Source of the DNA: Bradyrhizobium ivorense
GTDB taxonomy: Bacteria; Pseudomonadota; Alphaproteobacteria; Rhizobiales; Xanthobacteraceae
NCBI RefSeq assembly: GCF_900696085.1
Contig: NZ_CAADFC020000004.1
Span: 1,124,985-1,188,984 of the forward strand
Length of the DNA stretch: 64,000 nucleotides
Direction: 5' to 3'
A program made the translations under genes and the position numbers. Positions within the stretch are counted from its first letter, which is position 1; every line of letters starts with the position of its first letter. Under the pieces are notes generated by a model. It was not told where the DNA came from. It did not search any database and worked only from the letters and a program-made list of their open reading frames with translations. This document shows, in pieces, positions 1 through 64,000 of the stretch.

Positions 1-668
1 TAGCCGACCGGCCCGGCATCGGGCGAAACGAAAGTCTGGACGCTGGTGGTGTTGGTCTTCTGCACCCAGCGCGCGCCATGGATGGTGTCGTTGAGCACCA
101 CCAGCACGCCGCGGCCGCGCGATTCCGGCGCAGAGGCGACCCGCATCGCCTCGTAAAGATTGGCCGGACCGTCGGCGCCGATCGCCGTCGAGGGCCGCAT
201 CGAGCCGACCAGCACCACCGGCACGTCGGTGTCGAGCACGTTTTGCAGGAAGAACGCGGTCTCCTCCATCGTGTCGGTGCCGTGCGTGATGACGACACCG
301 TCGACCTCCTTGCTGTCGACAGCGGCGCGGATACGCTTGACGAGGTCGAACCAGACCTTGTCGTTCATGTCCTGCGAGCCGATCGAGGCGATCTGCTCGG
401 CCGAGATCCGGGCGAGCTTGTCGATCCCGGGAATTGCGGCAACCAGGTCCGCCGAGTTCACCTTGCCCGAGTCATAGGCGTTGCCGGCGCGCGCACTGGC
501 CTGCCCGGCAATGGTGCCGCCGGTGCCGAGCACCAGCACCCGCGCCAGCGTGGTGTCCGAGGCGCGCTGTGCGGCGGCGGGCGACGCAAGCAAGCCGATC
601 ATGAGGACGAAAGCGGCGCCGATGGTCGTCAGCGCAAAACGGGTCGATCGAAGCGAGTGAGGCGTCAT
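1..668 (-). CDS. ansB: Type II L-asparaginase, C-terminus cut by window edge
   Basis: Translating the minus strand from the ATG at 668 gives a signal peptide (hydrophobic stretch about residues 10-33, ending ASPAAAQ) and then the asparaginase core. The catalytic threonine motif GTGGTIAG and the second active-site motif HGTDTMEET are both visible, as is NTTSVQTFVSPDAGP, typical of bacterial periplasmic asparaginases. The enzyme hydrolyses asparagine to aspartate and ammonia in the periplasm. The gene runs off the left edge, so about 222 residues are seen and the last third is missing. It is transcribed away from the acyl-CoA dehydrogenase gene; the shared 202-bp gap holds both promoters. The family call is secure. 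Confidence 0.93.
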   Translation of the reverse strand, partial: MTPHSLRSTRFALTTIGAAFVLMIGLLASPAAAQRASDTTLARVLVLGTGGTIAGQASARAGNAYDSGKVNSADLVAAIPGIDKLARISAEQIASIGSQDMNDKVWFDLVKRIRAAVDSKEVDGVVITHGTDTMEETAFFLQNVLDTDVPVVLVGSMRPSTAIGADGPANLYEAMRVASAPESRGRGVLVVLNDTIHGARWVQKTNTTSVQTFVSPDAGPVG

Positions 669-870
669 TGCTTTCCCCCAGCGACACATTGGCCTGCCAC
701 AACTCGTGGTTTTGTCGCGCAACAAATGGACAAACTTGCGGCAGACCATGTGACCGGCGGAATGCTCAGCCTCAATCCAGCCTTTCAGGATTCCTGCAGG
801 GTAAAACCTTGACATCGCCGGGACGGCGGCGCAAACGTTTTTCGAAGATTATTCGAATTTTTGGTGCACG

Positions 871-2043
871 ATGCATTTTCAGCTTCCCGACGATCTCCTC
901 GTCCTGCAGGGCCGGATGCGTGAATTCGTACAGACCGAGCTCAAACCGCACGACCGGGCAATCGAGGAGACCGGCGAGGTGCCGGAAGTCGCGATGGCCG
1001 GCCTGCGCAAAATGGGATTGTTCGGCACCAACACGCCGAAGCAATTCGGCGGCCTTGGGCTCACGATGCTGGGCAGCTGCATCGCGATCGAGGAGCTGGC
1101 GAAGGCCCATACCGCCTTCTACTATTTGAGCGGCGTCAACGTTCACATCGGCTCGAAGGCGATCGAGCTGTTCGCCAAGTCCGAGGTTCGCGACCGCTGG
1201 CTGCCCGAGCTCGCCAGCGGACGGGTGATCGGCGCCTTCGCGCTGACCGAGCCGAATGCCGGCTCCGACGTGGCGCGGATCCAGACCACGGCACGGCGCG
1301 ATCGCGACCGCTACATCCTCGACGGCACCAAGACCTACATCACCAACGCGCCGGTCGCCGGCGTCTTCACCGTGTTCGCCACGCTCGATCCATCCGCCGG
1401 CGCCAGGGGCATTGCGGCGTTCGCCGTCGACGCCAAGACGCCGGGCCTCGGCATCGGCCGCGTGGTCGAGATGGTCGCCGGGCGCGGCTCGGCGCATGCC
1501 GAGGTGATCTTCGAGAACTGCCGTGTGCCGCGCGAGAACCTGCTGGGTCAGGAAGGCGAAGGCTTTGCCATCGCGATGCGGTGCCTGGATGCGGGGCGCA
1601 CGCATTGGGGCGCCTATTGCGTCGGCGCGGCGAGCCAGCTGTTGGACTATGCCCTCGACCATGTCTCCGCGCGCGAGGCGTTCGGACGCAAGCTGCGCGA
1701 CCACCAGGGCATCGAATGGCAGATCGCCGACATGGCGAGCGCGCTGCACGCCGCGCGCCTCGTCGCCTATGAGGCGGCCTGGCGCTACGACCAGGGCGAC
1801 GCGGCGGCCCGAACCGCGGCGGCGGCGCTGTCGAAATACACCGGCGCCGACATGGTGCAGCGCGTTGCCGACACCACCATGCAGCTGTTCGGTGGTGCCG
1901 GTTATTCCAGAGACCTGCCGATTGAACGGATCTGGCGGGAAACCCGGGTGGTCCGCATCCTGGATGGCACATCCGAGATCATGCGCCAGATCATCGCCCG
2001 CAACGCGTTCCGGGCCCATGAACGGCGCAATGCGCCGCCCTGA
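871..2043 (+). CDS. Acyl-CoA dehydrogenase (FAD), with Asp at the usual catalytic Glu position
   Basis: A 390-residue protein with the usual length and order of acyl-CoA dehydrogenase domains: helical N-terminal domain, central beta domain (ALTEPNAGSD, GTKTYITNAPVA) and C-terminal FAD-binding helical domain (REAFGRKL, LFGGAGYSRDLPIERIWRE). The family oxidises acyl-CoA thioesters at the alpha-beta bond and passes electrons to ETF. The catalytic base normally sits in a Y-E-G-T motif; here the matching stretch reads ILDGTSEI, putting Asp at about residue 365. Aspartate variants exist in some branches, so the protein may still be active, but the substrate class cannot be assigned. It is followed 90 bp downstream by a TetR gene on the same strand, probably its regulator. 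Confidence 0.92.
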   Translation: MHFQLPDDLLVLQGRMREFVQTELKPHDRAIEETGEVPEVAMAGLRKMGLFGTNTPKQFGGLGLTMLGSCIAIEELAKAHTAFYYLSGVNVHIGSKAIELFAKSEVRDRWLPELASGRVIGAFALTEPNAGSDVARIQTTARRDRDRYILDGTKTYITNAPVAGVFTVFATLDPSAGARGIAAFAVDAKTPGLGIGRVVEMVAGRGSAHAEVIFENCRVPRENLLGQEGEGFAIAMRCLDAGRTHWGAYCVGAASQLLDYALDHVSAREAFGRKLRDHQGIEWQIADMASALHAARLVAYEAAWRYDQGDAAARTAAAALSKYTGADMVQRVADTTMQLFGGAGYSRDLPIERIWRETRVVRILDGTSEIMRQIIARNAFRAHERRNAPP

Positions 2044-2133
2044 TGGCAGACCCGCGCTGTATCCGATGGCAATAGCGCTTGGTGTTCTCCTGTCCCTGCC
2101 TTACTCTTTTTCGGGGGACGCGAGGAAACGCCG

Positions 2134-2748
2134 GTGGCTTCGGGGACGACACTCAAGCTCAAGCAGCAGCGCAGCCGTGAGCGGCGCGAGCAGATCCTTG
2201 CCGCGGCGACAAAACTGTTCGGCGAGCGGGGCATCGACGGCACCTCGCTCACCGACATCGCCGCGGCGGCCAAGGTGCCGCTGTCCAGCCTCTACGATTA
2301 CTTCGAGGACAAGCGGGCGCTGGTGCTGGAGGTGCCCGAGGGCAATTTCGAAGCGCTGTATCAGAAGACCGAGCCGCTGCTGGTGAAGGGCGGCGACGCC
2401 GTCGAGCAGCTGCGCATCATCTTCATGACCAACTTCGAATACATCAGGGAGAATCCGAGCTGGGGCCGCGTGTTCTTCCTCGAGATCTGGCCGAGCGTCC
2501 TCGCCTCGGAGCCGCGGGTCAAGAAGGCGGTCGACAAATACGCGCTGCGCTACGTGCAGCTGATCAAGCAGGCGATCCGCGCCGGCACCTATCGCAAGAA
2601 TCTCGATCCCTACACCGCGATGTCGCTGATGATGGGCGGGATGTGCCACCTCACTGCGGTCTGGCTGCTGTACGGCCGCAAATACGATCTGGTGAAGAAG
2701 GGCAAGGCGCTGTTCACGACGCTGCATAACGGCTTCGTGCAGCGTTAA
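2134..2748 (+). CDS. TetR/AcrR family transcriptional regulator
   Basis: A 204-residue protein with a GTG start. The N-terminal helix-turn-helix domain covers about residues 10-58 (RREQILAAATKLF, GIDGTSLTDIAAAAKV, SSLYDYFEDKRAL), the classic TetR DNA-binding layout. The C-terminal region is all-helical and would bind ligand. It lies directly after the acyl-CoA dehydrogenase gene on the same strand, so an acyl-CoA or fatty-acid-like effector and local control of that enzyme are reasonable inferences. No clear palindromic operator was found by eye in the 90-bp gap. Confidence 0.9.
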   Translation: MASGTTLKLKQQRSRERREQILAAATKLFGERGIDGTSLTDIAAAAKVPLSSLYDYFEDKRALVLEVPEGNFEALYQKTEPLLVKGGDAVEQLRIIFMTNFEYIRENPSWGRVFFLEIWPSVLASEPRVKKAVDKYALRYVQLIKQAIRAGTYRKNLDPYTAMSLMMGGMCHLTAVWLLYGRKYDLVKKGKALFTTLHNGFVQR

Positions 2749-2913
2749 CACCTCCCGGTGTTTAGCTGTCGTCCATGCGAAAGCAGGGACGACAGCGTGG
2801 TCGAGAAGATAGTCTTCGCACCCCCTACACAGCTGTCTCGATCATGCTCTAGTATGACTGGCGGAGACCGCGCGAACCTGATGTCGCGGCGATCGGGCAA
2901 GGGGAATGAACCG

Positions 2914-4068
2914 ATGGACGTGAGGGCTGTCCTGCCGCCGCGCGGACGCGACTATCGCCTGGATCTGCTGCGCGGGTTCGCCAACTGGGCGATCTATCTC
3001 GATCACATCCCGAACAACGCGGTCAACTGGATCACGCAGAAGAACTTCGGCTTCAGCGACGCCGCCGACCTGTTCGTGTTCATCTCCGGCTACACCGCCT
3101 CGTTCGTCTATGCGCGGATCATGATGGAGCGCGGCTTCGTGATCGGCGCCACCCGCCTGGTCAAGCGGGCCTGGCAGATCTATGTCGCGCATGTCCTGCT
3201 GTTCGTGATCTACATCGCCGAGATCGGTTATCTCGCGCAGCACTACCACGACCCGAACCTGGAGAACGAATTCAACGTCGCGGGCTTCATGCACAACCCG
3301 GCCGAGACGCTGTATCAGGGCCTGCTGCTGGCGTTCAAGCCGGTCAACATGGACGTGCTGCCGCTCTATATCGCGCTGATGCTGGTATATCCGCTGGTGC
3401 TCGCAATGATGTTGCGGCGGCTCAATCTGACGCTTCTGCTGTCGTTCCTGCTCTATCTCGCCGCACGCCATTTCGGCTGGAACGTGCCGGCCTATCCGAG
3501 CGGCTCGTGGTACTTCAATCCGTTCTGCTGGCAGTTCCTGTTCGTGTTCGGCGGCTGGTTCGCGCTTGGCGGCGCCAGCGAGTCGATAAAATTCATCCGC
3601 TCGCGCGCCTTCCTGGTGCTGGGTGCGGCCTATCTGCTGTTCGCGCTGGTGATGACGCTGGCGGGGCGCTTCCCCGAGCTCGGGCAGGCGATGCCGGCCT
3701 GGCTCTACGATGCGTTCAATCCGAACGACAAGACCAACCTCGCGCCCTATCGCGTGCTGCACTTCGTGGTGCTCGCCTTCTTCGTCACCCGCTATTTGCC
3801 GCGCGAGTGGGTCGGCTACGAATGGCCGATCTTCCAGCCCATCATCAAGTGTGGCCAGCAGTCGCTCGAGGTGTTCTGCTCCGGCGTGTTCCTTGCCGTC
3901 GTCGCCCACGTGATCCTGGTCGAGGTTTCCGGCAGTCTGTGGATGCAGATCCTGGTCAGCGTGATCGGCATCGTGCTGATGACGATACTCGCCTATTACC
4001 GCTCCTGGTCGAAGAAGGTCGACAAGGCGCCGGCAAAGGCACCGGCAGCGGTGAAGCTGGCGGAGTAG
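2914..4068 (+). CDS. opgC: OpgC-like integral membrane acyltransferase
   Basis: About 384 residues from the ATG at 2914, preceded by the purine-rich AAGGGGAA; an in-frame ATG at 2881 is an alternative. The opening RDYRLDLLRGFANWAIYLDH is characteristic of the OpgC family, acyltransferase-3-like proteins with around ten membrane segments. In the family, OpgC succinylates osmoregulated periplasmic glucans at the inner membrane. Hydrophobic segments recur through the whole protein, and the C-terminus is a Lys/Ala/Pro-rich cytoplasmic tail (KKVDKAPAKAPA). No other glucan gene (opgG, opgH) is nearby, so the exact acceptor is uncertain. Confidence 0.85.
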   Translation: MDVRAVLPPRGRDYRLDLLRGFANWAIYLDHIPNNAVNWITQKNFGFSDAADLFVFISGYTASFVYARIMMERGFVIGATRLVKRAWQIYVAHVLLFVIYIAEIGYLAQHYHDPNLENEFNVAGFMHNPAETLYQGLLLAFKPVNMDVLPLYIALMLVYPLVLAMMLRRLNLTLLLSFLLYLAARHFGWNVPAYPSGSWYFNPFCWQFLFVFGGWFALGGASESIKFIRSRAFLVLGAAYLLFALVMTLAGRFPELGQAMPAWLYDAFNPNDKTNLAPYRVLHFVVLAFFVTRYLPREWVGYEWPIFQPIIKCGQQSLEVFCSGVFLAVVAHVILVEVSGSLWMQILVSVIGIVLMTILAYYRSWSKKVDKAPAKAPAAVKLAE

Positions 4069-4082
4069 ATCCCTGCCCTTAT

Positions 4083-4232
4083 GCCTCTCCGCGCCTGCGG
4101 GGAGAGGCCGGATCGCATCGAAGATGCGATCCGGGTGAGGGGGAGCCTCCGCAAATCCACCTGTCAGCGAGTTCGAGGAGATAGCCCCTCACCCCAACCC
4201 TCTCCCCGTAAGAACGAGGTGAGGGGGCGCAG
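4083..4232. repeat. Dispersed intergenic palindromic repeat, copy 1
   Basis: A roughly 150-bp element with several nested inverted repeats, including CGGATCGCATC facing GATGCGATCCG around 4109-4133 and CTCTCC/GGAGAG arms at both ends. A related copy lies in opposite orientation at 8451-8607. It sits downstream of the OpgC-like gene and probably folds strongly in RNA. Several long spurious open frames cross it on both strands and should not be taken as genes. Confidence 0.8.
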
Positions 4233-4484
4233 TGTCGTCTGCGGCTGCTGCTCAGCTTGATCTCATCACGTCTTGCTCCGCGCCCCGCGGCGGCCATCGC
4301 GAGATTTTGCAAAGCGATGCGCATCGTCCGACGACAGATTGCCGCACGCGTCGGATCCCCGCTCCCGTCATTGGCCTGCACGACGACACATCCGTTGCGC
4401 AATTTGCGGGGAACAAGGTGGATTGAGCCTCGTTGCGGTAGCAGACGCCACGCGCTGCCGGATCGACCACGATGGGAGAACGCC

Positions 4485-4916
4485 GTGGAGAGCAATATCA
4501 AAGACCTGTTTGACGCCTACGAGCGCTTCTTCGGCCGCGCGCTTGCCGGCGAGGCCGCGATGGGTGAGGCGGAATCGTTCTATGCCGCCGAATTCATTGC
4601 GGCGTCGCCGAACGGAGTCATGACCGGAAAGAACGATGCGCGGCTGAGGCAGGTGATGGCCGAAGGCTATGCCCGCTACCGGTCAATCGGAACCAAGGCC
4701 ATGCAGATCCGACATCTACGGATCTCGCCAATCGACGAACAGCACTGCGTCACCCACGTCGCCTGGCGGGCGAGCTATACGCGCAAGGGCCTGCCCGATG
4801 TGACGATCGACTTCGAGGTGCATTACCTGGTGCAGCAACTCGGCACGCAGGCGAAGATCTTCGGCTGGGTATCGGGCGACGAGCAGGCCGTCCTGCAACA
4901 GCACGGCATCATCTGA
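4485..4916 (+). CDS. NTF2-like (SnoaL-type fold) small protein, function unknown
   Basis: About 143 residues from a GTG at 4485, with GGGAGAA five bases upstream; the open frame extends further upstream but crosses non-coding sequence. Helix-rich N-terminus (LFDAYERFFGRAL) and alternating strands (CVTHVAWRASY, TIDFEVHYLVQQ, KIFGWVSGDEQ) fit the cone-shaped NTF2-like fold used by SnoaL-type isomerases and by many proteins without known function. No catalytic residues can be assigned. It stands alone between a repeat and the MarR regulator, so context gives no help. Confidence 0.72.
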   Translation: MESNIKDLFDAYERFFGRALAGEAAMGEAESFYAAEFIAASPNGVMTGKNDARLRQVMAEGYARYRSIGTKAMQIRHLRISPIDEQHCVTHVAWRASYTRKGLPDVTIDFEVHYLVQQLGTQAKIFGWVSGDEQAVLQQHGII

Positions 4917-5239
4917 AGCCCGCCGGCCCAAGGCAAAGGTCGACCCCAAAATTGCAGGTTTACCCCTGCTCATTCGTCTTATCAGTGGAGAGACCTCGTC
5001 GGCGGAAAACGCCAGCACTTTCGACTGAAATTTTCTGAAGATTTTGGCGCCGCCTTTTACTCGAATTTCCGTCGCGGCCCTCTAGCTGCAGCGCCGAAAG
5101 TTCCCATCTCCAGAACGGAGCGGCGCCCCTTCAGCGGTCATTCTCTCGGCCGGTTACGGACTACGCGAGCATTTCGGTCGCATCGACCTCATTTGCGCTG
5201 CGGGCGGCTCAATAAGACAAAGCTTTATTCGGCCCTGGA
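4917..5239. other. Intergenic region, no gene seen
   Basis: This 323-bp stretch carries no convincing open frame. It must contain the promoter for the downstream MarR gene. A short self-complementary patch, AAAGCTTT at about 5218-5225, lies just before that gene's start and could be part of an operator, but this is weak. Confidence 0.5.
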
Positions 5240-5824
5240 ATGGAAATGAGCGTAGCACGCGAGTCGATCGAGTTACTGGGCCAGCTGGCGCGGATCCTGT
5301 GGTTTGAAGGCACCAGGCACGGACTGCGCGACCGCGAATGGATGGCGCTGCGCTTCCTCTCCCGCGCCAACCGCTTCTCCAGAACGCCGTCGGCGCTGGC
5401 GAGCTATGTCGGCACCACCCGAGGCACCGCGTCCTTCATCATCAACGAGCTTGAACGGCTGGGATATCTGGAGCGCAAGCCCTCCGCCGAGGACAAGCGC
5501 TCTGTGATGCTCAACGTCACACAGCCGGGCAGGAAGTTCCTGGCGCGCGATCCCGTCAAGGCGCTGGTCGACGCGCTCGGCGTGCTCGACCAGGACAGCA
5601 AGCTGCATTTCCGCGACACGCTCCGCCATGTGCTCGATCAATCCGACGAGGCCGATCGCAAGCACCATGCCGATGTCTGCAAGCGCTGCATCTTCCTCAG
5701 GGAGGACCGCACGACCATCGCCGGCAAGACAGTGGTGGAATTCACCTGCCGGCTGTTTCGCGCCGGGATCGCCGAGGCGGAGACCGATCTGCTGTGCACG
5801 AGCTTCGAGCATCACCGGCCCTAA
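5240..5824 (+). CDS. MarR-type regulator with four-cysteine C-terminal extension (copy 1)
   Basis: A 194-residue winged-helix protein; an in-frame ATG at 5246 is an alternative start. The MarR-like domain covers about residues 25-100 (LRDREWMALRFLSRANRFSR, wing ERKPSAEDKRSVML). The unusual part is the C-terminus, where four cysteines are arranged C-x2-C-x19-C-x15-C (CKRCIFL, FTCRLF, LLCTSF). The paralogue at 42981-43613 keeps exactly the same spacing. Such a cluster could bind zinc or iron-sulfur, or act as a thiol switch; this is inference. The two paralogues sit on either side of the flagellar locus, suggesting but not proving a role in motility control. Confidence 0.85.
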   Translation: MEMSVARESIELLGQLARILWFEGTRHGLRDREWMALRFLSRANRFSRTPSALASYVGTTRGTASFIINELERLGYLERKPSAEDKRSVMLNVTQPGRKFLARDPVKALVDALGVLDQDSKLHFRDTLRHVLDQSDEADRKHHADVCKRCIFLREDRTTIAGKTVVEFTCRLFRAGIAEAETDLLCTSFEHHRP

Positions 5825-5891
5825 AGCACGATGAGATTGGGTTGAATCGTCATCGCGCTTTTAGTCGCGGCGGCCAACGCAAGCGTCGTGA

Positions 5892-6851
5892 TCACGGCGT
5901 CGGCTTGCGCGCCGAGTAGATCGCCCCGCTGCCGCACAGCACGACCAGGCGTCCGTTCTCGTTTCTGATGTCCTCGATGCGGCCGAGCCCGGGCACCTGC
6001 TGGCCGAGCATGGCCTCGACCACGCCGTTCGGTCCCTGCAGGATGGCAATGCCTTCATAGGCCTGGCGAACCGTCCAGCCCTTGACCACCTTGCGCGGCG
6101 CCTGTGCGTGCTCGGGCGGCGATACCGAACCGGTGACGCTGATGTCGGCAGCCGCGGCGGCCGACGCCAGCATCGGCATCGCCTGCGCCGATGGCTGCGA
6201 TTGCGGCGCGACCGGCGCGGCCGCCTGGGCCTGCGCTTGCGCCAGCCTGTCGAGCTTTACCGTCGAGGACGAGCTGACCCGCTCGATGCGGTCCAGATTC
6301 TCAGCGAACCGGCCGAAGCGATCGTTGGTCGCCTTGCTCGACTGATCGACCGCCGTGCGCAAGCCGTCGAGGTTTTCGGTGACGCCCGACATCTGCTTGC
6401 GCAGCTGCGCCACCGTATCGCGCAGGCTCCTGATCTCGGCATTGGCCGCGGTGTTGGTCGGCGCCGGCTGCATGGTGATGAGGTAGGCCATGACGCCCGT
6501 GCAGACGCTGACCACGACGCCGACGGCAACCGCGAGGCTTGCGAGCGGCACCACCCAGGGCGGGCGCGGCGGCGGCGGCTTGGCCACGATCACGGCAGGC
6601 CGCACCACGGCCGGCGCGGGTGTCGAGATCGCCATCTTGTCCATGCGCGCCTTGGCCCGAATGCGCTTGAGACCCTCGAGCGCCTGCTTTGCCAGCACTT
6701 CGTCGGCCGTCGCGGTCGAAGCCTTCGCACCTGTCGCAGGGCTAGCGGTCTGCGTCGAAGCCTGCTTCGGGTCGCGCGGCTCGGTGGCCTGCTTCGCCGC
6801 CCCTAGCGTATTCACGGTGTCATTGGGACGAGCTTTGCCGCCGGACGACAT
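5892..6851 (-). CDS. Membrane-anchored periplasmic protein with coiled coil, function unknown
   Basis: A 319-residue protein I do not recognise. It starts with a roughly 100-residue low-complexity Ala/Thr/Pro-rich cytoplasmic stretch. One transmembrane segment follows near residues 101-127 (PLASLAVAVGVVVSVCTGVM), then a helical coiled-coil region (EIRSLRDTVAQLRKQM, NLDGLRTAVDQSSKA), a Gln/Ala linker, and a small C-terminal domain (VVKGWTVRQAYEGIAIL, GQQVPGLGRIEDIRNENG). The start has GGAG about nine bases upstream. It is convergent with the upstream MarR gene and divergent from lafR across a long regulatory gap. The topology suggests an envelope protein that binds something in the periplasm. 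Confidence 0.75.
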   Translation of the reverse strand: MSSGGKARPNDTVNTLGAAKQATEPRDPKQASTQTASPATGAKASTATADEVLAKQALEGLKRIRAKARMDKMAISTPAPAVVRPAVIVAKPPPPRPPWVVPLASLAVAVGVVVSVCTGVMAYLITMQPAPTNTAANAEIRSLRDTVAQLRKQMSGVTENLDGLRTAVDQSSKATNDRFGRFAENLDRIERVSSSSTVKLDRLAQAQAQAAAPVAPQSQPSAQAMPMLASAAAAADISVTGSVSPPEHAQAPRKVVKGWTVRQAYEGIAILQGPNGVVEAMLGQQVPGLGRIEDIRNENGRLVVLCGSGAIYSARKPTP

Positions 6852-7663
6852 CTGAAATGCTCCGCCTCGATTTGATTCTGCTGAGCGAGGCTAGTTGCCA
6901 AAGCTTGCCCGAAGCCGGTGCACGGCAAGACGTCGATGCGACGTTGCAAGCTCAATGCAGTTCGACACATCCAAGGCAAAGATGAGTCTGAAAAGACACA
7001 CCGCCGCCGCAAGATTTAAGAAAGTCTATTTGCACCGCGACACCTCGGCGAAGCTTCGCGGTGCCGCGCGGCGTTTCAGGCGTCAATCCGGGATTGCAAA
7101 CCGCTCAACGAGCGCGAGGACGAACCCGTTCAAACTGCTCGGATTTCACCGCCACTTAACAAGATCAAACGATGCGCGAATAGATATAGTTCGATTTCCA
7201 AACCAATTGGTATTCATCGAAACACCAAGAAACGATCAGTAAACAACAATAACATAAAGCAAGTTTACCAACAGATTCGTTTCGTGCGCTTGATCAGAAA
7301 TTGCCAGTTGTTACGGTTTGCCTAGTGATTCTCGCCAGTTGGCGAGGAGAAACTGACACAGATCACAGCGCTGATTGGACACGATCAGCCAGTTGGCGCA
7401 ACCGTTCTAGGTCGTTTCTCAACAGCTTCGCGCGGTGATCCGTAAGACACCCGCCAGGCATCATGTCGTAGCGTTCGGTATCGGCGTCGAAGTAACAGGC
7501 CTGCAAGCGCAGGCGCTGAATGCGTAGGGCTGCCTGCGAACAACTCAACCAGAACAACCGTTCGCAGGGGAATGTCGTCAAACAGCATGGCTGCCCGCGC
7601 CGGGCATCACAACAAACCAACCGGCCGGGTCTCAGCGAGTGCGAAACAGGGGCGAAAAACTAA
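6852..7663. other. Long intergenic region upstream of lafR
   Basis: This 812-bp gap separates the divergent membrane-protein gene and lafR. Short open frames exist on both strands, but none has a convincing start, ribosome site or recognisable product. The stretch from about 7150 to 7330 is clearly more AT-rich than its surroundings, as expected of a promoter region. A triple repeat motif (7303-7395) is listed separately. The length suggests extensive control of lafR, possibly with a long 5' leader. Confidence 0.6.
7303..7395. promoter_or_regulatory. Three copies of GCCAGTTG upstream of lafR
   Basis: The octamer GCCAGTTG occurs at 7303-7310, 7334-7341 and 7388-7395. The middle copy lies inside the perfect inverted repeat CTCGCCA-GT-TGGCGAG (7331-7346), and the third keeps part of it (GCCAGTTGGCG). 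The first two copies are 31 bp apart, close to three helical turns, so one protein could bind both on the same DNA face. They sit about 270-360 bp upstream of the lafR start. The binding protein is unknown. Confidence 0.4.
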
Positions 7664-8434
7664 ATGTATATCATCGTTGATGACCGCGAGAGCGTCACGA
7701 ACAGCTATGTTGGAGGCCTGGTTCGTGAAGGCGTTTCATCGATCGGCTTCTCTTCCAACGAATTCTGGGACTGGCTGCGAACCGCAAGTGAACCCGACCT
7801 GGCGGCCGTGGACGCCTTCCTGGTCGGAGAATTCGACGCGCGCGGCAGCCTGCCGCGGGCGGTGCGCCGGCGATCGTCGGCGCCGATCATCGCCATGAGC
7901 AGCCAGAAGATGCTGAAGAGCACGCTGGAGCTGTTCGAGTCCGGCGTCGACGACGTCGTGCACGTGCCGATTCACCTGCGCGAGATTCTGGCGAGGACCG
8001 CGGCGATCGCACGCCGCCGGCTCGGCGACGCGCCGCGGCCGTGCGAGACCCGCATCCAGGTGTTCTTCAACGGGCGCGATCCCGAGATCGGCGGCCGTGC
8101 CCTCACCTTGCCGCGCCGCGAGCTGCGGATTCTCGAATACATGGTCAGCAACCACGGCAAGTGGATCACCAAGACGCAGATCTTCAACGCGGTCTACGGC
8201 ATCTTCGAGTCGACATTCGACGAGAGCGTGATCGAGAGCCATGTCAGCAAGCTGCGCAAGAAGCTGCGCGACCGTCTCGGCTTCGACGCCATCGTGGCGC
8301 GGCGCTATGTCGGCTACCGGCTCGACATCCCGGCCAATGATCCGATCGAGCTGCAGGTGGCGGATTTCGGCAATGTCAGCATGCGCATGAACAGGACCCC
8401 GGCGGGTCCGGCGATGTACTCCGCCGGCAGCTAG
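7664..8434 (+). CDS. lafR: FtcR/LafR-type response regulator, flagellar master regulator
   Basis: A 256-residue OmpR-type protein. The N-terminal receiver-like domain covers about residues 1-125 (IIVDDRESV acidic pair, putative phospho-Asp in AAVDAFLV). The C-terminal winged helix covers about 135-225 (LPRRELRILEYMVSN, KTQIFNAVYG, ESHVSKLRKKLRDRLG, RYVGYRLD). The DNA-binding half closely matches Brucella FtcR, a flagellar master regulator, and its Bradyrhizobium relative LafR, which activates lateral-flagellar genes. The lysine expected near the end of the receiver (usually K-P) is replaced by valine (HVPIHLREIL), so phosphorylation may be altered or lost. No histidine kinase lies in the window. 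It is convergent with the flagellar genes to its right. Confidence 0.88.
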   Translation: MYIIVDDRESVTNSYVGGLVREGVSSIGFSSNEFWDWLRTASEPDLAAVDAFLVGEFDARGSLPRAVRRRSSAPIIAMSSQKMLKSTLELFESGVDDVVHVPIHLREILARTAAIARRRLGDAPRPCETRIQVFFNGRDPEIGGRALTLPRRELRILEYMVSNHGKWITKTQIFNAVYGIFESTFDESVIESHVSKLRKKLRDRLGFDAIVARRYVGYRLDIPANDPIELQVADFGNVSMRMNRTPAGPAMYSAGS

Positions 8435-8450
8435 CGGCGATATGACGGCG

Positions 8451-8607
8451 CTGCGCTCCCTCTCCTCGTCCTTACGGGGAGAGGGTTGGGGTGAGGGGCT
8501 GCCTCCGCATAGACGGCGACAATTGGATTCGCGGAGGCCCCCCCTCACCCGGATCGCATCTGCGATGCGATCCGACCTCTCCCCGCAAGCGGGGCGAGGT
8601 GAAGCGG
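8451..8607. repeat. Dispersed intergenic palindromic repeat, copy 2 (inverted relative to copy 1)
   Basis: Reverse-complementing this element gives a sequence that follows the copy at 4083-4232 along its length, with the same GATCGCATC/GATGCGATC core and the same GCGCAG end. It lies exactly between the convergent lafR and the last gene of the large minus-strand flagellar block. Its strong secondary structure could therefore act as a two-way transcription terminator. No coding content is supported. Confidence 0.82.
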
Positions 8608-8623
8608 AGCCTCGCAGCCGGCG

Positions 8624-9082
8624 TTATGGCTTGCGCTGGAATTCGTCCTTGGAGACGTAGTTGAAATCCTCGATCAGGACGTCCTGGACGACGTCGGCCT
8701 GCATCCGCGCGTTGACGCGCTGCTTGATGGCGGCGGTGAGGATCGACAGGTCGTAGCGGGCGAGCTTCCTGAAATCCAGCCGCTCGTCGGCATAGATCTT
8801 GCGGAAGGCTTCGTCGACGATGAACGGCTCGGGCGGAACGTTGAGCTGGTGCATGGTCTTGGCGTCGACGGTGTAAGCGAAGCGCGCGATGATGTAGCCC
8901 TGCACATTGCCGTTCTCGACCATCGGCACGCTCAGCGCCCGCGTCTTCTGCGACTGCAGGCCCTCGAGATAGTCGTCCTTTGCCGACAGCAGGCTGCCGT
9001 TTTCCTTCCAGTAGGCAACGGCGTAGCTCGTCCCTGCCGTGAGGATGCACACCCAGAGCCCGGCCAGCACCAGCCTGATCAT
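8624..9082 (-). CDS. FliL-like single-pass protein, second copy in the locus
   Basis: A 152-residue protein with a membrane anchor at about residues 4-24 (LVLAGLWVCILTAGTSYAV) and a periplasmic domain. Its C-terminal third (LTAAIKQRVNARMQADVVQD, LIEDFNYVS) resembles the end of FliL, where an amphipathic helix is followed by a strand. FliL proteins surround the stator at the basal body. It is the last gene of the large minus-strand block and its ATG overlaps the stop of the FlgN-like gene, so it is probably co-translated. A better conserved fliL occurs at 28738-29181, so this may be a specialised paralogue. Confidence 0.6.
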   Translation of the reverse strand: MIRLVLAGLWVCILTAGTSYAVAYWKENGSLLSAKDDYLEGLQSQKTRALSVPMVENGNVQGYIIARFAYTVDAKTMHQLNVPPEPFIVDEAFRKIYADERLDFRKLARYDLSILTAAIKQRVNARMQADVVQDVLIEDFNYVSKDEFQRKP

Positions 9083-9609
9083 TTGCTGTCCTGTGCCCGG
9101 CGGGCGTAGGTGCCGTCCGATTCGGCCTCGCGGATCGCCCTGACGATGATGGTCGCGACCTCACGCACGGCGTCGTAGTGCCGCTCCAGGATGGCGCGGT
9201 TGCGCTTGAGCTTGTCGCGCAGCTGGCGGATCTCCTCGGCGATCTCGGCCTCGCTGCCGAGATAGACCCGCGCCCGCATCAGGCGGACGAATTCCAGCAT
9301 GCTGCGGCTCTTGCGCGCGCTGAAATCGTCGAAGTCGATCTTCTTGCCGGTCTCGAGCGCGCTGGTTTCCTCCTCGATGACGGCCTCGAGCCGCTGGATC
9401 GACGCCAGCAGGCCGCGCACCTCGTCCGATCGCACGCCGTCGGCCTCGACGGTCTCTCTGCTCACGTCGGGCACCAGCACCGGCAACGTGGTGCCCTCCC
9501 GGCCTTCGGTCTCCGCACCGAATTGTTCGGCCACCATGGCCACTGCGCCGTCACTTGCCTGCATTGAAGTTCCCCCCGCGGCTTTGCTCAGCCATCCCAA
9601 TTGCATCAT
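9079..9609 (-). CDS. flgN: FlgN-like flagellar export chaperone
   Basis: About 176 residues from the ATG at 9609, whose first bases overlap the stop of the upstream flgJ-like gene (ATGA). A disordered N-terminus is followed by a long helical region (LLASIQRLEAVIEEETSALE, FDDFSARKSRSMLEFVRLMR, QLRDKLKRNRAILERHYDA) with the two-helix layout of FlgN chaperones, which hold the hook-filament junction proteins FlgK and FlgL before export. Both clients are encoded in the same block. Assignment rests on helical pattern and context, not on a diagnostic motif. Confidence 0.6.
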   Translation of the reverse strand: MMQLGWLSKAAGGTSMQASDGAVAMVAEQFGAETEGREGTTLPVLVPDVSRETVEADGVRSDEVRGLLASIQRLEAVIEEETSALETGKKIDFDDFSARKSRSMLEFVRLMRARVYLGSEAEIAEEIRQLRDKLKRNRAILERHYDAVREVATIIVRAIREAESDGTYARRAQDSK

Positions 9610-10070
9610 TCTGCCTTTCCTGAACCGTTGCGCGCTGCCGGATGCGCGGCGGCGAGTTGTTTCGCGATGCCGATCCCCTTGCCCTGCGCCAGCTGGTTGC
9701 CGAGTTGCTCGGCCAGCATCGACCGCCAGACATTGCCTGCGGTGCCTTTCCCAAACAGCTCCTGCGTCTGCTGCGGCAGCATCGTCTCGACGAACACCTG
9801 CAGCACGAAGGCCTCGAACTTGCGATACACATCGCCCGAGGCGGCCGCCTTGAAGGTTCCTGGCGCGTTCATGTTCGACGCGCCCAGTTCGGCATCTGCC
9901 GCGGCTTGACCATCGGCTGCAGCGGCCTTGCCGACTTCGGACTGCATCGTGGAGAAATCCGCCGCGGCGGATTTCAGCGCGTCGAGCTTTGCGGTCGCGG
10001 CGCGCTGCGCCACCGGGTCGGCGGCCTGCAGAACGTCGAGGACGACGTCGGTTGTGGGTGTCACGATCAT
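9606..10070 (-). CDS. flgJ: FlgJ-like rod assembly protein without a muramidase domain
   Basis: About 154 residues, starting at the ATG at 10070 because it overlaps the upstream stop (ATGA). The C-terminal half (FEAFVLQVFVETMLPQ, LFGKGTAGNVWRSMLAEQLG, AQGKGIGIAKQL) matches the rod-binding N-terminal domain of FlgJ. Gammaproteobacterial FlgJ carries a peptidoglycan hydrolase fused to this domain; here it is absent, and a separate lytic transglycosylase is encoded at 18784-19365. The protein would cap or scaffold rod assembly in the periplasm. Confidence 0.75.
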   Translation of the reverse strand: MIVTPTTDVVLDVLQAADPVAQRAATAKLDALKSAAADFSTMQSEVGKAAAADGQAAADAELGASNMNAPGTFKAAASGDVYRKFEAFVLQVFVETMLPQQTQELFGKGTAGNVWRSMLAEQLGNQLAQGKGIGIAKQLAAAHPAARNGSGKAE

Positions 10071-10489
10071 TGCCTGGACCCGGCTCCCTTGGTCGCAGCC
10101 AGCCAATCATGCCGGCGCACGGGCCTGCCTGCGATCTCCTCGAGCGAGCGCTTCTCCGCCTCACGACGCCGGTCGGCAGCCGCGGCCCTGGCGACCTGCT
10201 CGACCTGCTTGACGCGGCGGTTCTCGGTCCGCACCTGGTCGAGTTGCCGCGAGGCCTCGGCCTGGACCGCGCGCGCCCCGACGCTGGTCGTGGTCAGCCG
10301 CCGCGCGATCGATGCGCTCGACGATCCCGCCGGGGGCCGCAGCGCGTTGAGCGCGCCGATCAGCCAGGCTTCCTCATCCTGCAAGGCCTGCTCCTGCTGG
10401 CGCAATTGCGCGAGCTGCCATTCGGACAGCCGCAACTGCAGCTTCATCAGCGAGACCAGGCGAGCAAGCTTTTCCGCGCGTGACGCCAT
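10067..10489 (-). CDS. fliJ: FliJ-like coiled-coil export protein
   Basis: A 140-residue, very charged, almost entirely helical protein (KLARLVSLMKLQLRLSEWQL, LRQQEQALQDEEAWLI, RTENRRVKQVEQVARAAAA). The two long heptad-bearing helices are what FliJ looks like: it couples the export ATPase FliI to FlhA. It lies directly after fliR and overlaps the next gene by four bases. FliJ is poorly conserved in sequence, so another coiled-coil flagellar protein is possible. Confidence 0.55.
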   Translation of the reverse strand: MASRAEKLARLVSLMKLQLRLSEWQLAQLRQQEQALQDEEAWLIGALNALRPPAGSSSASIARRLTTTSVGARAVQAEASRQLDQVRTENRRVKQVEQVARAAAADRRREAEKRSLEEIAGRPVRRHDWLAATKGAGSRQ

Positions 10490-10495
10490 CGCCGG

Positions 10496-11248
10496 TCACT
10501 CCGCCAGCCATGACGACAGGCCGAGCATGAACTGGGTCAGCAGCTCGTCGCTGGTGAGATAAAGCAGCAGGAACCCGCCGAACATGACGAAGGGTATCGA
10601 GATGAAATAGACCGGGATCGTCGGCGTCAGCTTGTTGATGAGGCCGACCGCGAGATTGACGATCACCGAATAGACGATGAAGGGGCTGGTGATCCGCAGC
10701 GTCAGCACAAACGCCTCGGCGAGGCGATTGACGAGCTGCATCAGCGCCAGGTTGCCCTCGAGCCGGTTGCCGGGGTGCCAGACGTCGTAGGAGTTCATCA
10801 GGCCGCGCAGCACCTGCCAGTGCTGGTCGGTCATGAAGAACAGCGTGGTGACCGCCGCCATGATCAGCGGCACCAGCGCCGGCGCCGGATCGGTGTCGCC
10901 GACCGGCGTTCCCGGGATGTTGCTCATCCCGATCGCACCCGCCATCATCGTCGACATGGTCTGCAGCGCCAGGAAGAACACGCGCCCCGCAAGCCCGATG
11001 ACGCTGCCGACCAGCAGTTCGGAGCCGATCAGGAACGCAAGCCGGAACGGCGAGGCGTCCGCCAGCAGCGGCCGCAGCATCGTGACCAGCAATGGCGTCA
11101 GCGCGAAGGTGGTGACGACGGCGACGAACAGGCGGACCTGCGGCGGAACGTTGACGCTGGAGAACCCCGGCACCAGCATCAGGCAGGCGCCGATCCGGCA
11201 GAACACGATGAAGGTCGCGAGCACGGTATCAGTGAGGCCAGCGATCAC
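10496..11248 (-). CDS. fliR: Flagellar export gate protein FliR
   Basis: About 250 residues from a GTG at 11248 that overlaps the flhA stop (GTGA). A longer open frame running upstream is out of frame with flhA and must be a shadow. Motifs of the FliR/YscT family are visible: [38 protein letters not shown], and [20 protein letters not shown]. It is an inner-membrane protein with about six helices that forms the export pore with FliP and FliQ, both encoded in this locus. Confidence 0.95.
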
Positions 11249-13326
11249 GACACGGCTCCGAGCGCCCTGATCTCGGCGCTGCGCGCGACCTCGACATGCG
11301 ACAGGATCGGCAGGGTCGGGAAAACCCGCTCCAGGATCATCCGGACATAGGGCCGCGCTTCCGGCGTCACCGCCAGCACGACGCTGGTGCCCTTCTCGGT
11401 GAACTTGCGGACCGCGGCGGTGGCTTCGGTGGCGAACTGCTCGATCAGGCGGGGATCGGCGTCGAACTCGACGACGTCGCCCTTGGCGTCGCGCTTCAGG
11501 CTCTTGTGGAACGCGAGGTCCCAGCGGTTGCCGAGCCGGACCACGTTGAGCACCCCGTTGTCGGCGAGATCGCCGCAGATCTGCTGGGCGAGGCGGACCC
11601 GGACATGCTCGGCGACCTGTTCGGAGCGCCGTACATGCGGCGCGATCTCGGCGATCGCCTCGAGAATCAGGTGCAGGTTGCGGATCGACACGCGCTCGGC
11701 CAGCAGGATCTTGAGGATCGCCAGCAGGCCCGAATAGGAAATCTGCGACGGGCAGAGGTCGTCGAGCAGGCGCTTGTATTCCGGATCCAGCCGGTCCAGC
11801 AGGCCGCGCATGTCCTTGTAGGAGAGCAGCTGAGCGAGATTGGCCCTGATCACTTCGCTGAGATGGGTGAGCAGCACCGACAGATTGTCGACCGGCTTGC
11901 AGCCCTGCCGCTTCACTTCCTCGGTGAACGCTTCGGTGACCCAGAGCGCCTTCATGCCGAAGGCCGGCTCGATCACCTCGTCGCCGGGCACGTCGGGCTT
12001 GCCGTCCTGATCGACCAGCACCAGCACTTCGCCGAGCCTGAGCTCGCCATGCGCCACCCGCGTGTCGTGGATCCGGATCTGGTATCCCTTCGGATCGATC
12101 GACAAATTGTCGGTGAGCTTGATCTCCGGAATCACGAAGCCGTATTGCTTGGCGAATTTCTTGCGGATCTTGCTGACGCGATGCGCGAGCTCGGTGCGCG
12201 AGCCGAGCAGGTGAACCGCAAGCTGGCTGCCCAGCGAGAGCTCGATCTCGGCGGTCTTCAGCGATTCCTTCACCGAGTCCTTGGCCTCGGTCTGGGCCCG
12301 CTCGTCGGCCTTGCGCGCCTCTTCCTTCTGAAGCTCGGCGGCCTGCCGCTTCGGCAGCGAGTAGCCGACAAATCCCATCACGGCGCCGAGCAGCACGAAC
12401 GGCAGCATCGGTAGCCCGGGCATCAGCGCCAGCACAAACATCATCAGCGCCGCGGCCGACACCGCGCGCGGATAGCCGCCGAGCTGCCGCAGCACCGCCT
12501 GCTCCGCCGATCCGCGGGTGCCGCCCTTGGAGACCAGGAGGCCCGCCGACAGCGACACGATCAGCGCCGGCATCTGCGACACCAGGCCGTCGCCGACCGA
12601 CAGTTTTGTATAGACGTCGGCGGCGCGCGCCAGGCTCAGGCCGTGATGCGTCACGCCGATCACGATGCCGCCGAAGATGTTGATCGCGGTGATCAGCAAG
12701 CCGGCGATGGCGTCGCCGCGGACGAATTTCGAGGCGCCGTCCATCGCGCCGAAGAACGCGCTCTCTTCCTCGAGCTCGCGGCGGCGGCGCTGGGCTTCCT
12801 TGTCGTCGATCAGGCCGGCGGAGAGGTCGGCATCGATCGCCATCTGCTTGCCGGGAATGGCATCCAGCGTGAAGCGGGCACCGACCTCGGCGATACGGGT
12901 GGCGCCCTTGGTGATGACGACGAAATTCACCGTGACCAGGATCGCGAAGATGATCAGGCCGATGACGAAATCGCCGCCCATCACGAATTTGGAGAAGCCC
13001 GCCACGACGTAGCCGGCGGCGTGCTCGCCCTCGCCGCCGCGCGACAGGATCAGGCGGGTGGTGGCGATGTTGAGCGCGAGCCGCAGGATGGTCGCGATCA
13101 GCAGCACGGTCGGAAACGCCGAGAAGTCGAGCGGCCGCTGGATCCACAGCGCAACCATCAGGATCAGCGCCGACAGCGCGATCGAGAACGCGAGGCCAAG
13201 GTCGATCAGCACCGGCGGAATCGGCAGGAACAGGATCGTGAGCATGACCACGATGCCGCCCGCAAAGAAGGCGTCCGCGCCGAGGCGTCGCGGGGTTGGC
13301 AGACCAGCAGTCAACGTATCGGCCAT
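11245..13326 (-). CDS. flhA: Flagellar export gate protein FlhA
   Basis: A 693-residue member of the FHIPEP family with the expected length. The N-terminal half has about eight membrane helices ([40 protein letters not shown]) and the conserved cytoplasmic loop ([29 protein letters not shown]). The C-terminal half is the cytoplasmic substrate-docking domain ([31 protein letters not shown]). It would form the nonameric ring of the export apparatus. It lies between fliQ and fliR and overlaps fliR by four bases. Confidence 0.97.
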
Positions 13327-13404
13327 GGGGCACCGGCAGCAGATTCAGTCAGGCAATCTGCCGTGCAAAGCTTACGCGAGGGTGGCGGCTTCGCGCGCTG
13401 CGGA

Positions 13405-13671
13405 TCAGAATCCGTGTTCGATCCGGGAATAGACCATCTCGGTGAAGGTCGAGATGTGGGCGCCGATGAACGAGCCGGAGGCGGCGACGACGACCAGGAT
13501 GACGATGATCTTCGGCACGAAGGTCAGCGTCATCTCCTGCACCTGGGTCAGGGCCTGGATCAGCGCGATGATGGTGCCGACCAGCATCGCCGCACCGACC
13601 GCGGGGCCGGAGGCGACAATGATGGTCCAGATTGCCGCCTGGACGATATCGAGGGCGTCTCTCTCGTTCAT
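13405..13671 (-). CDS. fliQ: Flagellar export gate protein FliQ
   Basis: An 88-residue protein of two membrane helices, the normal size for FliQ. Diagnostic stretches are GPAVGAAMLVGTIIALIQAL and TQVQEMTLTFVPKII. It joins FliP and FliR in the export pore. It begins two bases after the flgD stop and is followed by flhA after about 80 bp. Confidence 0.95.
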   Translation of the reverse strand: MNERDALDIVQAAIWTIIVASGPAVGAAMLVGTIIALIQALTQVQEMTLTFVPKIIVILVVVAASGSFIGAHISTFTEMVYSRIEHGF

Positions 13672-13673
13672 GG

Positions 13674-14084
13674 TTAGCTCAAGGTCAGGCCGGGTCCAAC
13701 CATGACCTTGGTGCCGTTCTCGAGCGTGGCGACGGCGCCGTCGGTGTTGATCGAGACCGACGCGATCTTGCCGGTCACGCTGGCGCCGGTGGTGTCGGTG
13801 AAGCTCACGGTGCGGCCGATCAGCCCGTCGGCCTGCGACAGCGCCGAGGACGACAATAGCGCGTCGAGCTTCGAATTGGTCTGCATCGCCTGCTCGACCG
13901 AGGATAGCTGCGCGAACTGGCTCATATATTGGGAGGTGTCCATCGGATTGGTCGGATCCTGATTCTTCATCTCGGCGATCAGGAGCTGCAGGAAGGTGTT
14001 GTAGTCGACCGTGCTGGTGCTCTTGGTGGACGAACTCGCCGAGGATTCCGTGCTGGTCTTGTCGGTCGCGCTGGTGACGTTCAT
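13674..14084 (-). CDS. flgD: Hook assembly scaffold FlgD
   Basis: A 136-residue protein from the ATG at 14084. After a Ser/Thr-rich exported N-terminus comes the FlgD signature YNTFLQLLIAEMKNQDPTNP followed by SQYMSQFAQLSSVEQ. It lacks the large beta domains of enterobacterial FlgD, as is common in rhizobia. FlgD caps the growing hook while FlgE subunits add. It sits between flbT and fliQ. Confidence 0.95.
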   Translation of the reverse strand: MNVTSATDKTSTESSASSSTKSTSTVDYNTFLQLLIAEMKNQDPTNPMDTSQYMSQFAQLSSVEQAMQTNSKLDALLSSSALSQADGLIGRTVSFTDTTGASVTGKIASVSINTDGAVATLENGTKVMVGPGLTLS

Positions 14085-14098
14085 GTCTCTCTCCGCTG

Positions 14099-14509
14099 TC
14101 AGGCAGCCTCGATTGGGAGTTCGATCGCCGTGCCGGACAGGATCGCCTGCTCCACCGGGAACAGCGCCCGTATCCGCTTCAGCGCTTCGTAGTAACGCGT
14201 CGCGGCCACCAGCTCGCCGACCTGATCGAGGCCGTCGAGCATCTGCCGGTTCTCGCACACCGCCTTCAGCGCGGCATGATGCTGCTTGTAGAGCACGGCG
14301 GCATCCTGATGATCGGTCGGGTTCATCAGCATGAGCTGGACCATGAAATAGAGCTGGCGCAGCGCCGTGGTGGCGTCGGCGGCCTGCATGATCTGATTTT
14401 CCAAAAGGAACATCACGTCGTTGACGAGCTCGATCGCGACCTTGCGGTCGACGCGCAGCACCGCCCCGTTTATGTAGATCAATTCGCCTGCCCGCAGCGA
14501 TACCTTCAT
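14099..14509 (-). CDS. flbT: Flagellin regulator FlbT
   Basis: A 136-residue FlbT protein starting at 14509; its ATG overlaps the flaF stop. The N-terminus MKVSLRAGELIYINGAVLRV and VNDVMFLLENQIMQAADATT are typical. In Caulobacter FlbT binds the flagellin mRNA leader and controls its stability; in rhizobia related proteins also tune flagellin expression. Here both flagellin genes carry a shared leader block (26624-26674 and 27763-27813) that could be its target. Confidence 0.95.
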   Translation of the reverse strand: MKVSLRAGELIYINGAVLRVDRKVAIELVNDVMFLLENQIMQAADATTALRQLYFMVQLMLMNPTDHQDAAVLYKQHHAALKAVCENRQMLDGLDQVGELVAATRYYEALKRIRALFPVEQAILSGTAIELPIEAA

Positions 14510-14853
14510 TGCAGCGCGTCTCGGATCAGGCGGTTGATTTCGACCAGCCGCACCACGTCGTTCGACTTGGTCTCGCGCAGGCGGTCGGCTTCCCGGATCA
14601 CCCACAGGCCGATCGAGATGATGTCGGCGCGCAGCTTGTCGGGCAGCCCGTTGTCCGGATGCGCAAGATCCTCGATCAGGAGGGTCCACAGCTTCCTGAT
14701 GTAGAGCAGGCTTTCGATCAGATCCACATTGCTGAAGACGCCGTCCTGCAGCCGCTCCAGCCGGTCGATGCCGATCGTCAAGGCCTGCCGCTCGCGCGAG
14801 CGCGCCTCGAGGCTGCTGTCCTCGGCAATCGTCTCGTAAGCTTCAAAGGTCAT
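14506..14853 (-). CDS. flaF: Flagellin assembly/regulatory protein FlaF
   Basis: A 115-residue protein from the ATG at 14853. The FlaF signature is clear: ARSRERQALTIGIDRLE, SLLYIRKLWTLLIEDLAHPD, LPDKLRADIISIGLWVIRE. FlaF works with FlbT in flagellin synthesis and secretion in alphaproteobacteria. The gene is coupled to flbT by a four-base overlap and lies after flgL. Confidence 0.95.
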   Translation of the reverse strand: MTFEAYETIAEDSSLEARSRERQALTIGIDRLERLQDGVFSNVDLIESLLYIRKLWTLLIEDLAHPDNGLPDKLRADIISIGLWVIREADRLRETKSNDVVRLVEINRLIRDALQ

Positions 14854-14900
14854 CGAGACCACTCTGCACAGTAGAGGAGGACAAGTGCTGCATTCCCGGC

Positions 14901-15944
14901 TCAGAGATAATTGATGAGGCTCATCTTCTGCAGCTGCGCGGTGAGCGCGAGCGCCGTGTTGATCTGGGTCTGCAAGGTGTTGACGCGCACCGACGCCTCG
15001 GTCGGGTCGACATTCTCCATGCCGACGACCTGATTGTTGAGAATGTCGTGCTGCAGTTTCAGCTTGTCGGTCGCGCTGCTGACCCGCTGGTGGATCGCGC
15101 CGACGCTGCCGCCAAGCACCGCGAGATCGTTGATGGCGCCGCTGACGAGGCTGATCGCCTTGTCGACCACGACCTGGAAGGTCGCCTTGCTCAGGTTGGT
15201 GTTGCCGAGATCGCTGAGCATGGTGTAGGCCTCGGCGAGCTTGCGGAAGCCGGGCTGGTTGGCGCTGACCGAGGTGTCGACGACCTCGGTGGTGGAGATG
15301 CGGCTGCTCAGCACCTGGTCGGTGGCCGAGGACCGGTTGCTGTTCCAGGCCGGGCTGGCGAACTCGGCGTCGAAGCTGCCGTTGAGGAAACTCTGCATCT
15401 GCGCCGGCGTGATACCGCTGACGCCGGCCGCCGATTGCGAGAAGCCGAAGGCCGCAAAAAAGTCCGCGTCGACGGCGTTCTTGCTGGTCGAGCCCGCGGT
15501 GTAGTTCTGCACCGGCGCGTTGGTGGTATCGATACCGGCGAACAAATACGAGCCGTTGTAGGAGACGTTGAGCGCGCCGGTGAGGTCCTGCAGATTGGCG
15601 GTCGCGCTCGGCAGAATCACCCGCGCGCCGCCGTCGGTATCGCGCGCGGCGATCAGGTTCTTGAGAAAATCCTGCGCGGTGGTGCCGAGCTGGGTGACCC
15701 GGTTCTGGATCACGTCGAGGCGGCCGGAGACGAGCTCGTTGGTGTCGACGATTTGGTCGATGTAGCTCATGTCCGCCCGCAGCGACACGTCGCGCCCTGT
15801 GGCGGCGCCAAGCTGCAGCCCGACATCGGCGAAGCGGCCGGTGGTCGCTTCCTTGCTGGCCTTGCTCAACAGGCTCTGATTGTTGGTGATCGAGAACCTC
15901 AGCGCCGAGGTGAGCATGTAGGACGAGATGTAGTTCGCGCTCAT
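14901..15944 (-). CDS. flgL: Hook-filament junction protein FlgL
   Basis: A 347-residue flagellin-like protein. The N-terminal helix (SANYISSYMLTSALRFSI) and C-terminal helices (VDPTEASVRVNTLQTQINTA, LTAQLQKMSLINYL) form the terminal D0/D1 domains shared with flagellins. Its position directly after flgK, with a four-base overlap (15941-15944), supports the junction-protein role. It would be exported by the flagellar apparatus. Confidence 0.93.
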   Translation of the reverse strand: MSANYISSYMLTSALRFSITNNQSLLSKASKEATTGRFADVGLQLGAATGRDVSLRADMSYIDQIVDTNELVSGRLDVIQNRVTQLGTTAQDFLKNLIAARDTDGGARVILPSATANLQDLTGALNVSYNGSYLFAGIDTTNAPVQNYTAGSTSKNAVDADFFAAFGFSQSAAGVSGITPAQMQSFLNGSFDAEFASPAWNSNRSSATDQVLSSRISTTEVVDTSVSANQPGFRKLAEAYTMLSDLGNTNLSKATFQVVVDKAISLVSGAINDLAVLGGSVGAIHQRVSSATDKLKLQHDILNNQVVGMENVDPTEASVRVNTLQTQINTALALTAQLQKMSLINYL

Positions 15945-17422
15945 GTCGAGGCCCCCACGGCGGCAAGCAGACTGTTCAGCATGTCGTCGACGGTCGAGAT
16001 CAGCTTCGACGACGCCGAATAGGTGCGCTCGACCTGCAGCATCAGCGACATCTCGTCGTCCATGTTCACGCCATTGACGTTGGAGAGCGCCGCGTTGCTG
16101 CGGTCGAGCAGCGTGTTCTGGTATTGCATGCCGTCGTCGGCGCTCTTGCGCTGGGTTTCGATCCAGCTCGCGGATGACGAGGCGAAGTCGATCACGCCGC
16201 CGCTCGGCTTGCCCCCGGCCGCCGGATCGAACGGCTGCGGCATGTCCATCTTGTCGATCAGCTGCTGCAGGCGTGTCGAATAGCCGGCATTGCCGGCGGT
16301 ATTGTAGTTGTAGGCGGCGTTGCCGCTGATGGCGCCATCACGCAGCAGGTTGGGATTGCCGCCCACGGCAGGATCAACCGAGGCGGCAACCCGGATGGTT
16401 CCGGCGAGGCCGACCGACACGGCGGCGCTCGCGGGCATGCCCGGCGCGCCGGGATAGGTGAAGAGGCCGGGCACGTCGGGCAGCGCGGCGCCGGACTGAT
16501 CGCTCTCGGCAAAGGCGGAGATCAGGCCGCGCGCGACTTCGTCGAGCTGGCTCTGATAGGTGACAGTGGCCTTGTCGCGGAGCTCGGCAAGGCCCGCGAT
16601 CTTGCCGGATTTCAGCGGCATCACCGACGAAGCGCCGGTCACCGGCACGCCGTCGATATAGACCGCGTTGCCCGTGGTGCCCGGCGTATAGGTGTTGGTC
16701 GGCGTGAAGCTGACGGTGCGCGCCTTCTTGTCGTACAGCGCGACGCCGCTGTCGGTGTAGAGCGCGGCATCGCCGTTGGGACGGATCGAGACCGAAATGC
16801 CGATCTCCTGCGACAGCTTTGAGATGATGCTGTCGCGCTGATCGAGATAGTCGGTGACGTCGTCGCCGGCGATGGTGCCTTTCACCACCGCGGTGTTGAC
16901 GGTGTCGAACTGGGCGAGCAACTGGTTGATGTTGGCGACCGAGGTCGCAATGTCGGCATCGGCGCCCTCGCGGACCGACTGCACGGTCTGGGTCGCCTGG
17001 TTCAGCGTCGACGCCATGTCCTTGGCGGCCGAGACCGCGGCCTGCGCCAGCGTCGCGTTGTCGGGCGCGGTCGCGTATTGATGCAGCGCTTGCTTCAGCT
17101 TGTTCAGCATCGCGGTCGGCGACTGGTCCTGCTCCGGATCGTCCACCGTGGTCGCGGCGATCTGCTGCAGGCCGTCATAGATCGCGCTCTGCTTGGCAGA
17201 GGCGGAGGTCGCGGTCAGGACGTTGGTGAACAGGCCGGTGCTGGCGGCGCGCTGGATCGCCGCGACATAGACGCCGGCGCCGGGCAGCGTGTCCAGCACC
17301 GCGATCTTGCGCGAATAGCCGGCCTGCCCGGCGCCGGCGATATTGCGCGATATCGCCGACGACTGGACGCCCGACGCCATCAGGGAGTTGCGGGCGGAAT
17401 CGAGAGCGGCGGTCAGGGACAT
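15941..17422 (-). CDS. flgK: Hook-filament junction protein FlgK
   Basis: A 493-residue protein with the FlgK N-terminal motif (LDSARNSLMASGVQSSAISR, NIAGAGQAGYSRK) and the C-terminal rod/hook motif (VNGVNMDDEMSLMLQVERTY, ASSKLISTVDDMLNSLLAAV). Length fits the alphaproteobacterial form. It links hook to filament together with FlgL. It begins 34 bp after flgE. Confidence 0.95.
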   Translation of the reverse strand: MSLTAALDSARNSLMASGVQSSAISRNIAGAGQAGYSRKIAVLDTLPGAGVYVAAIQRAASTGLFTNVLTATSASAKQSAIYDGLQQIAATTVDDPEQDQSPTAMLNKLKQALHQYATAPDNATLAQAAVSAAKDMASTLNQATQTVQSVREGADADIATSVANINQLLAQFDTVNTAVVKGTIAGDDVTDYLDQRDSIISKLSQEIGISVSIRPNGDAALYTDSGVALYDKKARTVSFTPTNTYTPGTTGNAVYIDGVPVTGASSVMPLKSGKIAGLAELRDKATVTYQSQLDEVARGLISAFAESDQSGAALPDVPGLFTYPGAPGMPASAAVSVGLAGTIRVAASVDPAVGGNPNLLRDGAISGNAAYNYNTAGNAGYSTRLQQLIDKMDMPQPFDPAAGGKPSGGVIDFASSSASWIETQRKSADDGMQYQNTLLDRSNAALSNVNGVNMDDEMSLMLQVERTYSASSKLISTVDDMLNSLLAAVGAST

Positions 17423-17456
17423 TGCGTGCTCTTGGCCAGGGAAAGCGCCGCTGCGA

Positions 17457-18701
17457 TCAGCGCTTCAGGTTGACGACGACGTCCAGCAGGTCCGCGCCGG
17501 TCTGGAAGGATTTGGAGTTGGCTGTGAAGCCGCGCTGCGCCTCGATCATCGAGGTCAGCTCGTCCGCGAGGTCGACGTTGGATTCCTCCAGCGCGCCGGA
17601 CTGGATGGCGCCCATGCCGCCCTGACCGGCAAGGCCGACCTGGACGTTGCCGGACTTCAGGTTCGGCGAATAGACGTTGCCGACTTCGGGGGTCAGATTG
17701 TCGGGGCTCGGCACGTCGGCGAGCGCGATCCGGTAGCTCGGGATCTTGGTGCCGTTCTGCAGGATCGCGGTGACGAGGCCGGTCTCGTCGATATCGACCT
17801 TCTCGACCGCGGACGGCGCGTTGCCGTCGACGGTGGCCTTGAAGTCGAAGCCGGAGGCGACCTGCGTCATCGCCGAGAGATCCATCGTGAAGGCCGAACC
17901 GCCCGGAATGGTCATGGTCAACGACTTCGGACTTGCCGCGGCAAGCGCACCCTTGCCGGTGGCACTGACGTCGAAGGTGAAGGTGTTGGAGGCGAGCGGG
18001 CCGCCCGAATAGGGGAAGCCGCCGGTGCCCGACGTCGAGGTCGAGGCGTCGTAGGTCTGCACCAGCCAGGTGTTCGCGCCGGTCTTGAACGCGTAGACGT
18101 CGAGCGTGACCGCGTTGCCGATGTTGTCGTAGGTGACGACGGAGGTCTTCGAGGTGTAGGCCGGCGGACCGGCGCTGATCGCGGCGCTGGGATCGAGATT
18201 GGCGGCGACGGTCGCCTTGGTCGAGGGCTGCGCCTGCAGCGCCGCCTGGTTGACGTTGATGACCTGAAGGCCGGCGAAGCCATTGGCGGCGACCGAAGGA
18301 GCGGCGCCGTTGCGAACGTCGTAGCCCATCAGCTGGAAGCCGGCGGCGTTGACCAGATTGCCCTGGCTGTCGGGCACGAACGAGCCGGCGCGGGTCAGAA
18401 AGTTGTTGCCCGATGAATCCTGCACCACGAAGAAGCCGTTGCCCTGCACGGCGAGATCGGTCGTCGAGGTCGTGAACTGCAGATTGCCGGCATCGGTGAT
18501 GGCGTAGCGGACGTTGGTTTCGACGGCGCCCGAATCGTATTTGCCCGAGCCGCTCTTCAGGATCAGCGAGGAGAACTCGGTCGAGGCCCGCTTGTAGCCG
18601 GTCGTGTTGACGTTCGCGATGTTGTCCGAGACCGTCGACAGCTTGTTGGACTGCGCAGACATCCCGGAAACGCCGGTGCGCATCACACCATACAGGCTCA
18701 T
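17457..18701 (-). CDS. flgE: Flagellar hook protein FlgE
   Basis: A 414-residue hook subunit. The N-terminal rod/hook motif is SDNIANVNTTGYKRASTEFS. The middle contains the FlgE-type variable domains (FVVQDSSGNNFLTRAGSF). The C-terminus ends ANSKSFQTGADLLDVVVNLK. A strong ribosome site (AAAGGAG) lies about nine bases before the ATG at 18701. It is downstream of the lytic transglycosylase and FliK genes, and hook length would be set by FliK. Confidence 0.95.
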   Translation of the reverse strand: MSLYGVMRTGVSGMSAQSNKLSTVSDNIANVNTTGYKRASTEFSSLILKSGSGKYDSGAVETNVRYAITDAGNLQFTTSTTDLAVQGNGFFVVQDSSGNNFLTRAGSFVPDSQGNLVNAAGFQLMGYDVRNGAAPSVAANGFAGLQVINVNQAALQAQPSTKATVAANLDPSAAISAGPPAYTSKTSVVTYDNIGNAVTLDVYAFKTGANTWLVQTYDASTSTSGTGGFPYSGGPLASNTFTFDVSATGKGALAAASPKSLTMTIPGGSAFTMDLSAMTQVASGFDFKATVDGNAPSAVEKVDIDETGLVTAILQNGTKIPSYRIALADVPSPDNLTPEVGNVYSPNLKSGNVQVGLAGQGGMGAIQSGALEESNVDLADELTSMIEAQRGFTANSKSFQTGADLLDVVVNLKR

Positions 18702-18783
18702 GGATTGGGCTCCTTTGGTAGTTTGCCGCTACAATGGCGGCTCTTGCTTGCGCGGGGCTGACGGTCGCTGGTGCGGCGCAACC

Positions 18784-19365
18784 TCAAATCGTTCGCGGCT
18801 GGCACAGCGAACGCGCCTGGTCGGTCCAGGCACCGAAGCCGCTGGAGACGAGGTGCGCGACGATGTGGCAGACGTAACGCTTCTGCGCGGGCTGGTTGTT
18901 GGGACCGGCATTGTAGCGGGCGACCGCCATGGTCCAGCTGCCCTCGCGCTGCTTCAACTCCTTGAGAAAGCGCGCGGCGTAGTCGACATTCCTGGCGGGA
19001 TCGAACATCGCCTTGACCGAGGCGAACTTGTCGCCGTGATAATAGTGATTGATCTGCATGCAGCCGAGGTCGATCAGCTTGGTGCCGCGGCGCCTCATCG
19101 CCTCGAAATTGGCGATGGCGTCGTCGATGTCTTTGGCAAACACCGTCTGGCCTTCGGCGCCGAGCGCATAAGGATGCAGCGCGCCGCGGCGCCCGGTCTC
19201 AGTCAGGCCGACGGCATAAAGAATGCCGAGCGGAATGCCATGAACCCTTGCGGCGCGCGCCATCTCGCGCTCGCAGGGACGCGCGCTGTCCGCCCTCGCC
19301 GCGCCGGCGGTGACGCTACAGATAGACAGCGCCGCGACGATCGCGCAGCGCCACGTCCTGATCAT
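18784..19365 (-). CDS. Flagellar lytic transglycosylase (SLT domain)
   Basis: A 193-residue exported protein with a signal peptide (about residues 1-25, ending AGAARADS). The SLT fold follows: catalytic glutamate in LYAVGLTETGRRG, then LGCMQINHYYHG and AVARYNAGPN, the three canonical lysozyme-like motifs. It probably opens peptidoglycan so the rod can pass, the job done by a fused domain of FlgJ in enterobacteria. In some alphaproteobacteria a separate enzyme, SltF, binds FlgJ for this. The start overlaps the fliK end by 50 bp. Confidence 0.85.
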   Translation of the reverse strand: MIRTWRCAIVAALSICSVTAGAARADSARPCEREMARAARVHGIPLGILYAVGLTETGRRGALHPYALGAEGQTVFAKDIDDAIANFEAMRRRGTKLIDLGCMQINHYYHGDKFASVKAMFDPARNVDYAARFLKELKQREGSWTMAVARYNAGPNNQPAQKRYVCHIVAHLVSSGFGAWTDQARSLCQPRTI

Positions 19366-20599
19366 GACGTGTCTCCCGGTGGTTCTGATGCTCCTGCCGC
19401 GGCTGCTTCGCGCCGTCCTGCGGCTGGCCGGACGATGTCCCGGAGCCGCCGGGCCCGCCCTGCGGCTGTGACGATTGCTGCTGCCCGGCGAATGAGGCTT
19501 GCGACTGGCTCGAGCCGGTCTGAAATCCGTCCAGCGATCCGTGGCGGACTGGCGCGACGTCGGCGACGTAACCTGCCGACTGCATCAGCTCGCGGATCGA
19601 GTCGCGCTGCTGGTCCAGCATCTGGCTGGTGTCCTTGCGATCCGCCGCAAGATGGACCGAGACCGCTTCGCCGACCAGACGCAGGCGCACGGTGACGTTG
19701 CCGAGATCAGGTGGCTCGAGACTGATGGTCAGGATCTTGAGCGGCTGATCAGGTGTATTGCTTTGCGATGACGCGAGATCGGGCGCCGCCGCTGGCGCGG
19801 GCTGCGCGGCGCCCTCCAGCTCGGCCACCACGGCATTCGCGACCTGCTGGGGCGCGGTGAATTGCTGCAGCGGCGGCAGATGGGTCTCCTGCTGCACCAC
19901 GGTGACCTTGGTGGCTTCCGGCAGCGCCTCGCGCGCCGAGACTTTTGCCGCGCGCCCGACATTGGCTGCGACGGTCTCGAAGCCGGACACGGCCGGTGCA
20001 GCCTTGGGCGTTGCGTCGGCCTGCGGGGACGCCGCTGGGCGCGGGGCATCGACCGGCGGGCGGCTGCCGGCGTCCACAACATCGGCGTTTGCCGCAGTCG
20101 GAGCGCGCGTAGCCGAAAGATCATGTGCGGTCGAGGACCGCTCGGCGCGGTCAGGCGTGGCCTTGTCGCGCGCAGCCGGTTGCGGTTGCGCCTGCGGCTT
20201 CACGAGCGGCGCGGCGGCGAGTTCCTGGCCAACGATCGACGGCTGGGTCAATCGGCTCGGGACATCCAGCGTGGCCGCGTGGTCGCGCGTCGGCGATGCC
20301 GGCGAGGTGTGCCGCTCCTCGGCCGTCTCCGGCTGCTCGCGCACCGGCTCGTCGCGGGGCTCATCGCGTTCCGCCAGTTCCGCGATGCGCGTGCGCAGCG
20401 CGACCGGCTTCAGCGACACGGCCTTGTCCTGATCGTCCGATGTCCGCTTCGCCTGGTTCGACACGGTGTGAATCAGATCCTGGAATGATTTGTCGCCGGT
20501 CGCCTGCTTGGCCGCGCTGGTTCCAGCGCGGCTGCCGCGCGAAAAAGTTTCGGCGGTGGCCGAGAAAAGCTGACCGGACGTTCCGCTGAGCTTGGTCAT
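19316..20599 (-). CDS. fliK: Hook-length control protein FliK
   Basis: A 427-residue protein. The first three quarters are Ala/Pro/Gln-rich and low in complexity, as expected of the molecular-ruler part. The C-terminal FliK domain is visible near residues 280-360: LKILTISLEPPDLGNVTVRL, VSVHLAADRKDTSQMLDQQR, LQ-type export-switch helix, then a Gly/Gln-rich tail. It sets hook length and triggers the switch to filament export. A short tandem repeat (two copies of CACATGA-C-AAGCT type) overlaps the start region at 20595-20625, giving two nearby ATGs in different frames. Confidence 0.85.
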   Translation of the reverse strand: MTKLSGTSGQLFSATAETFSRGSRAGTSAAKQATGDKSFQDLIHTVSNQAKRTSDDQDKAVSLKPVALRTRIAELAERDEPRDEPVREQPETAEERHTSPASPTRDHAATLDVPSRLTQPSIVGQELAAAPLVKPQAQPQPAARDKATPDRAERSSTAHDLSATRAPTAANADVVDAGSRPPVDAPRPAASPQADATPKAAPAVSGFETVAANVGRAAKVSAREALPEATKVTVVQQETHLPPLQQFTAPQQVANAVVAELEGAAQPAPAAAPDLASSQSNTPDQPLKILTISLEPPDLGNVTVRLRLVGEAVSVHLAADRKDTSQMLDQQRDSIRELMQSAGYVADVAPVRHGSLDGFQTGSSQSQASFAGQQQSSQPQGGPGGSGTSSGQPQDGAKQPRQEHQNHRETRHDQDVALRDRRGAVYL

Positions 20600-20623
20600 G
20601 TGAGCTTGATCATGTGAGCCTGG

Positions 20624-21811
20624 TCATGGGCGACGATCCCTGGTGAGCAGCTCCAGTTCGCTGAGTTGCTTCTGCGCGCGCGCCAGCAGGGTCGCCGAGC
20701 GGGCCAGATCGAGGCGCGCCGGCGTCGGCGGCGGCTTGTCGGCGGCGAGCACGCTCGATGGTCCGGTGGTCGGCTTGCGAATGTCGAGCGCGAGTTGCAG
20801 GCCTGCGTTCAGAAGCGCGACGTCGCGCTCCCCGACCTTGGCGCGGTCAACCGCCTTGAGCTCGGCGACGCCGCCGTCATATTCATCGCCGAGCGCACGC
20901 GCGGCGCCGCGGAACAGATGCGCGCGCTCGCGATCGGGGCTGCCGTCTGCGCTGAGGGAGAGCGCCTGCTCGCCGGCGAGCCGCACCACGGCGAGCCGGC
21001 CACGGATCAGCGCACTTCGCGCGATCACCACATAAAGCTTCAGGCGGCTCGCGCGGTCGAGCCGCTCCAGCATGGCCGCGACCCGTGCAAAGCGCCGCTC
21101 ATCGAGCGCAAGACTCGAGCGCGTCAGCGCCGAGGAAAACCGCTGCCAGAAGTCGCCGGCATAGATCGAGTTGCGGTAGTGGCGGACATAGGACTCGGTG
21201 AGAAACTCGAACTTGTCGAAATCCTCGGCCTGCCCGACCAGCAAAATCTCGCGGCGCAGCGCGGCCTCTTCCACCAGCGTGCCCGGCAGCAGCAGGCGCG
21301 CTTCGTCGAGCCGCTCGATCGCAGCCGGCACGTCCGAGTTCGCCAGCAGCGCGCCCTGCACCAGGGCGATGTGTCCGCTCATGCTCGAGGGGACGGCGCG
21401 CGGCTTGACGTCCTTGAGCAGCTCGCGGGCTTCGTCCTGGCGGCCCTCGACATAGGCCAGCGCGGCATTGAACAGCCGCTCGTCGACCTTCAGCCGGTCG
21501 CGCGGCAGCTTGCGCACGAGCTGCGGCGCGCCGCCGCTCAGGAGATAGACGACGACGGCCTGGCCGTTCTGCGGATTGCCCCACACGGCCGGATCGGCGG
21601 CGAGAAATTTTTCGCCGACCTGCCGGATCAGCACGAGGTGACCGTTTTGCGCGGCGGTGTCGCCTCTTGCGATCCCGTCCTGCACCTCCTGCAACCTCCG
21701 AACCATTTCGTACGGCTCGCCGGACAGGGACACCGGATCCGGCGCGGCGGCGAGCGCCGGCGCCGAGGACAATGCAAGCAACAGCGTAGCGAGAGATCGC
21801 AGCCTGATCAT
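20624..21811 (-). CDS. motC: Motility protein MotC
   Basis: About 395 residues from the ATG at 21811, which overlaps the motB stop (ATGA). A signal peptide (ALSSAPALAAAPD) is followed by a helical-repeat protein (GEPYEMVRRLQEVQDGIARG, LPRDRLKVDERLFNAALAYV). In Sinorhizobium MotC is periplasmic and works with MotB. Position right after motB and the presence of motE in the same locus support the call. The C-terminus is helical and rich in Ala/Leu/Glu. Confidence 0.88.
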   Translation of the reverse strand: MIRLRSLATLLLALSSAPALAAAPDPVSLSGEPYEMVRRLQEVQDGIARGDTAAQNGHLVLIRQVGEKFLAADPAVWGNPQNGQAVVVYLLSGGAPQLVRKLPRDRLKVDERLFNAALAYVEGRQDEARELLKDVKPRAVPSSMSGHIALVQGALLANSDVPAAIERLDEARLLLPGTLVEEAALRREILLVGQAEDFDKFEFLTESYVRHYRNSIYAGDFWQRFSSALTRSSLALDERRFARVAAMLERLDRASRLKLYVVIARSALIRGRLAVVRLAGEQALSLSADGSPDRERAHLFRGAARALGDEYDGGVAELKAVDRAKVGERDVALLNAGLQLALDIRKPTTGPSSVLAADKPPPTPARLDLARSATLLARAQKQLSELELLTRDRRP

Positions 21812-23139
21812 GGGCGCTTGTCCCTGATCAGGATTTCGATCCGGCGATTCTGCGCCGCCGCCGGATCGTTCGGAAGCTTGGGACGCCGGTCCGCATAACC
21901 CTCGACATGCTCGATGCGCTGCGCATCGACGCCGGATCGAACCAGCATGTAATACGCCATCTGCGCGCGCGCGGTCGACAGCCGCCAATTGTCGTAGGTG
22001 TCCGAGCGATACGGCCGATTGTCGGTGTGGCCGCGGACGATGATCACGCCCGAACGCCTGGTCAGTAACGGTCCAATCTTGTCGATGACGCGGATCAACT
22101 CGGGACGCGGTTCGGCGGAGCCGACCGCAAACATGCCGAAATTGGCATCGTCGGTGAGGCTGATCAGCAGGCCCTCCTCGACCTGGCGGACTTCCGCGAC
22201 CGGCCCGGTGCCCGCCTTGGTGCCCGACAGCGCATCGCTGATCGCCGCCTGCAGCTGCTTGACGGTCAGCTGCGCCTGCGCGTCGCGCGGCAGGGCATCC
22301 TTCGCAGCCTCGCCCGGACGCGGCTGGGCTGCTGCATTGGGCTGAGCGTTGGATTGGACGTTAGCCTGGACATTGCCTTGGGCGTTGCCGTCGCGACCGG
22401 GCTGCGACGGTGCCGACCCGGGCGGCAGCAGCGGCGTTCCGCTGGCGGACTGCGCCTCCGTGCTTGCTGCAGCGCTGCTGCCGGAATCGTCCAACTTAAT
22501 GCGACGTGCGGGCGATGGCTCGCCTTGACTAGACGCTTGCGGCATTTCACGCACGGGCTTTGGCGCGGGCTCGCTCTCGATCACCCGCTCGGCATCCTTG
22601 CCGGCCTGTGGCGCCAGCTTCCAGTAGCCGGGATCGAACGGATCGCGGTAGGCCTCGCCGCCCTTCAGGCCGTCCTCTTCGGCAGAGGTCAGAGCGCCGG
22701 CGCGCCGTTGGCCCGACGCCTGGCTCGAGCTCGCCATGATCTCGGTCAGCGTCGCGTAGGGATCGCGAAACAGCACCTTCTCTTCATAGAACGGCGGCTG
22801 CTCCGCGGTCGGCGAATCGCCGCGGCGCTCTTCATTGGGGCCGGCAGGCTGGCGCTTGCCGTCCTGGCCCTCGGACACCGGTGAATCCTTCTTGGGGAAA
22901 TCCCTGAGGCCTTTCGGGGCAGGTGAATTCTCGGCAAGCTTGATCGGGTTGAAGTAGCTCGCCACGATCTGGCGCTGGTCCTGGTTGAGCGCGGTGAGCA
23001 GCCACATCACCAGGAAGAACGCCATCATGGCGGTCATGAAGTCCGCGTAAGCAATCTTCCAGACGCCACCCTTGTGCGGCGCGTCCTCGAACGCGCTGCG
23101 CCGCCGGATGATGACGAGCTCTTGCTTGACCTCGTTCAT
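21808..23139 (-). CDS. motB: Stator protein MotB
   Basis: A 443-residue protein. The single membrane helix carries the essential proton-binding aspartate (about D33, in KIAYADFMTAMMAFFLVMWL). A long Pro/Ser/Gln-rich periplasmic linker of about 250 residues follows. The C-terminus is an OmpA-like peptidoglycan-binding domain (IIVRGHTDNRPYRSDTYD, HVEGYADRRPKLPNDPAAAQ, NRRIEILIRD). The linker is longer than in enterobacteria, as in other rhizobia. MotA is encoded separately at 38466-39365. Confidence 0.95.
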   Translation of the reverse strand: MNEVKQELVIIRRRSAFEDAPHKGGVWKIAYADFMTAMMAFFLVMWLLTALNQDQRQIVASYFNPIKLAENSPAPKGLRDFPKKDSPVSEGQDGKRQPAGPNEERRGDSPTAEQPPFYEEKVLFRDPYATLTEIMASSSQASGQRRAGALTSAEEDGLKGGEAYRDPFDPGYWKLAPQAGKDAERVIESEPAPKPVREMPQASSQGEPSPARRIKLDDSGSSAAASTEAQSASGTPLLPPGSAPSQPGRDGNAQGNVQANVQSNAQPNAAAQPRPGEAAKDALPRDAQAQLTVKQLQAAISDALSGTKAGTGPVAEVRQVEEGLLISLTDDANFGMFAVGSAEPRPELIRVIDKIGPLLTRRSGVIIVRGHTDNRPYRSDTYDNWRLSTARAQMAYYMLVRSGVDAQRIEHVEGYADRRPKLPNDPAAAQNRRIEILIRDKRP

Positions 23140-23145
23140 GAAGAA

Positions 23146-23814
23146 CTACCGGCGCGCTTCATTGAGACGCTCGATCCAAGCCGACAGCTGCGTCTCGATC
23201 ACGGTCTGGTCGGCGACGACGCGGATCTCCACAGTGTCGGTGGCCCGGTAGTCGATGCCGGTGCGCTGCACGGCATCGAGCTGCGCCTTGACCCGCTCGA
23301 GCAAATCGCCAGGGCCGCTGATCTTGAACACGGGTACGGGTGAGCTTGAGGTCAGCGCCGCGATCTGCTCGACCAGCGGAGCGACGGCCTTGTCGCGGAC
23401 CGCCTCGGCCAGGAACGGTTGCAGGATGCGGGCAACCGAGCTTGCGATGTTCGATTCGAGCTCGCGGCAGGCCGCGGCGAAACCATTGACGATGACGGCC
23501 GCCTGCTGATCCGACCATTTGGCGCGCTCTTCGCCAAGCCGGATCGCGCTGCGAACGCGCTCCTCCGCGAGGCTGGCGTTGCCTTCCGAGACACCGGTGG
23601 AATAGCCGCGCCGATAGGCCTCGTCCAAAAGATTGACCGGCGGCGCTTCGGCCTGCGGAGCGGGCATGGGTACAGGCTGCGGTGCCGGCGCCGGCTCTCG
23701 CCTGGCTTCCATTGGCCTCGCAAATTGCTCCGCGGGTTTCGGCCGCTCAGCCGGCGGCGTGACGCGGCCGCTGGCGTCGAACTGGGTGAGGAGTTTTCCG
23801 ATCGCCGCGTTCAT
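23146..23814 (-). CDS. fliH: FliH-like export ATPase regulator
   Basis: About 222 residues from the ATG at 23814, chosen because it overlaps the fliF stop (ATGA). A Pro-rich N-terminus precedes a helical segment (AYRRGYSTGVSEGNASLAEE) with the GxxxG-like spacing seen in FliH. A compact C-terminal domain follows (LERVKAQLDAVQRTGIDYRA, VEIRVVADQTVIETQLSAWI). FliH holds FliI in check and docks it at the C-ring. FliI is encoded at 41059-42384. Sequence divergence is high, so context carries much of the weight. Confidence 0.68.
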   Translation of the reverse strand: MNAAIGKLLTQFDASGRVTPPAERPKPAEQFARPMEARREPAPAPQPVPMPAPQAEAPPVNLLDEAYRRGYSTGVSEGNASLAEERVRSAIRLGEERAKWSDQQAAVIVNGFAAACRELESNIASSVARILQPFLAEAVRDKAVAPLVEQIAALTSSSPVPVFKISGPGDLLERVKAQLDAVQRTGIDYRATDTVEIRVVADQTVIETQLSAWIERLNEARR

Positions 23815-25433
23815 GCCGCCTCCTCCCGACGCATCCAATCTTTCAGGATCGCCGCCGCCTGCGTCTGGTCGAGACGCACGATCTGTTCAAGCCGCTTCTG
23901 CGGCGTGCGCTGCAGCTTGCCCTCGAGGTCTTCCACCAGGTTCAACTCGCCCTGCTCCGGCAGGGACAGCGCGGCAGCGGCCTCGAATTCGGCGGCGGTT
24001 TCCGCCGCCTCGACCTGCTCCTGCTCCGCACGGTGGGTCAGGATGCCGTTGACCGCGGGCCGCAGGCCGAACCAGACCAGCATCGCGGCGACGGCAAGGA
24101 TGGTCGCCGCATTGATGAAGCTGCCCATCTGACGGTTGAGCATCTCGACAAATCCGATCGGCGGCACCGGCGCCAGCTCACGCGAGCCCTCGACGAAGTC
24201 GACCGCCGTCACCTGGATCTGGTCGCCGCGCTGCTTGTCGATGCCACCGGCAGTCGCCGCAAGCTGGCTGATCTCGGCGATCTTGCTGTCGACGATCGCC
24301 TGGTTGGTCTTGTCGCCGAGATCGGCGACCAGCCGGGTGCGGTTGATCAGCACGGCGATGAACAGTTTCTTGACGGCATAGCCGTCGCTCACGGTGGTCG
24401 TGGTCTTGGACGACACCTCGAAATTGGTGATGTCCTCGCGCCGCTGCTTCTCCTCGGCGGAGTTCTTGGTTCCGCCGGCATTGACCTGCTGGTCCGGGAG
24501 ATTCTGCTGCACCGTGGTCGGGGTCTGGCGGTCGGCGTTCTGCGAGGTCTCCTTTTCGCGGACGTTGCGCACCGAGCGCTCGGCGCGGCTTTCCGGATCG
24601 TAGATGGTCTCGTTGGTCTGCCGCTTGTCGGTCGAGAGCTGCGGCGCGACGCTGACCTCGAAATTGTCGAGCCCGAGATAGGGCGTCAGCGCCTTGCGGA
24701 TATTCTCCTGCACCATCTGGCCGACCATCTTCTGCAGGCTCGCCATCTTGGTCGGCGCGGCGCTGGCCTCGTCCTCCTCGGCCAGCAGCATCGAGCCGTC
24801 GGCATCCAGCACCGTCACCTTGTCGCGCGACATGCCGGGGATCGCCGCCGCGACGAGATGGCGGATCGACTGCGCGGTGCGGGCCTCGATCGCGCCGTCG
24901 GTGCGCAGCACGACCGACGCCGATGGCGGCTGCTGGGTCGCCCGGAACGAGCCGCGCACCGGCAGCACGATATGGACCCGCGCCGCCTTCACGCCCTTCA
25001 TCAGCTGAACGGTGCGGGCGATCTCGCCTTCGAGCGCCCTGAGCTTGGTGACCTCCTGCATGAACGAGGTCAGGCCGAGCGAGCCGATCTTGTCGAACAG
25101 CTCGTAACCGGAATTGGCGCTGGTCGGCAGCCCCTTCTCGGCCAGCAGCATCCGCGCCTGCATGGTCTGGCTCGGGCGGACCGAGACCGCATCGCCGGCA
25201 GCGTTGACGTCGAAGGCGATGTTCTGCTCGCGCAGCGCAGCTCCGATCCGGGTCACGTCCTCGCGGGCGAGGCCGTTGTAAAGCACCTCGAATTCGGGCC
25301 GGCTCAGGTAATAGGCGCCGCCGACCACCGTGACCAGAACGGCAAAGCCGATCAGACCGAGGGCCATCAGGCGTCGCGGCCCAAGCTGCAGCAGATTGTT
25401 GAGCAGCTGCTGGATCTGCGCGCGACTGAGCAT
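23811..25433 (-). CDS. fliF: Flagellar MS-ring protein FliF
   Basis: About 540 residues from the ATG at 25433, with GAGG five bases upstream; an in-frame ATG at 25466 has no such site. Two membrane helices are present (LMALGLIGFAVLVTVVGGAY near the N-terminus and FINAATILAVAAMLVWFGL near residue 445). The ring-building motifs between them include YELFDKIGSLGLTSFMQEVT and LKGVKAARVHIVLP-like sequence. The C-terminal FliG-binding tail is QIVRLDQTQAAAILKDWMRR. It founds the basal body. Confidence 0.96.
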   Translation of the reverse strand: MLSRAQIQQLLNNLLQLGPRRLMALGLIGFAVLVTVVGGAYYLSRPEFEVLYNGLAREDVTRIGAALREQNIAFDVNAAGDAVSVRPSQTMQARMLLAEKGLPTSANSGYELFDKIGSLGLTSFMQEVTKLRALEGEIARTVQLMKGVKAARVHIVLPVRGSFRATQQPPSASVVLRTDGAIEARTAQSIRHLVAAAIPGMSRDKVTVLDADGSMLLAEEDEASAAPTKMASLQKMVGQMVQENIRKALTPYLGLDNFEVSVAPQLSTDKRQTNETIYDPESRAERSVRNVREKETSQNADRQTPTTVQQNLPDQQVNAGGTKNSAEEKQRREDITNFEVSSKTTTTVSDGYAVKKLFIAVLINRTRLVADLGDKTNQAIVDSKIAEISQLAATAGGIDKQRGDQIQVTAVDFVEGSRELAPVPPIGFVEMLNRQMGSFINAATILAVAAMLVWFGLRPAVNGILTHRAEQEQVEAAETAAEFEAAAALSLPEQGELNLVEDLEGKLQRTPQKRLEQIVRLDQTQAAAILKDWMRREEAA

Positions 25434-25634
25434 ATGACCTCGTACCGATGCGAATGGCCAGAACACTCCGCTGCCAACCTTGTCTGAAGGTTGCGCGGGT
25501 GCGCCGGCGCATCAGTTCGCGCTACAGGCGTGGCAATTTGGCAAGGGGTTTGCGAGCGGATGATCGCCCCCCGCCCGGGGCCGCGCCGATGCCGGCGTCG
25601 TGGCCGTCTTTCACGGCCGATATCTTGCGGCTAG

Positions 25635-25660
25635 GACCGTGCTCCGCGAGGAGCACGGTC
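25635..25660 (-). terminator. Perfect 11-bp hairpin after the second flagellin gene
   Basis: GACCGTGCTCC (25635-25645) and GGAGCACGGTC (25650-25660) pair perfectly around a GCGA loop, 19 bp after the flagellin stop. No U-run follows in the minus direction, so it may be a transcript-end stabiliser or an imperfect terminator between the flagellin and fliF units. Confidence 0.6.
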
Positions 25661-25678
25661 GGTTGCGAAGCCGCTAGC

Positions 25679-26593
25679 TTACTTGAACAGCGACAGGATG
25701 CTCTGGCTGTTCTGGTTGGCGATCGAGAGCGCCTGGACACCGAGCTGCTGCTGGACCTGGAGCGCCTGCAGGCGGGTCGATTCCGCGTTCATGTCGGCGT
25801 CGACCAGCTGGCCGATACCGCGGGTCACCGAATCCATCAGCGACTTGACGAAATCGGTGTTGTTGCCGATGCGGTTCTTGATGGCGCCGAGGTCGGCGGC
25901 GGCCTGGCTGACCGTGTTGATCGCGCCGGTGACCTGCGCGATCAGGCCGTCGAGCGTGGTCTGGTCGGCCGCCGAATCGGTCAGCGCGCCGATGTTGAGG
26001 TTGTCGATCGAGCTGCCGCCGCCACCCACGGTGTCGAGGAAGCCGGTCTGGGTGCTGGTGTAGAGCGAGTAGCTGGCGACGGTCACCGAGATCGTGTTGA
26101 TGGTCGGGACGCCGCCGACGCGCGAGAATGACGACACCAGGTTGACGGTGGTCGGCGTGGTCGCGTTGGTGCTGAGCCAGTTCACCCCGTTGAAGGTCGC
26201 CGAGTTGGCGGTGTTCTTCATGTCCTGCTGGATCTGGGTGATTTCGGTCTGGATCTTCTTGCGGTCGATGCCGGCGGTCTTGGCTTCGACCAGCAGCGAC
26301 TGCAGCTTGGTGAGGCCGCTGTTGCCGTCGCTGCCGAGCACCGAGGTCAGCGCGGTGTATTCGGTGTCGACGGTCGCAGCCGACAGGCCGAGCGAATCGG
26401 AGACCGCGGAAAGCGCGGCGTTGTCGGCGCGCATCGAAGTCGCGATCGACCAGTAGGCGGAATTGTCGGAGGCGGTCGCGACGCGCTGGCCGGTCGAGAT
26501 CCGGTTCTCGGTCGTCTGCATGTTGGTGCTGACCGAGCGCAGGGTCTGCAGCGCGGTCATCGCCGCCGAGTTGGTGAGCAGGCTGGAAGCCAT
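25679..26593 (-). CDS. lafA2: Lateral-type flagellin, copy 2
   Basis: A 304-residue flagellin from the ATG at 26593, with AAGGGACA as ribosome site. The conserved ends are intact: N-terminal TNSAAMTALQTLRSVSTNM and GQRVATASDNSAYWSIATSM, C-terminal QLGVQALSIANQNSQSILSL. Between them lies a short central domain. The predicted mass near 31 kDa fits the small thin-filament flagellins of Bradyrhizobium rather than the roughly 65-kDa thick-filament ones (family knowledge). It is a tandem paralogue of the gene at 26815-27723, from which it differs mainly in the middle. Confidence 0.93.
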   Translation of the reverse strand: MASSLLTNSAAMTALQTLRSVSTNMQTTENRISTGQRVATASDNSAYWSIATSMRADNAALSAVSDSLGLSAATVDTEYTALTSVLGSDGNSGLTKLQSLLVEAKTAGIDRKKIQTEITQIQQDMKNTANSATFNGVNWLSTNATTPTTVNLVSSFSRVGGVPTINTISVTVASYSLYTSTQTGFLDTVGGGGSSIDNLNIGALTDSAADQTTLDGLIAQVTGAINTVSQAAADLGAIKNRIGNNTDFVKSLMDSVTRGIGQLVDADMNAESTRLQALQVQQQLGVQALSIANQNSQSILSLFK

Positions 26594-26623
26594 CTTGGAT
26601 GTCCCTTGAGGTGAGTTGTGCGG

Positions 26624-26674
26624 GGGGACATACCGGACTTGCACCGGTACGGCAGAGCGGCGTCATGCCTTTGG
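26624..26674 (-). promoter_or_regulatory. Conserved flagellin leader block, copy 2
   Basis: These 51 bases match the block upstream of the other flagellin at all but two positions, while the sequence between block and start codon has diverged. A hairpin with 6-bp stem TACCGG/CCGGTA and 7-base loop lies at 26631-26649, about 37 bases before the ATG. It is probably part of the mRNA leader or promoter and a candidate site for FlbT-mediated control. Confidence 0.65.
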
Positions 26675-26756
26675 GCCGGCTATCGCAGCAAGGGCCCAAC
26701 CTGTCGTGGCGACGAAGCTAGGGACTGAGGCTTGTGCGAGGCTTGCGTCGCAGCGG

Positions 26757-26795
26757 GCAAAAAATGAAAGGCCGCGCCCCGGAGAGCGCGGCCTT
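26757..26795 (-). terminator. Rho-independent terminator of flagellin copy 1
   Basis: A 10-bp stem, AAGGCCGCGC against GCGCGGCCTT (26768-26795), is followed in the minus direction by a T-rich run (TTTCATTTTTT). It begins 20 bp after the stop codon of the flagellin gene at 26815-27723, so the upstream flagellin probably has its own transcript. Confidence 0.85.
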
Positions 26796-26814
26796 CCGTA
26801 CCGGATGCTTTAGC

Positions 26815-27723
26815 TTAGCGGAACAGCGAGAGCAGGCTCTGGCTGTTCTGGTTGGCGATCGAGAGCGCCTGGACGCCGAGCTGCTGCTGGACCTGGAGGG
26901 CCTGCAGACGGGTCGATTCCGCGTTCATGTCGGCGTCGACCAGCTGGCCGATACCGCGGCTCACCGAATCCATCAGCGACTTCACGAAGTTGGAGTTGTT
27001 GTCGATACGGTTCTTGACGGCACCGAGGTCGGCAGCCGCCTGGCTGACCGAGTTGATCGCGCCGGTGACCTGCGCGATGTAGCCATCGAGCGTGGTCTGG
27101 TCGGCAGCCGAATCGGTCAGCGCGCCGATGTTGATGGTGTCGATCGAGCTGCCGCCGCCGGCGGTGTCGAGGAAGCCGCTCGAGGTGGCGGTATAGAGCG
27201 AGTAGTTGGCAACGGTCAGCGTGATCTTGCCGGTGGTCGGCACGGCGCCGACGCGCGAGAACGACGACACCAGGTCGACGCTGGTCGGCGTGGTCGCGGT
27301 GGTGCTGAGCCAGTTCACCCCGTTGAAGGTCGCCGCGTTGGCGGTGTTCTTCATGTCCTGCTGGATCTGGGTGATTTCGGTCTGGATCTTCTTGCGGTCG
27401 ATACCGGCGGTCTTGGCTTCGACCAGCAGCGACTGCATCTTGGTGAGACCGCTGTTGCCGTCGCTGCCGAGAACCGTGGACAGCGCGGTGTACTGCGTGT
27501 CAACGGTCGCGGCCGACAGACCGAGCGAGTCGGAGACGGCGGAGAGCGCGGAGTTGTCGGCGCGCATCGAGGTCGCGATCGACCAGTAGGCGGAGTTGTC
27601 CGAGGCAGACGCCACGCGCTGGCCGGTCGAGATCCGGTTCTGCGTGGTGGCCATGCTGGCGCTGACCGACCGGAGGGTCTGCAGCGCGGTCATGGCGGAC
27701 GTATTCGTAAGCAGGCTTGACAT
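26815..27723 (-). CDS. lafA1: Lateral-type flagellin, copy 1
   Basis: A 302-residue flagellin with intact terminal domains (TNTSAMTALQTLRSVSASM, GQRVASASDNSAYWSIATSM; C-terminus QLGVQALSIANQNSQSLLSL). AAGGGACA lies a few bases before the ATG. It is about the same length as the downstream paralogue and nearly identical over the first half and last quarter; differences cluster in the surface-exposed middle. It has its own terminator at 26757-26795 and the shared leader block. No fliD or fliS is nearby, as is usual in rhizobia. Confidence 0.93.
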   Translation of the reverse strand: MSSLLTNTSAMTALQTLRSVSASMATTQNRISTGQRVASASDNSAYWSIATSMRADNSALSAVSDSLGLSAATVDTQYTALSTVLGSDGNSGLTKMQSLLVEAKTAGIDRKKIQTEITQIQQDMKNTANAATFNGVNWLSTTATTPTSVDLVSSFSRVGAVPTTGKITLTVANYSLYTATSSGFLDTAGGGSSIDTINIGALTDSAADQTTLDGYIAQVTGAINSVSQAAADLGAVKNRIDNNSNFVKSLMDSVSRGIGQLVDADMNAESTRLQALQVQQQLGVQALSIANQNSQSLLSLFR

Positions 27724-27762
27724 GAAGCATGTCCCTTTATGTACGCGTTAACTTTTTCATGA

Positions 27763-27813
27763 GGGGACATACCGGACTTGCACCGGTACGGCAGGGCGGC
27801 ATCATGCCTTTGG
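27763..27813 (-). promoter_or_regulatory. Conserved flagellin leader block, copy 1
   Basis: This copy carries the same TACCGG/CCGGTA hairpin (27770-27788) about 46 bases before the ATG. It is 49/51 identical to the block at 26624-26674. The flanks on both sides are much less similar, so the block appears to be under selection. Confidence 0.65.
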
Positions 27814-28000
27814 ACGTGTGTGGGTTAAGGTCCAACCTTCCGTAGCCGCTGTCGTAGCAGCCGAACGTTAGCCGTGGCTTAAGACGGGATTTTATTTCGC
27901 CGCAATAGCGCGGCCGCCAGTTTGCGATCCGGTAACGATGACGAGGCCACGACCGCCCCAGGATGGCACAGGTCGCGCCGCGCCGCTTATCCTGCGCCCG

Positions 28001-28741
28001 CTACGAGAACGACCGGACCAGGCCGGAGGCGAGCAGATTCCAGCCGTCGATCAAGACGAAGAACAGCATCTTGAACGGCAGCGCGATCACCGTCGGCGGC
28101 ATCATCATCATGCCCATCGACATGGTCAGCGTCGCCACAATCATGTCGATCACCAGGAACGGCAGGATGATCAAGAATCCGATCTCGAACGAGCGACGCA
28201 GCTCGGAGATCATGAAGGCCGGAATGATGACCCGCATGTCGATCCGCTTGTCGTCGAATTTCTTGCGAAAGCTTTCGGCGGCCAGCGCCTCGAAGGTCTG
28301 CAGGTCCTTCTCGCGGACATGGGCCAGCATGAACTCGCGGAATGGATCGGTGATCTTCAGATAGGCGTCCTCCTCCGAGATCTCGTTCTTCATCAGCGGC
28401 TGAACGCCGGTCTCCCAGGCGCGGTCGAAGGTCGGCGCCATCACATAGAAGGTCATGAATAGCGCGAGGCTGATCAGGACGAGATTTGCCGGTGTCGTCT
28501 GCAGGCCGAGCCCGGCGCGCAGAAACGACAGCGCGACGGCAAATCGCGTGAAACTCGTCACCATGATCAGCAGCCCCGGCGCCACCGACAGCACCGTGAT
28601 CAGCGCCATCAGCTGGACGATGCGTCCGCTGGTGCTGCCGTTGCCCGGCGGCAGCAGCGAGTTGAGATCCGGAATCTGGGCCGACGCCGCCTCGGGCAGC
28701 AAGACCAGCACCACCGCCACGACGAGGAAAAGCACTCTCAT
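28001..28741 (-). CDS. fliP: Flagellar export gate protein FliP
   Basis: A 246-residue protein with a signal-like N-terminus (LFLVVAVVLVLLPEAASAQ) and the FliP signature: VLSVAPGLLIMVTSFTRFAV, ALFMTFYVMAPTF, and FEIGFLIILPFLVIDMIVAT, MGMMMMPPTVIALPFKMLFF. With FliQ and FliR it builds the export pore. Its start overlaps the fliL stop by four bases, and it closes the flgB-to-fliP block, ending about 280 bp before the first flagellin. Confidence 0.96.
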   Translation of the reverse strand: MRVLFLVVAVVLVLLPEAASAQIPDLNSLLPPGNGSTSGRIVQLMALITVLSVAPGLLIMVTSFTRFAVALSFLRAGLGLQTTPANLVLISLALFMTFYVMAPTFDRAWETGVQPLMKNEISEEDAYLKITDPFREFMLAHVREKDLQTFEALAAESFRKKFDDKRIDMRVIIPAFMISELRRSFEIGFLIILPFLVIDMIVATLTMSMGMMMMPPTVIALPFKMLFFVLIDGWNLLASGLVRSFS

Positions 28742-29181
28742 TGGATCACCAGCGTCTCAATGATCAATTCGCGCACCTTGCCCGACGACCTGACATTGGC
28801 GCGTTCGGTCAGATCGTCGCGCAGATGCTGCAGCCCGCGGGCGCCCTCGAACTGGGCAACCGTGGCCGACCTGAGATAAGCGACGATGTCCTCGCTGATA
28901 TGGGCGGCGAGGATGCCGGCCTCCTCGTCGTTCATGGTTTCGGTCACCATCGAGGCCTCGACCCGCGCCCAGTTGTTCGGCGGCGCGGCCAGATTGGTCA
29001 CGACCGGCGACAGCCTGCGCAGCCGCGCGCTGCCGGCGTAGCTGGCCGCGACCGGCGGTTGGGTGACGTTCTTGCGGGTGTCGGCGACGCGCTCCGCCGC
29101 CGCGATGAGTTGCAGGCCCGCGAGCGCGCCGGCGCCGATCGCGATCAGCGTCAGGACAACGATCGCGACGATCAGGCGCAT
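28738..29181 (-). CDS. fliL: Basal body-associated protein FliL
   Basis: A 147-residue protein with an N-terminal membrane anchor (IVAIVVLTLIAIGAGALAGL) and a periplasmic domain ending GLQHLRDDLTERANVRSSGK, VRELIIETLVIQ, the typical FliL finish. FliL rings surround stator units and stabilise them under load. The position between flgH and fliP is the usual rhizobial order. Confidence 0.88.
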   Translation of the reverse strand: MRLIVAIVVLTLIAIGAGALAGLQLIAAAERVADTRKNVTQPPVAASYAGSARLRRLSPVVTNLAAPPNNWARVEASMVTETMNDEEAGILAAHISEDIVAYLRSATVAQFEGARGLQHLRDDLTERANVRSSGKVRELIIETLVIQ

Positions 29182-29223
29182 GGCGTCCCTCGTCCCGGTG
29201 ACGCGGCCTGCTCCGCCCCGCGA

Positions 29224-29919
29224 TCAGAATGGCGCCGCGACGTCATAGATCCGTTGTCCCCATGCCGGCTGCTGCACGTCGGTCAGGCGGCCGCGGCCGC
29301 CATAGGAGACACGTGCCTCGGCGATCTTCTCATAGGAAATGGTGTTGCCGCGCGAGATGTCGCGGGGACGAACGATGCCCCCGACATTGAGCACGCGCAT
29401 TTCCGCATTGACGCGAAATTCCTGCGAGCCGCTGATCATCATGTTGCCGTTCGGCAGCACGTCGGTGACGATCGCGGCGACCGACAGCTTGATGTCCTCG
29501 GTGCGGTCGATCTGGCCGGCGCCCTTGGTCGACGTGCTCGAGCTCAAATTGGCGTTGGTCTGGCCGGTGTTCTGCCAGCCGGCGGCATTCATCAGCCAGT
29601 CCAGACCGAACTTGATCTGCGAGTCGCGTGAGCGATCGGTCTTGTTGTCGAGCTTGGCCTTGTCCTGCATGGAGATCACCACGGTGACGACATCGCCGAC
29701 GCGCTTGGCGCGCGGATCGCGGTAAAGGTCGGTGCCGTCGTCCCAGGTCGAGCGATAGCTGACCGGGGTGTGGACCCGCGGCGTCACCGGTATAGGCAAG
29801 GCCTGCGTCCGCAAGCCGTCGCCGACCGGGGACAGCTGCGGTCCCTTCAGCGTGTCGGCCACCTCCTGGGCGCAGCCGCCGAGCAGCAGCAGCGAGAGGA
29901 TCAGCATCGGCTTTTTCAT
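29224..29919 (-). CDS. flgH: L-ring lipoprotein FlgH
   Basis: A 231-residue lipoprotein: the signal peptide ends in a lipobox, LLLLGGC, with the lipid-bearing cysteine at about residue 16. The body shows the FlgH pattern (YRDPRAKRVGDVVTVVISMQ, LPNGNMMISGSQEFRVNAEM, GIVRPRDISRGNTISYEKIA, ARVSYGGRGRLTDVQQPAWG). It forms the outer-membrane ring. It overlaps the motE stop by four bases. Confidence 0.95.
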   Translation of the reverse strand: MKKPMLILSLLLLGGCAQEVADTLKGPQLSPVGDGLRTQALPIPVTPRVHTPVSYRSTWDDGTDLYRDPRAKRVGDVVTVVISMQDKAKLDNKTDRSRDSQIKFGLDWLMNAAGWQNTGQTNANLSSSTSTKGAGQIDRTEDIKLSVAAIVTDVLPNGNMMISGSQEFRVNAEMRVLNVGGIVRPRDISRGNTISYEKIAEARVSYGGRGRLTDVQQPAWGQRIYDVAAPF

Positions 29920-30662
29920 CTGTTGGTCTTTCCGTCGTCGACGCGCCGCATGCCGCCGAGCAGATCGGCGAGATGCGCCGCGCGCGCCGATTCCATCTCG
30001 TTGAAGATTGCGCTGGCGTTGCGCGGGCTCAGCTTGGCCAGCACCGCGGCCGCGGTCTCATCCGCCATGCCGGCGATCTGGGTGGCGGCGGCCTCGGGCC
30101 GCATGCGCGAATAGATCTCGACCATCGAGGCTTCGGCTTTCTTCAGAAATTCGTCGCGCAGCGCCATCCACTGCTCGTATTCGACGCGCTTGGCCTCGAC
30201 TTCCGCGATCCGCTCGCGCAGCTTGGCCTCGGCCTTCTCCAGTTCCTTCAGCTGCCAGGCCAGGCGGGCGTCGACGGCAGGATCGGCGACGTTGCTGCAG
30301 AACTGGGCAACCTCGTTCTCCGGAGCCGGGGTCGCGGCGACCGGGGCCGGCTTCGGCGCAGCGCTGTTACCGGTCCTGGCTGGGCGAGCCGCGGCAGGCG
30401 GATTCTCGGGCGCCGGCACCGCGCCGGTCATCAGCGGGCCGGTGTCTTCGGGCGCCCAGGCCGTCGCCCTGGCCGACCCGCTGTCGGCGGCGGACGGCGC
30501 GACCGGCGCAACCGGCTTCGGAGCGCCGGCGCTACGCGGTCGTGCAAAAGACTTGAGATCGAGCGGCTTGGCGGTGTCCAGCGCCCAAAGCGGCGCGGCG
30601 CTCACCAATGCAAACGCCGCGACCAGGACGAGAACTTGCGATTTGTGATCCAGCTTCAGCAT
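29916..30662 (-). CDS. motE: MotE, periplasmic motility chaperone
   Basis: About 248 residues from the ATG at 30662. A signal peptide (LVAAFALVSAAPLWALD) leads into a Pro/Ala-rich linker, a coiled coil (LKELEKAEAKLRERIAEVEA), and a C-terminal MgtE-N-like domain (SRMRPEAAATQIAGMADETA, AVLAKLSPRNASAIFNEM). In Sinorhizobium MotE helps fold and stabilise MotC. MotC is encoded in the other large block. The first ATG upstream (30698) lacks signal-peptide character. Confidence 0.85.
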   Translation of the reverse strand: MLKLDHKSQVLVLVAAFALVSAAPLWALDTAKPLDLKSFARPRSAGAPKPVAPVAPSAADSGSARATAWAPEDTGPLMTGAVPAPENPPAAARPARTGNSAAPKPAPVAATPAPENEVAQFCSNVADPAVDARLAWQLKELEKAEAKLRERIAEVEAKRVEYEQWMALRDEFLKKAEASMVEIYSRMRPEAAATQIAGMADETAAAVLAKLSPRNASAIFNEMESARAAHLADLLGGMRRVDDGKTNR

Positions 30663-30729
30663 CGGGCGGCGTGCGATTCTCGGTCGAGAACACAGCAATG
30701 CGCGACCAAGCTTGCACGACGCTTATGCT

Positions 30730-31866
30730 TCATTGAACGATGACGTCCGCCTGCAGCGCGCCGGCGGTCTTGATCGCCTGCAGGATCGCGATGATGCCGG
30801 ACGGTTTCAGGCCGATCTGGTTCAACCCGCGGACCAGGCGCTGCAGGTCGACGCCACTGAGGATCGCCACCTGCGACCCGGCCTCGTTGGCCTCGATCGC
30901 GGTCTGCGGGACCACCACGGTCTGTCCGCCGCGCGAGAACGGCGCCGGCTGCGACACCACGGGGAGCTCAGTGACGCGGACCGTCAGATTGCCGTGCGTC
31001 ACCGCGACGGTCGAGATCCGGACGTCGCGTCCGATCACCACCGTGCCGGTGCGCTCGTTGATCACCACCCGCGCCGGGGTATCGGGCTCGACGGTCAGCT
31101 CGCCGATTTCGGCGAGGAAACGCACCGGGCCGATGTAGCGCGGCTTCGACAGCACGATGGTGCGGTAGTCGCGCTCGAACGCGATCTGCGACCGGTAGCG
31201 GCCGCCGGCAAAACGGTTGATGGCATCGAGGATCCGCGTCGCCGTGACGAAATCGGGGTTCTTCAGTTCGAGCACCAGGAATTCCATGTCATGGAGACGC
31301 CCCTGTACCTCGCGCTCGACCAATGCGCCGTTCGGAATGCGGCCGGTGGTCGGCGTGCCCTGGCTGACGCTCTGGGCCTGGCCCTGCACGCTGTAGCCGG
31401 CCACCGTAACGGCGCCCTGCCCCACCGCATAGACCGCGCCGTCGGCGCCGCGCAGCGGCGTCATCACCAGCGTGCCGCCCAGCAGCGAAGTGGCGTCGCC
31501 GAGCGACGACACCGTGATGTCCATGCGCTCACCCGGCGCGATCGAGGGCGGTAGGTCCGCCGTCACCATCACCGCCGCGACGTTGCGCGTGCGCAGCGTG
31601 GTCGGCCGCGTCGGCGTGGTGCCGCCCGTGTTGTCGTTCCTGACGTTGATGCCCATGTTGTCGAGCATCGACTGCAGCGATTGCTCGGTGAACGGCGCGT
31701 TGCGCAGCGTATCGCCGGTGCCGTTGAGGCCGATCACGAGGCCGTAGCCGACGATCTGGTTTTCGCGCAATCCCCTGATGTCGGCGATGTCCTTGATGCG
31801 GACGGCGGCCTGCGCACTGGCAGTGCAGCAGATGAGGATCAGCGTAAGCAAAAGCCGGGTCATCAT
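30730..31866 (-). CDS. flgI: P-ring protein FlgI
   Basis: A 378-residue periplasmic protein with signal peptide (LLLTLILICCTASAQAAVRI). The FlgI signature follows: IADIRGLRENQIVGYGLVIG, LNGTGDTL, then RNVAAVMVTADLPPSIAPGE and the C-terminal LVRGLNQIGLKPSGIIAILQ. It builds the periplasmic ring with help from FlgA, whose stop overlaps its ATGATG start. Confidence 0.97.
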   Translation of the reverse strand: MMTRLLLTLILICCTASAQAAVRIKDIADIRGLRENQIVGYGLVIGLNGTGDTLRNAPFTEQSLQSMLDNMGINVRNDNTGGTTPTRPTTLRTRNVAAVMVTADLPPSIAPGERMDITVSSLGDATSLLGGTLVMTPLRGADGAVYAVGQGAVTVAGYSVQGQAQSVSQGTPTTGRIPNGALVEREVQGRLHDMEFLVLELKNPDFVTATRILDAINRFAGGRYRSQIAFERDYRTIVLSKPRYIGPVRFLAEIGELTVEPDTPARVVINERTGTVVIGRDVRISTVAVTHGNLTVRVTELPVVSQPAPFSRGGQTVVVPQTAIEANEAGSQVAILSGVDLQRLVRGLNQIGLKPSGIIAILQAIKTAGALQADVIVQ

Positions 31867-32327
31867 CCGTCAACGACCTTGATGGTGCCGTCCGGCTGGA
31901 CGATGCCGCGGATGACGACGCCAGTGTCGGTATTGCGCACCGGAATCAGCGCGCCGACCGCGCCCGACTGCATGGCGGAGCCGTAGGTCACGATCGACAG
32001 GCCGCTTTCTTCGACAATCACCTTGACGGTGGCGCCCCTCGCGACGGCCCAGGGATCCTCGACGGCGTTGGTCGGAATCGGCTGACCCGGCAGCAACGTC
32101 CGCCGCGCCATCCGTCCGACCAGCGTCGGACGCCCATCGATGAACAGGGCGACGCCCAGCAGATTCGACGCGAAGGCGCGTTCGGTGATCATGTCGTCCC
32201 TGATCACCTCGCCCGCGCGTATCGTCACCGCGGGCACCGGCAGCCGCCGTTCGTCGGCCGCCACCGGGCCGGCGAAGGCCAGCCCCAGCAGCGCCGCGAC
32301 GACGCCTCGCACGATCGTGTTCAGCAT
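31863..32327 (-). CDS. flgA: P-ring assembly chaperone FlgA
   Basis: About 154 residues from the ATG at 32327. Signal peptide (VAALLGLAFAGPVAADE), SAF-like domain (LPVPAVTIRAGEVIRDDMIT, VGRMARRTLLPGQPIPTNAV) and C-terminal barrel (GATVKVIVEESGLSIVTYG). It chaperones FlgI in the periplasm and is encoded directly before it. Confidence 0.92.
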   Translation of the reverse strand: MLNTIVRGVVAALLGLAFAGPVAADERRLPVPAVTIRAGEVIRDDMITERAFASNLLGVALFIDGRPTLVGRMARRTLLPGQPIPTNAVEDPWAVARGATVKVIVEESGLSIVTYGSAMQSGAVGALIPVRNTDTGVVIRGIVQPDGTIKVVDG

Positions 32328-32340
32328 GCCTGCACCGGAA

Positions 32341-33129
32341 CTAGCGAAGACCCTTCGATACCGTCGACGCCATCTCATCCGACGCCTGGATGACCTTGGC
32401 ATTCATCTCATAGGCGCGCTGCGCGGAAATCAGCTCGGTGATTTCCTTGACCGGATCGACGTTCGAGGACTCCAGGTAATGCTGGTTGATCTTGCCGTAG
32501 CCGGCATCGCCGGGCAGGCCGACGACCGGCGTGCCCGACGCCGTGGTCTCGCGATACAGATTGCCGCCCAGCGGTTCGAGACCCGCCTCATTGGCGAAGT
32601 TGGCGAGGTTGAGCTGGCCTATCTGGCGCGGATTCACCTCGGTGTCGAGCTTTGCAAACACCTGGCCGGTCTGGTTGACCGTGACCTCGACCGTGCCCTG
32701 CGGCACCGTGATCGAGGGATCGATCTGGTAGCCGTCCAGCGTGACCAGCTGGCCGTCGGCGTTGGTGTTGAACGAGCCGGCGCGGGTGTAGAGCACCTCG
32801 TTGTTCGGACCGAGGATCTGGAACCAGCCGCGCCCGTTGATCGCCATGTCGTAGGTGTTGCCGGTCTGCGTCAGCGTGCCCTGGATGTGCAGCTTGCGAA
32901 TCGCCGCCGAACGGACGCCAAGGCCGAGATTGGCGCCTTCCGGGATCGGCGACGAGCCCTGCACGTTGGGAACGCCCTGCATGCGGTCCATCTGATAGAA
33001 CAGGTCGGTGAACTCGGCGCGCGCCCGCTTGAACGAGGTGGTGTTGATATTGGCGATGTTGTTCGCGATGACCTCGATATTGGTCTGCTGCGCGTTCATT
33101 CCGGTGGCCGCGATGGCGAGCGATTTCAC
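32341..33129 (-). CDS. flgG: Distal rod protein FlgG
   Basis: A 262-residue rod protein at the standard FlgG length. It opens with [20 protein letters not shown] and [20 protein letters not shown] and ends [36 protein letters not shown]. The middle GRGWFQIL and [20 protein letters not shown] are FlgG-typical. It lies between fliE and flgA. Confidence 0.96.
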
Positions 33130-33145
33130 AGCGTGATTCCTTCAA

Positions 33146-33478
33146 TCAAATCGACATCCGAACGACTTCCTGGTAGGCCTGCACGACCTTGTCGCGCACC
33201 GCGACCGCGGTCTGCAGCGCCTGCTCCGCCGACATCAGCGCCTCGACCACGCGCCGGGTCGATTCCTTGCCCTGGATCGCCGAGATTGACGCCGCCTCAC
33301 CGGCCTTCAGCGTGCCGATCGCATCCGACGTCACCTGCTTCATCACGGAGTCGAAACCGACATCGTTGCTCGACTGCGCGGCGCTCGCCGCGGGCGCCGG
33401 CGCCGTCATCTCCGTCTCAATGCCACGCGACGCAACCTTGCCGGCGGAGATCGCGGTCGACGAAATCGCTTCCAACAT
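33146..33478 (-). CDS. fliE: Hook-basal body protein FliE
   Basis: A 110-residue protein, usual FliE size, with the helical C-terminus VVEALMSAEQALQTAVAVRD, KVVQAYQEVVRMSI that identifies the family. FliE joins the MS-ring to the rod. It lies two bases after flgC. Confidence 0.93.
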   Translation of the reverse strand: MLEAISSTAISAGKVASRGIETEMTAPAPAASAAQSSNDVGFDSVMKQVTSDAIGTLKAGEAASISAIQGKESTRRVVEALMSAEQALQTAVAVRDKVVQAYQEVVRMSI

Positions 33479-33480
33479 TG

Positions 33481-33897
33481 TCAGCTCCTCAAGAGATCGA
33501 TGGTCATGCCGAGCATCGACCTCACCTGCTTCATGACCTGGAGATTGGCCTCATAGGATCGATTGACCTCGCGCATGTCGGCCATTTCGATCATCATGTT
33601 GACGTTGGGCAGCTTGACGTAGCCGGATTTGTCGGCAGCGGGATGGCCCGGATCGTACTCGACGCGGAACGGCGAGCTGTCGACGCCGACATCCTTGACC
33701 TTGACCAGCTGCGCGCCCGCGGCGCGGTCCATCGCCGCGTCGAACGTCACGGTCTTGCGCTGATAGGGATCGGCGCCGGCGGCGCGGCCGGTGGCGTTGG
33801 CGTTGGCGAGGTTTTCCGAGACGATCCGCATCCGGGTCGATTGCGCCTCGAGCCCCGAGCTCGCAACCATCATCGACGCCTGCAGGGAATCCACCAT
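33481..33897 (-). CDS. flgC: Proximal rod protein FlgC
   Basis: A 138-residue rod protein: N-terminus [34 protein letters not shown]; middle [21 protein letters not shown]-terminus [20 protein letters not shown]. These are the FlgC hallmarks. It follows flgB by 11 bp. Confidence 0.96.
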
Positions 33898-33908
33898 TTC
33901 AAATCACC

Positions 33909-34286
33909 TCACTTCGCGCCCGTCATCAGCATGCGGTGAAACGACCGCACGATCGCCGCGTTCATCGAGTAGTCGCGATTGACCTCGCCGCCCTTGAGCA
34001 TTTCCTGCTCGATGCTCACTGAGTTACCGGAATGCACCACCTCCCAGCTGTCTTTCTTGGCGGTGGCGCGCGTATCGGTCTCGGTTGCGCTGAGCTGCAT
34101 GTGCGCCGGCGACGTCATCGCCAGCCTCACCGGCATGCCGTCGAGCACCTTGTTGAACGGTTCGACGTCGCGCGCCTTGAAGCCGGGCGTGTTGGCATTG
34201 GCGACATTGGTTGCGATCGTCGACTGGCGTAGCTCGAGCCAGCGCGCCTGTGACGAAGCAAGGTCAAAGAGGTAAAGCGGTCCCAC
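33909..34286 (-). CDS. flgB: Proximal rod protein FlgB
   Basis: A 125-residue rod protein: N-terminus DLASSQARWLELRQSTIATN, VANANTPGFKARDVEPF; C-terminus SIEQEMLKGGEVNRDYSMNA, AIVRSFHRMLMTG. It is the first gene of the flgB-to-fliP block and is preceded by a 301-bp gap containing a repeat, so a promoter probably lies at about 34290-34400. Confidence 0.95.
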   Translation of the reverse strand: MGPLYLFDLASSQARWLELRQSTIATNVANANTPGFKARDVEPFNKVLDGMPVRLAMTSPAHMQLSATETDTRATAKKDSWEVVHSGNSVSIEQEMLKGGEVNRDYSMNAAIVRSFHRMLMTGAK

Positions 34287-34418
34287 GGCGGCCCAATCCG
34301 GCTATTCGGGACGACCATAGGTAGGCAAGCTTTTCCCAGGCTGGCGCGTCGAACGTTGTCCTAAGAGAATGCATGACTGACGGTCAGAGGCTGGTTCACG
34401 TGTCAAACAGCTGCTCGG

Positions 34419-34522
34419 TGTCATCACCCGCGCATGCGGGTGATCCAGTATTCCAGAGACGGCAGTGCTTGAACCGAGAGGCCTCGGCGTACTGGATCGC
34501 CCGGTCGAGCCGGGCGATGACA
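34419..34522. repeat. REP-like intergenic inverted-repeat element
   Basis: About 104 bp whose ends mirror each other: TGTCATCACCCG...GATCCAGTA on the left against TACTGGATCGCC...GATGACA on the right, each arm carrying its own small hairpin (CCCGCGCATGCGGG and CCCGGTCGAGCCGGG). It is non-coding and lies in the gap between flhB and flgB. It is a different family from the repeats at 4.1 and 8.5 kb and may end the upstream flhB transcript. Confidence 0.78.
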
Positions 34523-34587
34523 GGTGCGGGTGAGGACGCAGCTGTGCATTTCTCGCGACATGACGCCGCCAAGACCGTCACCCTGAT

Positions 34588-35673
34588 CTACTGAACCCGC
34601 TCGGCACGCGGCGATTGCCGCGACTGCAGGAAGTAGATGATTTCGGCGACGGGCCGGAAGAACTCGCTCGGGATCACCTGGTCGACCTGCACCGCCTCAT
34701 AGAGTGCGCGCGCCAGCGCCTTGTTCTCGATGATCGGGATGTTGTTCTCTTCGGCAACGGCGCGGATCTTCAGCGCGATGGCGTCCATGCCCTTGGCGAG
34801 CACCAGCGGCGCCGGATTCTCGTCGCGCTGGTAGCGCAGTGCCACCGCAAAGTGAGTCGGGTTCGCGATCACCAGCGACGCCTTCGAGGCGGCGGCGATC
34901 ATGCGCCGGCGCGAGCGGTCGCGCGCCAAGGAGCGCAGCCGCGCCTTGATCAGCGGATCGCCTTCCGCCTGCTTGTGCTCGTCCTTGATCTCCTGCTTGG
35001 TCATGCGCAGCTCGCGCCGCCAGTGGAAGCGCGCCCAGGCGAGGTCGACCGCAACCAGCACGATCGTGGTGATGCAGATCGCCGAGACGACCCGCATCGC
35101 AATCGTCAGGATCATCTCCGGCAGCGCCACCGGATCGGTGAACATCGCCTCGAACGCCCGCGCCTCGGAGGAATGCAGCACGAAGCCGACCACGAGGCTG
35201 ACCGAGACCAGCTTGAACACCGATTTGGCGAACTCGACCAGCCCCTGGGCGCCGAAGATCCGGCTCCAGCCCTGCGCGGGCGAGATCCGCGAGAAATTCG
35301 GCTGGATGCGGTCGAGCACCAGCCGCGGCGCGTTCTGCAGCAGCGATGCCGCAAGCCCGAACGCGATCAGGACGACGAGCAGCGGAACCATGAAGCGCCC
35401 CGCCTCGAGCCCAATCACCGTCAACAGGTTCTGCGCATCTGCTGCCGTGCTCAGACGAAAGCCGTCGGGATCGTCGAGCAGGCTCTTCAAGCTCGGCACC
35501 AGGCGCTGCGCGCCCTGGCCGATCAGGAACGACAGGATCACCATCAACGCCGCCATCGAGGCGAAGGTGGACGCCTCCCGAGAGACCGGAATCTTGCCCT
35601 GTTCGAGCGCATCGCGGATCTTCTTCTCGGTCGGCTGTTCTGTCTTGCTCTCCTGATCGGATGCTTCTGCCAT
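34588..35673 (-). CDS. flhB: Flagellar export switch protein FlhB
   Basis: A 361-residue protein with four membrane helices in the first half and the cytoplasmic domain after. The N-terminus EQPTEKKIRDALEQGKIPVS and the self-cleavage motif NPTH (in LVIANPTHFAVALRYQ) identify FlhB; cleavage there changes export specificity from rod/hook to filament. It follows fliG and ends the motA-to-flhB block. Confidence 0.97.
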   Translation of the reverse strand: MAEASDQESKTEQPTEKKIRDALEQGKIPVSREASTFASMAALMVILSFLIGQGAQRLVPSLKSLLDDPDGFRLSTAADAQNLLTVIGLEAGRFMVPLLVVLIAFGLAASLLQNAPRLVLDRIQPNFSRISPAQGWSRIFGAQGLVEFAKSVFKLVSVSLVVGFVLHSSEARAFEAMFTDPVALPEMILTIAMRVVSAICITTIVLVAVDLAWARFHWRRELRMTKQEIKDEHKQAEGDPLIKARLRSLARDRSRRRMIAAASKASLVIANPTHFAVALRYQRDENPAPLVLAKGMDAIALKIRAVAEENNIPIIENKALARALYEAVQVDQVIPSEFFRPVAEIIYFLQSRQSPRAERVQ

Positions 35674-35686
35674 GCGGGGTCAGCGG

Positions 35687-36727
35687 TCAGCGAAAGACCA
35701 GCTCATCCTCCTGCTCGGGATTGAGCTCGATTTCGCCGCGCTCAGCGAGCTCGAGCGCGAGATCGGTGATCACGCGCCGCGCCTCCAGCACGTCGCGCTG
35801 GTTCGAGGGCTCGCCGACTGCCAGCTCGTGATCGACGACACGCCTGACGCGCGACGCCACCGAGGACAGGATCAGCTCGCGGAAGGCCTTGTCGGTGCCC
35901 TTCAGCGCGACGACGATGCGGTCGGTCGGCACCTGGTCGAAGATCATGGTGCGCGCCTTCGGCGTCAGGTTGACGACGTCGTCGAAGGTGAACAGCAGCT
36001 CCTTCAGCACCTCCGCCGACTTCGGCCGCTTCTCCGACAGGCTCTTGAGGATGTCCTCGATATGACCGCGCTCCATCTTGTTGATGATGTCGGCTACGCG
36101 CGCATAGGTATCGGCGCCGAGATTGCGGGCGAAATTCAGCGTCAGGTCCTCGTGCAGCGTCTTCTCGACGATCCGCATCGCATCGTCGACGATCGGCTTC
36201 AGGCTGAGCACGCGCCGCATCAGCTCGTTGCGCAGGCTGGAGGGCAGCTGGCTCATCACCTTGGCGGCGCAGGTCGGCTTGACCTTGGAGAGGATCAGCG
36301 CCGCGGTCTGCGGGTGTTCCTTGGAGAGATAGCTCGCCAGCGAGTTTTCCGACACCGACGAGACGCGATCCCACACCGAGCGGCTGGAATTGCCGAGCAG
36401 ATCCGACATGATCTGCGAGACCTGCTCGGGCGGCAACACGTCGCCGAGTACGGCCTCGAGCCCGCCGAGGCTGCCGAGAATGTTGGCGCCCATCGAGAAT
36501 TGCTGGGCAAATTCCTCGACGATCGCCTCGAGCTCCTGCGCCGTGATCGGCCGCAGCTCGGCCGCGGCCTTGGTGACGATGCGGATTTCCTGCGGCTCGA
36601 ACTGCGCCAGCACGCTCGCGGCCGCCTGCCGACCCATGGCCAGCAGCAGCGCCGCGACCTTTTCCGTCCCGCCCAGCGGCGCGATACCGCGCGGCTTGGC
36701 CGGAGCGATGCCTTGAGCTGCCGCCAC
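35687..36727 (-). CDS. fliG: Rotor switch protein FliG
   Basis: A 346-residue FliG: AALLLAMGRQAAASVLAQFE, the EHPQTAALILSKVKP motif of the middle domain, and the C-terminal torque helix region (FDDVVNLTPKARTMIFDQVP, LVVALKG-like, ELILSSVASRVRRVVDHELA). It connects the MS-ring to the stator. It lies two bases after fliN. Confidence 0.96.
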   Translation of the reverse strand: MAAAQGIAPAKPRGIAPLGGTEKVAALLLAMGRQAAASVLAQFEPQEIRIVTKAAAELRPITAQELEAIVEEFAQQFSMGANILGSLGGLEAVLGDVLPPEQVSQIMSDLLGNSSRSVWDRVSSVSENSLASYLSKEHPQTAALILSKVKPTCAAKVMSQLPSSLRNELMRRVLSLKPIVDDAMRIVEKTLHEDLTLNFARNLGADTYARVADIINKMERGHIEDILKSLSEKRPKSAEVLKELLFTFDDVVNLTPKARTMIFDQVPTDRIVVALKGTDKAFRELILSSVASRVRRVVDHELAVGEPSNQRDVLEARRVITDLALELAERGEIELNPEQEDELVFR

Positions 36728-36729
36728 GG

Positions 36730-37122
36730 TCAGACTTCACCTTGACCGAGCGGCCCGACGATTTCCGTCAGGGAGACGCCGAACCGGGAATTGTCCTCTT
36801 CGACCACTACGACCTCGCCGCGCGCGACGATCCGGCCGTTGACCACGACGTCGACGGGTTCGCCAACCCGATGATCGAGCGGCACCACCGCGCCGCGGCC
36901 GAGCTTCATCAGATTGGCCACCGGAATGGTCGCAGAACCCAGCACCACCTGCATGGTGACGGGAATCCGCATGATCGCATCGACGTTGGCAAACTTGCCG
37001 GTCTCTTCGGCGGTTCGGGCCGCGATCTCCGCCAGCCGCTCCAGCGGCGACGTGTCGATGTGCGGCTCGCCGGTCACGCCAGCCCGGCTGGCAGAGGGCT
37101 CGTAGTCGAAAGGTTGCGTCAT
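36730..37122 (-). CDS. fliN: C-ring switch protein FliN
   Basis: A 130-residue protein with a disordered N-terminus and a SpoA domain from about residue 48 (IMRIPVTMQVVLGSATIPVA, LMKLGRGAVVPLDHRVGEPV, DVVVNGRIVARGEVVVVEED). It forms the lower C-ring with FliM. An AAGAGG sequence precedes the start. About 110 bp separate it from the small membrane-protein gene upstream. Confidence 0.96.
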   Translation of the reverse strand: MTQPFDYEPSASRAGVTGEPHIDTSPLERLAEIAARTAEETGKFANVDAIMRIPVTMQVVLGSATIPVANLMKLGRGAVVPLDHRVGEPVDVVVNGRIVARGEVVVVEEDNSRFGVSLTEIVGPLGQGEV

Positions 37123-37232
37123 CTTGATGTTGCCTCTTGGTCATTCCCCTTCCAGGGGCACGGCCCTGGATCATCTCCGTGCCCGTGCGCTACCGTCGGA
37201 TGACGGCCCGAGACAGGCGCAAGCCCTTAGCC

Positions 37233-37544
37233 TTACGGCCTTTCCGTATCGACGCTGCCGGTCGCCGGCAGCGGCTGCGGCCGCCGCGCGTCGAGCGCCG
37301 CGATCGCCTCGTGAGCCTGGTCGATCTTGGCGCCCAGCACGTTGGCGAGCCGCCCGAGATTGGCGGTGGATTCGCGCGCCGCGGTGATGACGGTGTCGAA
37401 GGCCCCCGCCGTCTCGTTGACGACGGTCGAGAACTCGCCGTGATAGCTGCGCAGCCGCGCCAGCTCGCGGTGCATCCTGGTCACCCGCAGGCTGGTGAAG
37501 GCGAGCGCGATCAGCAGCACGGCATCAACGAGATAGGATATCAT
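37233..37544 (-). CDS. Small membrane-anchored coiled-coil protein between fliM and fliN
   Basis: About 103 residues from the ATG at 37544, overlapping the fliM end by 20 bases. A single N-terminal membrane helix ([19 protein letters not shown]) is followed by a helical segment (MHRELARLRSYHGEFSTVVN, LANVLGAKIDQAHEAIAAL) and a short Pro-rich tail. I do not recognise a characterised family. Its place inside the switch operon suggests a role near stator or C-ring. Confidence 0.72.
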   Translation of the reverse strand: MISYLVDAVLLIALAFTSLRVTRMHRELARLRSYHGEFSTVVNETAGAFDTVITAARESTANLGRLANVLGAKIDQAHEAIAALDARRPQPLPATGSVDTERP

Positions 37545-38469
37545 CGACAAACTCCCGCTTCTGATCGACGGGATCCGCCACCTGCATGGCGTAATAGCCA
37601 TCAAGCTGGCCGATCTGGCACCAGAACAGCACCTGGTTGTTGCTCTCGAGCCGCGCCAGCGTGCGCGGCGTGGCGTCGAGCTCGAGCACCTGTCCGACGT
37701 GGAATTTCGCGACGTCGTCGAGGGTGATCATCCGCTCGTCGAGCACCGCATTCAGCGTCACCTCGGTGCGCTGAACCTCGCTCTCCATCTGCTCGCGCCA
37801 GTTCGGATCGGCCGCCCGGCCGTCGCTGACCACGACATGGGCGAGCTTCTGGCGCAGCGGATTGAGCACCGAATGCGGGATAATCAGGAACATCTGGCCG
37901 CCGCGGTACAGCGCCTGCAGCATGATGTTGGCGCAGATCGACATGTTGCCGCTGCGGCCGATCGCCAGCGACGCCATCGCGGTCTCGACCCGTTCGAGCC
38001 GGAAGGTGACGTCGGCGGTGGCGGCGAAGGCAGATTGCAGCGCCTTGGCGAATCGCTCGAACAGCACATGCACCAGACGCAGCTCGATGTTGGAGAACGC
38101 CCGCTCGACGTCGATCGGCGGCTCCGCGCCGTCGGAGCCGAACAGCGCCTCGACCATCGTGAACACGAAGTCGCGATCGAGCATGATGAGGACCCGGGCG
38201 TCCCACTGCTCGGCATAGAGCACCGCGGCCAGCGCGTTGCCCTCATACTCTTTGATGATATCGCCGACGCGGCCGTTGCTGATGCCGCTGACCGAGAAGT
38301 AGCACGGCGTGCCCGCCATCGGTTGCAGACTGTCGGTGCACGATGCTGCCATGCGATCGAAGATCACATTGAGCATCGGCATGCGTTCGATCGAAATACC
38401 CGCCGCATCGAGCAGGTAATTCGGCAGGCGCTTCTGCTGCGTCTCGGTGCCGAGCTCGTCCATCATCAT
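37525..38469 (-). CDS. fliM: C-ring switch protein FliM
   Basis: A 314-residue protein with the FliM middle domain ([40 protein letters not shown]) and a C-terminal SpoA domain ([40 protein letters not shown]). The start has three tandem ATG codons and overlaps the motA stop. The N-terminus ([18 protein letters not shown]) lacks the usual LSQxEIDALL-like segment that binds phosphorylated CheY, so switching control may differ here. Confidence 0.92.
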
Positions 38470-39365
38470 GCCCGCGCAACCTTCGGTTCGACCTCGGCGA
38501 CGGCGGCCTTGCCCGGTCCGGCGATGGTCTCGTTCTCGACGACGTCGATCGAGGGCCGCTCGGTGCCGGCAATCATCTTGCGGCCGTGCTCGACGGCGAT
38601 CTGCGGCATCGCGCCGTTCATGAACGCCAGCAGGGTCTGCTTGACGATGATGTAGGGCCGGCAGCGCTTCTCGCGCGTCATCTTAATCTTGATCGCGAAT
38701 GGCGAGATGATGCCGTAGGACAGGAAGATGCCGGCGAAGGTGCCGACCAGCGCCGCACCGATGAAGCCGCCGAGCAGCTTGGGCGACTGATCGAGCGCGC
38801 CCATCGCCTTGATGACGCCGAGCACCGCGGCGACGATGCCGAGCGCCGGCAGCGCCTCCGCCACGATCACCAGGGCGTGGTAGGGCGCGAGCTTGCTCTT
38901 CACGATGGTGTGGATTTCCTCATCCATCAGCGCCTCGATCTCATGGGTGCGGGCATTGCCCATGATGATCAGGCGGACATAGTCACAGATGAAATGCAGC
39001 AGGGCGGGGTCGGCCAGCACGCTGGGAAAGCTCTTGAAGATTTCCGAGTTCGAGGGATCGTCGATATGCGCTTCGACCTCGTTGCGGCCCTTGCCGCGCA
39101 ACTCGCGCATCAGGGCATGCAGCGCCCCGAGCAAATCGAGGTAATAGCGCTCGCCGGGGACCGCGCCGGTCACTGCCTGCACCGACGCGAGCCCGGTATC
39201 CATCACCACTTTCCAGGGGTTGGCCACGATGAAGGTGCCCACCGCGGTACCCAGGATGATCACGAACTCCCAGGGCTGCATCAGCACGCCAAGGTGCCCG
39301 CCCATGGCGGCAAAGCCGCCGAGCAACGCCGCAACCGTGATCAAGATGCCCACGAAACTGCCCAA
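38466..39365 (-). CDS. motA: Stator protein MotA
   Basis: About 299 residues from a TTG at 39365. This start lines up with the first residue of other alphaproteobacterial MotA proteins, giving [20 protein letters not shown]; the open frame upstream is not MotA-like, and a GTG at 39353 is an alternative. Four membrane helices, the conserved proline helix ([20 protein letters not shown]) and the cytoplasmic loop ([20 protein letters not shown]) are present. It pairs with MotB. It leads the switch block and is divergent from the DUF1217 gene. Confidence 0.93.
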
Positions 39366-39503
39366 CGCGCCGCTCCATCGCCGATCCCATCGACGATCTC
39401 TATTCGGCGACGCTTGCGCGAAGCTGGCTTCACGCCGCGCCAGCCCCGCGCAAGCTATCGGGCGCAGCTTGGCGCCACGTCGCAATAGCCGGCGAGGGCT
39501 CTC

Positions 39504-40298
39504 ATGCTGTCCACGATCGCGGATTACACCAGAATATCGAACAACATGACCCGGTCGCTCTCGCTCACCGCGAAGAAGCCGGATGTCAGCCGCGAGACCA
39601 CGTACTACCTGGCCAACATCGGCAAGGTCACCAGCATCGACGACTTCCTGAACAACTACCGCCTCTTCTCTTACGCGATGAAGGCCTACGGGCTGAGCGA
39701 CATGACCTACGCCAAGGCGTTCATGCGCAAGGTGCTGACCGAGGGCGTCACGAACACCAACAGCTTTGCCAATAAGCTGTCGGACCCGCGCTACCGGGAA
39801 TTCGCCAAGGCATTCAATTTCGCCGCGCTCGGCCCCAAGGCGACCCAGACTACCGCGGCTCAGACCGGTACCGCGACCAACTATGTCCAGCAGGTGATGG
39901 AGCAGGACGCCGGCGACCAGAACGAGGGCGTGCGCCTCGCACTCTATTTCACCCGCAAGGCGTCCTCGATCACGAGCCCCTACCAGATCCTCGCGGACAA
40001 GGCGCTGACCCAGGTGGTGCAGACCGCGCTCGGCCTGTCGCCGAACGTCAGCGCGGCCGATATCGACAAGCAGGCCGCGATGCTCTCCAAGATGATCAAC
40101 ATCGCGGACTTCAAGGACCCGGCCAAGGTCGCCAAGTTCGCGCAGCGCTTTGCCGCGATGTGGGACGCGAGCCAGGCCGCCGACGGTACCGGCAACAACC
40201 CGTACAGCTCTGCGCTGATCCTGATCGGCGGCCAGACGACGTCGGGGATGGACACCGACCTGCTGTCAAAGCTGCAATCCCTCCGGTTCGGAAGATAG
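39504..40298 (+). CDS. DUF1217 flagellar-locus protein
   Basis: A 264-residue soluble, mostly helical protein with the DUF1217 pattern: [60 protein letters not shown]. This family is found almost only beside flagellar genes in rhizobia, and its role is not established. The absence of a signal peptide and its Asn/Thr/Gln-rich composition resemble proteins exported by the flagellar apparatus. It is followed five bases later by flgF. Confidence 0.85.
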
Positions 40299-40302
40299 CA
40301 CC

Positions 40303-41031
40303 ATGCAATCGGCTCTCTATGTCGGTCTGTCGGCCCAGGTCGCGCTGGAAAAGCGCCTGCAGACGATCGCCAACAACGTCGCCAACGTCAACACGGCCGC
40401 CTTCCGCACCGACGTGGTGAAGTTCGAGACCGTGCTGTCGCGTGCCGGTGCCAATCCCGTGGCGTTCTCCTCGCCGGGCGACAACATCATCTCGCGCGAG
40501 GCTGGCACGGTGACCCAGACCGGGAACCCGCTCGATGTCGCGGTGGCCGGACAGGGCTGGCTCGCCTTCGCCGGCCCCAACGGCACGGTCTATACCCGCG
40601 ACGGCCGGCTGCAGATCGCGCCCAACGGCGACCTGCAGACTGTGACCGGCTTTCCCGTCGTCGATTCCGGCGGCGCCCAGATCACGCTCGACCCGAACGG
40701 CGGGCCGATCTCGATCGCGCGCAACGGCGCGATCACCCAGGATCGCGCCGAGGTCGGCACGATCGGCCTGTTCACGATCCCCGCCGACGCCAATCTCGAG
40801 CGCTACGGCAATTCCGGCGTCGTGCCCGATCGCGCCGCCACCGCCGTGACCGATTTCACCCGCGACGGTTTCCGGCAGAGCTATGTGGAGGGATCGGGCG
40901 CCAATCCGATGCTCGAACTGACCCGGCTGATCTCGGCGTCGCGCGCCTTCGACGGCACCAATTCGATGGTAGAGGGCACCGAGAGCTCGCTGCAGGATGC
41001 GATCCGCACGCTGGGTGAGCCCGCGAAATAA
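40303..41031 (+). CDS. flgF: Proximal rod protein FlgF
   Basis: A 242-residue rod protein: SALYVGLSAQVALEKRLQTI, ANNVANVNTAAFRTDVVKFE at the start; DVAVAGQGWLAFAGPNGTVY in the middle; LELTRLISASRAFDGTNSMV at the end. It joins FlgB, FlgC and FlgG in the rod. It lies between the DUF1217 gene and fliI, the common rhizobial order. Confidence 0.96.
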   Translation: MQSALYVGLSAQVALEKRLQTIANNVANVNTAAFRTDVVKFETVLSRAGANPVAFSSPGDNIISREAGTVTQTGNPLDVAVAGQGWLAFAGPNGTVYTRDGRLQIAPNGDLQTVTGFPVVDSGGAQITLDPNGGPISIARNGAITQDRAEVGTIGLFTIPADANLERYGNSGVVPDRAATAVTDFTRDGFRQSYVEGSGANPMLELTRLISASRAFDGTNSMVEGTESSLQDAIRTLGEPAK

Positions 41032-41058
41032 ATCTCGCTGCGAACGCGGGGAATTCTC

Positions 41059-42384
41059 TTGAACGCGCTACGGCAACTGGAATGGGCGCTGCAGGAACTG
41101 CAGCAGAACACGCCGCTGGCAAGCGTCAGCGGCGCCATTTCGGAGATCGCGCCGACGCATTTCCGGATCTCGGGCCTGTCGCGCTTCGTGCGCCTCGGCG
41201 AGTTGATCGGCGTCAATTCGGCTGATCGCACCCAGATCGGCGAAGTGGTCCGCATCGACAGCGACGGCGTCGTCGCAAAGCCGTTCGACCGGCAATTTGC
41301 CGGCGGACTGGGCTCGGTCGCCTTCCGGATGCCGCCGCTGACCTTCGCGCCGGACCCGAGCTGGAAAGGCCGTGTCATCAACGCGCTCGGCGCGCCGCTG
41401 GACGGACAGGGCCCGCTGGTGCCGGGATCGCGCGCCGTCTCGGCCGAGGCGGAGCCGCCGCCGGCCATGAAGCGGGCGCGCGTTCACAAGCCGCTGCGCA
41501 GCGGCGTGCGCGTGATCGATCTGTTCGCGCCGATTTGCGCCGGCCAGCGCGTCGGCGTCTTTGCTGGCTCCGGCGTCGGCAAATCGACCTTGCTGGCGAT
41601 GCTCGCCAAGAGCCAAGGTTTCGACACCGTGGTGCTGGCGCTGGTCGGCGAACGCGGCCGCGAGGTGCGGGAGTTCATCGAGGACGTGCTCGGCCATAAC
41701 CGCGCCCGCGCCGTCACCATCGTCTCGACCGGTGACGAAAGCCCGATGATGCGGCGGCTGGCGCCGAAGACCGCGATGGCGGTCGCCGAATATTTTCGCG
41801 ACCGCGGCGAATCAGTGCTGCTGGTGGTCGACTCGATCACCCGATTCGCTCATGCCTCCCGTGAGGTGGCATTGGCCGCCGGCGAGCCCGCGGTCGCGCG
41901 CGGCTACGCCCCGACCGTGTTCACCGATCTGCCGCGCCTGCTTGAGCGGGCCGGGCCCGGCGAGGAAGGATCGGGGACGATCACCGGCATTTTTTCCGTG
42001 CTGGTCGATGGCGATGACCACAATGATCCGGTCGCCGACACGATTCGCAGCACGCTCGACGGACATATCGTGCTCAGCCGGCACATTGCCGACCAGGCGC
42101 GCTATCCGGCGGTCGACGTTCTTGCCTCGGTCTCACGCCTGGCGCATTGCGTCTGGGATCCCGAGGAACGCGAGCTGGTGAGCAAGCTGCGCGCCATGAT
42201 CGCCAAATATGAAGACACCAGCGATCTTCGTCTGATGGGCGGCTATCAGTCCGGGCGCGATTCGGCGCTCGACCAGTCGGTCGAGATTGTGCCGAAGATC
42301 TACGCCGCGATGAGGCAGAACGCCTCGGCTCCGCCCAGCACCGACCCATTCCGCGAGCTGCGCGACGCGATGAAGGCCGACTGA
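41059..42384 (+). CDS. fliI: Flagellar export ATPase FliI
   Basis: A 441-residue ATPase from a TTG start. Walker A is GVFAGSGVGKSTLLAM (about residue 170), Walker B is ESVLLVVDSITRFAHAS, and the family motif DGHIVLSRHIADQARYPAVD is present. N-terminal segments (VSGAISEIAPTHFRISGLS) match FliI. It energises substrate unfolding at the export gate with FliH and FliJ. It ends the plus-strand group. Confidence 0.97.
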   Translation: MNALRQLEWALQELQQNTPLASVSGAISEIAPTHFRISGLSRFVRLGELIGVNSADRTQIGEVVRIDSDGVVAKPFDRQFAGGLGSVAFRMPPLTFAPDPSWKGRVINALGAPLDGQGPLVPGSRAVSAEAEPPPAMKRARVHKPLRSGVRVIDLFAPICAGQRVGVFAGSGVGKSTLLAMLAKSQGFDTVVLALVGERGREVREFIEDVLGHNRARAVTIVSTGDESPMMRRLAPKTAMAVAEYFRDRGESVLLVVDSITRFAHASREVALAAGEPAVARGYAPTVFTDLPRLLERAGPGEEGSGTITGIFSVLVDGDDHNDPVADTIRSTLDGHIVLSRHIADQARYPAVDVLASVSRLAHCVWDPEERELVSKLRAMIAKYEDTSDLRLMGGYQSGRDSALDQSVEIVPKIYAAMRQNASAPPSTDPFRELRDAMKAD

Positions 42385-42980
42385 CGCGGCGATCCGGCGA
42401 ATCACTTTCCCGGAACAGCAGCTGGACTCGTTGGTGAGCGCCGGCGCAATACACCTTGTCCGCGCATTCCTGCAAAATTCTCCATTTCGATTGTCGATCG
42501 CGCTGGTTGCCAACTTCGTTGATGCACGTTTTCCGTCAGCGCGCTGCATCAATGATAGGCAGCGACTTGCGTGCATTAGAACTGTCACATACTTCGGTAT
42601 AGTCGTTTGACGAAGAGTTTTGTGACAAGAGCAGGCCATACGACTTGAACGCTGTGTACTACTCTTGCGTTCAAACCTTTCCAGGTGCGTCTTTACTTGC
42701 TTTTCTTGGGAAGCTGATTCATCGTTCGGCGTAACTCAGAAAACGTTTACTTGAGACTTGGACTTAGGGGCTTCAGTTGAAGAGTTCGGATCCATCGTCC
42801 GGCGGTGAGGATCACTGCGGCTCCCGTTCAATACCCTTGCGATCGGCGCGCGATCAGCGGCAAAGCTCTTTGCGCCGCTCGCAAGGTTTCGCCGGCAGTC
42901 GCGCTTACCTCGAGCTGTGCGCCAACCATGGCCTGTCGCGGCATCGGGACGCCGCGCAGCAGATTGCGGCGAGGTAGGTC
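42385..42980. other. Intergenic region upstream of second four-cysteine MarR gene
   Basis: About 600 bp without a supported gene; small open frames here have no plausible product. AT content rises from about 42540 to 42780. An inverted repeat, TTGAACGC (42646-42653) against GCGTTCAA (42667-42674) with a 13-base spacer, could be an operator. The promoter for the following MarR gene must lie here. Confidence 0.5.
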
Positions 42981-43613
42981 ATGGCCTTGACGCGCGAAGC
43001 AGTCGAACTGCTGGTTCAGGCCGCGAGAGCCTGGTACTTCGAAGGCGATCAACACGGGCTGCGCGATCGCGAATGGATGGCGCTGCGCTTCCTCGGGCGC
43101 GCCAACCGATTTTCGCGGACACCAACCGCGCTGGCAGGCTTCATCGGCGCCACCAAGGCCACCGCCTCGCAGATCGTGAAGACGCTCGAGAACAAATCCT
43201 ATCTGGTCAGAAAGCCGTCACACGAAGACAAGCGCTCGGTGGTGCTCTGCGTGACGCCGCAGGGCGAAAAATGCCTGAGCCAGCATGATCCGATCAATCA
43301 TGTGCTGAATGCAGTGACGGCGCTCGGCAATGACGATTGCGTCCGGCTGCACGATTCCCTCACGCGGGTGCTCAATCATCTCGACGCGGCGCATCAGCGA
43401 CTCAATGCCAGCACCTGCCGCGACTGCATGTTCCTCGCCGAACGCGGCCCGGCACCCGGCAGGGGCCGCACCGCCGAATTCGTCTGCCGGCTCTACCGCG
43501 CCCCGATCGCGCTCGAAGAGACCGAACTCCTATGCACCAGCTTCGAGCGCACCCGCGATCGCCCGAAGATCGACGAGCAGCCCGAGCGCCTGCGCGTCGT
43601 CAGCCAGGCGTAG
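42981..43613 (+). CDS. MarR-type regulator with four-cysteine C-terminal extension (copy 2)
   Basis: A 210-residue paralogue of the protein at 5240-5824. The shared DNA-binding part reads LRDREWMALRFLGRANRFSR in this copy, with one substitution against the other, and the wing is RKPSHEDKRSVVL. The C-terminal cysteines keep the spacing C-x2-C-x19-C-x15-C (TCRDCMFLAE, EFVCRLY, LLCTSFE). It adds a short charged tail. It lies 597 bp after fliI on the same strand and is followed by a terminator, so it is its own unit. Confidence 0.86.
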   Translation: MALTREAVELLVQAARAWYFEGDQHGLRDREWMALRFLGRANRFSRTPTALAGFIGATKATASQIVKTLENKSYLVRKPSHEDKRSVVLCVTPQGEKCLSQHDPINHVLNAVTALGNDDCVRLHDSLTRVLNHLDAAHQRLNASTCRDCMFLAERGPAPGRGRTAEFVCRLYRAPIALEETELLCTSFERTRDRPKIDEQPERLRVVSQA

Positions 43614-43637
43614 ATTGAGCCGCGCAGCGCATACGAA

Positions 43638-43668
43638 AAAGCCCGCCGAGAGGCGGGCTTTCTCATCT
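43638..43668 (+). terminator. Rho-independent terminator after MarR copy 2
   Basis: AAAGCCCGCC (43638-43647) pairs with GGCGGGCTTT (43652-43661) around a four-base loop, with A-rich sequence before and TTTCTCAT after. It begins 25 bp after the stop codon and would work in both directions. Confidence 0.88.
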
Positions 43669-44026
43669 CACCGGTCGAGAGATTTGGTTGCGGGGAGGCG
43701 CAACCATCTCAAATTACTACTTGAGGCAACGGCCTGAAGCACGGACTGGTTGACCTTCACACGGGAGAGGTCCAAGTACTGGCATACGAGACGCTCCGCA
43801 CGATCGAGCTGTATCACAACAGAAAATTTCCGACCGGTAACAAGGACGCTCTCAAGCGCGAGAAGCCGCATCACTAAGCTTCGCGCGAACATCGCAACAC
43901 GGTTACCACGCAGGCTTGGTGCAACTGAGCCGGAGAGAGCAATCTGGCTAGGTGAGATTCCCAGACGCGGCATCTCATTCACTGCCATTGCCCGCAAATG
44001 GCAGGTAGCTATCTGGATAGCTTTTC
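43669..44026. other. Intergenic region of lower GC, no gene seen
   Basis: About 360 bp between the terminator and the DUF1989 gene. It contains a small hairpin (GGTTGCG/CGCAACC near 43686-43706). Open frames in several phases cross it, but none resembles a known protein. Base composition is less GC-rich than the neighbours, so it could be a decayed sequence, but I cannot identify a source. Confidence 0.45.
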
Positions 44027-44644
44027 CTACCCACTCGCTAAAATTCGTGTCACCGTGAAATGTGCTTCGACCGGTCTTCCGGCCTTGCCGTTGATCGGCA
44101 GGATGTCCTGCGGACAGGCTGAGAAGGCGATCACCAGGTCCATCTCGGCGCGCAGGCATACATAGCCGCCGGGCACCGGCCGTGGCGGCGCCGCAAAGCC
44201 GAGTGTCCCCTCCGCGCTCCAGGGAATATTCATGAAGAGATTGAGTGGGCTTGGGACCTCCGGCGGCACGAGGCCGAGCTCCGCCATTCCGGCAAACAGA
44301 TTGTCGGTGCAATTGTCGTGGTGGCCTTCGACACCGAGGAAGCTGTAACGATAGCGATCGCAGGCCGCGATCAGCGTGTCATGCACGCCGCCCGATGTGT
44401 CTTCAGTCATGGTCAGGATCGGCCGGCGCTTGTTGGTGCGCAGGATGTCGCCGGGTTTCGGCACCAGATGAGGCGTATGAGCCCGGGTGTGCTCGTTCGA
44501 CATGAATTCGGCGAGATCGCCGCGGTTGAAGGCCCAGGTGTCAACGACCTGCTCGCCATGGGTGTTGATGACGGTGATGGTCTGCCCGGCGGCGACGAAG
44601 GCAGCCTTGCCGCGGCGCGCCGGAATTTCGATGCGCGTCTCCAT
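44027..44644 (-). CDS. DUF1989 (urea carboxylase-associated family) protein
   Basis: About 205 residues from the ATG at 44644, with GAGGA eight bases upstream; a GTG at 44659 overlapping the ridA stop is an alternative. Family motifs visible: INTHGEQVVDTWAFNRGDLA, MSNEHTR, GHHDNCTDNLFAGMAELGL, PSPLNLFMNIPW, and FSACPQDILPINGKAGRPVE. Relatives accompany urea carboxylase or nitrogen-compound catabolism, but the reaction is not established here. It is the last gene of the minus arm that starts with the nitroreductase. Confidence 0.85.
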   Translation of the reverse strand: METRIEIPARRGKAAFVAAGQTITVINTHGEQVVDTWAFNRGDLAEFMSNEHTRAHTPHLVPKPGDILRTNKRRPILTMTEDTSGGVHDTLIAACDRYRYSFLGVEGHHDNCTDNLFAGMAELGLVPPEVPSPLNLFMNIPWSAEGTLGFAAPPRPVPGGYVCLRAEMDLVIAFSACPQDILPINGKAGRPVEAHFTVTRILASG

Positions 44645-44655
44645 GACACCGGTCC

Positions 44656-45048
44656 TCACGCTTTGAAGGCGATCAAGTCGATCTCGATGATCCCTCCGCG
44701 CGCCAGGTCGGTCACACCGACCGTGGTCCGTCCGGGCCGGCGATCTTCGTCAAAGTATGTCGAGAAGATCGCGTTCATGGCGGCGTAGTCGCGCTTGAAA
44801 TCGGTCAGGTAGATGCGGACGAAAACGACATTGGCGAAGGTCAGCCCACAGCCCTTGAGCACGCGCGCCAGATTGTCCATCACCTTGCGGGTCTGCGCCT
44901 CGATGCCCGGCGGAATCGGAAGGGCGTCATCATCGGGATCGGTGGCAAGCTGTCCCGTCACGAACACAAACGGTCCGGCCTCGACGGCGTGGCTATAGGG
45001 CGCAACCGGCTTCGGCGCATCGGGCAAAAGATGGAAAATCGGATCCAT
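44656..45048 (-). CDS. RidA/YjgF/Rut-family protein
   Basis: A 130-residue RidA-fold protein: APYSHAVEAGPFVFVTGQLA, TRKVMDNLARVLKGCGLTFA, VVFVRIYLTDF, and the substrate-binding arginine in GRTTVGVTDLARGGIIEIDL. RidA enzymes hydrolyse reactive imines or enamines; relatives such as RutC act in pyrimidine breakdown. It sits between an amino-acid-type importer and the DUF1989 gene, so it may deal with an imine or carbamate intermediate of this pathway. Confidence 0.9.
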   Translation of the reverse strand: MDPIFHLLPDAPKPVAPYSHAVEAGPFVFVTGQLATDPDDDALPIPPGIEAQTRKVMDNLARVLKGCGLTFANVVFVRIYLTDFKRDYAAMNAIFSTYFDEDRRPGRTTVGVTDLARGGIIEIDLIAFKA

Positions 45049-45070
45049 GGCATTCCTCCTTGATCAAGCT

Positions 45071-45856
45071 TCAGCATCCGCCGTTCGCGGCGTGTCCTGC
45101 GTAGCGCTGGATGAATTGGCGCGCACGCTCGGTTTCGGGACTGGAGAAGAACGGCTCGGGCGCGGCCGTCTCGACCACCCGCCCTCGGTCGAGGAACAGG
45201 ATCCGCGTCGCCGCATCGCGCGCAAATCCCATCTCGTGGGTCACCACCACCATCGTCCTGCCCTCACGGGCGAGCTCGCGCATCACCACAAGCACCTCGC
45301 CGACAAGCTCGGGATCGAGCGCGCTGGTCGGCTCGTCGAACAGGAGAAGATCGGGCCGCATCGCGAGCGCACGTGCGATTCCGACGCGCTGCTTCTGTCC
45401 TCCGGACAATTTTGCCGGAAACGAATCGCGCTTGTCGCCAAGTCCGACCTTCGCGAGCAGTTCCAGCGCCTCGTCCCGCACCTCGGACCTCGGCCGCTTC
45501 TGCACCTGCACCGGCGCCTCCATCAGGTTTTGCAGCACCGTGAGGTGGGGCCAGAGCGCGAAATGCTGAAACACCATGCCGATCCGGGTCCTGATCCGCG
45601 ACAGCTCGCGGTCGTTCATGACCAGCCCGGCTCCATTGACGCCGATTTGCGCGCCGTTCAGATAGATCTGGCCGGCGTCGGGCCGCTCGAGCCAATTGAT
45701 GCAGCGGAGCAGCGTCGATTTCCCCGAGCCGGATGGACCGAGCACGCAGACCGTCTCGCCTTTCGCGACCTGAAAGCTGATGTCCGAGAGCACCTCGAGC
45801 GCGCCAAAGCGCTTCGATACCCCGGCCACGTCGAGAACCCTGCTCGCCACTGTCAT
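45071..45856 (-). CDS. Polar amino acid-type ABC transporter ATPase
   Basis: A 261-residue ATPase of the GlnQ/HisP class: Walker A GPSGSGKSTLLRC, signature LSGGQKQRVGIARAL, Walker B LLLFDEPTSALDPEL, switch His in VVVTHEMGFARDA. It would power the importer formed by the two permeases and binding protein encoded just upstream. It lies between the permease gene and ridA in the same operon. Confidence 0.95.
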   Translation of the reverse strand: MTVASRVLDVAGVSKRFGALEVLSDISFQVAKGETVCVLGPSGSGKSTLLRCINWLERPDAGQIYLNGAQIGVNGAGLVMNDRELSRIRTRIGMVFQHFALWPHLTVLQNLMEAPVQVQKRPRSEVRDEALELLAKVGLGDKRDSFPAKLSGGQKQRVGIARALAMRPDLLLFDEPTSALDPELVGEVLVVMRELAREGRTMVVVTHEMGFARDAATRILFLDRGRVVETAAPEPFFSSPETERARQFIQRYAGHAANGGC

Positions 45857-45865
45857 CTCGGATAC

Positions 45866-46522
45866 CTAGCGTCTCGCCGCGGCCAGGCGGTCGATGGAGC
45901 CGACGCCCGCCTCGATCACAAGGCACAGGCCCCAATAGAGAAACACCGCGGTGATGAAGGCCGCGAACGGCACATAATGCCGAGACTGGATCGAGCTTGC
46001 GGCGTGGGTCAGCTCCGGCAGGGCGATGATGGTCAGGAATGCGCTGTCCTTGATGATCTGGATCATCTGGTTGCCGATCACGGGCCCGGCGGCAAGCAGC
46101 AGCGGCGGAAGCACGATGCGGCGGAACAGCGCGACGTTGGTAAAGCCGAATGCGACCCCGGCCTCGATCGGCTCGCGCGGCTGTGCCATCCAGGCACCGC
46201 GCAATATCTCGGCCATATAGGCGGCGTTGTAGATCGTCAGGGCGACGAGACCGGAGGTCCAGTTGTCCAGCCTGATTCCGAGCGACGGCAGCCCGTAATA
46301 CACGATATAGGCGAACAGCAGGAACGGGACGCAGCGCATGCCGTCGACAAAGCCGTGCGCGACGCCGGCAAGCCAGCGCTGCTTCGACATCAAGGCCGGC
46401 GTCAGGACGAATCCGATCAGGAGCGCGGCCGCAGCCGACAGAACCGACAGGACCGTGGTGTTGCCGAGCCCACTCAGCAGCAGGGCGCGTTCGCTCCATA
46501 CAACGCCGAAATCGTGGATCAT
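45866..46522 (-). CDS. Polar amino acid-type ABC transporter permease 2
   Basis: A 218-residue membrane protein of the HisM/GlnP class with the cytoplasmic coupling motif GAWMAQPREPIEAGVAFGFT (EAA loop) and about five membrane helices (VLSAAAALLIGFVLTPAL). Its start overlaps the first permease gene by four bases. It forms a heterodimeric channel with that protein. Confidence 0.93.
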   Translation of the reverse strand: MIHDFGVVWSERALLLSGLGNTTVLSVLSAAAALLIGFVLTPALMSKQRWLAGVAHGFVDGMRCVPFLLFAYIVYYGLPSLGIRLDNWTSGLVALTIYNAAYMAEILRGAWMAQPREPIEAGVAFGFTNVALFRRIVLPPLLLAAGPVIGNQMIQIIKDSAFLTIIALPELTHAASSIQSRHYVPFAAFITAVFLYWGLCLVIEAGVGSIDRLAAARR

Positions 46523-47166
46523 GCGGCCGCCTCGGCCATCAGCTGGCGCCGCTCGATCCAGCGCTGCAGCGAGACAAGCGCAAACACGATCGGCGCATAG
46601 AGCGCCACCGCGACCAGGAACGGCGGCAGCGGATCGTAGGTCTCGGCGCCGATCCGCACCGCCGCCCGCGTGATGTCGACGACGCCCACCACCGCCAGCA
46701 CCGGCGTCACCTTGATCAAGAGCGACATCTCGTTGACGAGGCCGGGCAGGCTCGCGCGCGCGATCTGCGGCAACACGATGCGGCGAAAGCGCAGTGCAGC
46801 GGTCATGCCGACCGACTGCGCGGCCTCATATTGATCTCTGGGGAAATTCATCAGCGACGCGCGCCAGACCTCGCAGTTGAACGCCGCCGTATTCATCACC
46901 AGCGCGAGGATGGCGGCCGAGATCGGTCCGATCGCGATCCCGATATTGGGGAGCGCGAAGAACAACAGAAGCAGCAGGGTCACGAGCGGGGTTGCGCGCA
47001 GGATGCTGACATAGACGGCGACGATGCGCGCAATGACCGGCACGTCGGCCCAGCGCAGCACCGCGAGGCCCAGCCCGATCGGCAGACCGATCAGGATGCC
47101 GACGAGCGACAATGTCACTGTCACCACGGCACCCCCAAGCATGGCCAATATGTCGCCACCGGTCAT
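46519..47166 (-). CDS. Polar amino acid-type ABC transporter permease 1
   Basis: A 215-residue permease: GAVVTVTLSLVGILIGLPIG, VSILRATPLVTLLLLLFFAL, and the EAA loop SLMNFPRDQYEAAQSVGMTA. Length and motifs fit the HisQ/GlnP class. It follows the binding-protein gene by 24 bp and overlaps permease 2. Confidence 0.93.
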   Translation of the reverse strand: MTGGDILAMLGGAVVTVTLSLVGILIGLPIGLGLAVLRWADVPVIARIVAVYVSILRATPLVTLLLLLFFALPNIGIAIGPISAAILALVMNTAAFNCEVWRASLMNFPRDQYEAAQSVGMTAALRFRRIVLPQIARASLPGLVNEMSLLIKVTPVLAVVGVVDITRAAVRIGAETYDPLPPFLVAVALYAPIVFALVSLQRWIERRQLMAEAAA

Positions 47167-47190
47167 GACCGATCAACCGCGCCCGAAACG

Positions 47191-48051
47191 TCAGAACTCG
47201 GGCTGAAACGAAACCGGCAGATCGGGGAACGATTGTCCGAACCACTTCTTCTGCAGTTCGGCGAACCGGCCGTTCTCCTTCTCCTTGGCGATGAAGCCGT
47301 TCAGGAATTCGAGCAGCTCGGTGTTGCCCTTGGCCACCGCCCAAGCCGGGAACGATTTTCCGGACACGGCCTGTCCCAGTTCGAAGACGCCTGGCTTCTC
47401 GGTGACCAGGGTCTGCAGATTGATGATCGTGTTGACGACATAGTCGACGCGGCCGAGCGCCAGATCCTGATAAGCTTCCGGATATGACGTATATTCGACG
47501 ACCTTGCCGAGCTTGCCGCCCTCCTTCTCCAGCAACGTTCCGAGTTCAGGCAACCGCGCCAGCAGGGCGCTGCCCGCCTGGACACCCACCGTCTTGCCGT
47601 TGAGGTCCTTGATCGCAGCGATGCTCTTGTCGTCCTTGCGCTTGACATAATAGTGCGTGGCGTCGGCGATCGGGCTCGTGAAATCGAGCGATTGCTTGCG
47701 CTCCTTGGTGATGATCGCGGCGGTAATGGCCACATCGTATTTGCCGGTGCTCACGCCGGCGAGGATGCCGGTCCAGGGCAGGATTTGCTGCTTGATCTCG
47801 AATGGGGCGGACTTGCGCAGGTCCTCGATCAGTTCGTTGTCGAAGCCGGTCGGCTTGCCGTCCTTTACAAACTCGAAGGGACGGAAATCATCCTCGGTCG
47901 CGACGATCAATCCGCGCTTCTTGATCTCGTCGAGGCTGCCGGCCTGGGCACTCCCGGCAAGCAGGGGTATGACAGTGAGCGCGGCCAGGAGGCTCAGCGT
48001 CAGGCGTCCCGAGATCGAATTGACGCGAGCAAGCGAACAGGTCGTCATCAT
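47191..48051 (-). CDS. Periplasmic substrate-binding protein, SBP_bac_3 family
   Basis: About 286 residues from the ATG at 48051 (GGGAG just upstream; an earlier ATG at 48081 is weaker). A signal peptide ends LLAGSAQAGS. The family signature follows: KKRGLIVATEDDFRPFEFVK, GKPTGFDNELIEDLRKS, GKYDVAITAAIITKERKQSL. These proteins bind amino acids or small amine/acid compounds; the actual ligand here is unknown. It is the second gene of the operon, after the nitroreductase. Confidence 0.92.
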   Translation of the reverse strand: MMTTCSLARVNSISGRLTLSLLAALTVIPLLAGSAQAGSLDEIKKRGLIVATEDDFRPFEFVKDGKPTGFDNELIEDLRKSAPFEIKQQILPWTGILAGVSTGKYDVAITAAIITKERKQSLDFTSPIADATHYYVKRKDDKSIAAIKDLNGKTVGVQAGSALLARLPELGTLLEKEGGKLGKVVEYTSYPEAYQDLALGRVDYVVNTIINLQTLVTEKPGVFELGQAVSGKSFPAWAVAKGNTELLEFLNGFIAKEKENGRFAELQKKWFGQSFPDLPVSFQPEF

Positions 48052-48084
48052 GAGTCTCCCTTTCGTTGGCTTATCATTCAAAGA

Positions 48085-48918
48085 TCAGTCCAAGCTAAAT
48101 CCGTGGGCACGCAGATAGGGCGGAAACGCCGCACCTTCAGCCTTTGCTGCCTGACGCGCCTTGTCTTCCGACCAGCCGTAGAAGGCAGCTTCGCCGAACT
48201 CGGCGTTGGCGCGCTGCTGCTCCTTCGGGATCGCGTGCAGCGCGTCTCGTCTCCGGTCGTAATCGTCAATAGCGGCCGCGAGCCCGCTATCGTCATAGCT
48301 GTCGCTATGCGCCGTCACGCCACGCGGCAACCGCAGGCTCACATGGCCCTCAGCTTGCGGATAGCCGAGACAGAGCCCGGCGACGGGAAAGACGAGGTTG
48401 GGCAGGCCGAGGATGCCGGCGACGCCGTCGATCTCGTTGCGGAGCACGCTGATTGGGCAGACCCCGAGGCCGACTGATTCAGCCGACAGGATCATGGTCT
48501 GCATGGCGAGCGCCGCGTCGATGCTGGCGTTGAAGAGGCCTTCCAGCGTTCCGTTCTCGACAGGCTTGCCGCGCATCTCGCCGATGCGTTGCAAGCGCCT
48601 GGCGTCGCCTAAGAAGACGAAGAAGACCGGCGCGATCCCGATCCACGGCATCGCAGGAAACAGCTTGCCGATGGCGGCGCGCTTCTCAGGATCGCGCACG
48701 CGCAGGATCGAGGCCTGCTGGAAATCGGATTTCGCCGAGGCACTGAGGGCGCAGGCGACGAGCAGGTCAAGCAGCGCCTCGGCCGGCATCCTGTCGCTGT
48801 AGCGCCGCACGGTTTTCCGCGACAAGACGCGGCAAATCAGATCACTCTCTTCGGCCCCCGCACCCGAAGGGCCACCATCACCAAAACGCCGTGCAACCGC
48901 CTCCGAACAGGCCGACAT
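48085..48918 (-). CDS. Nitroreductase-family FMN oxidoreductase
   Basis: About 277 residues from the ATG at 48918, with GGGAGGA eight bases upstream; the open frame continues far upstream but is not protein-like there. NfsA-type nitroreductase features: RVLSRKTVRRYSDRMPAEAL, SIDAALAMQTMILSAESVGL, GVCPISVLRNEIDGVAGILG, FPVAGLCLGYP. It would reduce a nitro, quinone or similar group with NAD(P)H. RutE of pyrimidine breakdown belongs to the same superfamily but is shorter. It is the first gene of the minus arm and lies downstream of a palindromic operator. Confidence 0.88.
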   Translation of the reverse strand: MSACSEAVARRFGDGGPSGAGAEESDLICRVLSRKTVRRYSDRMPAEALLDLLVACALSASAKSDFQQASILRVRDPEKRAAIGKLFPAMPWIGIAPVFFVFLGDARRLQRIGEMRGKPVENGTLEGLFNASIDAALAMQTMILSAESVGLGVCPISVLRNEIDGVAGILGLPNLVFPVAGLCLGYPQAEGHVSLRLPRGVTAHSDSYDDSGLAAAIDDYDRRRDALHAIPKEQQRANAEFGEAAFYGWSEDKARQAAKAEGAAFPPYLRAHGFSLD

Positions 48919-49378
48919 CAGCTGGTCCTCCCGGTAGATCTGCGGATGATCGCTGGGCGCGGCCGCGATGCGGTGACGGCCAGTGTTGCCGGTTGTGGTT
49001 CGAGACAGTCCATCGCCAACTCCACACTGGCCTTCCAAAACCCCGGAATTGGTATCGACCGGAGTTGCCACGTCTGGCTGTCCCGGGATTTCGTCCGACC
49101 AACTCAACGTCTGGAGAATTGGAGCAAGGGACATGCCAGATGGGTCCCTGCGCGTCCGGCGACAGCGTGCGCGGGCTTTCCAGCCAAATCGTCCTGCGAA
49201 ACACAGGGACAATAAGATGAATCGCTCGCCGCGGTCGATTTTGACCAATCAGGAATGCGAAGCATGCTTCGTAATTATCCGCATGCAGTCTCGTCGGCGC
49301 GGCCTCGCCAAGGTCCGCACTGCCGCTTTTGAGGCAGATTGCACAGATAATAGCCGCGCGACCACGACGGAGATCGGA
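48919..49378. other. Intergenic region upstream of the nitroreductase operon
   Basis: About 460 bp with no supported gene. It holds the promoter for the minus arm and the perfect palindrome at 49258-49271. That palindrome lies about 340 bp from the nitroreductase start, so the leader may be long or the true promoter lies near 49250. Confidence 0.55.
49258..49271. promoter_or_regulatory. Perfect 14-bp palindrome, predicted MarR operator 1
   Basis: CGAAGCATGCTTCG, flanked on the right by TAATTA. It differs from the palindrome at 49944-49957 by one base per half-site. It lies between the MarR gene end and the nitroreductase operon, where a repressor could block the minus arm. Confidence 0.65.
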
Positions 49379-49861
49379 TCAATCAACTGCATCTGAAGCA
49401 CCGGCAGTTCCCGAGTGCGCCGCCACGATCCTCTGCATCATGACGACGAAGCGCTTCTGGTCCGCCTTGCCGAGACCGGCCACGGTTTCCAGATGGGCCG
49501 CTCTCGCCGATCTCTCCATCTTGCGCAGCAACGCGGCGCCGGCTGAGGTCAAGCGGCAGAGCTGCGACCGACGATCATGGCGTGCGGTTGCGCGATCAAC
49601 AAAGCCACGCGATTGCAGCCGCTTAAGCGCTCCCGTGGTCGTCGTGCGATCCAGCGCGATGTCAGCAGCCAAGGTCGTCTGATCGGCGGTTCCGCGCTTC
49701 GCGAGCGCGGTGAGGAGGCTGTACTGCAGCGGCGTGATCTCGAACGCTGCACACCTTTCCTGGAACAAGGCGACGTGGATCTGATGCAGCCGCCGGATCA
49801 GGTAACCCGGCCGCTCCTCGAGCGGCCACAGGCCTTTGGTCTTTCCGCTTCTTGCTGCCAT
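49379..49861 (-). CDS. MarR family regulator of the catabolic cluster
   Basis: About 160 residues from the ATG at 49861 (GAGGAA eight bases upstream). Classic MarR: PGYLIRRLHQIHVALFQERC, ITPLQYSLLTALAKRGTADQ, recognition region DRTTTTGALKRLQSRGFVDR and wing RHDRRSQLCRLTSAG. No cysteine tail is present, unlike the two other MarR-type proteins in the window. It is flanked by two matching palindromes, so it probably represses both arms and itself until a pathway compound binds. Confidence 0.92.
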   Translation of the reverse strand: MAARSGKTKGLWPLEERPGYLIRRLHQIHVALFQERCAAFEITPLQYSLLTALAKRGTADQTTLAADIALDRTTTTGALKRLQSRGFVDRATARHDRRSQLCRLTSAGAALLRKMERSARAAHLETVAGLGKADQKRFVVMMQRIVAAHSGTAGASDAVD

Positions 49862-49943
49862 CCGGTTCGTTCCTCGGCGCGGTGCTGTGCCGCCTGCATG
49901 AATTTGAAGCTGTCTATGCCACGGAAACTGGTGTAAGAAAATA

Positions 49944-49957
49944 CGAAGTATACTTCG
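49944..49957. promoter_or_regulatory. Perfect 14-bp palindrome, predicted MarR operator 2
   Basis: CGAAGTATACTTCG, followed by CAATTA, in the 141-bp gap between the divergent MarR gene and the amidohydrolase gene. It lies 46 bases before the amidohydrolase start, a typical place for a repressor. It is nearly identical to the palindrome at 49258-49271. Confidence 0.7.
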
Positions 49958-50002
49958 CAATTACATGGCGGCGGACGCCGCTGACGGGAGAGGAGATCGG
50001 CG

Positions 50003-51280
50003 ATGTCGGTGAGCACCAGCTTCGACCTGCTTCTGCGCGGCGGCCGCGTCATCGATCCCGCCTCCGGCCTCGATGGCGTGAAGGACGTCGCCATCCGCGA
50101 CGGCAAGATCGCCGCGGTGCAATCGGATATCCTGCCGAGCAGCGCGCGGGAAATCGTCGACGTGAGCGGTATGATCGTGCTGCCGGGACTGATCGACACC
50201 CACGCCCATGTCTATCAGTATGTCACCGGCCGTTTCGGGATGAACGCCGACATGGTCGGCGTGCAGTCCGGCGTCACCACGCTGGTCGACCAGGGCGGCC
50301 CCTCCTGCATGACCCTCCCCGGCTTTCGTCACTTCATTGCCGAGAAATCGTCATCGCGCACCTACGCCTTCCTCTCGGCCTATCTCGTCGGTGGACTGGA
50401 AGGACATTATTATCCGAACCTCTACCGGCCCGACTGCGTCGATATCGACGCCACCGTGAAGGCCGCGACCGCGAACCGCGACCTCGTCCGCGGCATCAAA
50501 GCCCATGCCGAGATCGGCGGCTTCGCGCGTTGGGGCATCCGCGTCATCGAGATGGCGGCGGAGATCGGGCGCCGCGCCGATCTCCCGGTCTACGTACATT
50601 TCGGACAATTGTGGGGCCTGCCGGAGAGCGGCACCAACGGCGAGAATGTCGACACTATCCTGGAGCGTGTGATCCCGCTGCTGCGTTCCGGCGACATTCT
50701 GGCGCATCCCTTCACGCGGCACCCCGGCGGCTTCGTCAATCGAGAGGGCGACGTGCATCCGGTGATCCAGGCCGCACTCGACCGCGGGCTGCGCGTCGAT
50801 GTCGGCCACGGCAGCCACTTCTCCTACCGCCTCGCGCGCAAGGCGATTGCCTCCGGGATCGTGCCGACCACGCTTGGTGCCGACATTCACGGCTACAACA
50901 CCCATGTGCCGGCACCGGCCGGCACACCCGAAGAGCACGCCGACGACGAGAACCATCCTTTCGCCGGCCAGGCGAAATTCAGCCTGGTGCAGGCGATGAG
51001 TTCGATGATGGCGCTCGGCCTCACCTTGGAGCAGGTGGTCCCGATGGTGACTTCGAATCCGGCCGAGATGCTCGGCCTTTCCGGTCGGATTGGTGCGCTC
51101 AAGCCCGGCATGGAGGCCGATGTGAGCGTGCTCGCCGAGAAGCCGGGCCGCCATGTCCTGCGCGACAATGAGAAGACCGAAGTGGTCGCCGACCGGCTGT
51201 TGCAGCCGGTGTTCTGCCTGCGCGCCGGCGTCCGCCACGACGCTGTCGCGCCCATCCTTCCGCAGGCCGTGGCGGCCTGA
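50003..51280 (+). CDS. Metal-dependent amidohydrolase/deacetylase family enzyme
   Basis: A 425-residue amidohydrolase. The metal-binding HxH is H67/H69 (LIDTHAHV), the likely carboxylated lysine is K166 (RGIKAHAE), and further ligands appear in YVHFG, LAHPF and LGADIHGYN. The N- and C-terminal beta-sandwich segments (LLLRGGRVIDPASG, GALKPGMEADVSVLAEKPG) frame the barrel. Relatives hydrolyse cyclic amides, N-acyl amino acids or esters, so ring opening or deacylation is possible. It begins the plus arm and ends 35 bp before the Mo-hydroxylase. Confidence 0.92.
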   Translation: MSVSTSFDLLLRGGRVIDPASGLDGVKDVAIRDGKIAAVQSDILPSSAREIVDVSGMIVLPGLIDTHAHVYQYVTGRFGMNADMVGVQSGVTTLVDQGGPSCMTLPGFRHFIAEKSSSRTYAFLSAYLVGGLEGHYYPNLYRPDCVDIDATVKAATANRDLVRGIKAHAEIGGFARWGIRVIEMAAEIGRRADLPVYVHFGQLWGLPESGTNGENVDTILERVIPLLRSGDILAHPFTRHPGGFVNREGDVHPVIQAALDRGLRVDVGHGSHFSYRLARKAIASGIVPTTLGADIHGYNTHVPAPAGTPEEHADDENHPFAGQAKFSLVQAMSSMMALGLTLEQVVPMVTSNPAEMLGLSGRIGALKPGMEADVSVLAEKPGRHVLRDNEKTEVVADRLLQPVFCLRAGVRHDAVAPILPQAVAA

Positions 51281-51315
51281 CCGCTTCATGCCGGCTCAAG
51301 CAGGGGCGAGCAAGA

Positions 51316-53703
51316 ATGTCTGACGTCGAGTGCGTTTCCGCTTCGGGCGTGACCGCTGGCGGCGGTCAGGGCGTCGGTGCGCGATTGCCGCGCAAGGAGG
51401 ACGACCGCTTCCTGCGCGGGCGCGGACAGTATGTGGCCGATATCCGCATTGCCGGGCTGAAGGACGTCGCGTTCGTTCGCAGTCCGCTGGCACATGCGCA
51501 CATCAAGGCCATTCACGTGCCGGAGCGGTTTTCCGATGTCGTGTTCACGGCAGCCGATCTCACCGGCGTCGCACCGATCCGCGCCGTGTCCGGGCTGCCG
51601 GGATTCAAGAGCTCGGAACAGCCGGTGCTCGCGACCGGAAAAGTTCGGCATGTTGGTGAGCTCGTCGCCATGTGCGTGGCGCCGACAAGGGCAGAAGCTG
51701 AAGATATCGCGGCCTGCGTCGGGCTCGAGCTCGAACCGCTGCCCGCCGTGCACGACATGTGCAAGGCGCGCGAGGCCGGAACCGCACTGGTTCACGAGCA
51801 TTGGGGCGACAATGTCTTCCTCGAAACCCTGTTCGAGGTCGACATCGCCCCTGCGCTCGACGCCCCCATCAAGGTGACGCGTGAAATATCGACGGCACGG
51901 CAATGCATGTCCCCGCTCGAGGGACGCGGCGTGGTCGCAAGCTTCGATCACCGCCTCGACCAGCTCACGCTCTACACCGGCGCGCAGATGCCGCATATCG
52001 TGCGCAACGGCCTGTCGGATTGTCTCGGCATCGAGCAAGGACGCATCCGCATCGTTTCACCCGATATCGGTGGCGGATTCGGGCACAAGGGAATCCTGCT
52101 GCCCGAGGAAGTATGCCTGGCATGGCTTGCGATGCAAAAGGGCCTTGCCGTCCGCTGGATCGAGGATCGACGCGAGCACTTGACCGCCAGCGCCAACTGC
52201 CGCGAACACCACTACAACATCACCGTCTATGCCGACCGCGACGGCACCTTGTGCGGCATCGATTGCGAGGCGATCGTCGATTCCGGGGCCTATTCCTCCT
52301 ATCCCTTCTCGGCCTGTCTGGAAGCTGCGCAAGTCGCGAGTATCCTGCCCGGGCCTTATCGCATGCCTGCCTATCGCTGCCGGACATATTCGGTCGCAAC
52401 CAACAAGTGCCCGATCCTGCCTTATCGCGGTGTGGCCCGAACCGGGGTCTGCTTCGCGCTGGAGTTGATGCTCGACGCGGTGGCAAGAGAAGCAGGGCTC
52501 GAGCCCGCGGAAGTGCGGCTGCGTAATCTGGTCCGGCCTGAGCAAATGCCGTTCGACAACATCACCAGGAAGCACTTCGACAGCGGCGATTATCCCCAAG
52601 CCATCAGGCGCGCCGTTGCGACGATCGACGTCGCCTCGTGGCGCGAGCGCCAGCGTCTCAAGGAGGTCGACGGGCGGCTGATCGGCCTGGGTCTTTCGGT
52701 CTATTGCGAGCAGGCCGCGCACGGCACCTCCGTCTATGCCGGTTGGGGCATTCCGATGGTGCCAGGTCATGAACAGGCCACCGCGCGCATGACGCCGGAT
52801 GGCGGGCTGGAGATCCGGGTCGGCGTGCATTCGCACGGCCAGGGCCTCGAGACCACTCTGGCGCAGGTCGCGCACGAAATTCTCGGTATCGACACCGCCA
52901 AAGTGCGGGTGATCCACGGCGACACCGCACTGACCCCCTATTCGACCGGGACGTGGGGCTCGCGCGCGATGGTGATGGCAGGCGGCGCGGTTGGGACGGC
53001 CTGCGCGGAAATCGCCGAGCGTGCGAAGCGCATCGGCGCCAAGCTCCTGCAGCTTGATCCCGCCTCAGTCTCGCTGTGCGACGGCCGCGTGTGCGGACCG
53101 AACAGCAGCATCGCGCTTTCCGAGATCGCGCATACCTGGTACCGCCGGCCGCAAGACCTGCCGCCCGACGTCGATCCGGCAGGCCTGGAGTCCACCAGCG
53201 GCTACAAGCCGCGCCGCGACAGCGGCACTTTTAGCTATGCCGTGCATGCCGTCGCCGTTGCGGTAGACCCCGATCTCGGCGAAGTCGAGTTGCTCGACTA
53301 CGTCATCGTCGAGGACGGCGGCGTGCTGGTCAATCCGATGATCGTCGACGGCCAGATCTTTGGCGGCCTCGCACAAGGCATCGGCACTGCGCTCTACGAG
53401 GAAATGCCGTTCGACGGTGCAGGCCAGCCGCTTGCGACAACGCTTGCGGATTACCTGCTCCCTGGGCCGACGGAAGTCCCGGCGCCGCGGCTCGATCACA
53501 TGGAGACCCCCTCGCCTTACACCATGTTCGGCGTCAAGGGCATCGGTGAAGGCGGCGCCATCGCGCCGCCGGCTGCGATCGCCAATGCCGTCAACGATGC
53601 GTTGCGGCCGCTCGGCGTCGAGCTTCTGCACTCGCCGATCTCGCCGCGGCGGATCGTGGAAGCCGTTCTCGCGGCACGCGAGGCGGAAAGACCGGCCGCA
53701 TGA
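51316..53703 (+). CDS. Molybdenum hydroxylase large subunit (xanthine dehydrogenase/CoxL family)
   Basis: A 795-residue molybdopterin-binding subunit. Motifs in order: GARLPRKEDDRFLRGRGQYV, DIAPALDAPIKVTREISTAR, SPDIGGGFGHKG, the active-site loop ILPYRGVARTGVCFALELML, GQGLETTLAQVAHEILGI, and the catalytic glutamate in GVKGIGEGGAIAPP. The loop lacks the VAYRCSFR of true CO dehydrogenase and differs from the usual YRGAGRPE of aldehyde-type enzymes. It should hydroxylate a carbon next to nitrogen or an aldehyde with water as oxygen source. The substrate is unknown. Confidence 0.93.
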   Translation: MSDVECVSASGVTAGGGQGVGARLPRKEDDRFLRGRGQYVADIRIAGLKDVAFVRSPLAHAHIKAIHVPERFSDVVFTAADLTGVAPIRAVSGLPGFKSSEQPVLATGKVRHVGELVAMCVAPTRAEAEDIAACVGLELEPLPAVHDMCKAREAGTALVHEHWGDNVFLETLFEVDIAPALDAPIKVTREISTARQCMSPLEGRGVVASFDHRLDQLTLYTGAQMPHIVRNGLSDCLGIEQGRIRIVSPDIGGGFGHKGILLPEEVCLAWLAMQKGLAVRWIEDRREHLTASANCREHHYNITVYADRDGTLCGIDCEAIVDSGAYSSYPFSACLEAAQVASILPGPYRMPAYRCRTYSVATNKCPILPYRGVARTGVCFALELMLDAVAREAGLEPAEVRLRNLVRPEQMPFDNITRKHFDSGDYPQAIRRAVATIDVASWRERQRLKEVDGRLIGLGLSVYCEQAAHGTSVYAGWGIPMVPGHEQATARMTPDGGLEIRVGVHSHGQGLETTLAQVAHEILGIDTAKVRVIHGDTALTPYSTGTWGSRAMVMAGGAVGTACAEIAERAKRIGAKLLQLDPASVSLCDGRVCGPNSSIALSEIAHTWYRRPQDLPPDVDPAGLESTSGYKPRRDSGTFSYAVHAVAVAVDPDLGEVELLDYVIVEDGGVLVNPMIVDGQIFGGLAQGIGTALYEEMPFDGAGQPLATTLADYLLPGPTEVPAPRLDHMETPSPYTMFGVKGIGEGGAIAPPAAIANAVNDALRPLGVELLHSPISPRRIVEAVLAAREAERPAA

Positions 53704-54536
53704 AGGCAGCTCCCTTTGCCTACGAACGTCCTGCCGACCTGAAGGCGGCAATCGCGCTCATGGCGGAGGCAGGCGAATCGACGAAAATCATGGCGGGCGG
53801 CCAGTCGCTCGGCCCAATGCTGAACCTCCGCCTTGTCCAGCCCGAGTTGATCATCGACATCTCGGGGCTTGCCGAGCTGAAACAGGCGGAGCGCCGCGGC
53901 GACGAACTCGTGATCGGCGCCTGCGTGACCCACGGCGACATCGAGGACGGGCGTATCCCCGACGTCACGCGCGGCGCCATGCAGCGGGTGGCCAGCGCCA
54001 TCGCCTACCGCGCCGTGCGCAACCGCGGCACGATCGGCGGCTCGCTCAGTCATGCCGATCCGGCCGCGGACTGGGTTTCGGCCCTTCCCGCTCTTGGCGC
54101 AAAGGTAACGCTGCGCAGCGCACACGGTGTCCGCGACCTTGCCGTCGAGGATTTCATCGCCGGCGCGCTGGAATCGGTGCTGCAGGCGGGTGAGATCGTC
54201 GAGGCCGTGCGCGTGCCTGTGATGCGCGCTTCGGCCCGCTGGGGTTACGTCAAGGCCTGCCGCAAGCCGGGCGAGTTTGCGCATGCGATCGCCGCCGTGA
54301 TGATCGATCCGGAGCTGGGTACAACGCGTGTAGTGATCGGCGCCGTCGAGGCCGCACCGATCTTCCTTGTCGACGCAGCGGAGCTGTTCGGCGGCCGCAT
54401 CACCCACAATTTCAGGCAACAGTTCGACGCCCACGCTGCAGATGCGCTCCTGGCTCAGGCCGGGATGACGAGCCCTGCCGACCGCCACATCCATGTCACG
54501 GTGCTGCGCCGGGCGATCGACGAGGCGGCGGCGTGA
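53700..54536 (+). CDS. Molybdenum hydroxylase FAD subunit (CoxM family)
   Basis: A 278-residue FAD-binding subunit: FAYERPADLKAAIALMAEAG, the FAD motif KIMAGGQSLGPMLNLRL, and VRNRGTIGGSLSHADPAADW. It carries electrons from the iron-sulfur clusters to an acceptor. Its ATG overlaps the large-subunit stop (ATGA) and its stop overlaps the next start (GTGA), so the three subunits are translationally coupled. Confidence 0.94.
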   Translation: MKAAPFAYERPADLKAAIALMAEAGESTKIMAGGQSLGPMLNLRLVQPELIIDISGLAELKQAERRGDELVIGACVTHGDIEDGRIPDVTRGAMQRVASAIAYRAVRNRGTIGGSLSHADPAADWVSALPALGAKVTLRSAHGVRDLAVEDFIAGALESVLQAGEIVEAVRVPVMRASARWGYVKACRKPGEFAHAIAAVMIDPELGTTRVVIGAVEAAPIFLVDAAELFGGRITHNFRQQFDAHAADALLAQAGMTSPADRHIHVTVLRRAIDEAAA

Positions 54537-55717
54537 CGACAATCGACATCAACGTCAATGCGCGTACCGTGAAGGCATCCGTCGCACCGCGCACGCATCT
54601 CGCCGACTTCCTGCGTGACCATCTCGACCTCACCGGCACGCATCTCGGCTGCGAGCATGGTGTCTGCGGGGCGTGTACGCTGCTGATCGACGACATGCCG
54701 GCACGGTCCTGCATCACCTTTGTAGCCGCCTGCGCCGGCGCTCGCATCACCACAATCGAAGGCCTCGACAGGGATGAGATCGCAGCCGAACTTCGCGCTG
54801 CATTCACCCGCGAGCACGCTTTGCAATGCGGCTATTGCACGCCGGGGATGCTGATCTCGGCGCGCGATCTCGTGCTGCGCCTCGAAGCCGCCGACGACCA
54901 CGCGATCCGCGTTGGCTTGAGCGGCAATCTCTGCCGCTGCACCGGCTATGTCGGGATCGTCCGCGCCGTGCACTCGGTCATTGAGGACAGACGCAAGCGC
55001 GGCATCCGGCCTGTGCCGGGTGCGGGCCGCGAGCAACTTGGACCTGTGGGATCCGGCAATGGCGCAGCCATCGGAGGTCCGGCGACGATCCGACCGGCGG
55101 CCGCTGTCGAGCCGAAAGAAGGCCCGAGCCGCAAAGTAGCAATTCCGGAGTTCGCGCCTGACAGGACTTTCGAGGAGAGTTTCACCATCGCCGCCCCCAT
55201 CGGGGAAGTATTTGCGATGTTCGGCGACATCAAGCGGGTTGCAGCCTGCCTTCGCGGCGTTTCGCTGACCGGTACCCCGACGGCGGAGCATGTCGAGGGC
55301 CAGATTCGCGTCAAGCTCGGTCCGATTTCCGCGACCTTCCGCGGCGCCGCCAGGATCGCGCGCGATCCCGATACGATGTCGGGCCGGATCGTCGGAACCG
55401 GTGACGACCAGCGCAGCCGGTCCTCGACCTCAGGCGAAATCCGCTACCGCCTCGCTGCCATCGATGCCGGGGCCGCAACCCGCGTCGAACTATCGATCGG
55501 CTACAGCCTGCGAGGCATCTTGGCCCAGATCGCGCGCGACGGATTGGTACGGAACCTCGCGGCCCGCCTGACCGCGGACTTTGCTCGCAATCTGGAGCAA
55601 CAGCTTTCAGGCACGACCAGACGCGAGACCGCGCAGCCAATCGACGGTCTTGCCTTCCTGCTCCACCAATTGTGGAGATTTGCAAAGGGGATCGGTCAGC
55701 GGACTTGGCATCGCTGA
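54533..55717 (+). CDS. Molybdenum hydroxylase [2Fe-2S] subunit fused to CoxG-like SRPBCC domain
   Basis: A 394-residue protein from a GTG. Residues about 1-160 are a CoxS subunit: plant-type cluster cysteines in HLGCEHGVCGACTLLID and the second cluster in LQCGYCTPGMLIS and NLCRCTGYVGIV. After a Pro/Ala linker, residues about 205-360 form a CoxG/SRPBCC-like domain (FEESFTIAAPIGEVFAMFGD, VAACLRGVSLTG, GAARIARDPDT). CoxG is normally a separate protein linked to maturation or membrane attachment of these enzymes. The fusion is unusual and keeps both parts intact. Confidence 0.92.
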   Translation: MTTIDINVNARTVKASVAPRTHLADFLRDHLDLTGTHLGCEHGVCGACTLLIDDMPARSCITFVAACAGARITTIEGLDRDEIAAELRAAFTREHALQCGYCTPGMLISARDLVLRLEAADDHAIRVGLSGNLCRCTGYVGIVRAVHSVIEDRRKRGIRPVPGAGREQLGPVGSGNGAAIGGPATIRPAAAVEPKEGPSRKVAIPEFAPDRTFEESFTIAAPIGEVFAMFGDIKRVAACLRGVSLTGTPTAEHVEGQIRVKLGPISATFRGAARIARDPDTMSGRIVGTGDDQRSRSSTSGEIRYRLAAIDAGAATRVELSIGYSLRGILAQIARDGLVRNLAARLTADFARNLEQQLSGTTRRETAQPIDGLAFLLHQLWRFAKGIGQRTWHR

Positions 55718-55816
55718 CGATGGTGGCATCGTAGGGCGCTGCGCCAGAGAATAGGGCCGCTCACAATCCTGCTCCCCTGGCTTGGCGATCGGTTTGCGGC
55801 GGCAAGGAGATGTTTC

Positions 55817-56317
55817 ATGACTGGGACGAACCACTCCAATCAAGCGCGTGACGACGAGCGCTTTCTCAGACATTCGTTCACGATCGCGCGCCGGGCGGTC
55901 AGCCATGGCAATCATCCGTTCGGGGCCGTTCTCGTCGATCGGAACGGCAGCCTCCTGCTCGAGGCCGAGAACGGCTTCATGCCGTCGCGCGACGGCACGG
56001 CCCATGCCGAGCGACTGCTGGCGACCGTGGCATGTACGACGCTGTCCCCCGAAGTGCTGGCGGCCGCGACGCTCTATTCATCCGCCGAGCCCTGCGCAAT
56101 GTGCGCCGGCGCAATCTATTGGGCAGGCATCGGCCGCGTGGTCTACGGACTGGGCGAGCAGCGGCTGCGCGAACTGACCGGCAATCACCCCGACAATCCG
56201 ACGCTCGACCTGCCGTGTCGCAACGTGTTCGACAGCGGTCAACGCAAGACCGAGGTTGTCGGCCCGTTGCTTGAAGAGGAAGCCGCGATCGTGCACGAGG
56301 GCGCCTGGACCCGATAG
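55817..56317 (+). CDS. Nucleoside/guanine deaminase-like zinc enzyme
   Basis: A 166-residue deaminase of the cytidine-deaminase fold. Zinc ligands are H63 with catalytic E65 (TAHAERL) and C93/C96 (AEPCAMC). The AHAE form and NHPFGAVLVDRNG are typical of guanine deaminase and related purine-acting enzymes. It follows the Mo-hydroxylase genes by 99 bp on the same strand. It would release ammonia from an aminopurine or analogous ring. Confidence 0.88.
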   Translation: MTGTNHSNQARDDERFLRHSFTIARRAVSHGNHPFGAVLVDRNGSLLLEAENGFMPSRDGTAHAERLLATVACTTLSPEVLAAATLYSSAEPCAMCAGAIYWAGIGRVVYGLGEQRLRELTGNHPDNPTLDLPCRNVFDSGQRKTEVVGPLLEEEAAIVHEGAWTR

Positions 56318-56366
56318 TCGCGCAGCGGCTCCGGCGGCCAGAACCCCGCCGTGCGGGAACGTGAAA

Positions 56367-56394
56367 GTGGCGCCGCGGTGTGTCGCGGCGCCAC
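56367..56394. terminator. Hairpin between convergent deaminase and porin genes
   Basis: GTGGCGCCGC pairs with GCGGCGCCAC around an eight-base loop. It lies between genes ending at 56317 (plus) and 56427 (minus) and probably ends both transcripts; only a short T stretch follows on the minus side. Confidence 0.65.
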
Positions 56395-56426
56395 CGGGGA
56401 TCCACCGACGGAACGGGTCAGGTGGA

Positions 56427-57530
56427 TCAGAACTTCACCGAGATACCGGAATAGAGCGATTCCTCGGTGCAGGAATTGTTGCTGACGCCCGGCGCGACAT
56501 TACAGACAACGCTCTTGGCGTGGTCGAGGCCGAACTTGTTCTGCCAATAGCGATAGGCGACCCAGACGTCCACGAAGTGCGAGTACTTCGGTCCCCAGAA
56601 CGCCTTGCTCGCGTCGAAGGTCAAACGGATCGGCTCGGAGTTGAGCTCCACCGCGGTGCTGATGTTGGTGACCGGATTGAACGCCATCGGTTCGTTCTCG
56701 GTACCCTTCTTGCCGTACCAGCCGGCGCGGCCACTGATCGAGAAATACTGCATGTTCTCGGGCAGGAAGCCGAGATCCATGTAGTAGTTCACTTCGACGG
56801 CCCAGGTCGGCTTGAATTTGGTATTGCCGTCGCTGATGCAGGTCACGCCAGCCACACCCGGCCCGAACAGACCGCACTGGTCGAACGCGTTGTGATTGGC
56901 GAACTCGTAGTACATCAACGGCGCCACGTTGATGTAACCCTTATAGGGAAGGTTGAACTCGAACTGCAGACCGGCGACGACGTCACGCTTGGCGGGCGCG
57001 AGGAAGTTGTTCTCCGTGTTGGCGTCCATGCCGACTTCGAACGAGATATTGTTCAGCGGTCCCATGCTGAACGCCTTCGTGTTGAAGATCTGGTTCCAGC
57101 CGAAGGTGGATCGGAACAGGCCATAAATTTCGGTGGCGCCGGCGCAGGTTGCTGGAGCTCCGGTGATGGTTACACCGACATTCGAACACGGCGATGCCGG
57201 GTCGTTGTGGTCCGACTTGTACATCGAGATCGTGAAGAAGTTCTGGCCGTAGGCCCAGATGTCGAAGTGCGTGAACGAATAGACCTGCTTGGCGGTCTTT
57301 CCATCGATGCTGCCGTCAGGACGGACGGAAAATACGCCCGGATCGGTGCCGGAGAAAATGTAGGAGTAGGTCACGCGATTGTCGACGACCAAGAAAAAGG
57401 GCAAGTCGGCGGGCGGCTTGGGCGGCTTGGGCGCCTTGACCGGCAGATCAGCGGCGCTCGCGAGATTGGCGGCCGGTACCAACCCCAATGACAAGACAGC
57501 GGCCGACAAGGTTCGGCGAATGTTGAACAT
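56427..57530 (-). CDS. Tsx-like outer-membrane nucleoside channel
   Basis: About 367 residues from the ATG at 57530. A signal peptide ends ANLASAADL. The mature chain has alternating strands rich in Tyr/Phe/Trp and ends SLYSGISVKF, with the terminal Phe of outer-membrane barrels. The stretch FTHFDIWAYGQNFFTISMYK resembles Tsx-family nucleoside channels. Its closeness to a nucleoside-type ABC transporter supports that role. Two cysteine-bearing loops (about residues 120 and 235) are extra. The family assignment is moderate. Confidence 0.75.
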   Translation of the reverse strand: MFNIRRTLSAAVLSLGLVPAANLASAADLPVKAPKPPKPPADLPFFLVVDNRVTYSYIFSGTDPGVFSVRPDGSIDGKTAKQVYSFTHFDIWAYGQNFFTISMYKSDHNDPASPCSNVGVTITGAPATCAGATEIYGLFRSTFGWNQIFNTKAFSMGPLNNISFEVGMDANTENNFLAPAKRDVVAGLQFEFNLPYKGYINVAPLMYYEFANHNAFDQCGLFGPGVAGVTCISDGNTKFKPTWAVEVNYYMDLGFLPENMQYFSISGRAGWYGKKGTENEPMAFNPVTNISTAVELNSEPIRLTFDASKAFWGPKYSHFVDVWVAYRYWQNKFGLDHAKSVVCNVAPGVSNNSCTEESLYSGISVKF

Positions 57531-58061
57531 CGTGAAAGACCCCCAGAGTGAAGCGCAAGGAGTTCGTTGCTTCCGCAACAGCGTTGCGCAGCTTCGGGGC
57601 GAACGGGAAGCCTGAAGTTTTTCCACGTGCTGACGCGCGTTTGATCAACAGCCTCCGCGAGATCGGCCGAGCCCGACCGGTTTTGTCAGCGTCGATCGTT
57701 GCGAAATTCGGTTTCGATGAAATTCAGAAATTTTCGAATTATGCCCATCATTGCTCGATTTCCGCGACATTTCCGCGCACCGCGGAGGGCGCTGCCTGGC
57801 GTGCGTAAAATCCGCAGGAATCGCGCAATTGCGCCCTGCTCAACTTCGCGTCATCGCTGACTACCCCAATTCGAATTGGAATCGACAGTTGCAGTTCTGC
57901 AACAACGCATACCGCACTGAATGGTGGCCCGAACGACCAACGCCCTGCAAATCTACGGAAAAGGCTCAATCCTGCCGAAGGCTTAAGCAAGCAATGGCGC
58001 TTTTTCCCTACTTACGCGTGCGGCAAAACTGGCCCACTATTGCTGCCTGCTCTCCTCACGC
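57531..58061. other. Intergenic regulatory region between porin and ABC transporter genes
   Basis: About 530 bp between divergent genes, with no supported coding sequence although several short frames are open. Two direct repeats GAAATTC (57703-57709 and 57719-57725) lie in an AT-rich patch, and a perfect 12-bp palindrome GCGCAATTGCGC lies at 57823-57834. These are candidates for promoter and operator elements controlling the two transport units together. Confidence 0.45.
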
Positions 58062-59648
58062 ATGCGACATCCCGGGATGCTAGACACGACATCTGCCGCG
58101 CAGCACACAGGTGCAACGCCGCTTCTGCAGACGGTCGGCCTGACCAAGCGCTACGGTACGTTTCTCGCCAACGACAAGATCGATCTCGAAATCCGGCCAC
58201 AGCAGATCCATGCACTGCTCGGCGAGAACGGCGCCGGAAAATCGACGCTGGTCAAAGCGATCTACGGCCTGATCCAGCCGAGCGAGGGCGAGATCCGCTG
58301 GCAGGGCCGGACCATCGTGCTGTCGGGTCCTTCGGATGCGCGCGCACACGGCATCGGCATGGTGTTCCAGCATTTCTCGCTGTTCGACAATCTGACGGTC
58401 GCAGAGAATGTCGCGCTCGGCCTCGACGGCAAGGAGGCCTTCAGGGACATCTCGGCGCGGCTCGAGCAGGTGTCCCGCACCTACGGGCTTCCACTCGATC
58501 CGAAGCGAGAAGTCTGGCAGCTCTCGGTCGGAGAGCGGCAGCGTATCGAGATCGTGCGCGCACTGATGCAGACTCCGCAGTTCCTGATCCTCGACGAGCC
58601 CACCGCCGTGCTGACGCCGCAGGAGGCCGACCAGCTTTTCACCGTCCTGGACCGGCTCAAGGCCGAAGGTCGAGCGATTCTCTACATCAGCCACAAGCTC
58701 GAAGAGGTGAAACGGCTCTGCGACACCGCAACGATCCTGCGCGGCGGGCGGAAGGTTGAGACCTGCAACCCGAAGGCCGAGACGGCGGCGTCGCTCGCAC
58801 GCATGATGGTCGGCGGCGAGATCAAGGAGGTGAAGGCGGCAGCGAGCCGGCAGATCACCGTGCCCCGCCTGCTGGTCAACGATCTCAGCCTCGCGCCCGA
58901 CGATCCGCATGGTGTGCGCCTCGAGCACATCTCGTTCGAGCTCCGCGGTGGCGAAATACTGGGTATTGCCGGTGTAGCCGGTAACGGACAGGACGAATTG
59001 TTCGCAGCCCTCTCAGGCGAACGGCTGGCGAAAGACCCGGGCACCATCGTGATCGACGGACACGCGGCGGGACATCTGTCGATCACCAAGCGCCGCCGGC
59101 TGGGAGCCGCCTTCATCCCGGAGGAAAGGCTCGGCCACGGTACGGCACCGCGCATGCGGCTGTCGGAAAACGCCCTCCTCACCGGCCATGCCATCGGCAA
59201 CATGGTGCTTCATGGCTTCGTGAACACCGCAGCTACCCTGAAGACCGTCGACCTCACCACCGAGACCTTCGACGTGCGCAAGGCCAAGCGCGATCCGGAA
59301 GCGGCGAGCCTGTCGGGCGGCAACCTGCAGAAATTTATCGTCGGCCGCGAGATCCTCCGCGATCCCGTCGTGCTCATCGTGAACCAGCCGACCTGGGGCG
59401 TCGACGCGGGTGCGGCCGCCGTGATCCGGCAGGCCCTGCTCGACCTTGCCGCGGGCGGCGCCGCGGTGCTGGTGACGAGCCAGGACCTCGATGAACTCGC
59501 CGAAATCACCGACCGCATCGCCGTGATGTTCCATGGCCGCTTGTCGGTCCCAGTGCCAACCCGCGAGGCCAGCCGCGAGACACTTGGCCTGCTGATGGGC
59601 GGCAGCAGCATTGAAGCGGCGGAGACAGCTCATGCAACTCGTGCTTGA
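58062..59648 (+). CDS. Nucleoside-type ABC transporter ATPase (two ABC domains)
   Basis: A 528-residue double ATPase. The first domain has Walker A GENGAGKSTL (about residue 54), signature QLSVGERQRIEIVRAL and Walker B LILDEPTAVLTPQE. The second has the usual degenerate P-loop GVAGNGQDEL, signature LSGGNLQKFIVGRE and VLIVNQPTWGVDAG. This layout belongs to the importers that work with BMP-family binding proteins (nucleosides, purines). An in-frame ATG at 58077 is an alternative start. Confidence 0.94.
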   Translation: MRHPGMLDTTSAAQHTGATPLLQTVGLTKRYGTFLANDKIDLEIRPQQIHALLGENGAGKSTLVKAIYGLIQPSEGEIRWQGRTIVLSGPSDARAHGIGMVFQHFSLFDNLTVAENVALGLDGKEAFRDISARLEQVSRTYGLPLDPKREVWQLSVGERQRIEIVRALMQTPQFLILDEPTAVLTPQEADQLFTVLDRLKAEGRAILYISHKLEEVKRLCDTATILRGGRKVETCNPKAETAASLARMMVGGEIKEVKAAASRQITVPRLLVNDLSLAPDDPHGVRLEHISFELRGGEILGIAGVAGNGQDELFAALSGERLAKDPGTIVIDGHAAGHLSITKRRRLGAAFIPEERLGHGTAPRMRLSENALLTGHAIGNMVLHGFVNTAATLKTVDLTTETFDVRKAKRDPEAASLSGGNLQKFIVGREILRDPVVLIVNQPTWGVDAGAAAVIRQALLDLAAGGAAVLVTSQDLDELAEITDRIAVMFHGRLSVPVPTREASRETLGLLMGGSSIEAAETAHATRA

Positions 59649-60723
59649 GAAGCGCGCCGAGCGCTCGACCACGATCGCGCTGATCTCACCGCTGATCGCG
59701 ATCGGGCTGACGATCCTCACCCTCTGCATCGTGTTCACGGTGCTCGGCAAGAATCCGATTGCCGCGCTCGCCGTCTACTTCATCGATCCGCTCACCGACG
59801 GCTACTCGCTGCAGGAAATCGCAGTCAAGGCGACGCCGCTGGTCATGATCGCGATCGGCCTGTCGTTGTGCTATCTCGCCAACGCTTGGAATATCGGCGC
59901 CGAGGGCCAATTCCTGATCGGCGCGGTCGCCGGAAGCTGGCTCGCGGTGAAGACCCAGGGCACCGATGCCGGCCACTGGGTGTTGCCGGCGATGCTGGTG
60001 CTCGGTGCGGTCGCGGGCGCGCTCTACGCGCTGATTCCGGCGATCTGCAAGGTGCGGTTCGGCGCCAGCGAGATCCTGACCTCGCTGATGCTGGTCTATG
60101 TCGCCGACCTCCTGCTGGACTATCTCGTGCGCGGCCCCTGGCGTGATCCGCAGGGCTTCAACTTCCCGACCACGGCCGAGTTCGATCCGGTGGCGACCGT
60201 GCCGACCCTGATCGAAGGCGGCCGGCTGCATCTTGGCTCGATCATCGCACTGCTCGTGGTGGCCGCCGGCGCGGTGCTGCTCGGCAGGACCATCAAGGGC
60301 TTCGAGATCCGGGTCGTCGGCGCCGCGCCGCGGGCAGCGCGGTTCGGCGGGTTCAACGCCAACCAGCTGGTGCTGCTGACCTTTGCAATCTCCGGCGCGC
60401 TGGCCGGGCTCGCCGGCATCATCGAGGTGGCGGGCCCAGTCGGCCATCTGCAGCCAGGCGTTTCGCCGGGCTATGGCTTCACGGCGATCATCGTCGCCTT
60501 TCTCGGGCGGCTGAACCCAATTGGAATATTAATTGCAGGATTATTCCTCGCATTGACCTTTATCGGCGGCGAGCAGGCCCAGATCGCGATGAAAATCCCG
60601 TTGGACGTCACCAAGGTGTTCCAGGGCATCCTGCTGTTCTACGTGCTCGCCTGCGATTCCCTGATCCTCTACCGCTTTCGGCTTATTTCCACATCGCCAA
60701 AGGTGCAAAGTGGGGCTCATTGA
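59632..60723 (+). CDS. Nucleoside-type ABC transporter permease 1
   Basis: About 363 residues from the ATG at 59632 (GGAG eight bases upstream), overlapping the ATPase gene by 17 bases. About ten membrane helices and family motifs: LANAWNIGAEGQFLIGAVAG, FGASEILTSLMLVYVADLLL, SPGYGFTAIIVAFLGRLNPI. It pairs with the next permease to form the channel. Confidence 0.93.
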   Translation: MQLVLEKRAERSTTIALISPLIAIGLTILTLCIVFTVLGKNPIAALAVYFIDPLTDGYSLQEIAVKATPLVMIAIGLSLCYLANAWNIGAEGQFLIGAVAGSWLAVKTQGTDAGHWVLPAMLVLGAVAGALYALIPAICKVRFGASEILTSLMLVYVADLLLDYLVRGPWRDPQGFNFPTTAEFDPVATVPTLIEGGRLHLGSIIALLVVAAGAVLLGRTIKGFEIRVVGAAPRAARFGGFNANQLVLLTFAISGALAGLAGIIEVAGPVGHLQPGVSPGYGFTAIIVAFLGRLNPIGILIAGLFLALTFIGGEQAQIAMKIPLDVTKVFQGILLFYVLACDSLILYRFRLISTSPKVQSGAH

Positions 60724-61627
60724 GGCCATCATCCTGTCGGTGCTGGCGGCCTCCACGCCGCTGCTGCTCGCAGCTACCGGCGAGCTCGTGACCGAGCGCT
60801 CGGGTGTGCTCAACCTCGGCGTCGAAGGCATGATGATCGTCGGTGCCGCCTGCGGCTTCGGCGGCGCCTGGCTCTCCGGTTCGATCATCGTCGGCGCACT
60901 CTGCGGCATGGTTGCCGGCATCCTGATGTCGCTGATCTTTGCGCTGATGGCGCTCGGGCTCGCGGTCAATCAGGTCGCGACCGGCCTCGCGCTGACCATC
61001 CTCGGGATCGGGCTGTCCGGCCTGATCGGCGCGGGCTTCGTCGGCGAACGCATCACGCCTGCACCGCACCTCCACATTCCGGGCCTCAGCGATATTCCGC
61101 TGGCTGGGCGCATCCTGTTCGGGGAGGACGGATTTATCTATCTTTCGATCGCCCTGGTGGTCGGCGTCTGGTGGTTCCTGTATCGGACGCGTGCCGGGCT
61201 GATCTTGCGCGCCTGCGGCGACAACCACATCTCCGCCCATGCGCTCGGCTATCCGGTTCTGCGGATTCGGCTCTATGCGGTGATGTTCGGAGGTGCCTGC
61301 GCCGGGCTTGCCGGAGCCTATCTGCCGCTTGCCTACACCCCTTTCTTCATTCCCGGCATGACCGCAGGACGCGGGTGGATCGCGCTTGCGCTGACCGTTT
61401 TTGCGAGTTGGCGGCCGGCCCGGCTGGTCGTCGGAGCCTACCTGTTTGGCGCCGTCACCATTCTTCAGCTCCACGCACAGGGCGCCGGCATCGGAATTCC
61501 CTCACAGTTCATGTCGTCGCTGCCCTATCTCGCGACCATTATCGTTCTGGTTCTGCTCTCGCGCGCGCGCACCGGCGGCTCGACGGCGCCCGCCGCGCTC
61601 GGAACCGTATTCGTGCCGGACCGCTAG
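60710..61627 (+). CDS. Nucleoside-type ABC transporter permease 2
   Basis: A 305-residue permease from a GTG, overlapping permease 1 by 14 bases. Family motifs: LLLAATGELVTERSGVLNLG, VEGMMIVGAACGFGGAWLSG, and GMTAGRGWIALALTVFASWR. It is the shorter partner normally seen beside a BMP-type importer ATPase. Confidence 0.93.
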   Translation: MGLIEAIILSVLAASTPLLLAATGELVTERSGVLNLGVEGMMIVGAACGFGGAWLSGSIIVGALCGMVAGILMSLIFALMALGLAVNQVATGLALTILGIGLSGLIGAGFVGERITPAPHLHIPGLSDIPLAGRILFGEDGFIYLSIALVVGVWWFLYRTRAGLILRACGDNHISAHALGYPVLRIRLYAVMFGGACAGLAGAYLPLAYTPFFIPGMTAGRGWIALALTVFASWRPARLVVGAYLFGAVTILQLHAQGAGIGIPSQFMSSLPYLATIIVLVLLSRARTGGSTAPAALGTVFVPDR

Positions 61628-61697
61628 CTTGAAGTCGGGACGTGCCGCGATGGGGCGCCCACGTTCCGAACTATGGTTTCCCCGTTTGGAGATTGAG

Positions 61698-62777
61698 ATG
61701 AAGAGAACGTTATTTGCAGCGGCCGCAGCGGTTCTCCTGGCCGGATGCATCAATAGCGGCGCCTGGGCCGCCGACAAATTGAAGGTCGGCTTTATCTATC
61801 TCGGACCGGTCGGCGACCTCGGCTGGACCTATCAGCACGAACAGGCTCGGCAAGCCCTGGTGAAGGAACTTGGCGACAAGATCGAAACGACGTTCCTCGA
61901 GAACGTGCCGGAAGGACCGGACGCCGAACGCGCGATCGAGCAACTCGTGCGCGCCGGTAACAAGCTGATCTTCACCACCTCGTTCGGCTACATGGATCCG
62001 ACGCTGAAGGTCGCGAAAAAATATCCCAATGTGCATTTCGAGCATTGTTCGGGATACAAGCGTGACAAGAACATGTCGACCTATTCGGCGCGCTGGTACC
62101 AGGGCCGCTACATCCAGGGTCAGATCGCGGCCAAGATGTCGAAGGCCGGCGTGCTCGGCTACATCGGCTCCTTCCCAATTCCGGAGGTCGTGTCGGGCAT
62201 CAACGCGACGATGCTGGGCGCCCAGACCATCAATCCGAACATCAAGGTCAAGATCATCTGGGTGAACTCCTGGTTCGATCCCGGCAAGGAAGCCGATGCG
62301 GCCAAGGCGCTGCTCGACCAGGGCGCCGATATCATCATGCAGCACACCGACAGCCCGGCCGCAATGCAGGTGTCGGGCGAACGCGGCAAGCTCGCGTTCG
62401 GCCAGGACTCCGAAATGATCAAGTTTGGTCCCAAGGCGCAGCTCACCTCGATCCTCGACACCTGGGCGCCCTACTACATCGAGCGCGTCAAGGCCGAGCT
62501 CGCCGGCACCTGGAAGTCGGAAGACACTTGGGGCGGCCTCGAAAGCAAGATGTTCGAGATGGCTCCCTACACCAACATGCCTGACGACGTGAAGAAGATG
62601 GCGGAGGACACCCAGGCCGCCATCACGGCCGGCAAGCTGCATCCATTCAAATGTCCCGTCGTCGCGCAGGACGGCAAGGACGTCGAATGCAAGGGCGGCG
62701 ATCATCTCGAGGATACCCAGATCCTCGGCATGAACTTCTACATCAAGGGGATCGACGACAAGATTCCCGGGAAGTAG
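61698..62777 (+). CDS. BMP-family substrate-binding protein
   Basis: About 359 residues from the ATG at 61698 (GGAGATTGAG upstream). The N-terminus contains both a lipobox (LLAGC) and a downstream signal-peptidase-I-like site (GAWAAD), so it could be a lipoprotein or soluble. Family motifs: FIYLGPVGDLGWTYQHEQAR, IFTTSFGYMDPTLKVAKKYP, GQDSEMIKFGPKAQLTSIL. BMP proteins (PnrA-like) bind purine nucleosides or related compounds. It completes the importer. Confidence 0.94.
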   Translation: MKRTLFAAAAAVLLAGCINSGAWAADKLKVGFIYLGPVGDLGWTYQHEQARQALVKELGDKIETTFLENVPEGPDAERAIEQLVRAGNKLIFTTSFGYMDPTLKVAKKYPNVHFEHCSGYKRDKNMSTYSARWYQGRYIQGQIAAKMSKAGVLGYIGSFPIPEVVSGINATMLGAQTINPNIKVKIIWVNSWFDPGKEADAAKALLDQGADIIMQHTDSPAAMQVSGERGKLAFGQDSEMIKFGPKAQLTSILDTWAPYYIERVKAELAGTWKSEDTWGGLESKMFEMAPYTNMPDDVKKMAEDTQAAITAGKLHPFKCPVVAQDGKDVECKGGDHLEDTQILGMNFYIKGIDDKIPGK

Positions 62778-62792
62778 GTCTGAGAAGGCTTC

Positions 62793-62816
62793 GGCTCGGG
62801 CAATTCCGCCCGAGCC
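62793..62816. terminator. Hairpin between convergent transporter and deaminase genes
   Basis: GGCTCGGGC (62793-62801) pairs with GCCCGAGCC (62808-62816) around AATTCC. It lies 16 bp after the BMP gene and 15 bp from the end of the opposing gene. There is no long T-run, so strength is uncertain. Confidence 0.6.
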
Positions 62817-62830
62817 TCCCGCCTCGTGCT

Positions 62831-64000
62831 CTATCCCGCGCGCATCGCAGCGGCGGCCGCGCTGTGGCGGCGGATCAGGTCAGCGACATCGAGCCCGGGA
62901 ATGGCGCCGTCGATCACGGCCCATCTGCCGCCGACCATCACACGATCGGCCCGGTGCGCGCCGCAGAGCACCAGCGCGGCGAGCGGGTCGCCGGAACCGG
63001 AAAACCGCAACTCATCAAGCTTGAACAGCGCGAGGTCGGCAGCCTTGCCGATCGCGATCTCGCCGAGTTCGGGGCGACCGACACAGGCGGCCGAGCCCTT
63101 GGTTGCCCATCGCAGCGCATCCCTGTGGCTGACCTTCGTCACGCCATAGCGGGCGCGCTGCAGCAGGAACGCGGCACGGACTTCCTGCATCAGGTTGGAC
63201 CCGTCGTTCGACGCCGAACCGTCGACGCCGAGCCCGATCGCGACGCCGGCCTCCTCCATCTCGCAGACCGGACAACAACCCGAGGCCAGGATCTGGTTGC
63301 TGCAGGCACAATGGCTGACCGTCGTTCCGGCCGCGGCCAGCCGTTTCATCTCCGCCGCCTCGAAGAAGATGCCGTGGGCGAGCCAGGTCCGGGCATTCAA
63401 CCAGCCGCATTGCTCGAGGTAATCGAGCGGGCGGCAGCCATACATCTGCTGGCAGAACCTGTTCTCGTCTTCAGTCTCGGCAAGATGCGTGTGCAGCCGG
63501 ACGTCGAGCTTGCGGGCGAGATCGGCGGTCGAGCGCATCAGCGACGTTGTCACCGAGAACGGCGAACATGGCGCCAGCGCGATCTGCACCATCGCGTCCT
63601 CACCACGCTGATGATGTTTCGACACCAGCCGCGCGCTGTCGGCAAGGATCGCATCCTCGTCCTGCACCACGCTATCCGGCGGCAGCCCGCCGTCACGCTG
63701 CGAGAGGTTCATAGAGCCGCGTGTGAGCAGCACACGGATACCCAGTCGCTTTGCTACCTCGACCTCGATGTCGATCGCCTCTTCGAGGCCCGCCGGAAAG
63801 ACGTAGTGGTGATCGGTGGTCGTAGTACAACCAGACAGCAGCAACTCGGACATCGCGACGCTGACGCCGAGCTCGAGCGATTGCGGAGTCAGTCGCGCCC
63901 ACACCGGATACAGCGCCTGCAGCCAGGGAAACAGCTCGCGATCCATCGCGGCGGGCAGCGCCCGCGTCAGCGTCTGATAGAGGTGATGGTGGGTATTGAT
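62831..64000 (-). CDS. 8-oxoguanine deaminase-like amidohydrolase, N-terminus cut by window edge
   Basis: Reading frame is open to the window edge, so about 390 residues are seen and the true start is outside. The metal motif NTHHHLYQTLTR appears right at the edge; TTTDHHYVFPAG, LHTHLAETEDEN, SHCACSNQILASG and GLGVDGSASNDGSNL follow. This is the TRZ/ATZ hydrolase pattern, closest in feel to 8-oxoguanine deaminase, which turns 8-oxoguanine into urate. Its neighbours fit purine use. Guanine or s-triazine-like substrates remain possible. Confidence 0.85.
   Translation of the reverse strand: MNTHHHLYQTLTRALPAAMDRELFPWLQALYPVWARLTPQSLELGVSVAMSELLLSGCTTTTDHHYVFPAGLEEAIDIEVEVAKRLGIRVLLTRGSMNLSQRDGGLPPDSVVQDEDAILADSARLVSKHHQRGEDAMVQIALAPCSPFSVTTSLMRSTADLARKLDVRLHTHLAETEDENRFCQQMYGCRPLDYLEQCGWLNARTWLAHGIFFEAAEMKRLAAAGTTVSHCACSNQILASGCCPVCEMEEAGVAIGLGVDGSASNDGSNLMQEVRAAFLLQRARYGVTKVSHRDALRWATKGSAACVGRPELGEIAIGKAADLALFKLDELRFSGSGDPLAALVLCGAHRADRVMVGGRWAVIDGAIPGLDVADLIRRHSAAAAAMRAG

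Follow-up and report, generated by a model that had tools for sequence, protein, structure and literature searches.

The lateral flagella of Bradyrhizobium are costly structures, and lafR is their master gene. Among regulators of a related design or position, SufR is an Fe-S winged-helix repressor with C-terminal cysteines, the thiol sensors of the OhrR type carry a reactive cysteine near the N-terminus, and VisNR are LuxR-type proteins. Several reports, cited here from excerpts, bear directly on lateral flagella. Iron, oxygen and oxidative stress are each reported to affect lafR, which is on with oxidative stress and off with low oxygen or iron deficiency, and VisNR, the class IA flagellar regulators of rhizobia that stand above the Rem/LafR regulator, are absent from B. 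diazoefficiens (PMC8429497); no described route from these three signals to lafR was found in the literature. Lateral flagella are said to occur in the B. japonicum group only (PMC6406911). In strain USDA 110 of B. diazoefficiens, where lafR is blr6846 (PMC10888616), the MarR proteins Blr6843 and Blr6886 are induced by genistein together with the flagellar cluster in a NodW-dependent manner and have been named as possible regulators (PMC5793154), and blr6886, given as MarR, also appears among genes that have a PhaR box (PMC6201568). In addition, ArnR of Corynebacterium, which has no significant homology to known O2/NO sensors, consists of a MarR-like winged helix, a dimerization helix and a C-terminal [4Fe-4S]-binding sensory part (PMC12343034).

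The DNA analysed here (the window) is a stretch of 64,000 nucleotides from Bradyrhizobium ivorense, and in it the lateral flagellar locus of Bradyrhizobium, including the regulator gene lafR, lies between two four-cysteine MarR regulators, MarR-A (5240..5824, plus strand, 194 amino acids) and MarR-B (42981..43613, plus strand, 210 amino acids), both present as open reading frames. From gene order and numbering we infer that these are the orthologues of Blr6843 and Blr6886, respectively, and that blr6886 lies behind fliI; Blr6843 is numbered three before lafR. Both genes are therefore probably already in print as genistein-induced candidate flagellar regulators, and the excerpts on Blr6843 and Blr6886 mention neither the tail nor the pairing. 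The best overall reading, to which we give a probability of about 50%, is that the two proteins are a regulatory addition to lafR, specific to this clade, with a tail that binds a metal, and they would then be candidate sensors telling the cell when to build lateral flagella.

Two paralogous MarR proteins

MarR-A and MarR-B are identical at 100 of 192 positions overall (52%); the DNA-binding half contributes 61/93, the middle 14/48 and the tail 25/51. Their local alignment scores 482, whereas 500 shuffles reached 54 at most, which makes them true paralogues, as the preliminary description had them. Both match the MarR winged helix PF12802 (MarR_2) with 48.6 and 40.4 bits, respectively (cut-off 27), a match found in 32/32 relatives at E ≤1 and limited to residues 27-88 of MarR-A and 25-86 of MarR-B. 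None of the named NCBIfam MarR equivalogs (MprA, HpaR, OhrR, LdtR and others) scored above its curated cut-off, the best being MprA with 49 bits against 157. One AlphaFold2 model places helices at 2-18, 104-113 and 117-142 (pLDDT about 62-80), which fits dimerization helices around a winged helix, and Foldseek ranked MarR structures first (E 3.6e-6; TM-score, taken by query length, about 0.36). The solved MarR structures PA3341 (2fbh), HpaR (22oz) and MepR have the same winged helix and dimer helices, but their matches stop where the cysteine tail of MarR-A and MarR-B starts; likewise, among the 122 PDB relatives that the family profile gave, the best 60 end at or before position 141 of 190. 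Within the genome of the window the family profile at E ≤1e-22 found MarR-A and MarR-B only, and a search with MarR-B gave no further match better than E 2e-4.

The four-cysteine tail

The tail comprises Cys147/150/170/186 in MarR-A (5678..5797, plus strand) and Cys146/149/169/185 in MarR-B (43416..43535, plus strand), and these columns are invariant in both family alignments (19 and 32 rows). The gaps are 2, 19 and 15 in both proteins, and the tail lies outside the MarR fold, as stated earlier. MarR-B has three further cysteines (90, 98 and 120) which MarR-A does not have. In the family at large the motif C-x2-C-loop-C-x15-C fits 205/210 distinct sequences, and the four tail cysteines are kept in 32/32 diverse rows with identity down to 23%, where they make up four of only 8 invariant columns. 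The x2 and x15 spacings are fixed across the family; the middle loop ranges from 9 to 37, most often x20, so that the x19 common to MarR-A and MarR-B is incidental. The conservation of the cysteines points strongly to a metal site, as had been proposed, and, if a metal is bound, an Fe-S centre has about an even chance. Four invariant cysteines would be compatible with Fe-S cluster regulators of the SufR, ArnR and IscR types. The AlphaFold2 model carries no claim on cysteine geometry, as pLDDT averages about 55 or lower over the tail.

The described systems resemble this arrangement in part. SufR follows the same general plan of an N-terminal winged helix with a C-terminal Fe-S site, but it belongs to another HTH family and has other spacing. 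In the excerpt on ArnR (PMC12343034), three conserved cysteines (179, 193 and 223) are given, with neither C-x2-C nor C-x15-C, whereas MarR-A and MarR-B have four at other spacing and so do not contain an ArnR-type three-cysteine sensory domain. Nor do they carry the reactive cysteine that thiol sensors of the OhrR type have near the N-terminus, since the first cysteine comes at 147 in MarR-A and at 90 in MarR-B. Other MarR proteins, namely those of the OhrR type, do sense through thiols, and a thiol-disulfide switch without metal would agree with a lafR that is turned on under oxidative stress. This is nevertheless quite improbable, because a disulfide pair needs two cysteines while four are kept together in the 205 sequences, and the iron dependence would be left unexplained.

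The preliminary description had suggested searching the C-terminal domain against protein families, and none of the matches in Pfam, NCBIfam or PDB extends over the tail. At E ≤10 the 7 Pfam families listed for 31 tails did not include HIPIP; zinc ribbons were among them, the best being DZR_2 (E 0.015 in 3/31 tails; 15.6 bits, below the cut-off of 27). In hhalign comparisons the HiPIP profile (PF01355) came top among those tried, with a probability of 33% and 0/100 cysteine-keeping shuffles as high; when one of its four fragments was removed, the probability fell to 5% and 2/100 shuffles scored as high. The DksA zinc finger gave a score of 15.0 and a probability of 7% (1/100 shuffles as high) and outscored one of the two HiPIP sets, and Zn_ribbon_4 stayed at control level (probability 2%, 28/100 shuffles as high). 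Few fragments stand behind these profiles: HiPIP had four, taken from three loci, DksA had five (of 12 loci) and Zn_ribbon_4 had 12. Since DksA beats 99/100 shuffles, Fe-S and zinc cannot be told apart by this profile comparison. HiPIP resembles the tail in a C-x2-C-aromatic and a third cysteine; however, the match covers three cysteines, the spacing in short HiPIPs is x13 against x15, and homology was rejected as below significance and unstable between HiPIP sets.

An alternative has to be weighed in which zinc merely holds the C-terminus together and the pair responds to small aromatic compounds such as flavonoids or phenolics in regulating the lateral flagellum. The zinc-ribbon matches and the DksA score speak for it, as do the NodW-dependent genistein induction of Blr6843 and Blr6886 and the phenolic ligands suggested for them in the excerpt of PMC5793154. 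However, induction through NodW does not show that a MarR protein binds genistein, the zinc profile probabilities are low and the reported iron response would have no explanation; we consider this alternative unlikely, though less so than the others discussed here. No earlier description of the four-cysteine tail was found in the literature searched; PMC4999443 concerns FnrN/FixK.

Regulators with this tail form a subfamily that is widespread in alphaproteobacteria. In the class sample the profile matched in 41/289 genomes and the match reached the tail in 29, and the motif was present in 27/29 class loci fetched, the window's own excluded. Since neither a Pfam or NCBIfam model nor a solved structure that includes the tail was found, a single biochemical result would serve to annotate a large number of genes.

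The lateral flagellar locus and its MarR genes

The lateral flagellar locus (8624..42384) was recognized by Pfam matches for 14/15 proteins tested, and its contents are FlhA, FlgK, FlgE, FliF, flagellins, FliL, FlgI, FlhB, FliG, FliM and MotA, together with a rod-binding protein, DUF1217, a FliI-type ATPase and others. lafR (7664..8434, plus strand) encodes an OmpR-type regulator of 256 amino acids, assigned from Trans_reg_C (2.5e-15) and its relatives, and ends in a C-terminal extension (8327..8431, plus strand) that is present in 9/9 MarR-linked LafR proteins and in 0/22 short ones. Between MarR-A and lafR lies a protein (5892..6851, minus strand) with no Pfam match above cut-off, which is kept in 20/20 loci examined.

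A sample of 146 Bradyrhizobium genomes was searched, with lafR called at E ≤1e-30 and close lafR defined by at least 78% identity. lafR was found in 67/146, and all 67 have a four-cysteine MarR at least 58% identical; among the 79 genomes that lack lafR, 2 have an intact one at least 50% identical. As to the co-occurrence with lateral flagellar loci that the preliminary description asked about, both paralogues occur in 64/64 genomes of this sample with close lafR. In these 64 carriers the reading frames of both are open over at least 196 codons, and MarR-A and lafR are 2.3-2.7 kb apart from start to start. The spacing from MarR-A to MarR-B is 37.6-39.4 kb in 52/53 single-contig genomes; the remaining one has its locus broken in two, and both parts retain their MarR. 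fliI stands directly upstream of MarR-B on the same strand in 70/71 named loci. Moreover, three genomes have a four-cysteine MarR next to an additional, orphan lafR, and the surrounding 14-16 kb contain no genes for flagellar structure (about 55 kb checked in one); the orphan LafR has the same C-terminal extension as that of the window. In two elkanii-type genomes that were examined, an additional lateral locus is present which has a lafR of its own and lacks a MarR.

Outside the genus, the family profile at E ≤1e-25 matched in 0/22 lafR-bearing genomes of other genera in the same taxonomic family, so lateral flagella as such do not need a four-cysteine MarR. No relative in other genera lay beside flagellar genes in 20 loci of the order examined, nor in 29 loci of the class with flanks of about 1.5 kb. 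In addition, the 64 carriers are probably one lineage, given the reported restriction of lateral flagella to the B. japonicum group (PMC6406911); the co-occurrence does not count as 64 independent events, and the Fisher p-value computed for it takes no account of phylogeny. These facts, and the intact MarR-A-type gene in two lafR-less genomes (G062 and G104), would suit two four-cysteine MarR genes that came to lie beside the locus by chance in one lineage, were inherited vertically and serve other targets. Against this, both frames stay open in every carrier while the genes downstream of MarR-B change: the window's next downstream genes were found in 0/51 loci with room at >40% identity, so that MarR-B as a regulator of the adjacent DUF1989, RidA and ABC genes is also rejected. 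Furthermore, five lafR-less genomes have A- or B-type genes, and in three of them these are broken (none of the five looked like an A/B chimaera), and the orphan lafR-MarR pairs keep the partners together. Chance neighbourhood is accordingly improbable, and MarR-A and MarR-B are probably dedicated to lateral flagella. For the motility control proposed earlier, the support is co-inheritance, fixed position, the three decayed lafR-less copies and the orphan pairs, all of it indirect.

The other earlier suggestion, that a duplicated MarR pair was already there and the locus came to be inserted between the two, draws on two same-strand paralogues at the locus edges and on clustered family copies in two genomes elsewhere (G165 and G852). 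It is supported neither by the tree, which leaves the A-B relation unsettled and groups MarR-B with paralogues from two other Bradyrhizobium genomes (L043 and L047; 99/95), nor by the 22 lafR-bearing genomes of other genera, which have no family members; nor was any Bradyrhizobium genome tabulated with adjoining A and B and without the locus. Insertion is thus very improbable.

Proposed control of lafR and candidate operators

In the favoured reading, MarR-A and MarR-B would be dimeric winged-helix regulators devoted to the lateral flagellum of this Bradyrhizobium clade, each with a C-terminal four-cysteine metal site; the pair would most likely act on lafR, which turns on the structural genes, and most likely also on its own promoters. 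Expression of lafR would be permitted by the oxidised, iron-loaded Fe-S form but not by one that is reduced or iron-free. A redox-active Fe-S centre is favoured because this one rule matches the reported signs of lafR (oxidative stress on, low oxygen off, iron deficiency off), although the full redox-switch chain is doubtful. Slightly more doubtful is the widest version, in which the tail represents a novel sensing domain of alphaproteobacteria, with Fe-S or another redox metal, fused to MarR, and the pair is the missing switch upstream of lafR, reading iron, oxygen and oxidative stress and replacing VisNR, with a co-evolved LafR C-terminal extension. By analogy the pair may fill the same step above LafR as VisNR, but a VisNR-type LuxR HTH is not what these proteins carry, both being MarR. 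With two linked candidates, each having a probable metal site, the way in which lafR reads these signals becomes accessible to simple deletions in a laboratory strain.

Alignments of the MarR-A (21 sequences), MarR-B (119) and lafR (21) promoters each contain a conserved block; no palindrome common to the three was seen by eye or by pattern search. That of MarR-B (42690..42812, plus strand), non-coding and located upstream of the gene, is probably its own promoter. Of the two MarR genes, MarR-A alone has a palindrome in its own promoter, and this is a weak candidate operator: the imperfect CTGAAATTTTCTG (5025..5037, plus strand) lies within the conserved block, occurs at chance frequency in the window and has the exact form CTGAAA-T-TTTCAG in 8/21 aligned promoters. 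A further candidate operator is the palindrome CTCGCCAGTTGGCGAG (7331..7346) upstream of lafR. It was not found upstream of the orphan, MarR-adjoining lafR in three genomes; its arms are intact in 18/21 aligned promoters, and the genome as a whole has it at 2 sites.

The two proteins and their cysteine tail

The two MarR regulators at the ends of the lateral flagellar locus, MarR-A (5240-5824) and MarR-B (42981-43613), were confirmed as open reading frames at the positions of the preliminary description, as were the shared DNA-binding half and the equal cysteine spacing which it had reported. Alignment gives an identity of 52% over the whole length, with 66% for the DNA-binding half and 49% for the C-terminal tail, at a score far exceeding that of shuffled sequences, and the tail cysteines (147, 150, 170 and 186 in MarR-A; 146, 149, 169 and 185 in MarR-B) are separated by 2, 19 and 15 residues in both proteins. 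Pfam matched the winged helix as the sole part of each, and NCBIfam gave no equivalog above cut-off for either.

The conservation of the cysteines in orthologues, on which the earlier proposal of a metal site had been made to depend, was found. Bradyrhizobium homologues retain all four around a variable middle loop, with invariance in 19/19 diverse Bradyrhizobium rows, and in a 32-row alignment including other genera (identity to MarR-B as low as 23%) the tail cysteines are four of the eight invariant columns. The pattern C-x2-C-x(9-37)-C-x15-C, which has x15 built in, is present in 205 of 210 distinct sequences, the window's two counted. Of the five that do not fit, three are decayed copies from Bradyrhizobium (L060, N-terminally truncated with its four cysteines still there, and the broken L065 and L070); in L263 serine replaces the fourth cysteine, and L274 ends ahead of the tail. 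Tail-less MarR proteins are mostly absent from this sample by design, because the relatives were found with tail-containing queries; the scans of the order and the class also include matches that stop short of the tail. Consequently, the pattern and the four cysteines stand from the earlier claim of an exact and meaningful spacing, while the number 19 does not: since the middle loop spans 9-37 residues within the kept pattern, the x19 common to both proteins is, judged from these sequences, a coincidence.

The tail may be an iron-sulfur or a zinc site, the profile comparison favouring neither. PDB relatives of the family profile (best 60 of 122) end ahead of the tail, and the database search suggested for the C-terminal domain gave only weak Pfam matches, zinc ribbons included, and no credible match for a tail-only profile. 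Profile comparison gave 33% with HiPIP, falling to 5% with three of four HiPIP fragments, 7% with the DksA zinc finger and 2% with Zn_ribbon_4; cysteine-keeping shuffles were outscored in 100/100 cases for HiPIP and 99/100 for DksA. AlphaFold2 placed, at low confidence, CxxC in a short helix, followed by two strands and a helix and then the last cysteine.

Linkage to the lateral flagellar locus in Bradyrhizobium

Between the MarR genes Pfam recognised FlhA, FlgK, FlgE, FliF, flagellin, FlgI, FlhB, FliG, FliM, MotA, FliL, a rod-binding protein, DUF1217, a FliI-type ATPase and the OmpR-type regulator encoded by lafR (7664-8434), the class IB regulator of the lateral flagellum in the portions consulted of PMC5996035, PMC10888616 and PMC8429497. 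The locus fits the contiguous 35-kb lateral cluster of B. diazoefficiens, as described in the part consulted of PMC6406911. The proteins flanking lafR (5892-6851 and 8624-9082) have no Pfam match above cut-off, were each found in 20/20 orthologous loci examined and are possibly undescribed components of the lateral system. Upstream of lafR, the palindrome CTCGCCAGTTGGCGAG (7331-7346) has intact arms in 18/21 aligned promoters and just one further occurrence in the whole genome; it is absent upstream of orphan lafR genes, those lying beside a four-cysteine MarR gene apart from structural flagellar genes.

A survey of 146 genus genomes detected lafR (E ≤ 1e-30) in 67 and a match to MarR-B (E ≤ 1e-15) in 83, all 67 included. 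The 16 lafR-less genomes with a match carry broken copies (G063, G018, G013), an intact MarR-A-like gene (G062, G104) or more distant proteins, namely a subfamily 38-40% identical to MarR-B (G004, G019, G025, G028, G045, G053, G057, G138) and proteins at 30-38% identity (G041, G075, G137). A close lafR is present in 64 of the 67, and the co-occurrence asked about earlier is borne out there: both paralogues are present in 64/64, with MarR-A 2.3-2.7 kb from lafR in every one. MarR-A and MarR-B share a contig in 53 genomes and lie 37.6-39.4 kb apart in 52 of them. The exception, G064, has MarR-A beside lafR and MarR-B beside fliI in a locus split into two pieces (L279, L280) about 4.2 Mb apart, one MarR gene on each, which is a rearrangement or an assembly fault. 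A co-oriented fliI lies immediately upstream of MarR-B in 70/71 named loci, the remaining one being a second MarR-B copy on a small contig. The 51 loci offering 6 kb or more of downstream sequence gave no match above 40% identity to the window's next genes and only three to an ABC gene farther along (58062).

In G037, G073 and G081, a lafR of 62-65% identity is followed at 0.5-0.6 kb by a four-cysteine MarR gene, and the stretches of 14-16 kb contain no structural flagellar genes; a further 20 kb on each side in G037 gave a single short flagellin-like match about 25 kb off. G037 and G081, with one MarR match per genome, have a separate lateral-type locus with its own lafR and no MarR there. 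A C-terminal extension is common to the three orphan LafR proteins and six window-type ones (the window's counted) and absent from 22/22 short LafR proteins examined; the longer tail of L317 LafR is unrelated to it. A sister relation between the two extended groups is neither established nor rejected by the LafR tree, which clusters the second lafR of elkanii-type genomes with other genera (100/100).

Several side observations may be added. The lateral-type loci of the elkanii-type genomes G037 (L351) and G081 (L352), with their own lafR and FlhA about 79% identical, contrast with the restriction of lateral systems to the B. japonicum group stated in the part consulted of PMC6406911, and both contain several adjoining matches to the DUF1217 flagellar protein (L351 12316-14343, L352 12170-14194). 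A third four-cysteine MarR paralogue occurs in many Bradyrhizobium genomes (L044, L048-L057), and most of these loci lie close to TRAP-transporter genes and a two-component system. The record under the name Frankia sp. RB7 (L195, JAUEPE010000007.1) carries a Bradyrhizobium-type fliI-MarR-B locus and is probably mislabelled or contaminated.

Regulation and a possible sensing mechanism

According to PMC8429497, which cites Mongiardini 2017, lafR is raised by arabinose and oxidative stress and lowered by mannitol, low oxygen and iron deficiency. One inferred possibility is that the MarR proteins are permissive solely while holding an oxidised iron-sulfur cluster, other regulators also acting on the system; this sensor is proposed because it would match all three redox and iron signs of lafR, whereas one that responds by losing its cluster, or a switch based on zinc or thiols, would match fewer. 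In the portions consulted, a phaR mutant has 2.5-fold more LafR (PMC10888616), blr6886, the presumed MarR-B orthologue, has a listed PhaR box and a transcript 2.26-fold lower in the phaR mutant (PMC6201568), and genistein induces the flagellar cluster and both MarR genes, the flagellar genes being NodW-dependent (PMC5793154). If numbering-based orthology holds, PMC5793154 already presents both genes as MarR proteins that may control the flagellar cluster. A search of the open-licence literature gave no description of the cysteine tail, of the MarR genes as a pair or of their co-inheritance.

Distribution outside Bradyrhizobium and history of the pair

In the family Xanthobacteraceae, lafR is present in 26/159 genomes, 22 of them outside Bradyrhizobium, and the 17 genomes that match the four-cysteine MarR profile (E ≤ 1e-25; up to 20 first-look candidates scored per genome) include none of these 22. 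The profile was matched at 1e-22 in 45/297 genomes of the order, five only by matches ending ahead of the tail, and at 1e-25 in 41/289 of the class, 29 with a match reaching it. No flagellar gene was close by in 20 order loci or seen in the flanks of about 1.5 kb of 29 class loci; L232 has a 44-residue match to an unidentified lateral-locus ORF (13674-14258), 6.5 kb from its MarR gene. Since the non-Bradyrhizobium lafR genomes and the order and class loci examined show no such association, the link to flagella is peculiar to a single specialised group, and the co-occurrence counts do not represent independent events.

A tree of 60 selected rows places MarR-A in one clade (100/94) and MarR-B in another (99/96), the latter joined to the paralogues L043 and L047 (99/95). 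This tree, in which no relation of MarR-A to MarR-B is supported, does not favour insertion of the locus between a duplicated MarR pair, as suggested earlier.

In several other genera (L240 7702-8451, L244 6965-7714 and similar), the four-cysteine MarR gene lies divergently to the gene for a conserved exported-looking protein of about 250 residues, for which Pfam gave no match in the one protein tested. In some genera (L228, L229, L236 and L237) it lies near pckA, and three of these loci also have an OmpR-type ChvI-like response regulator nearby.
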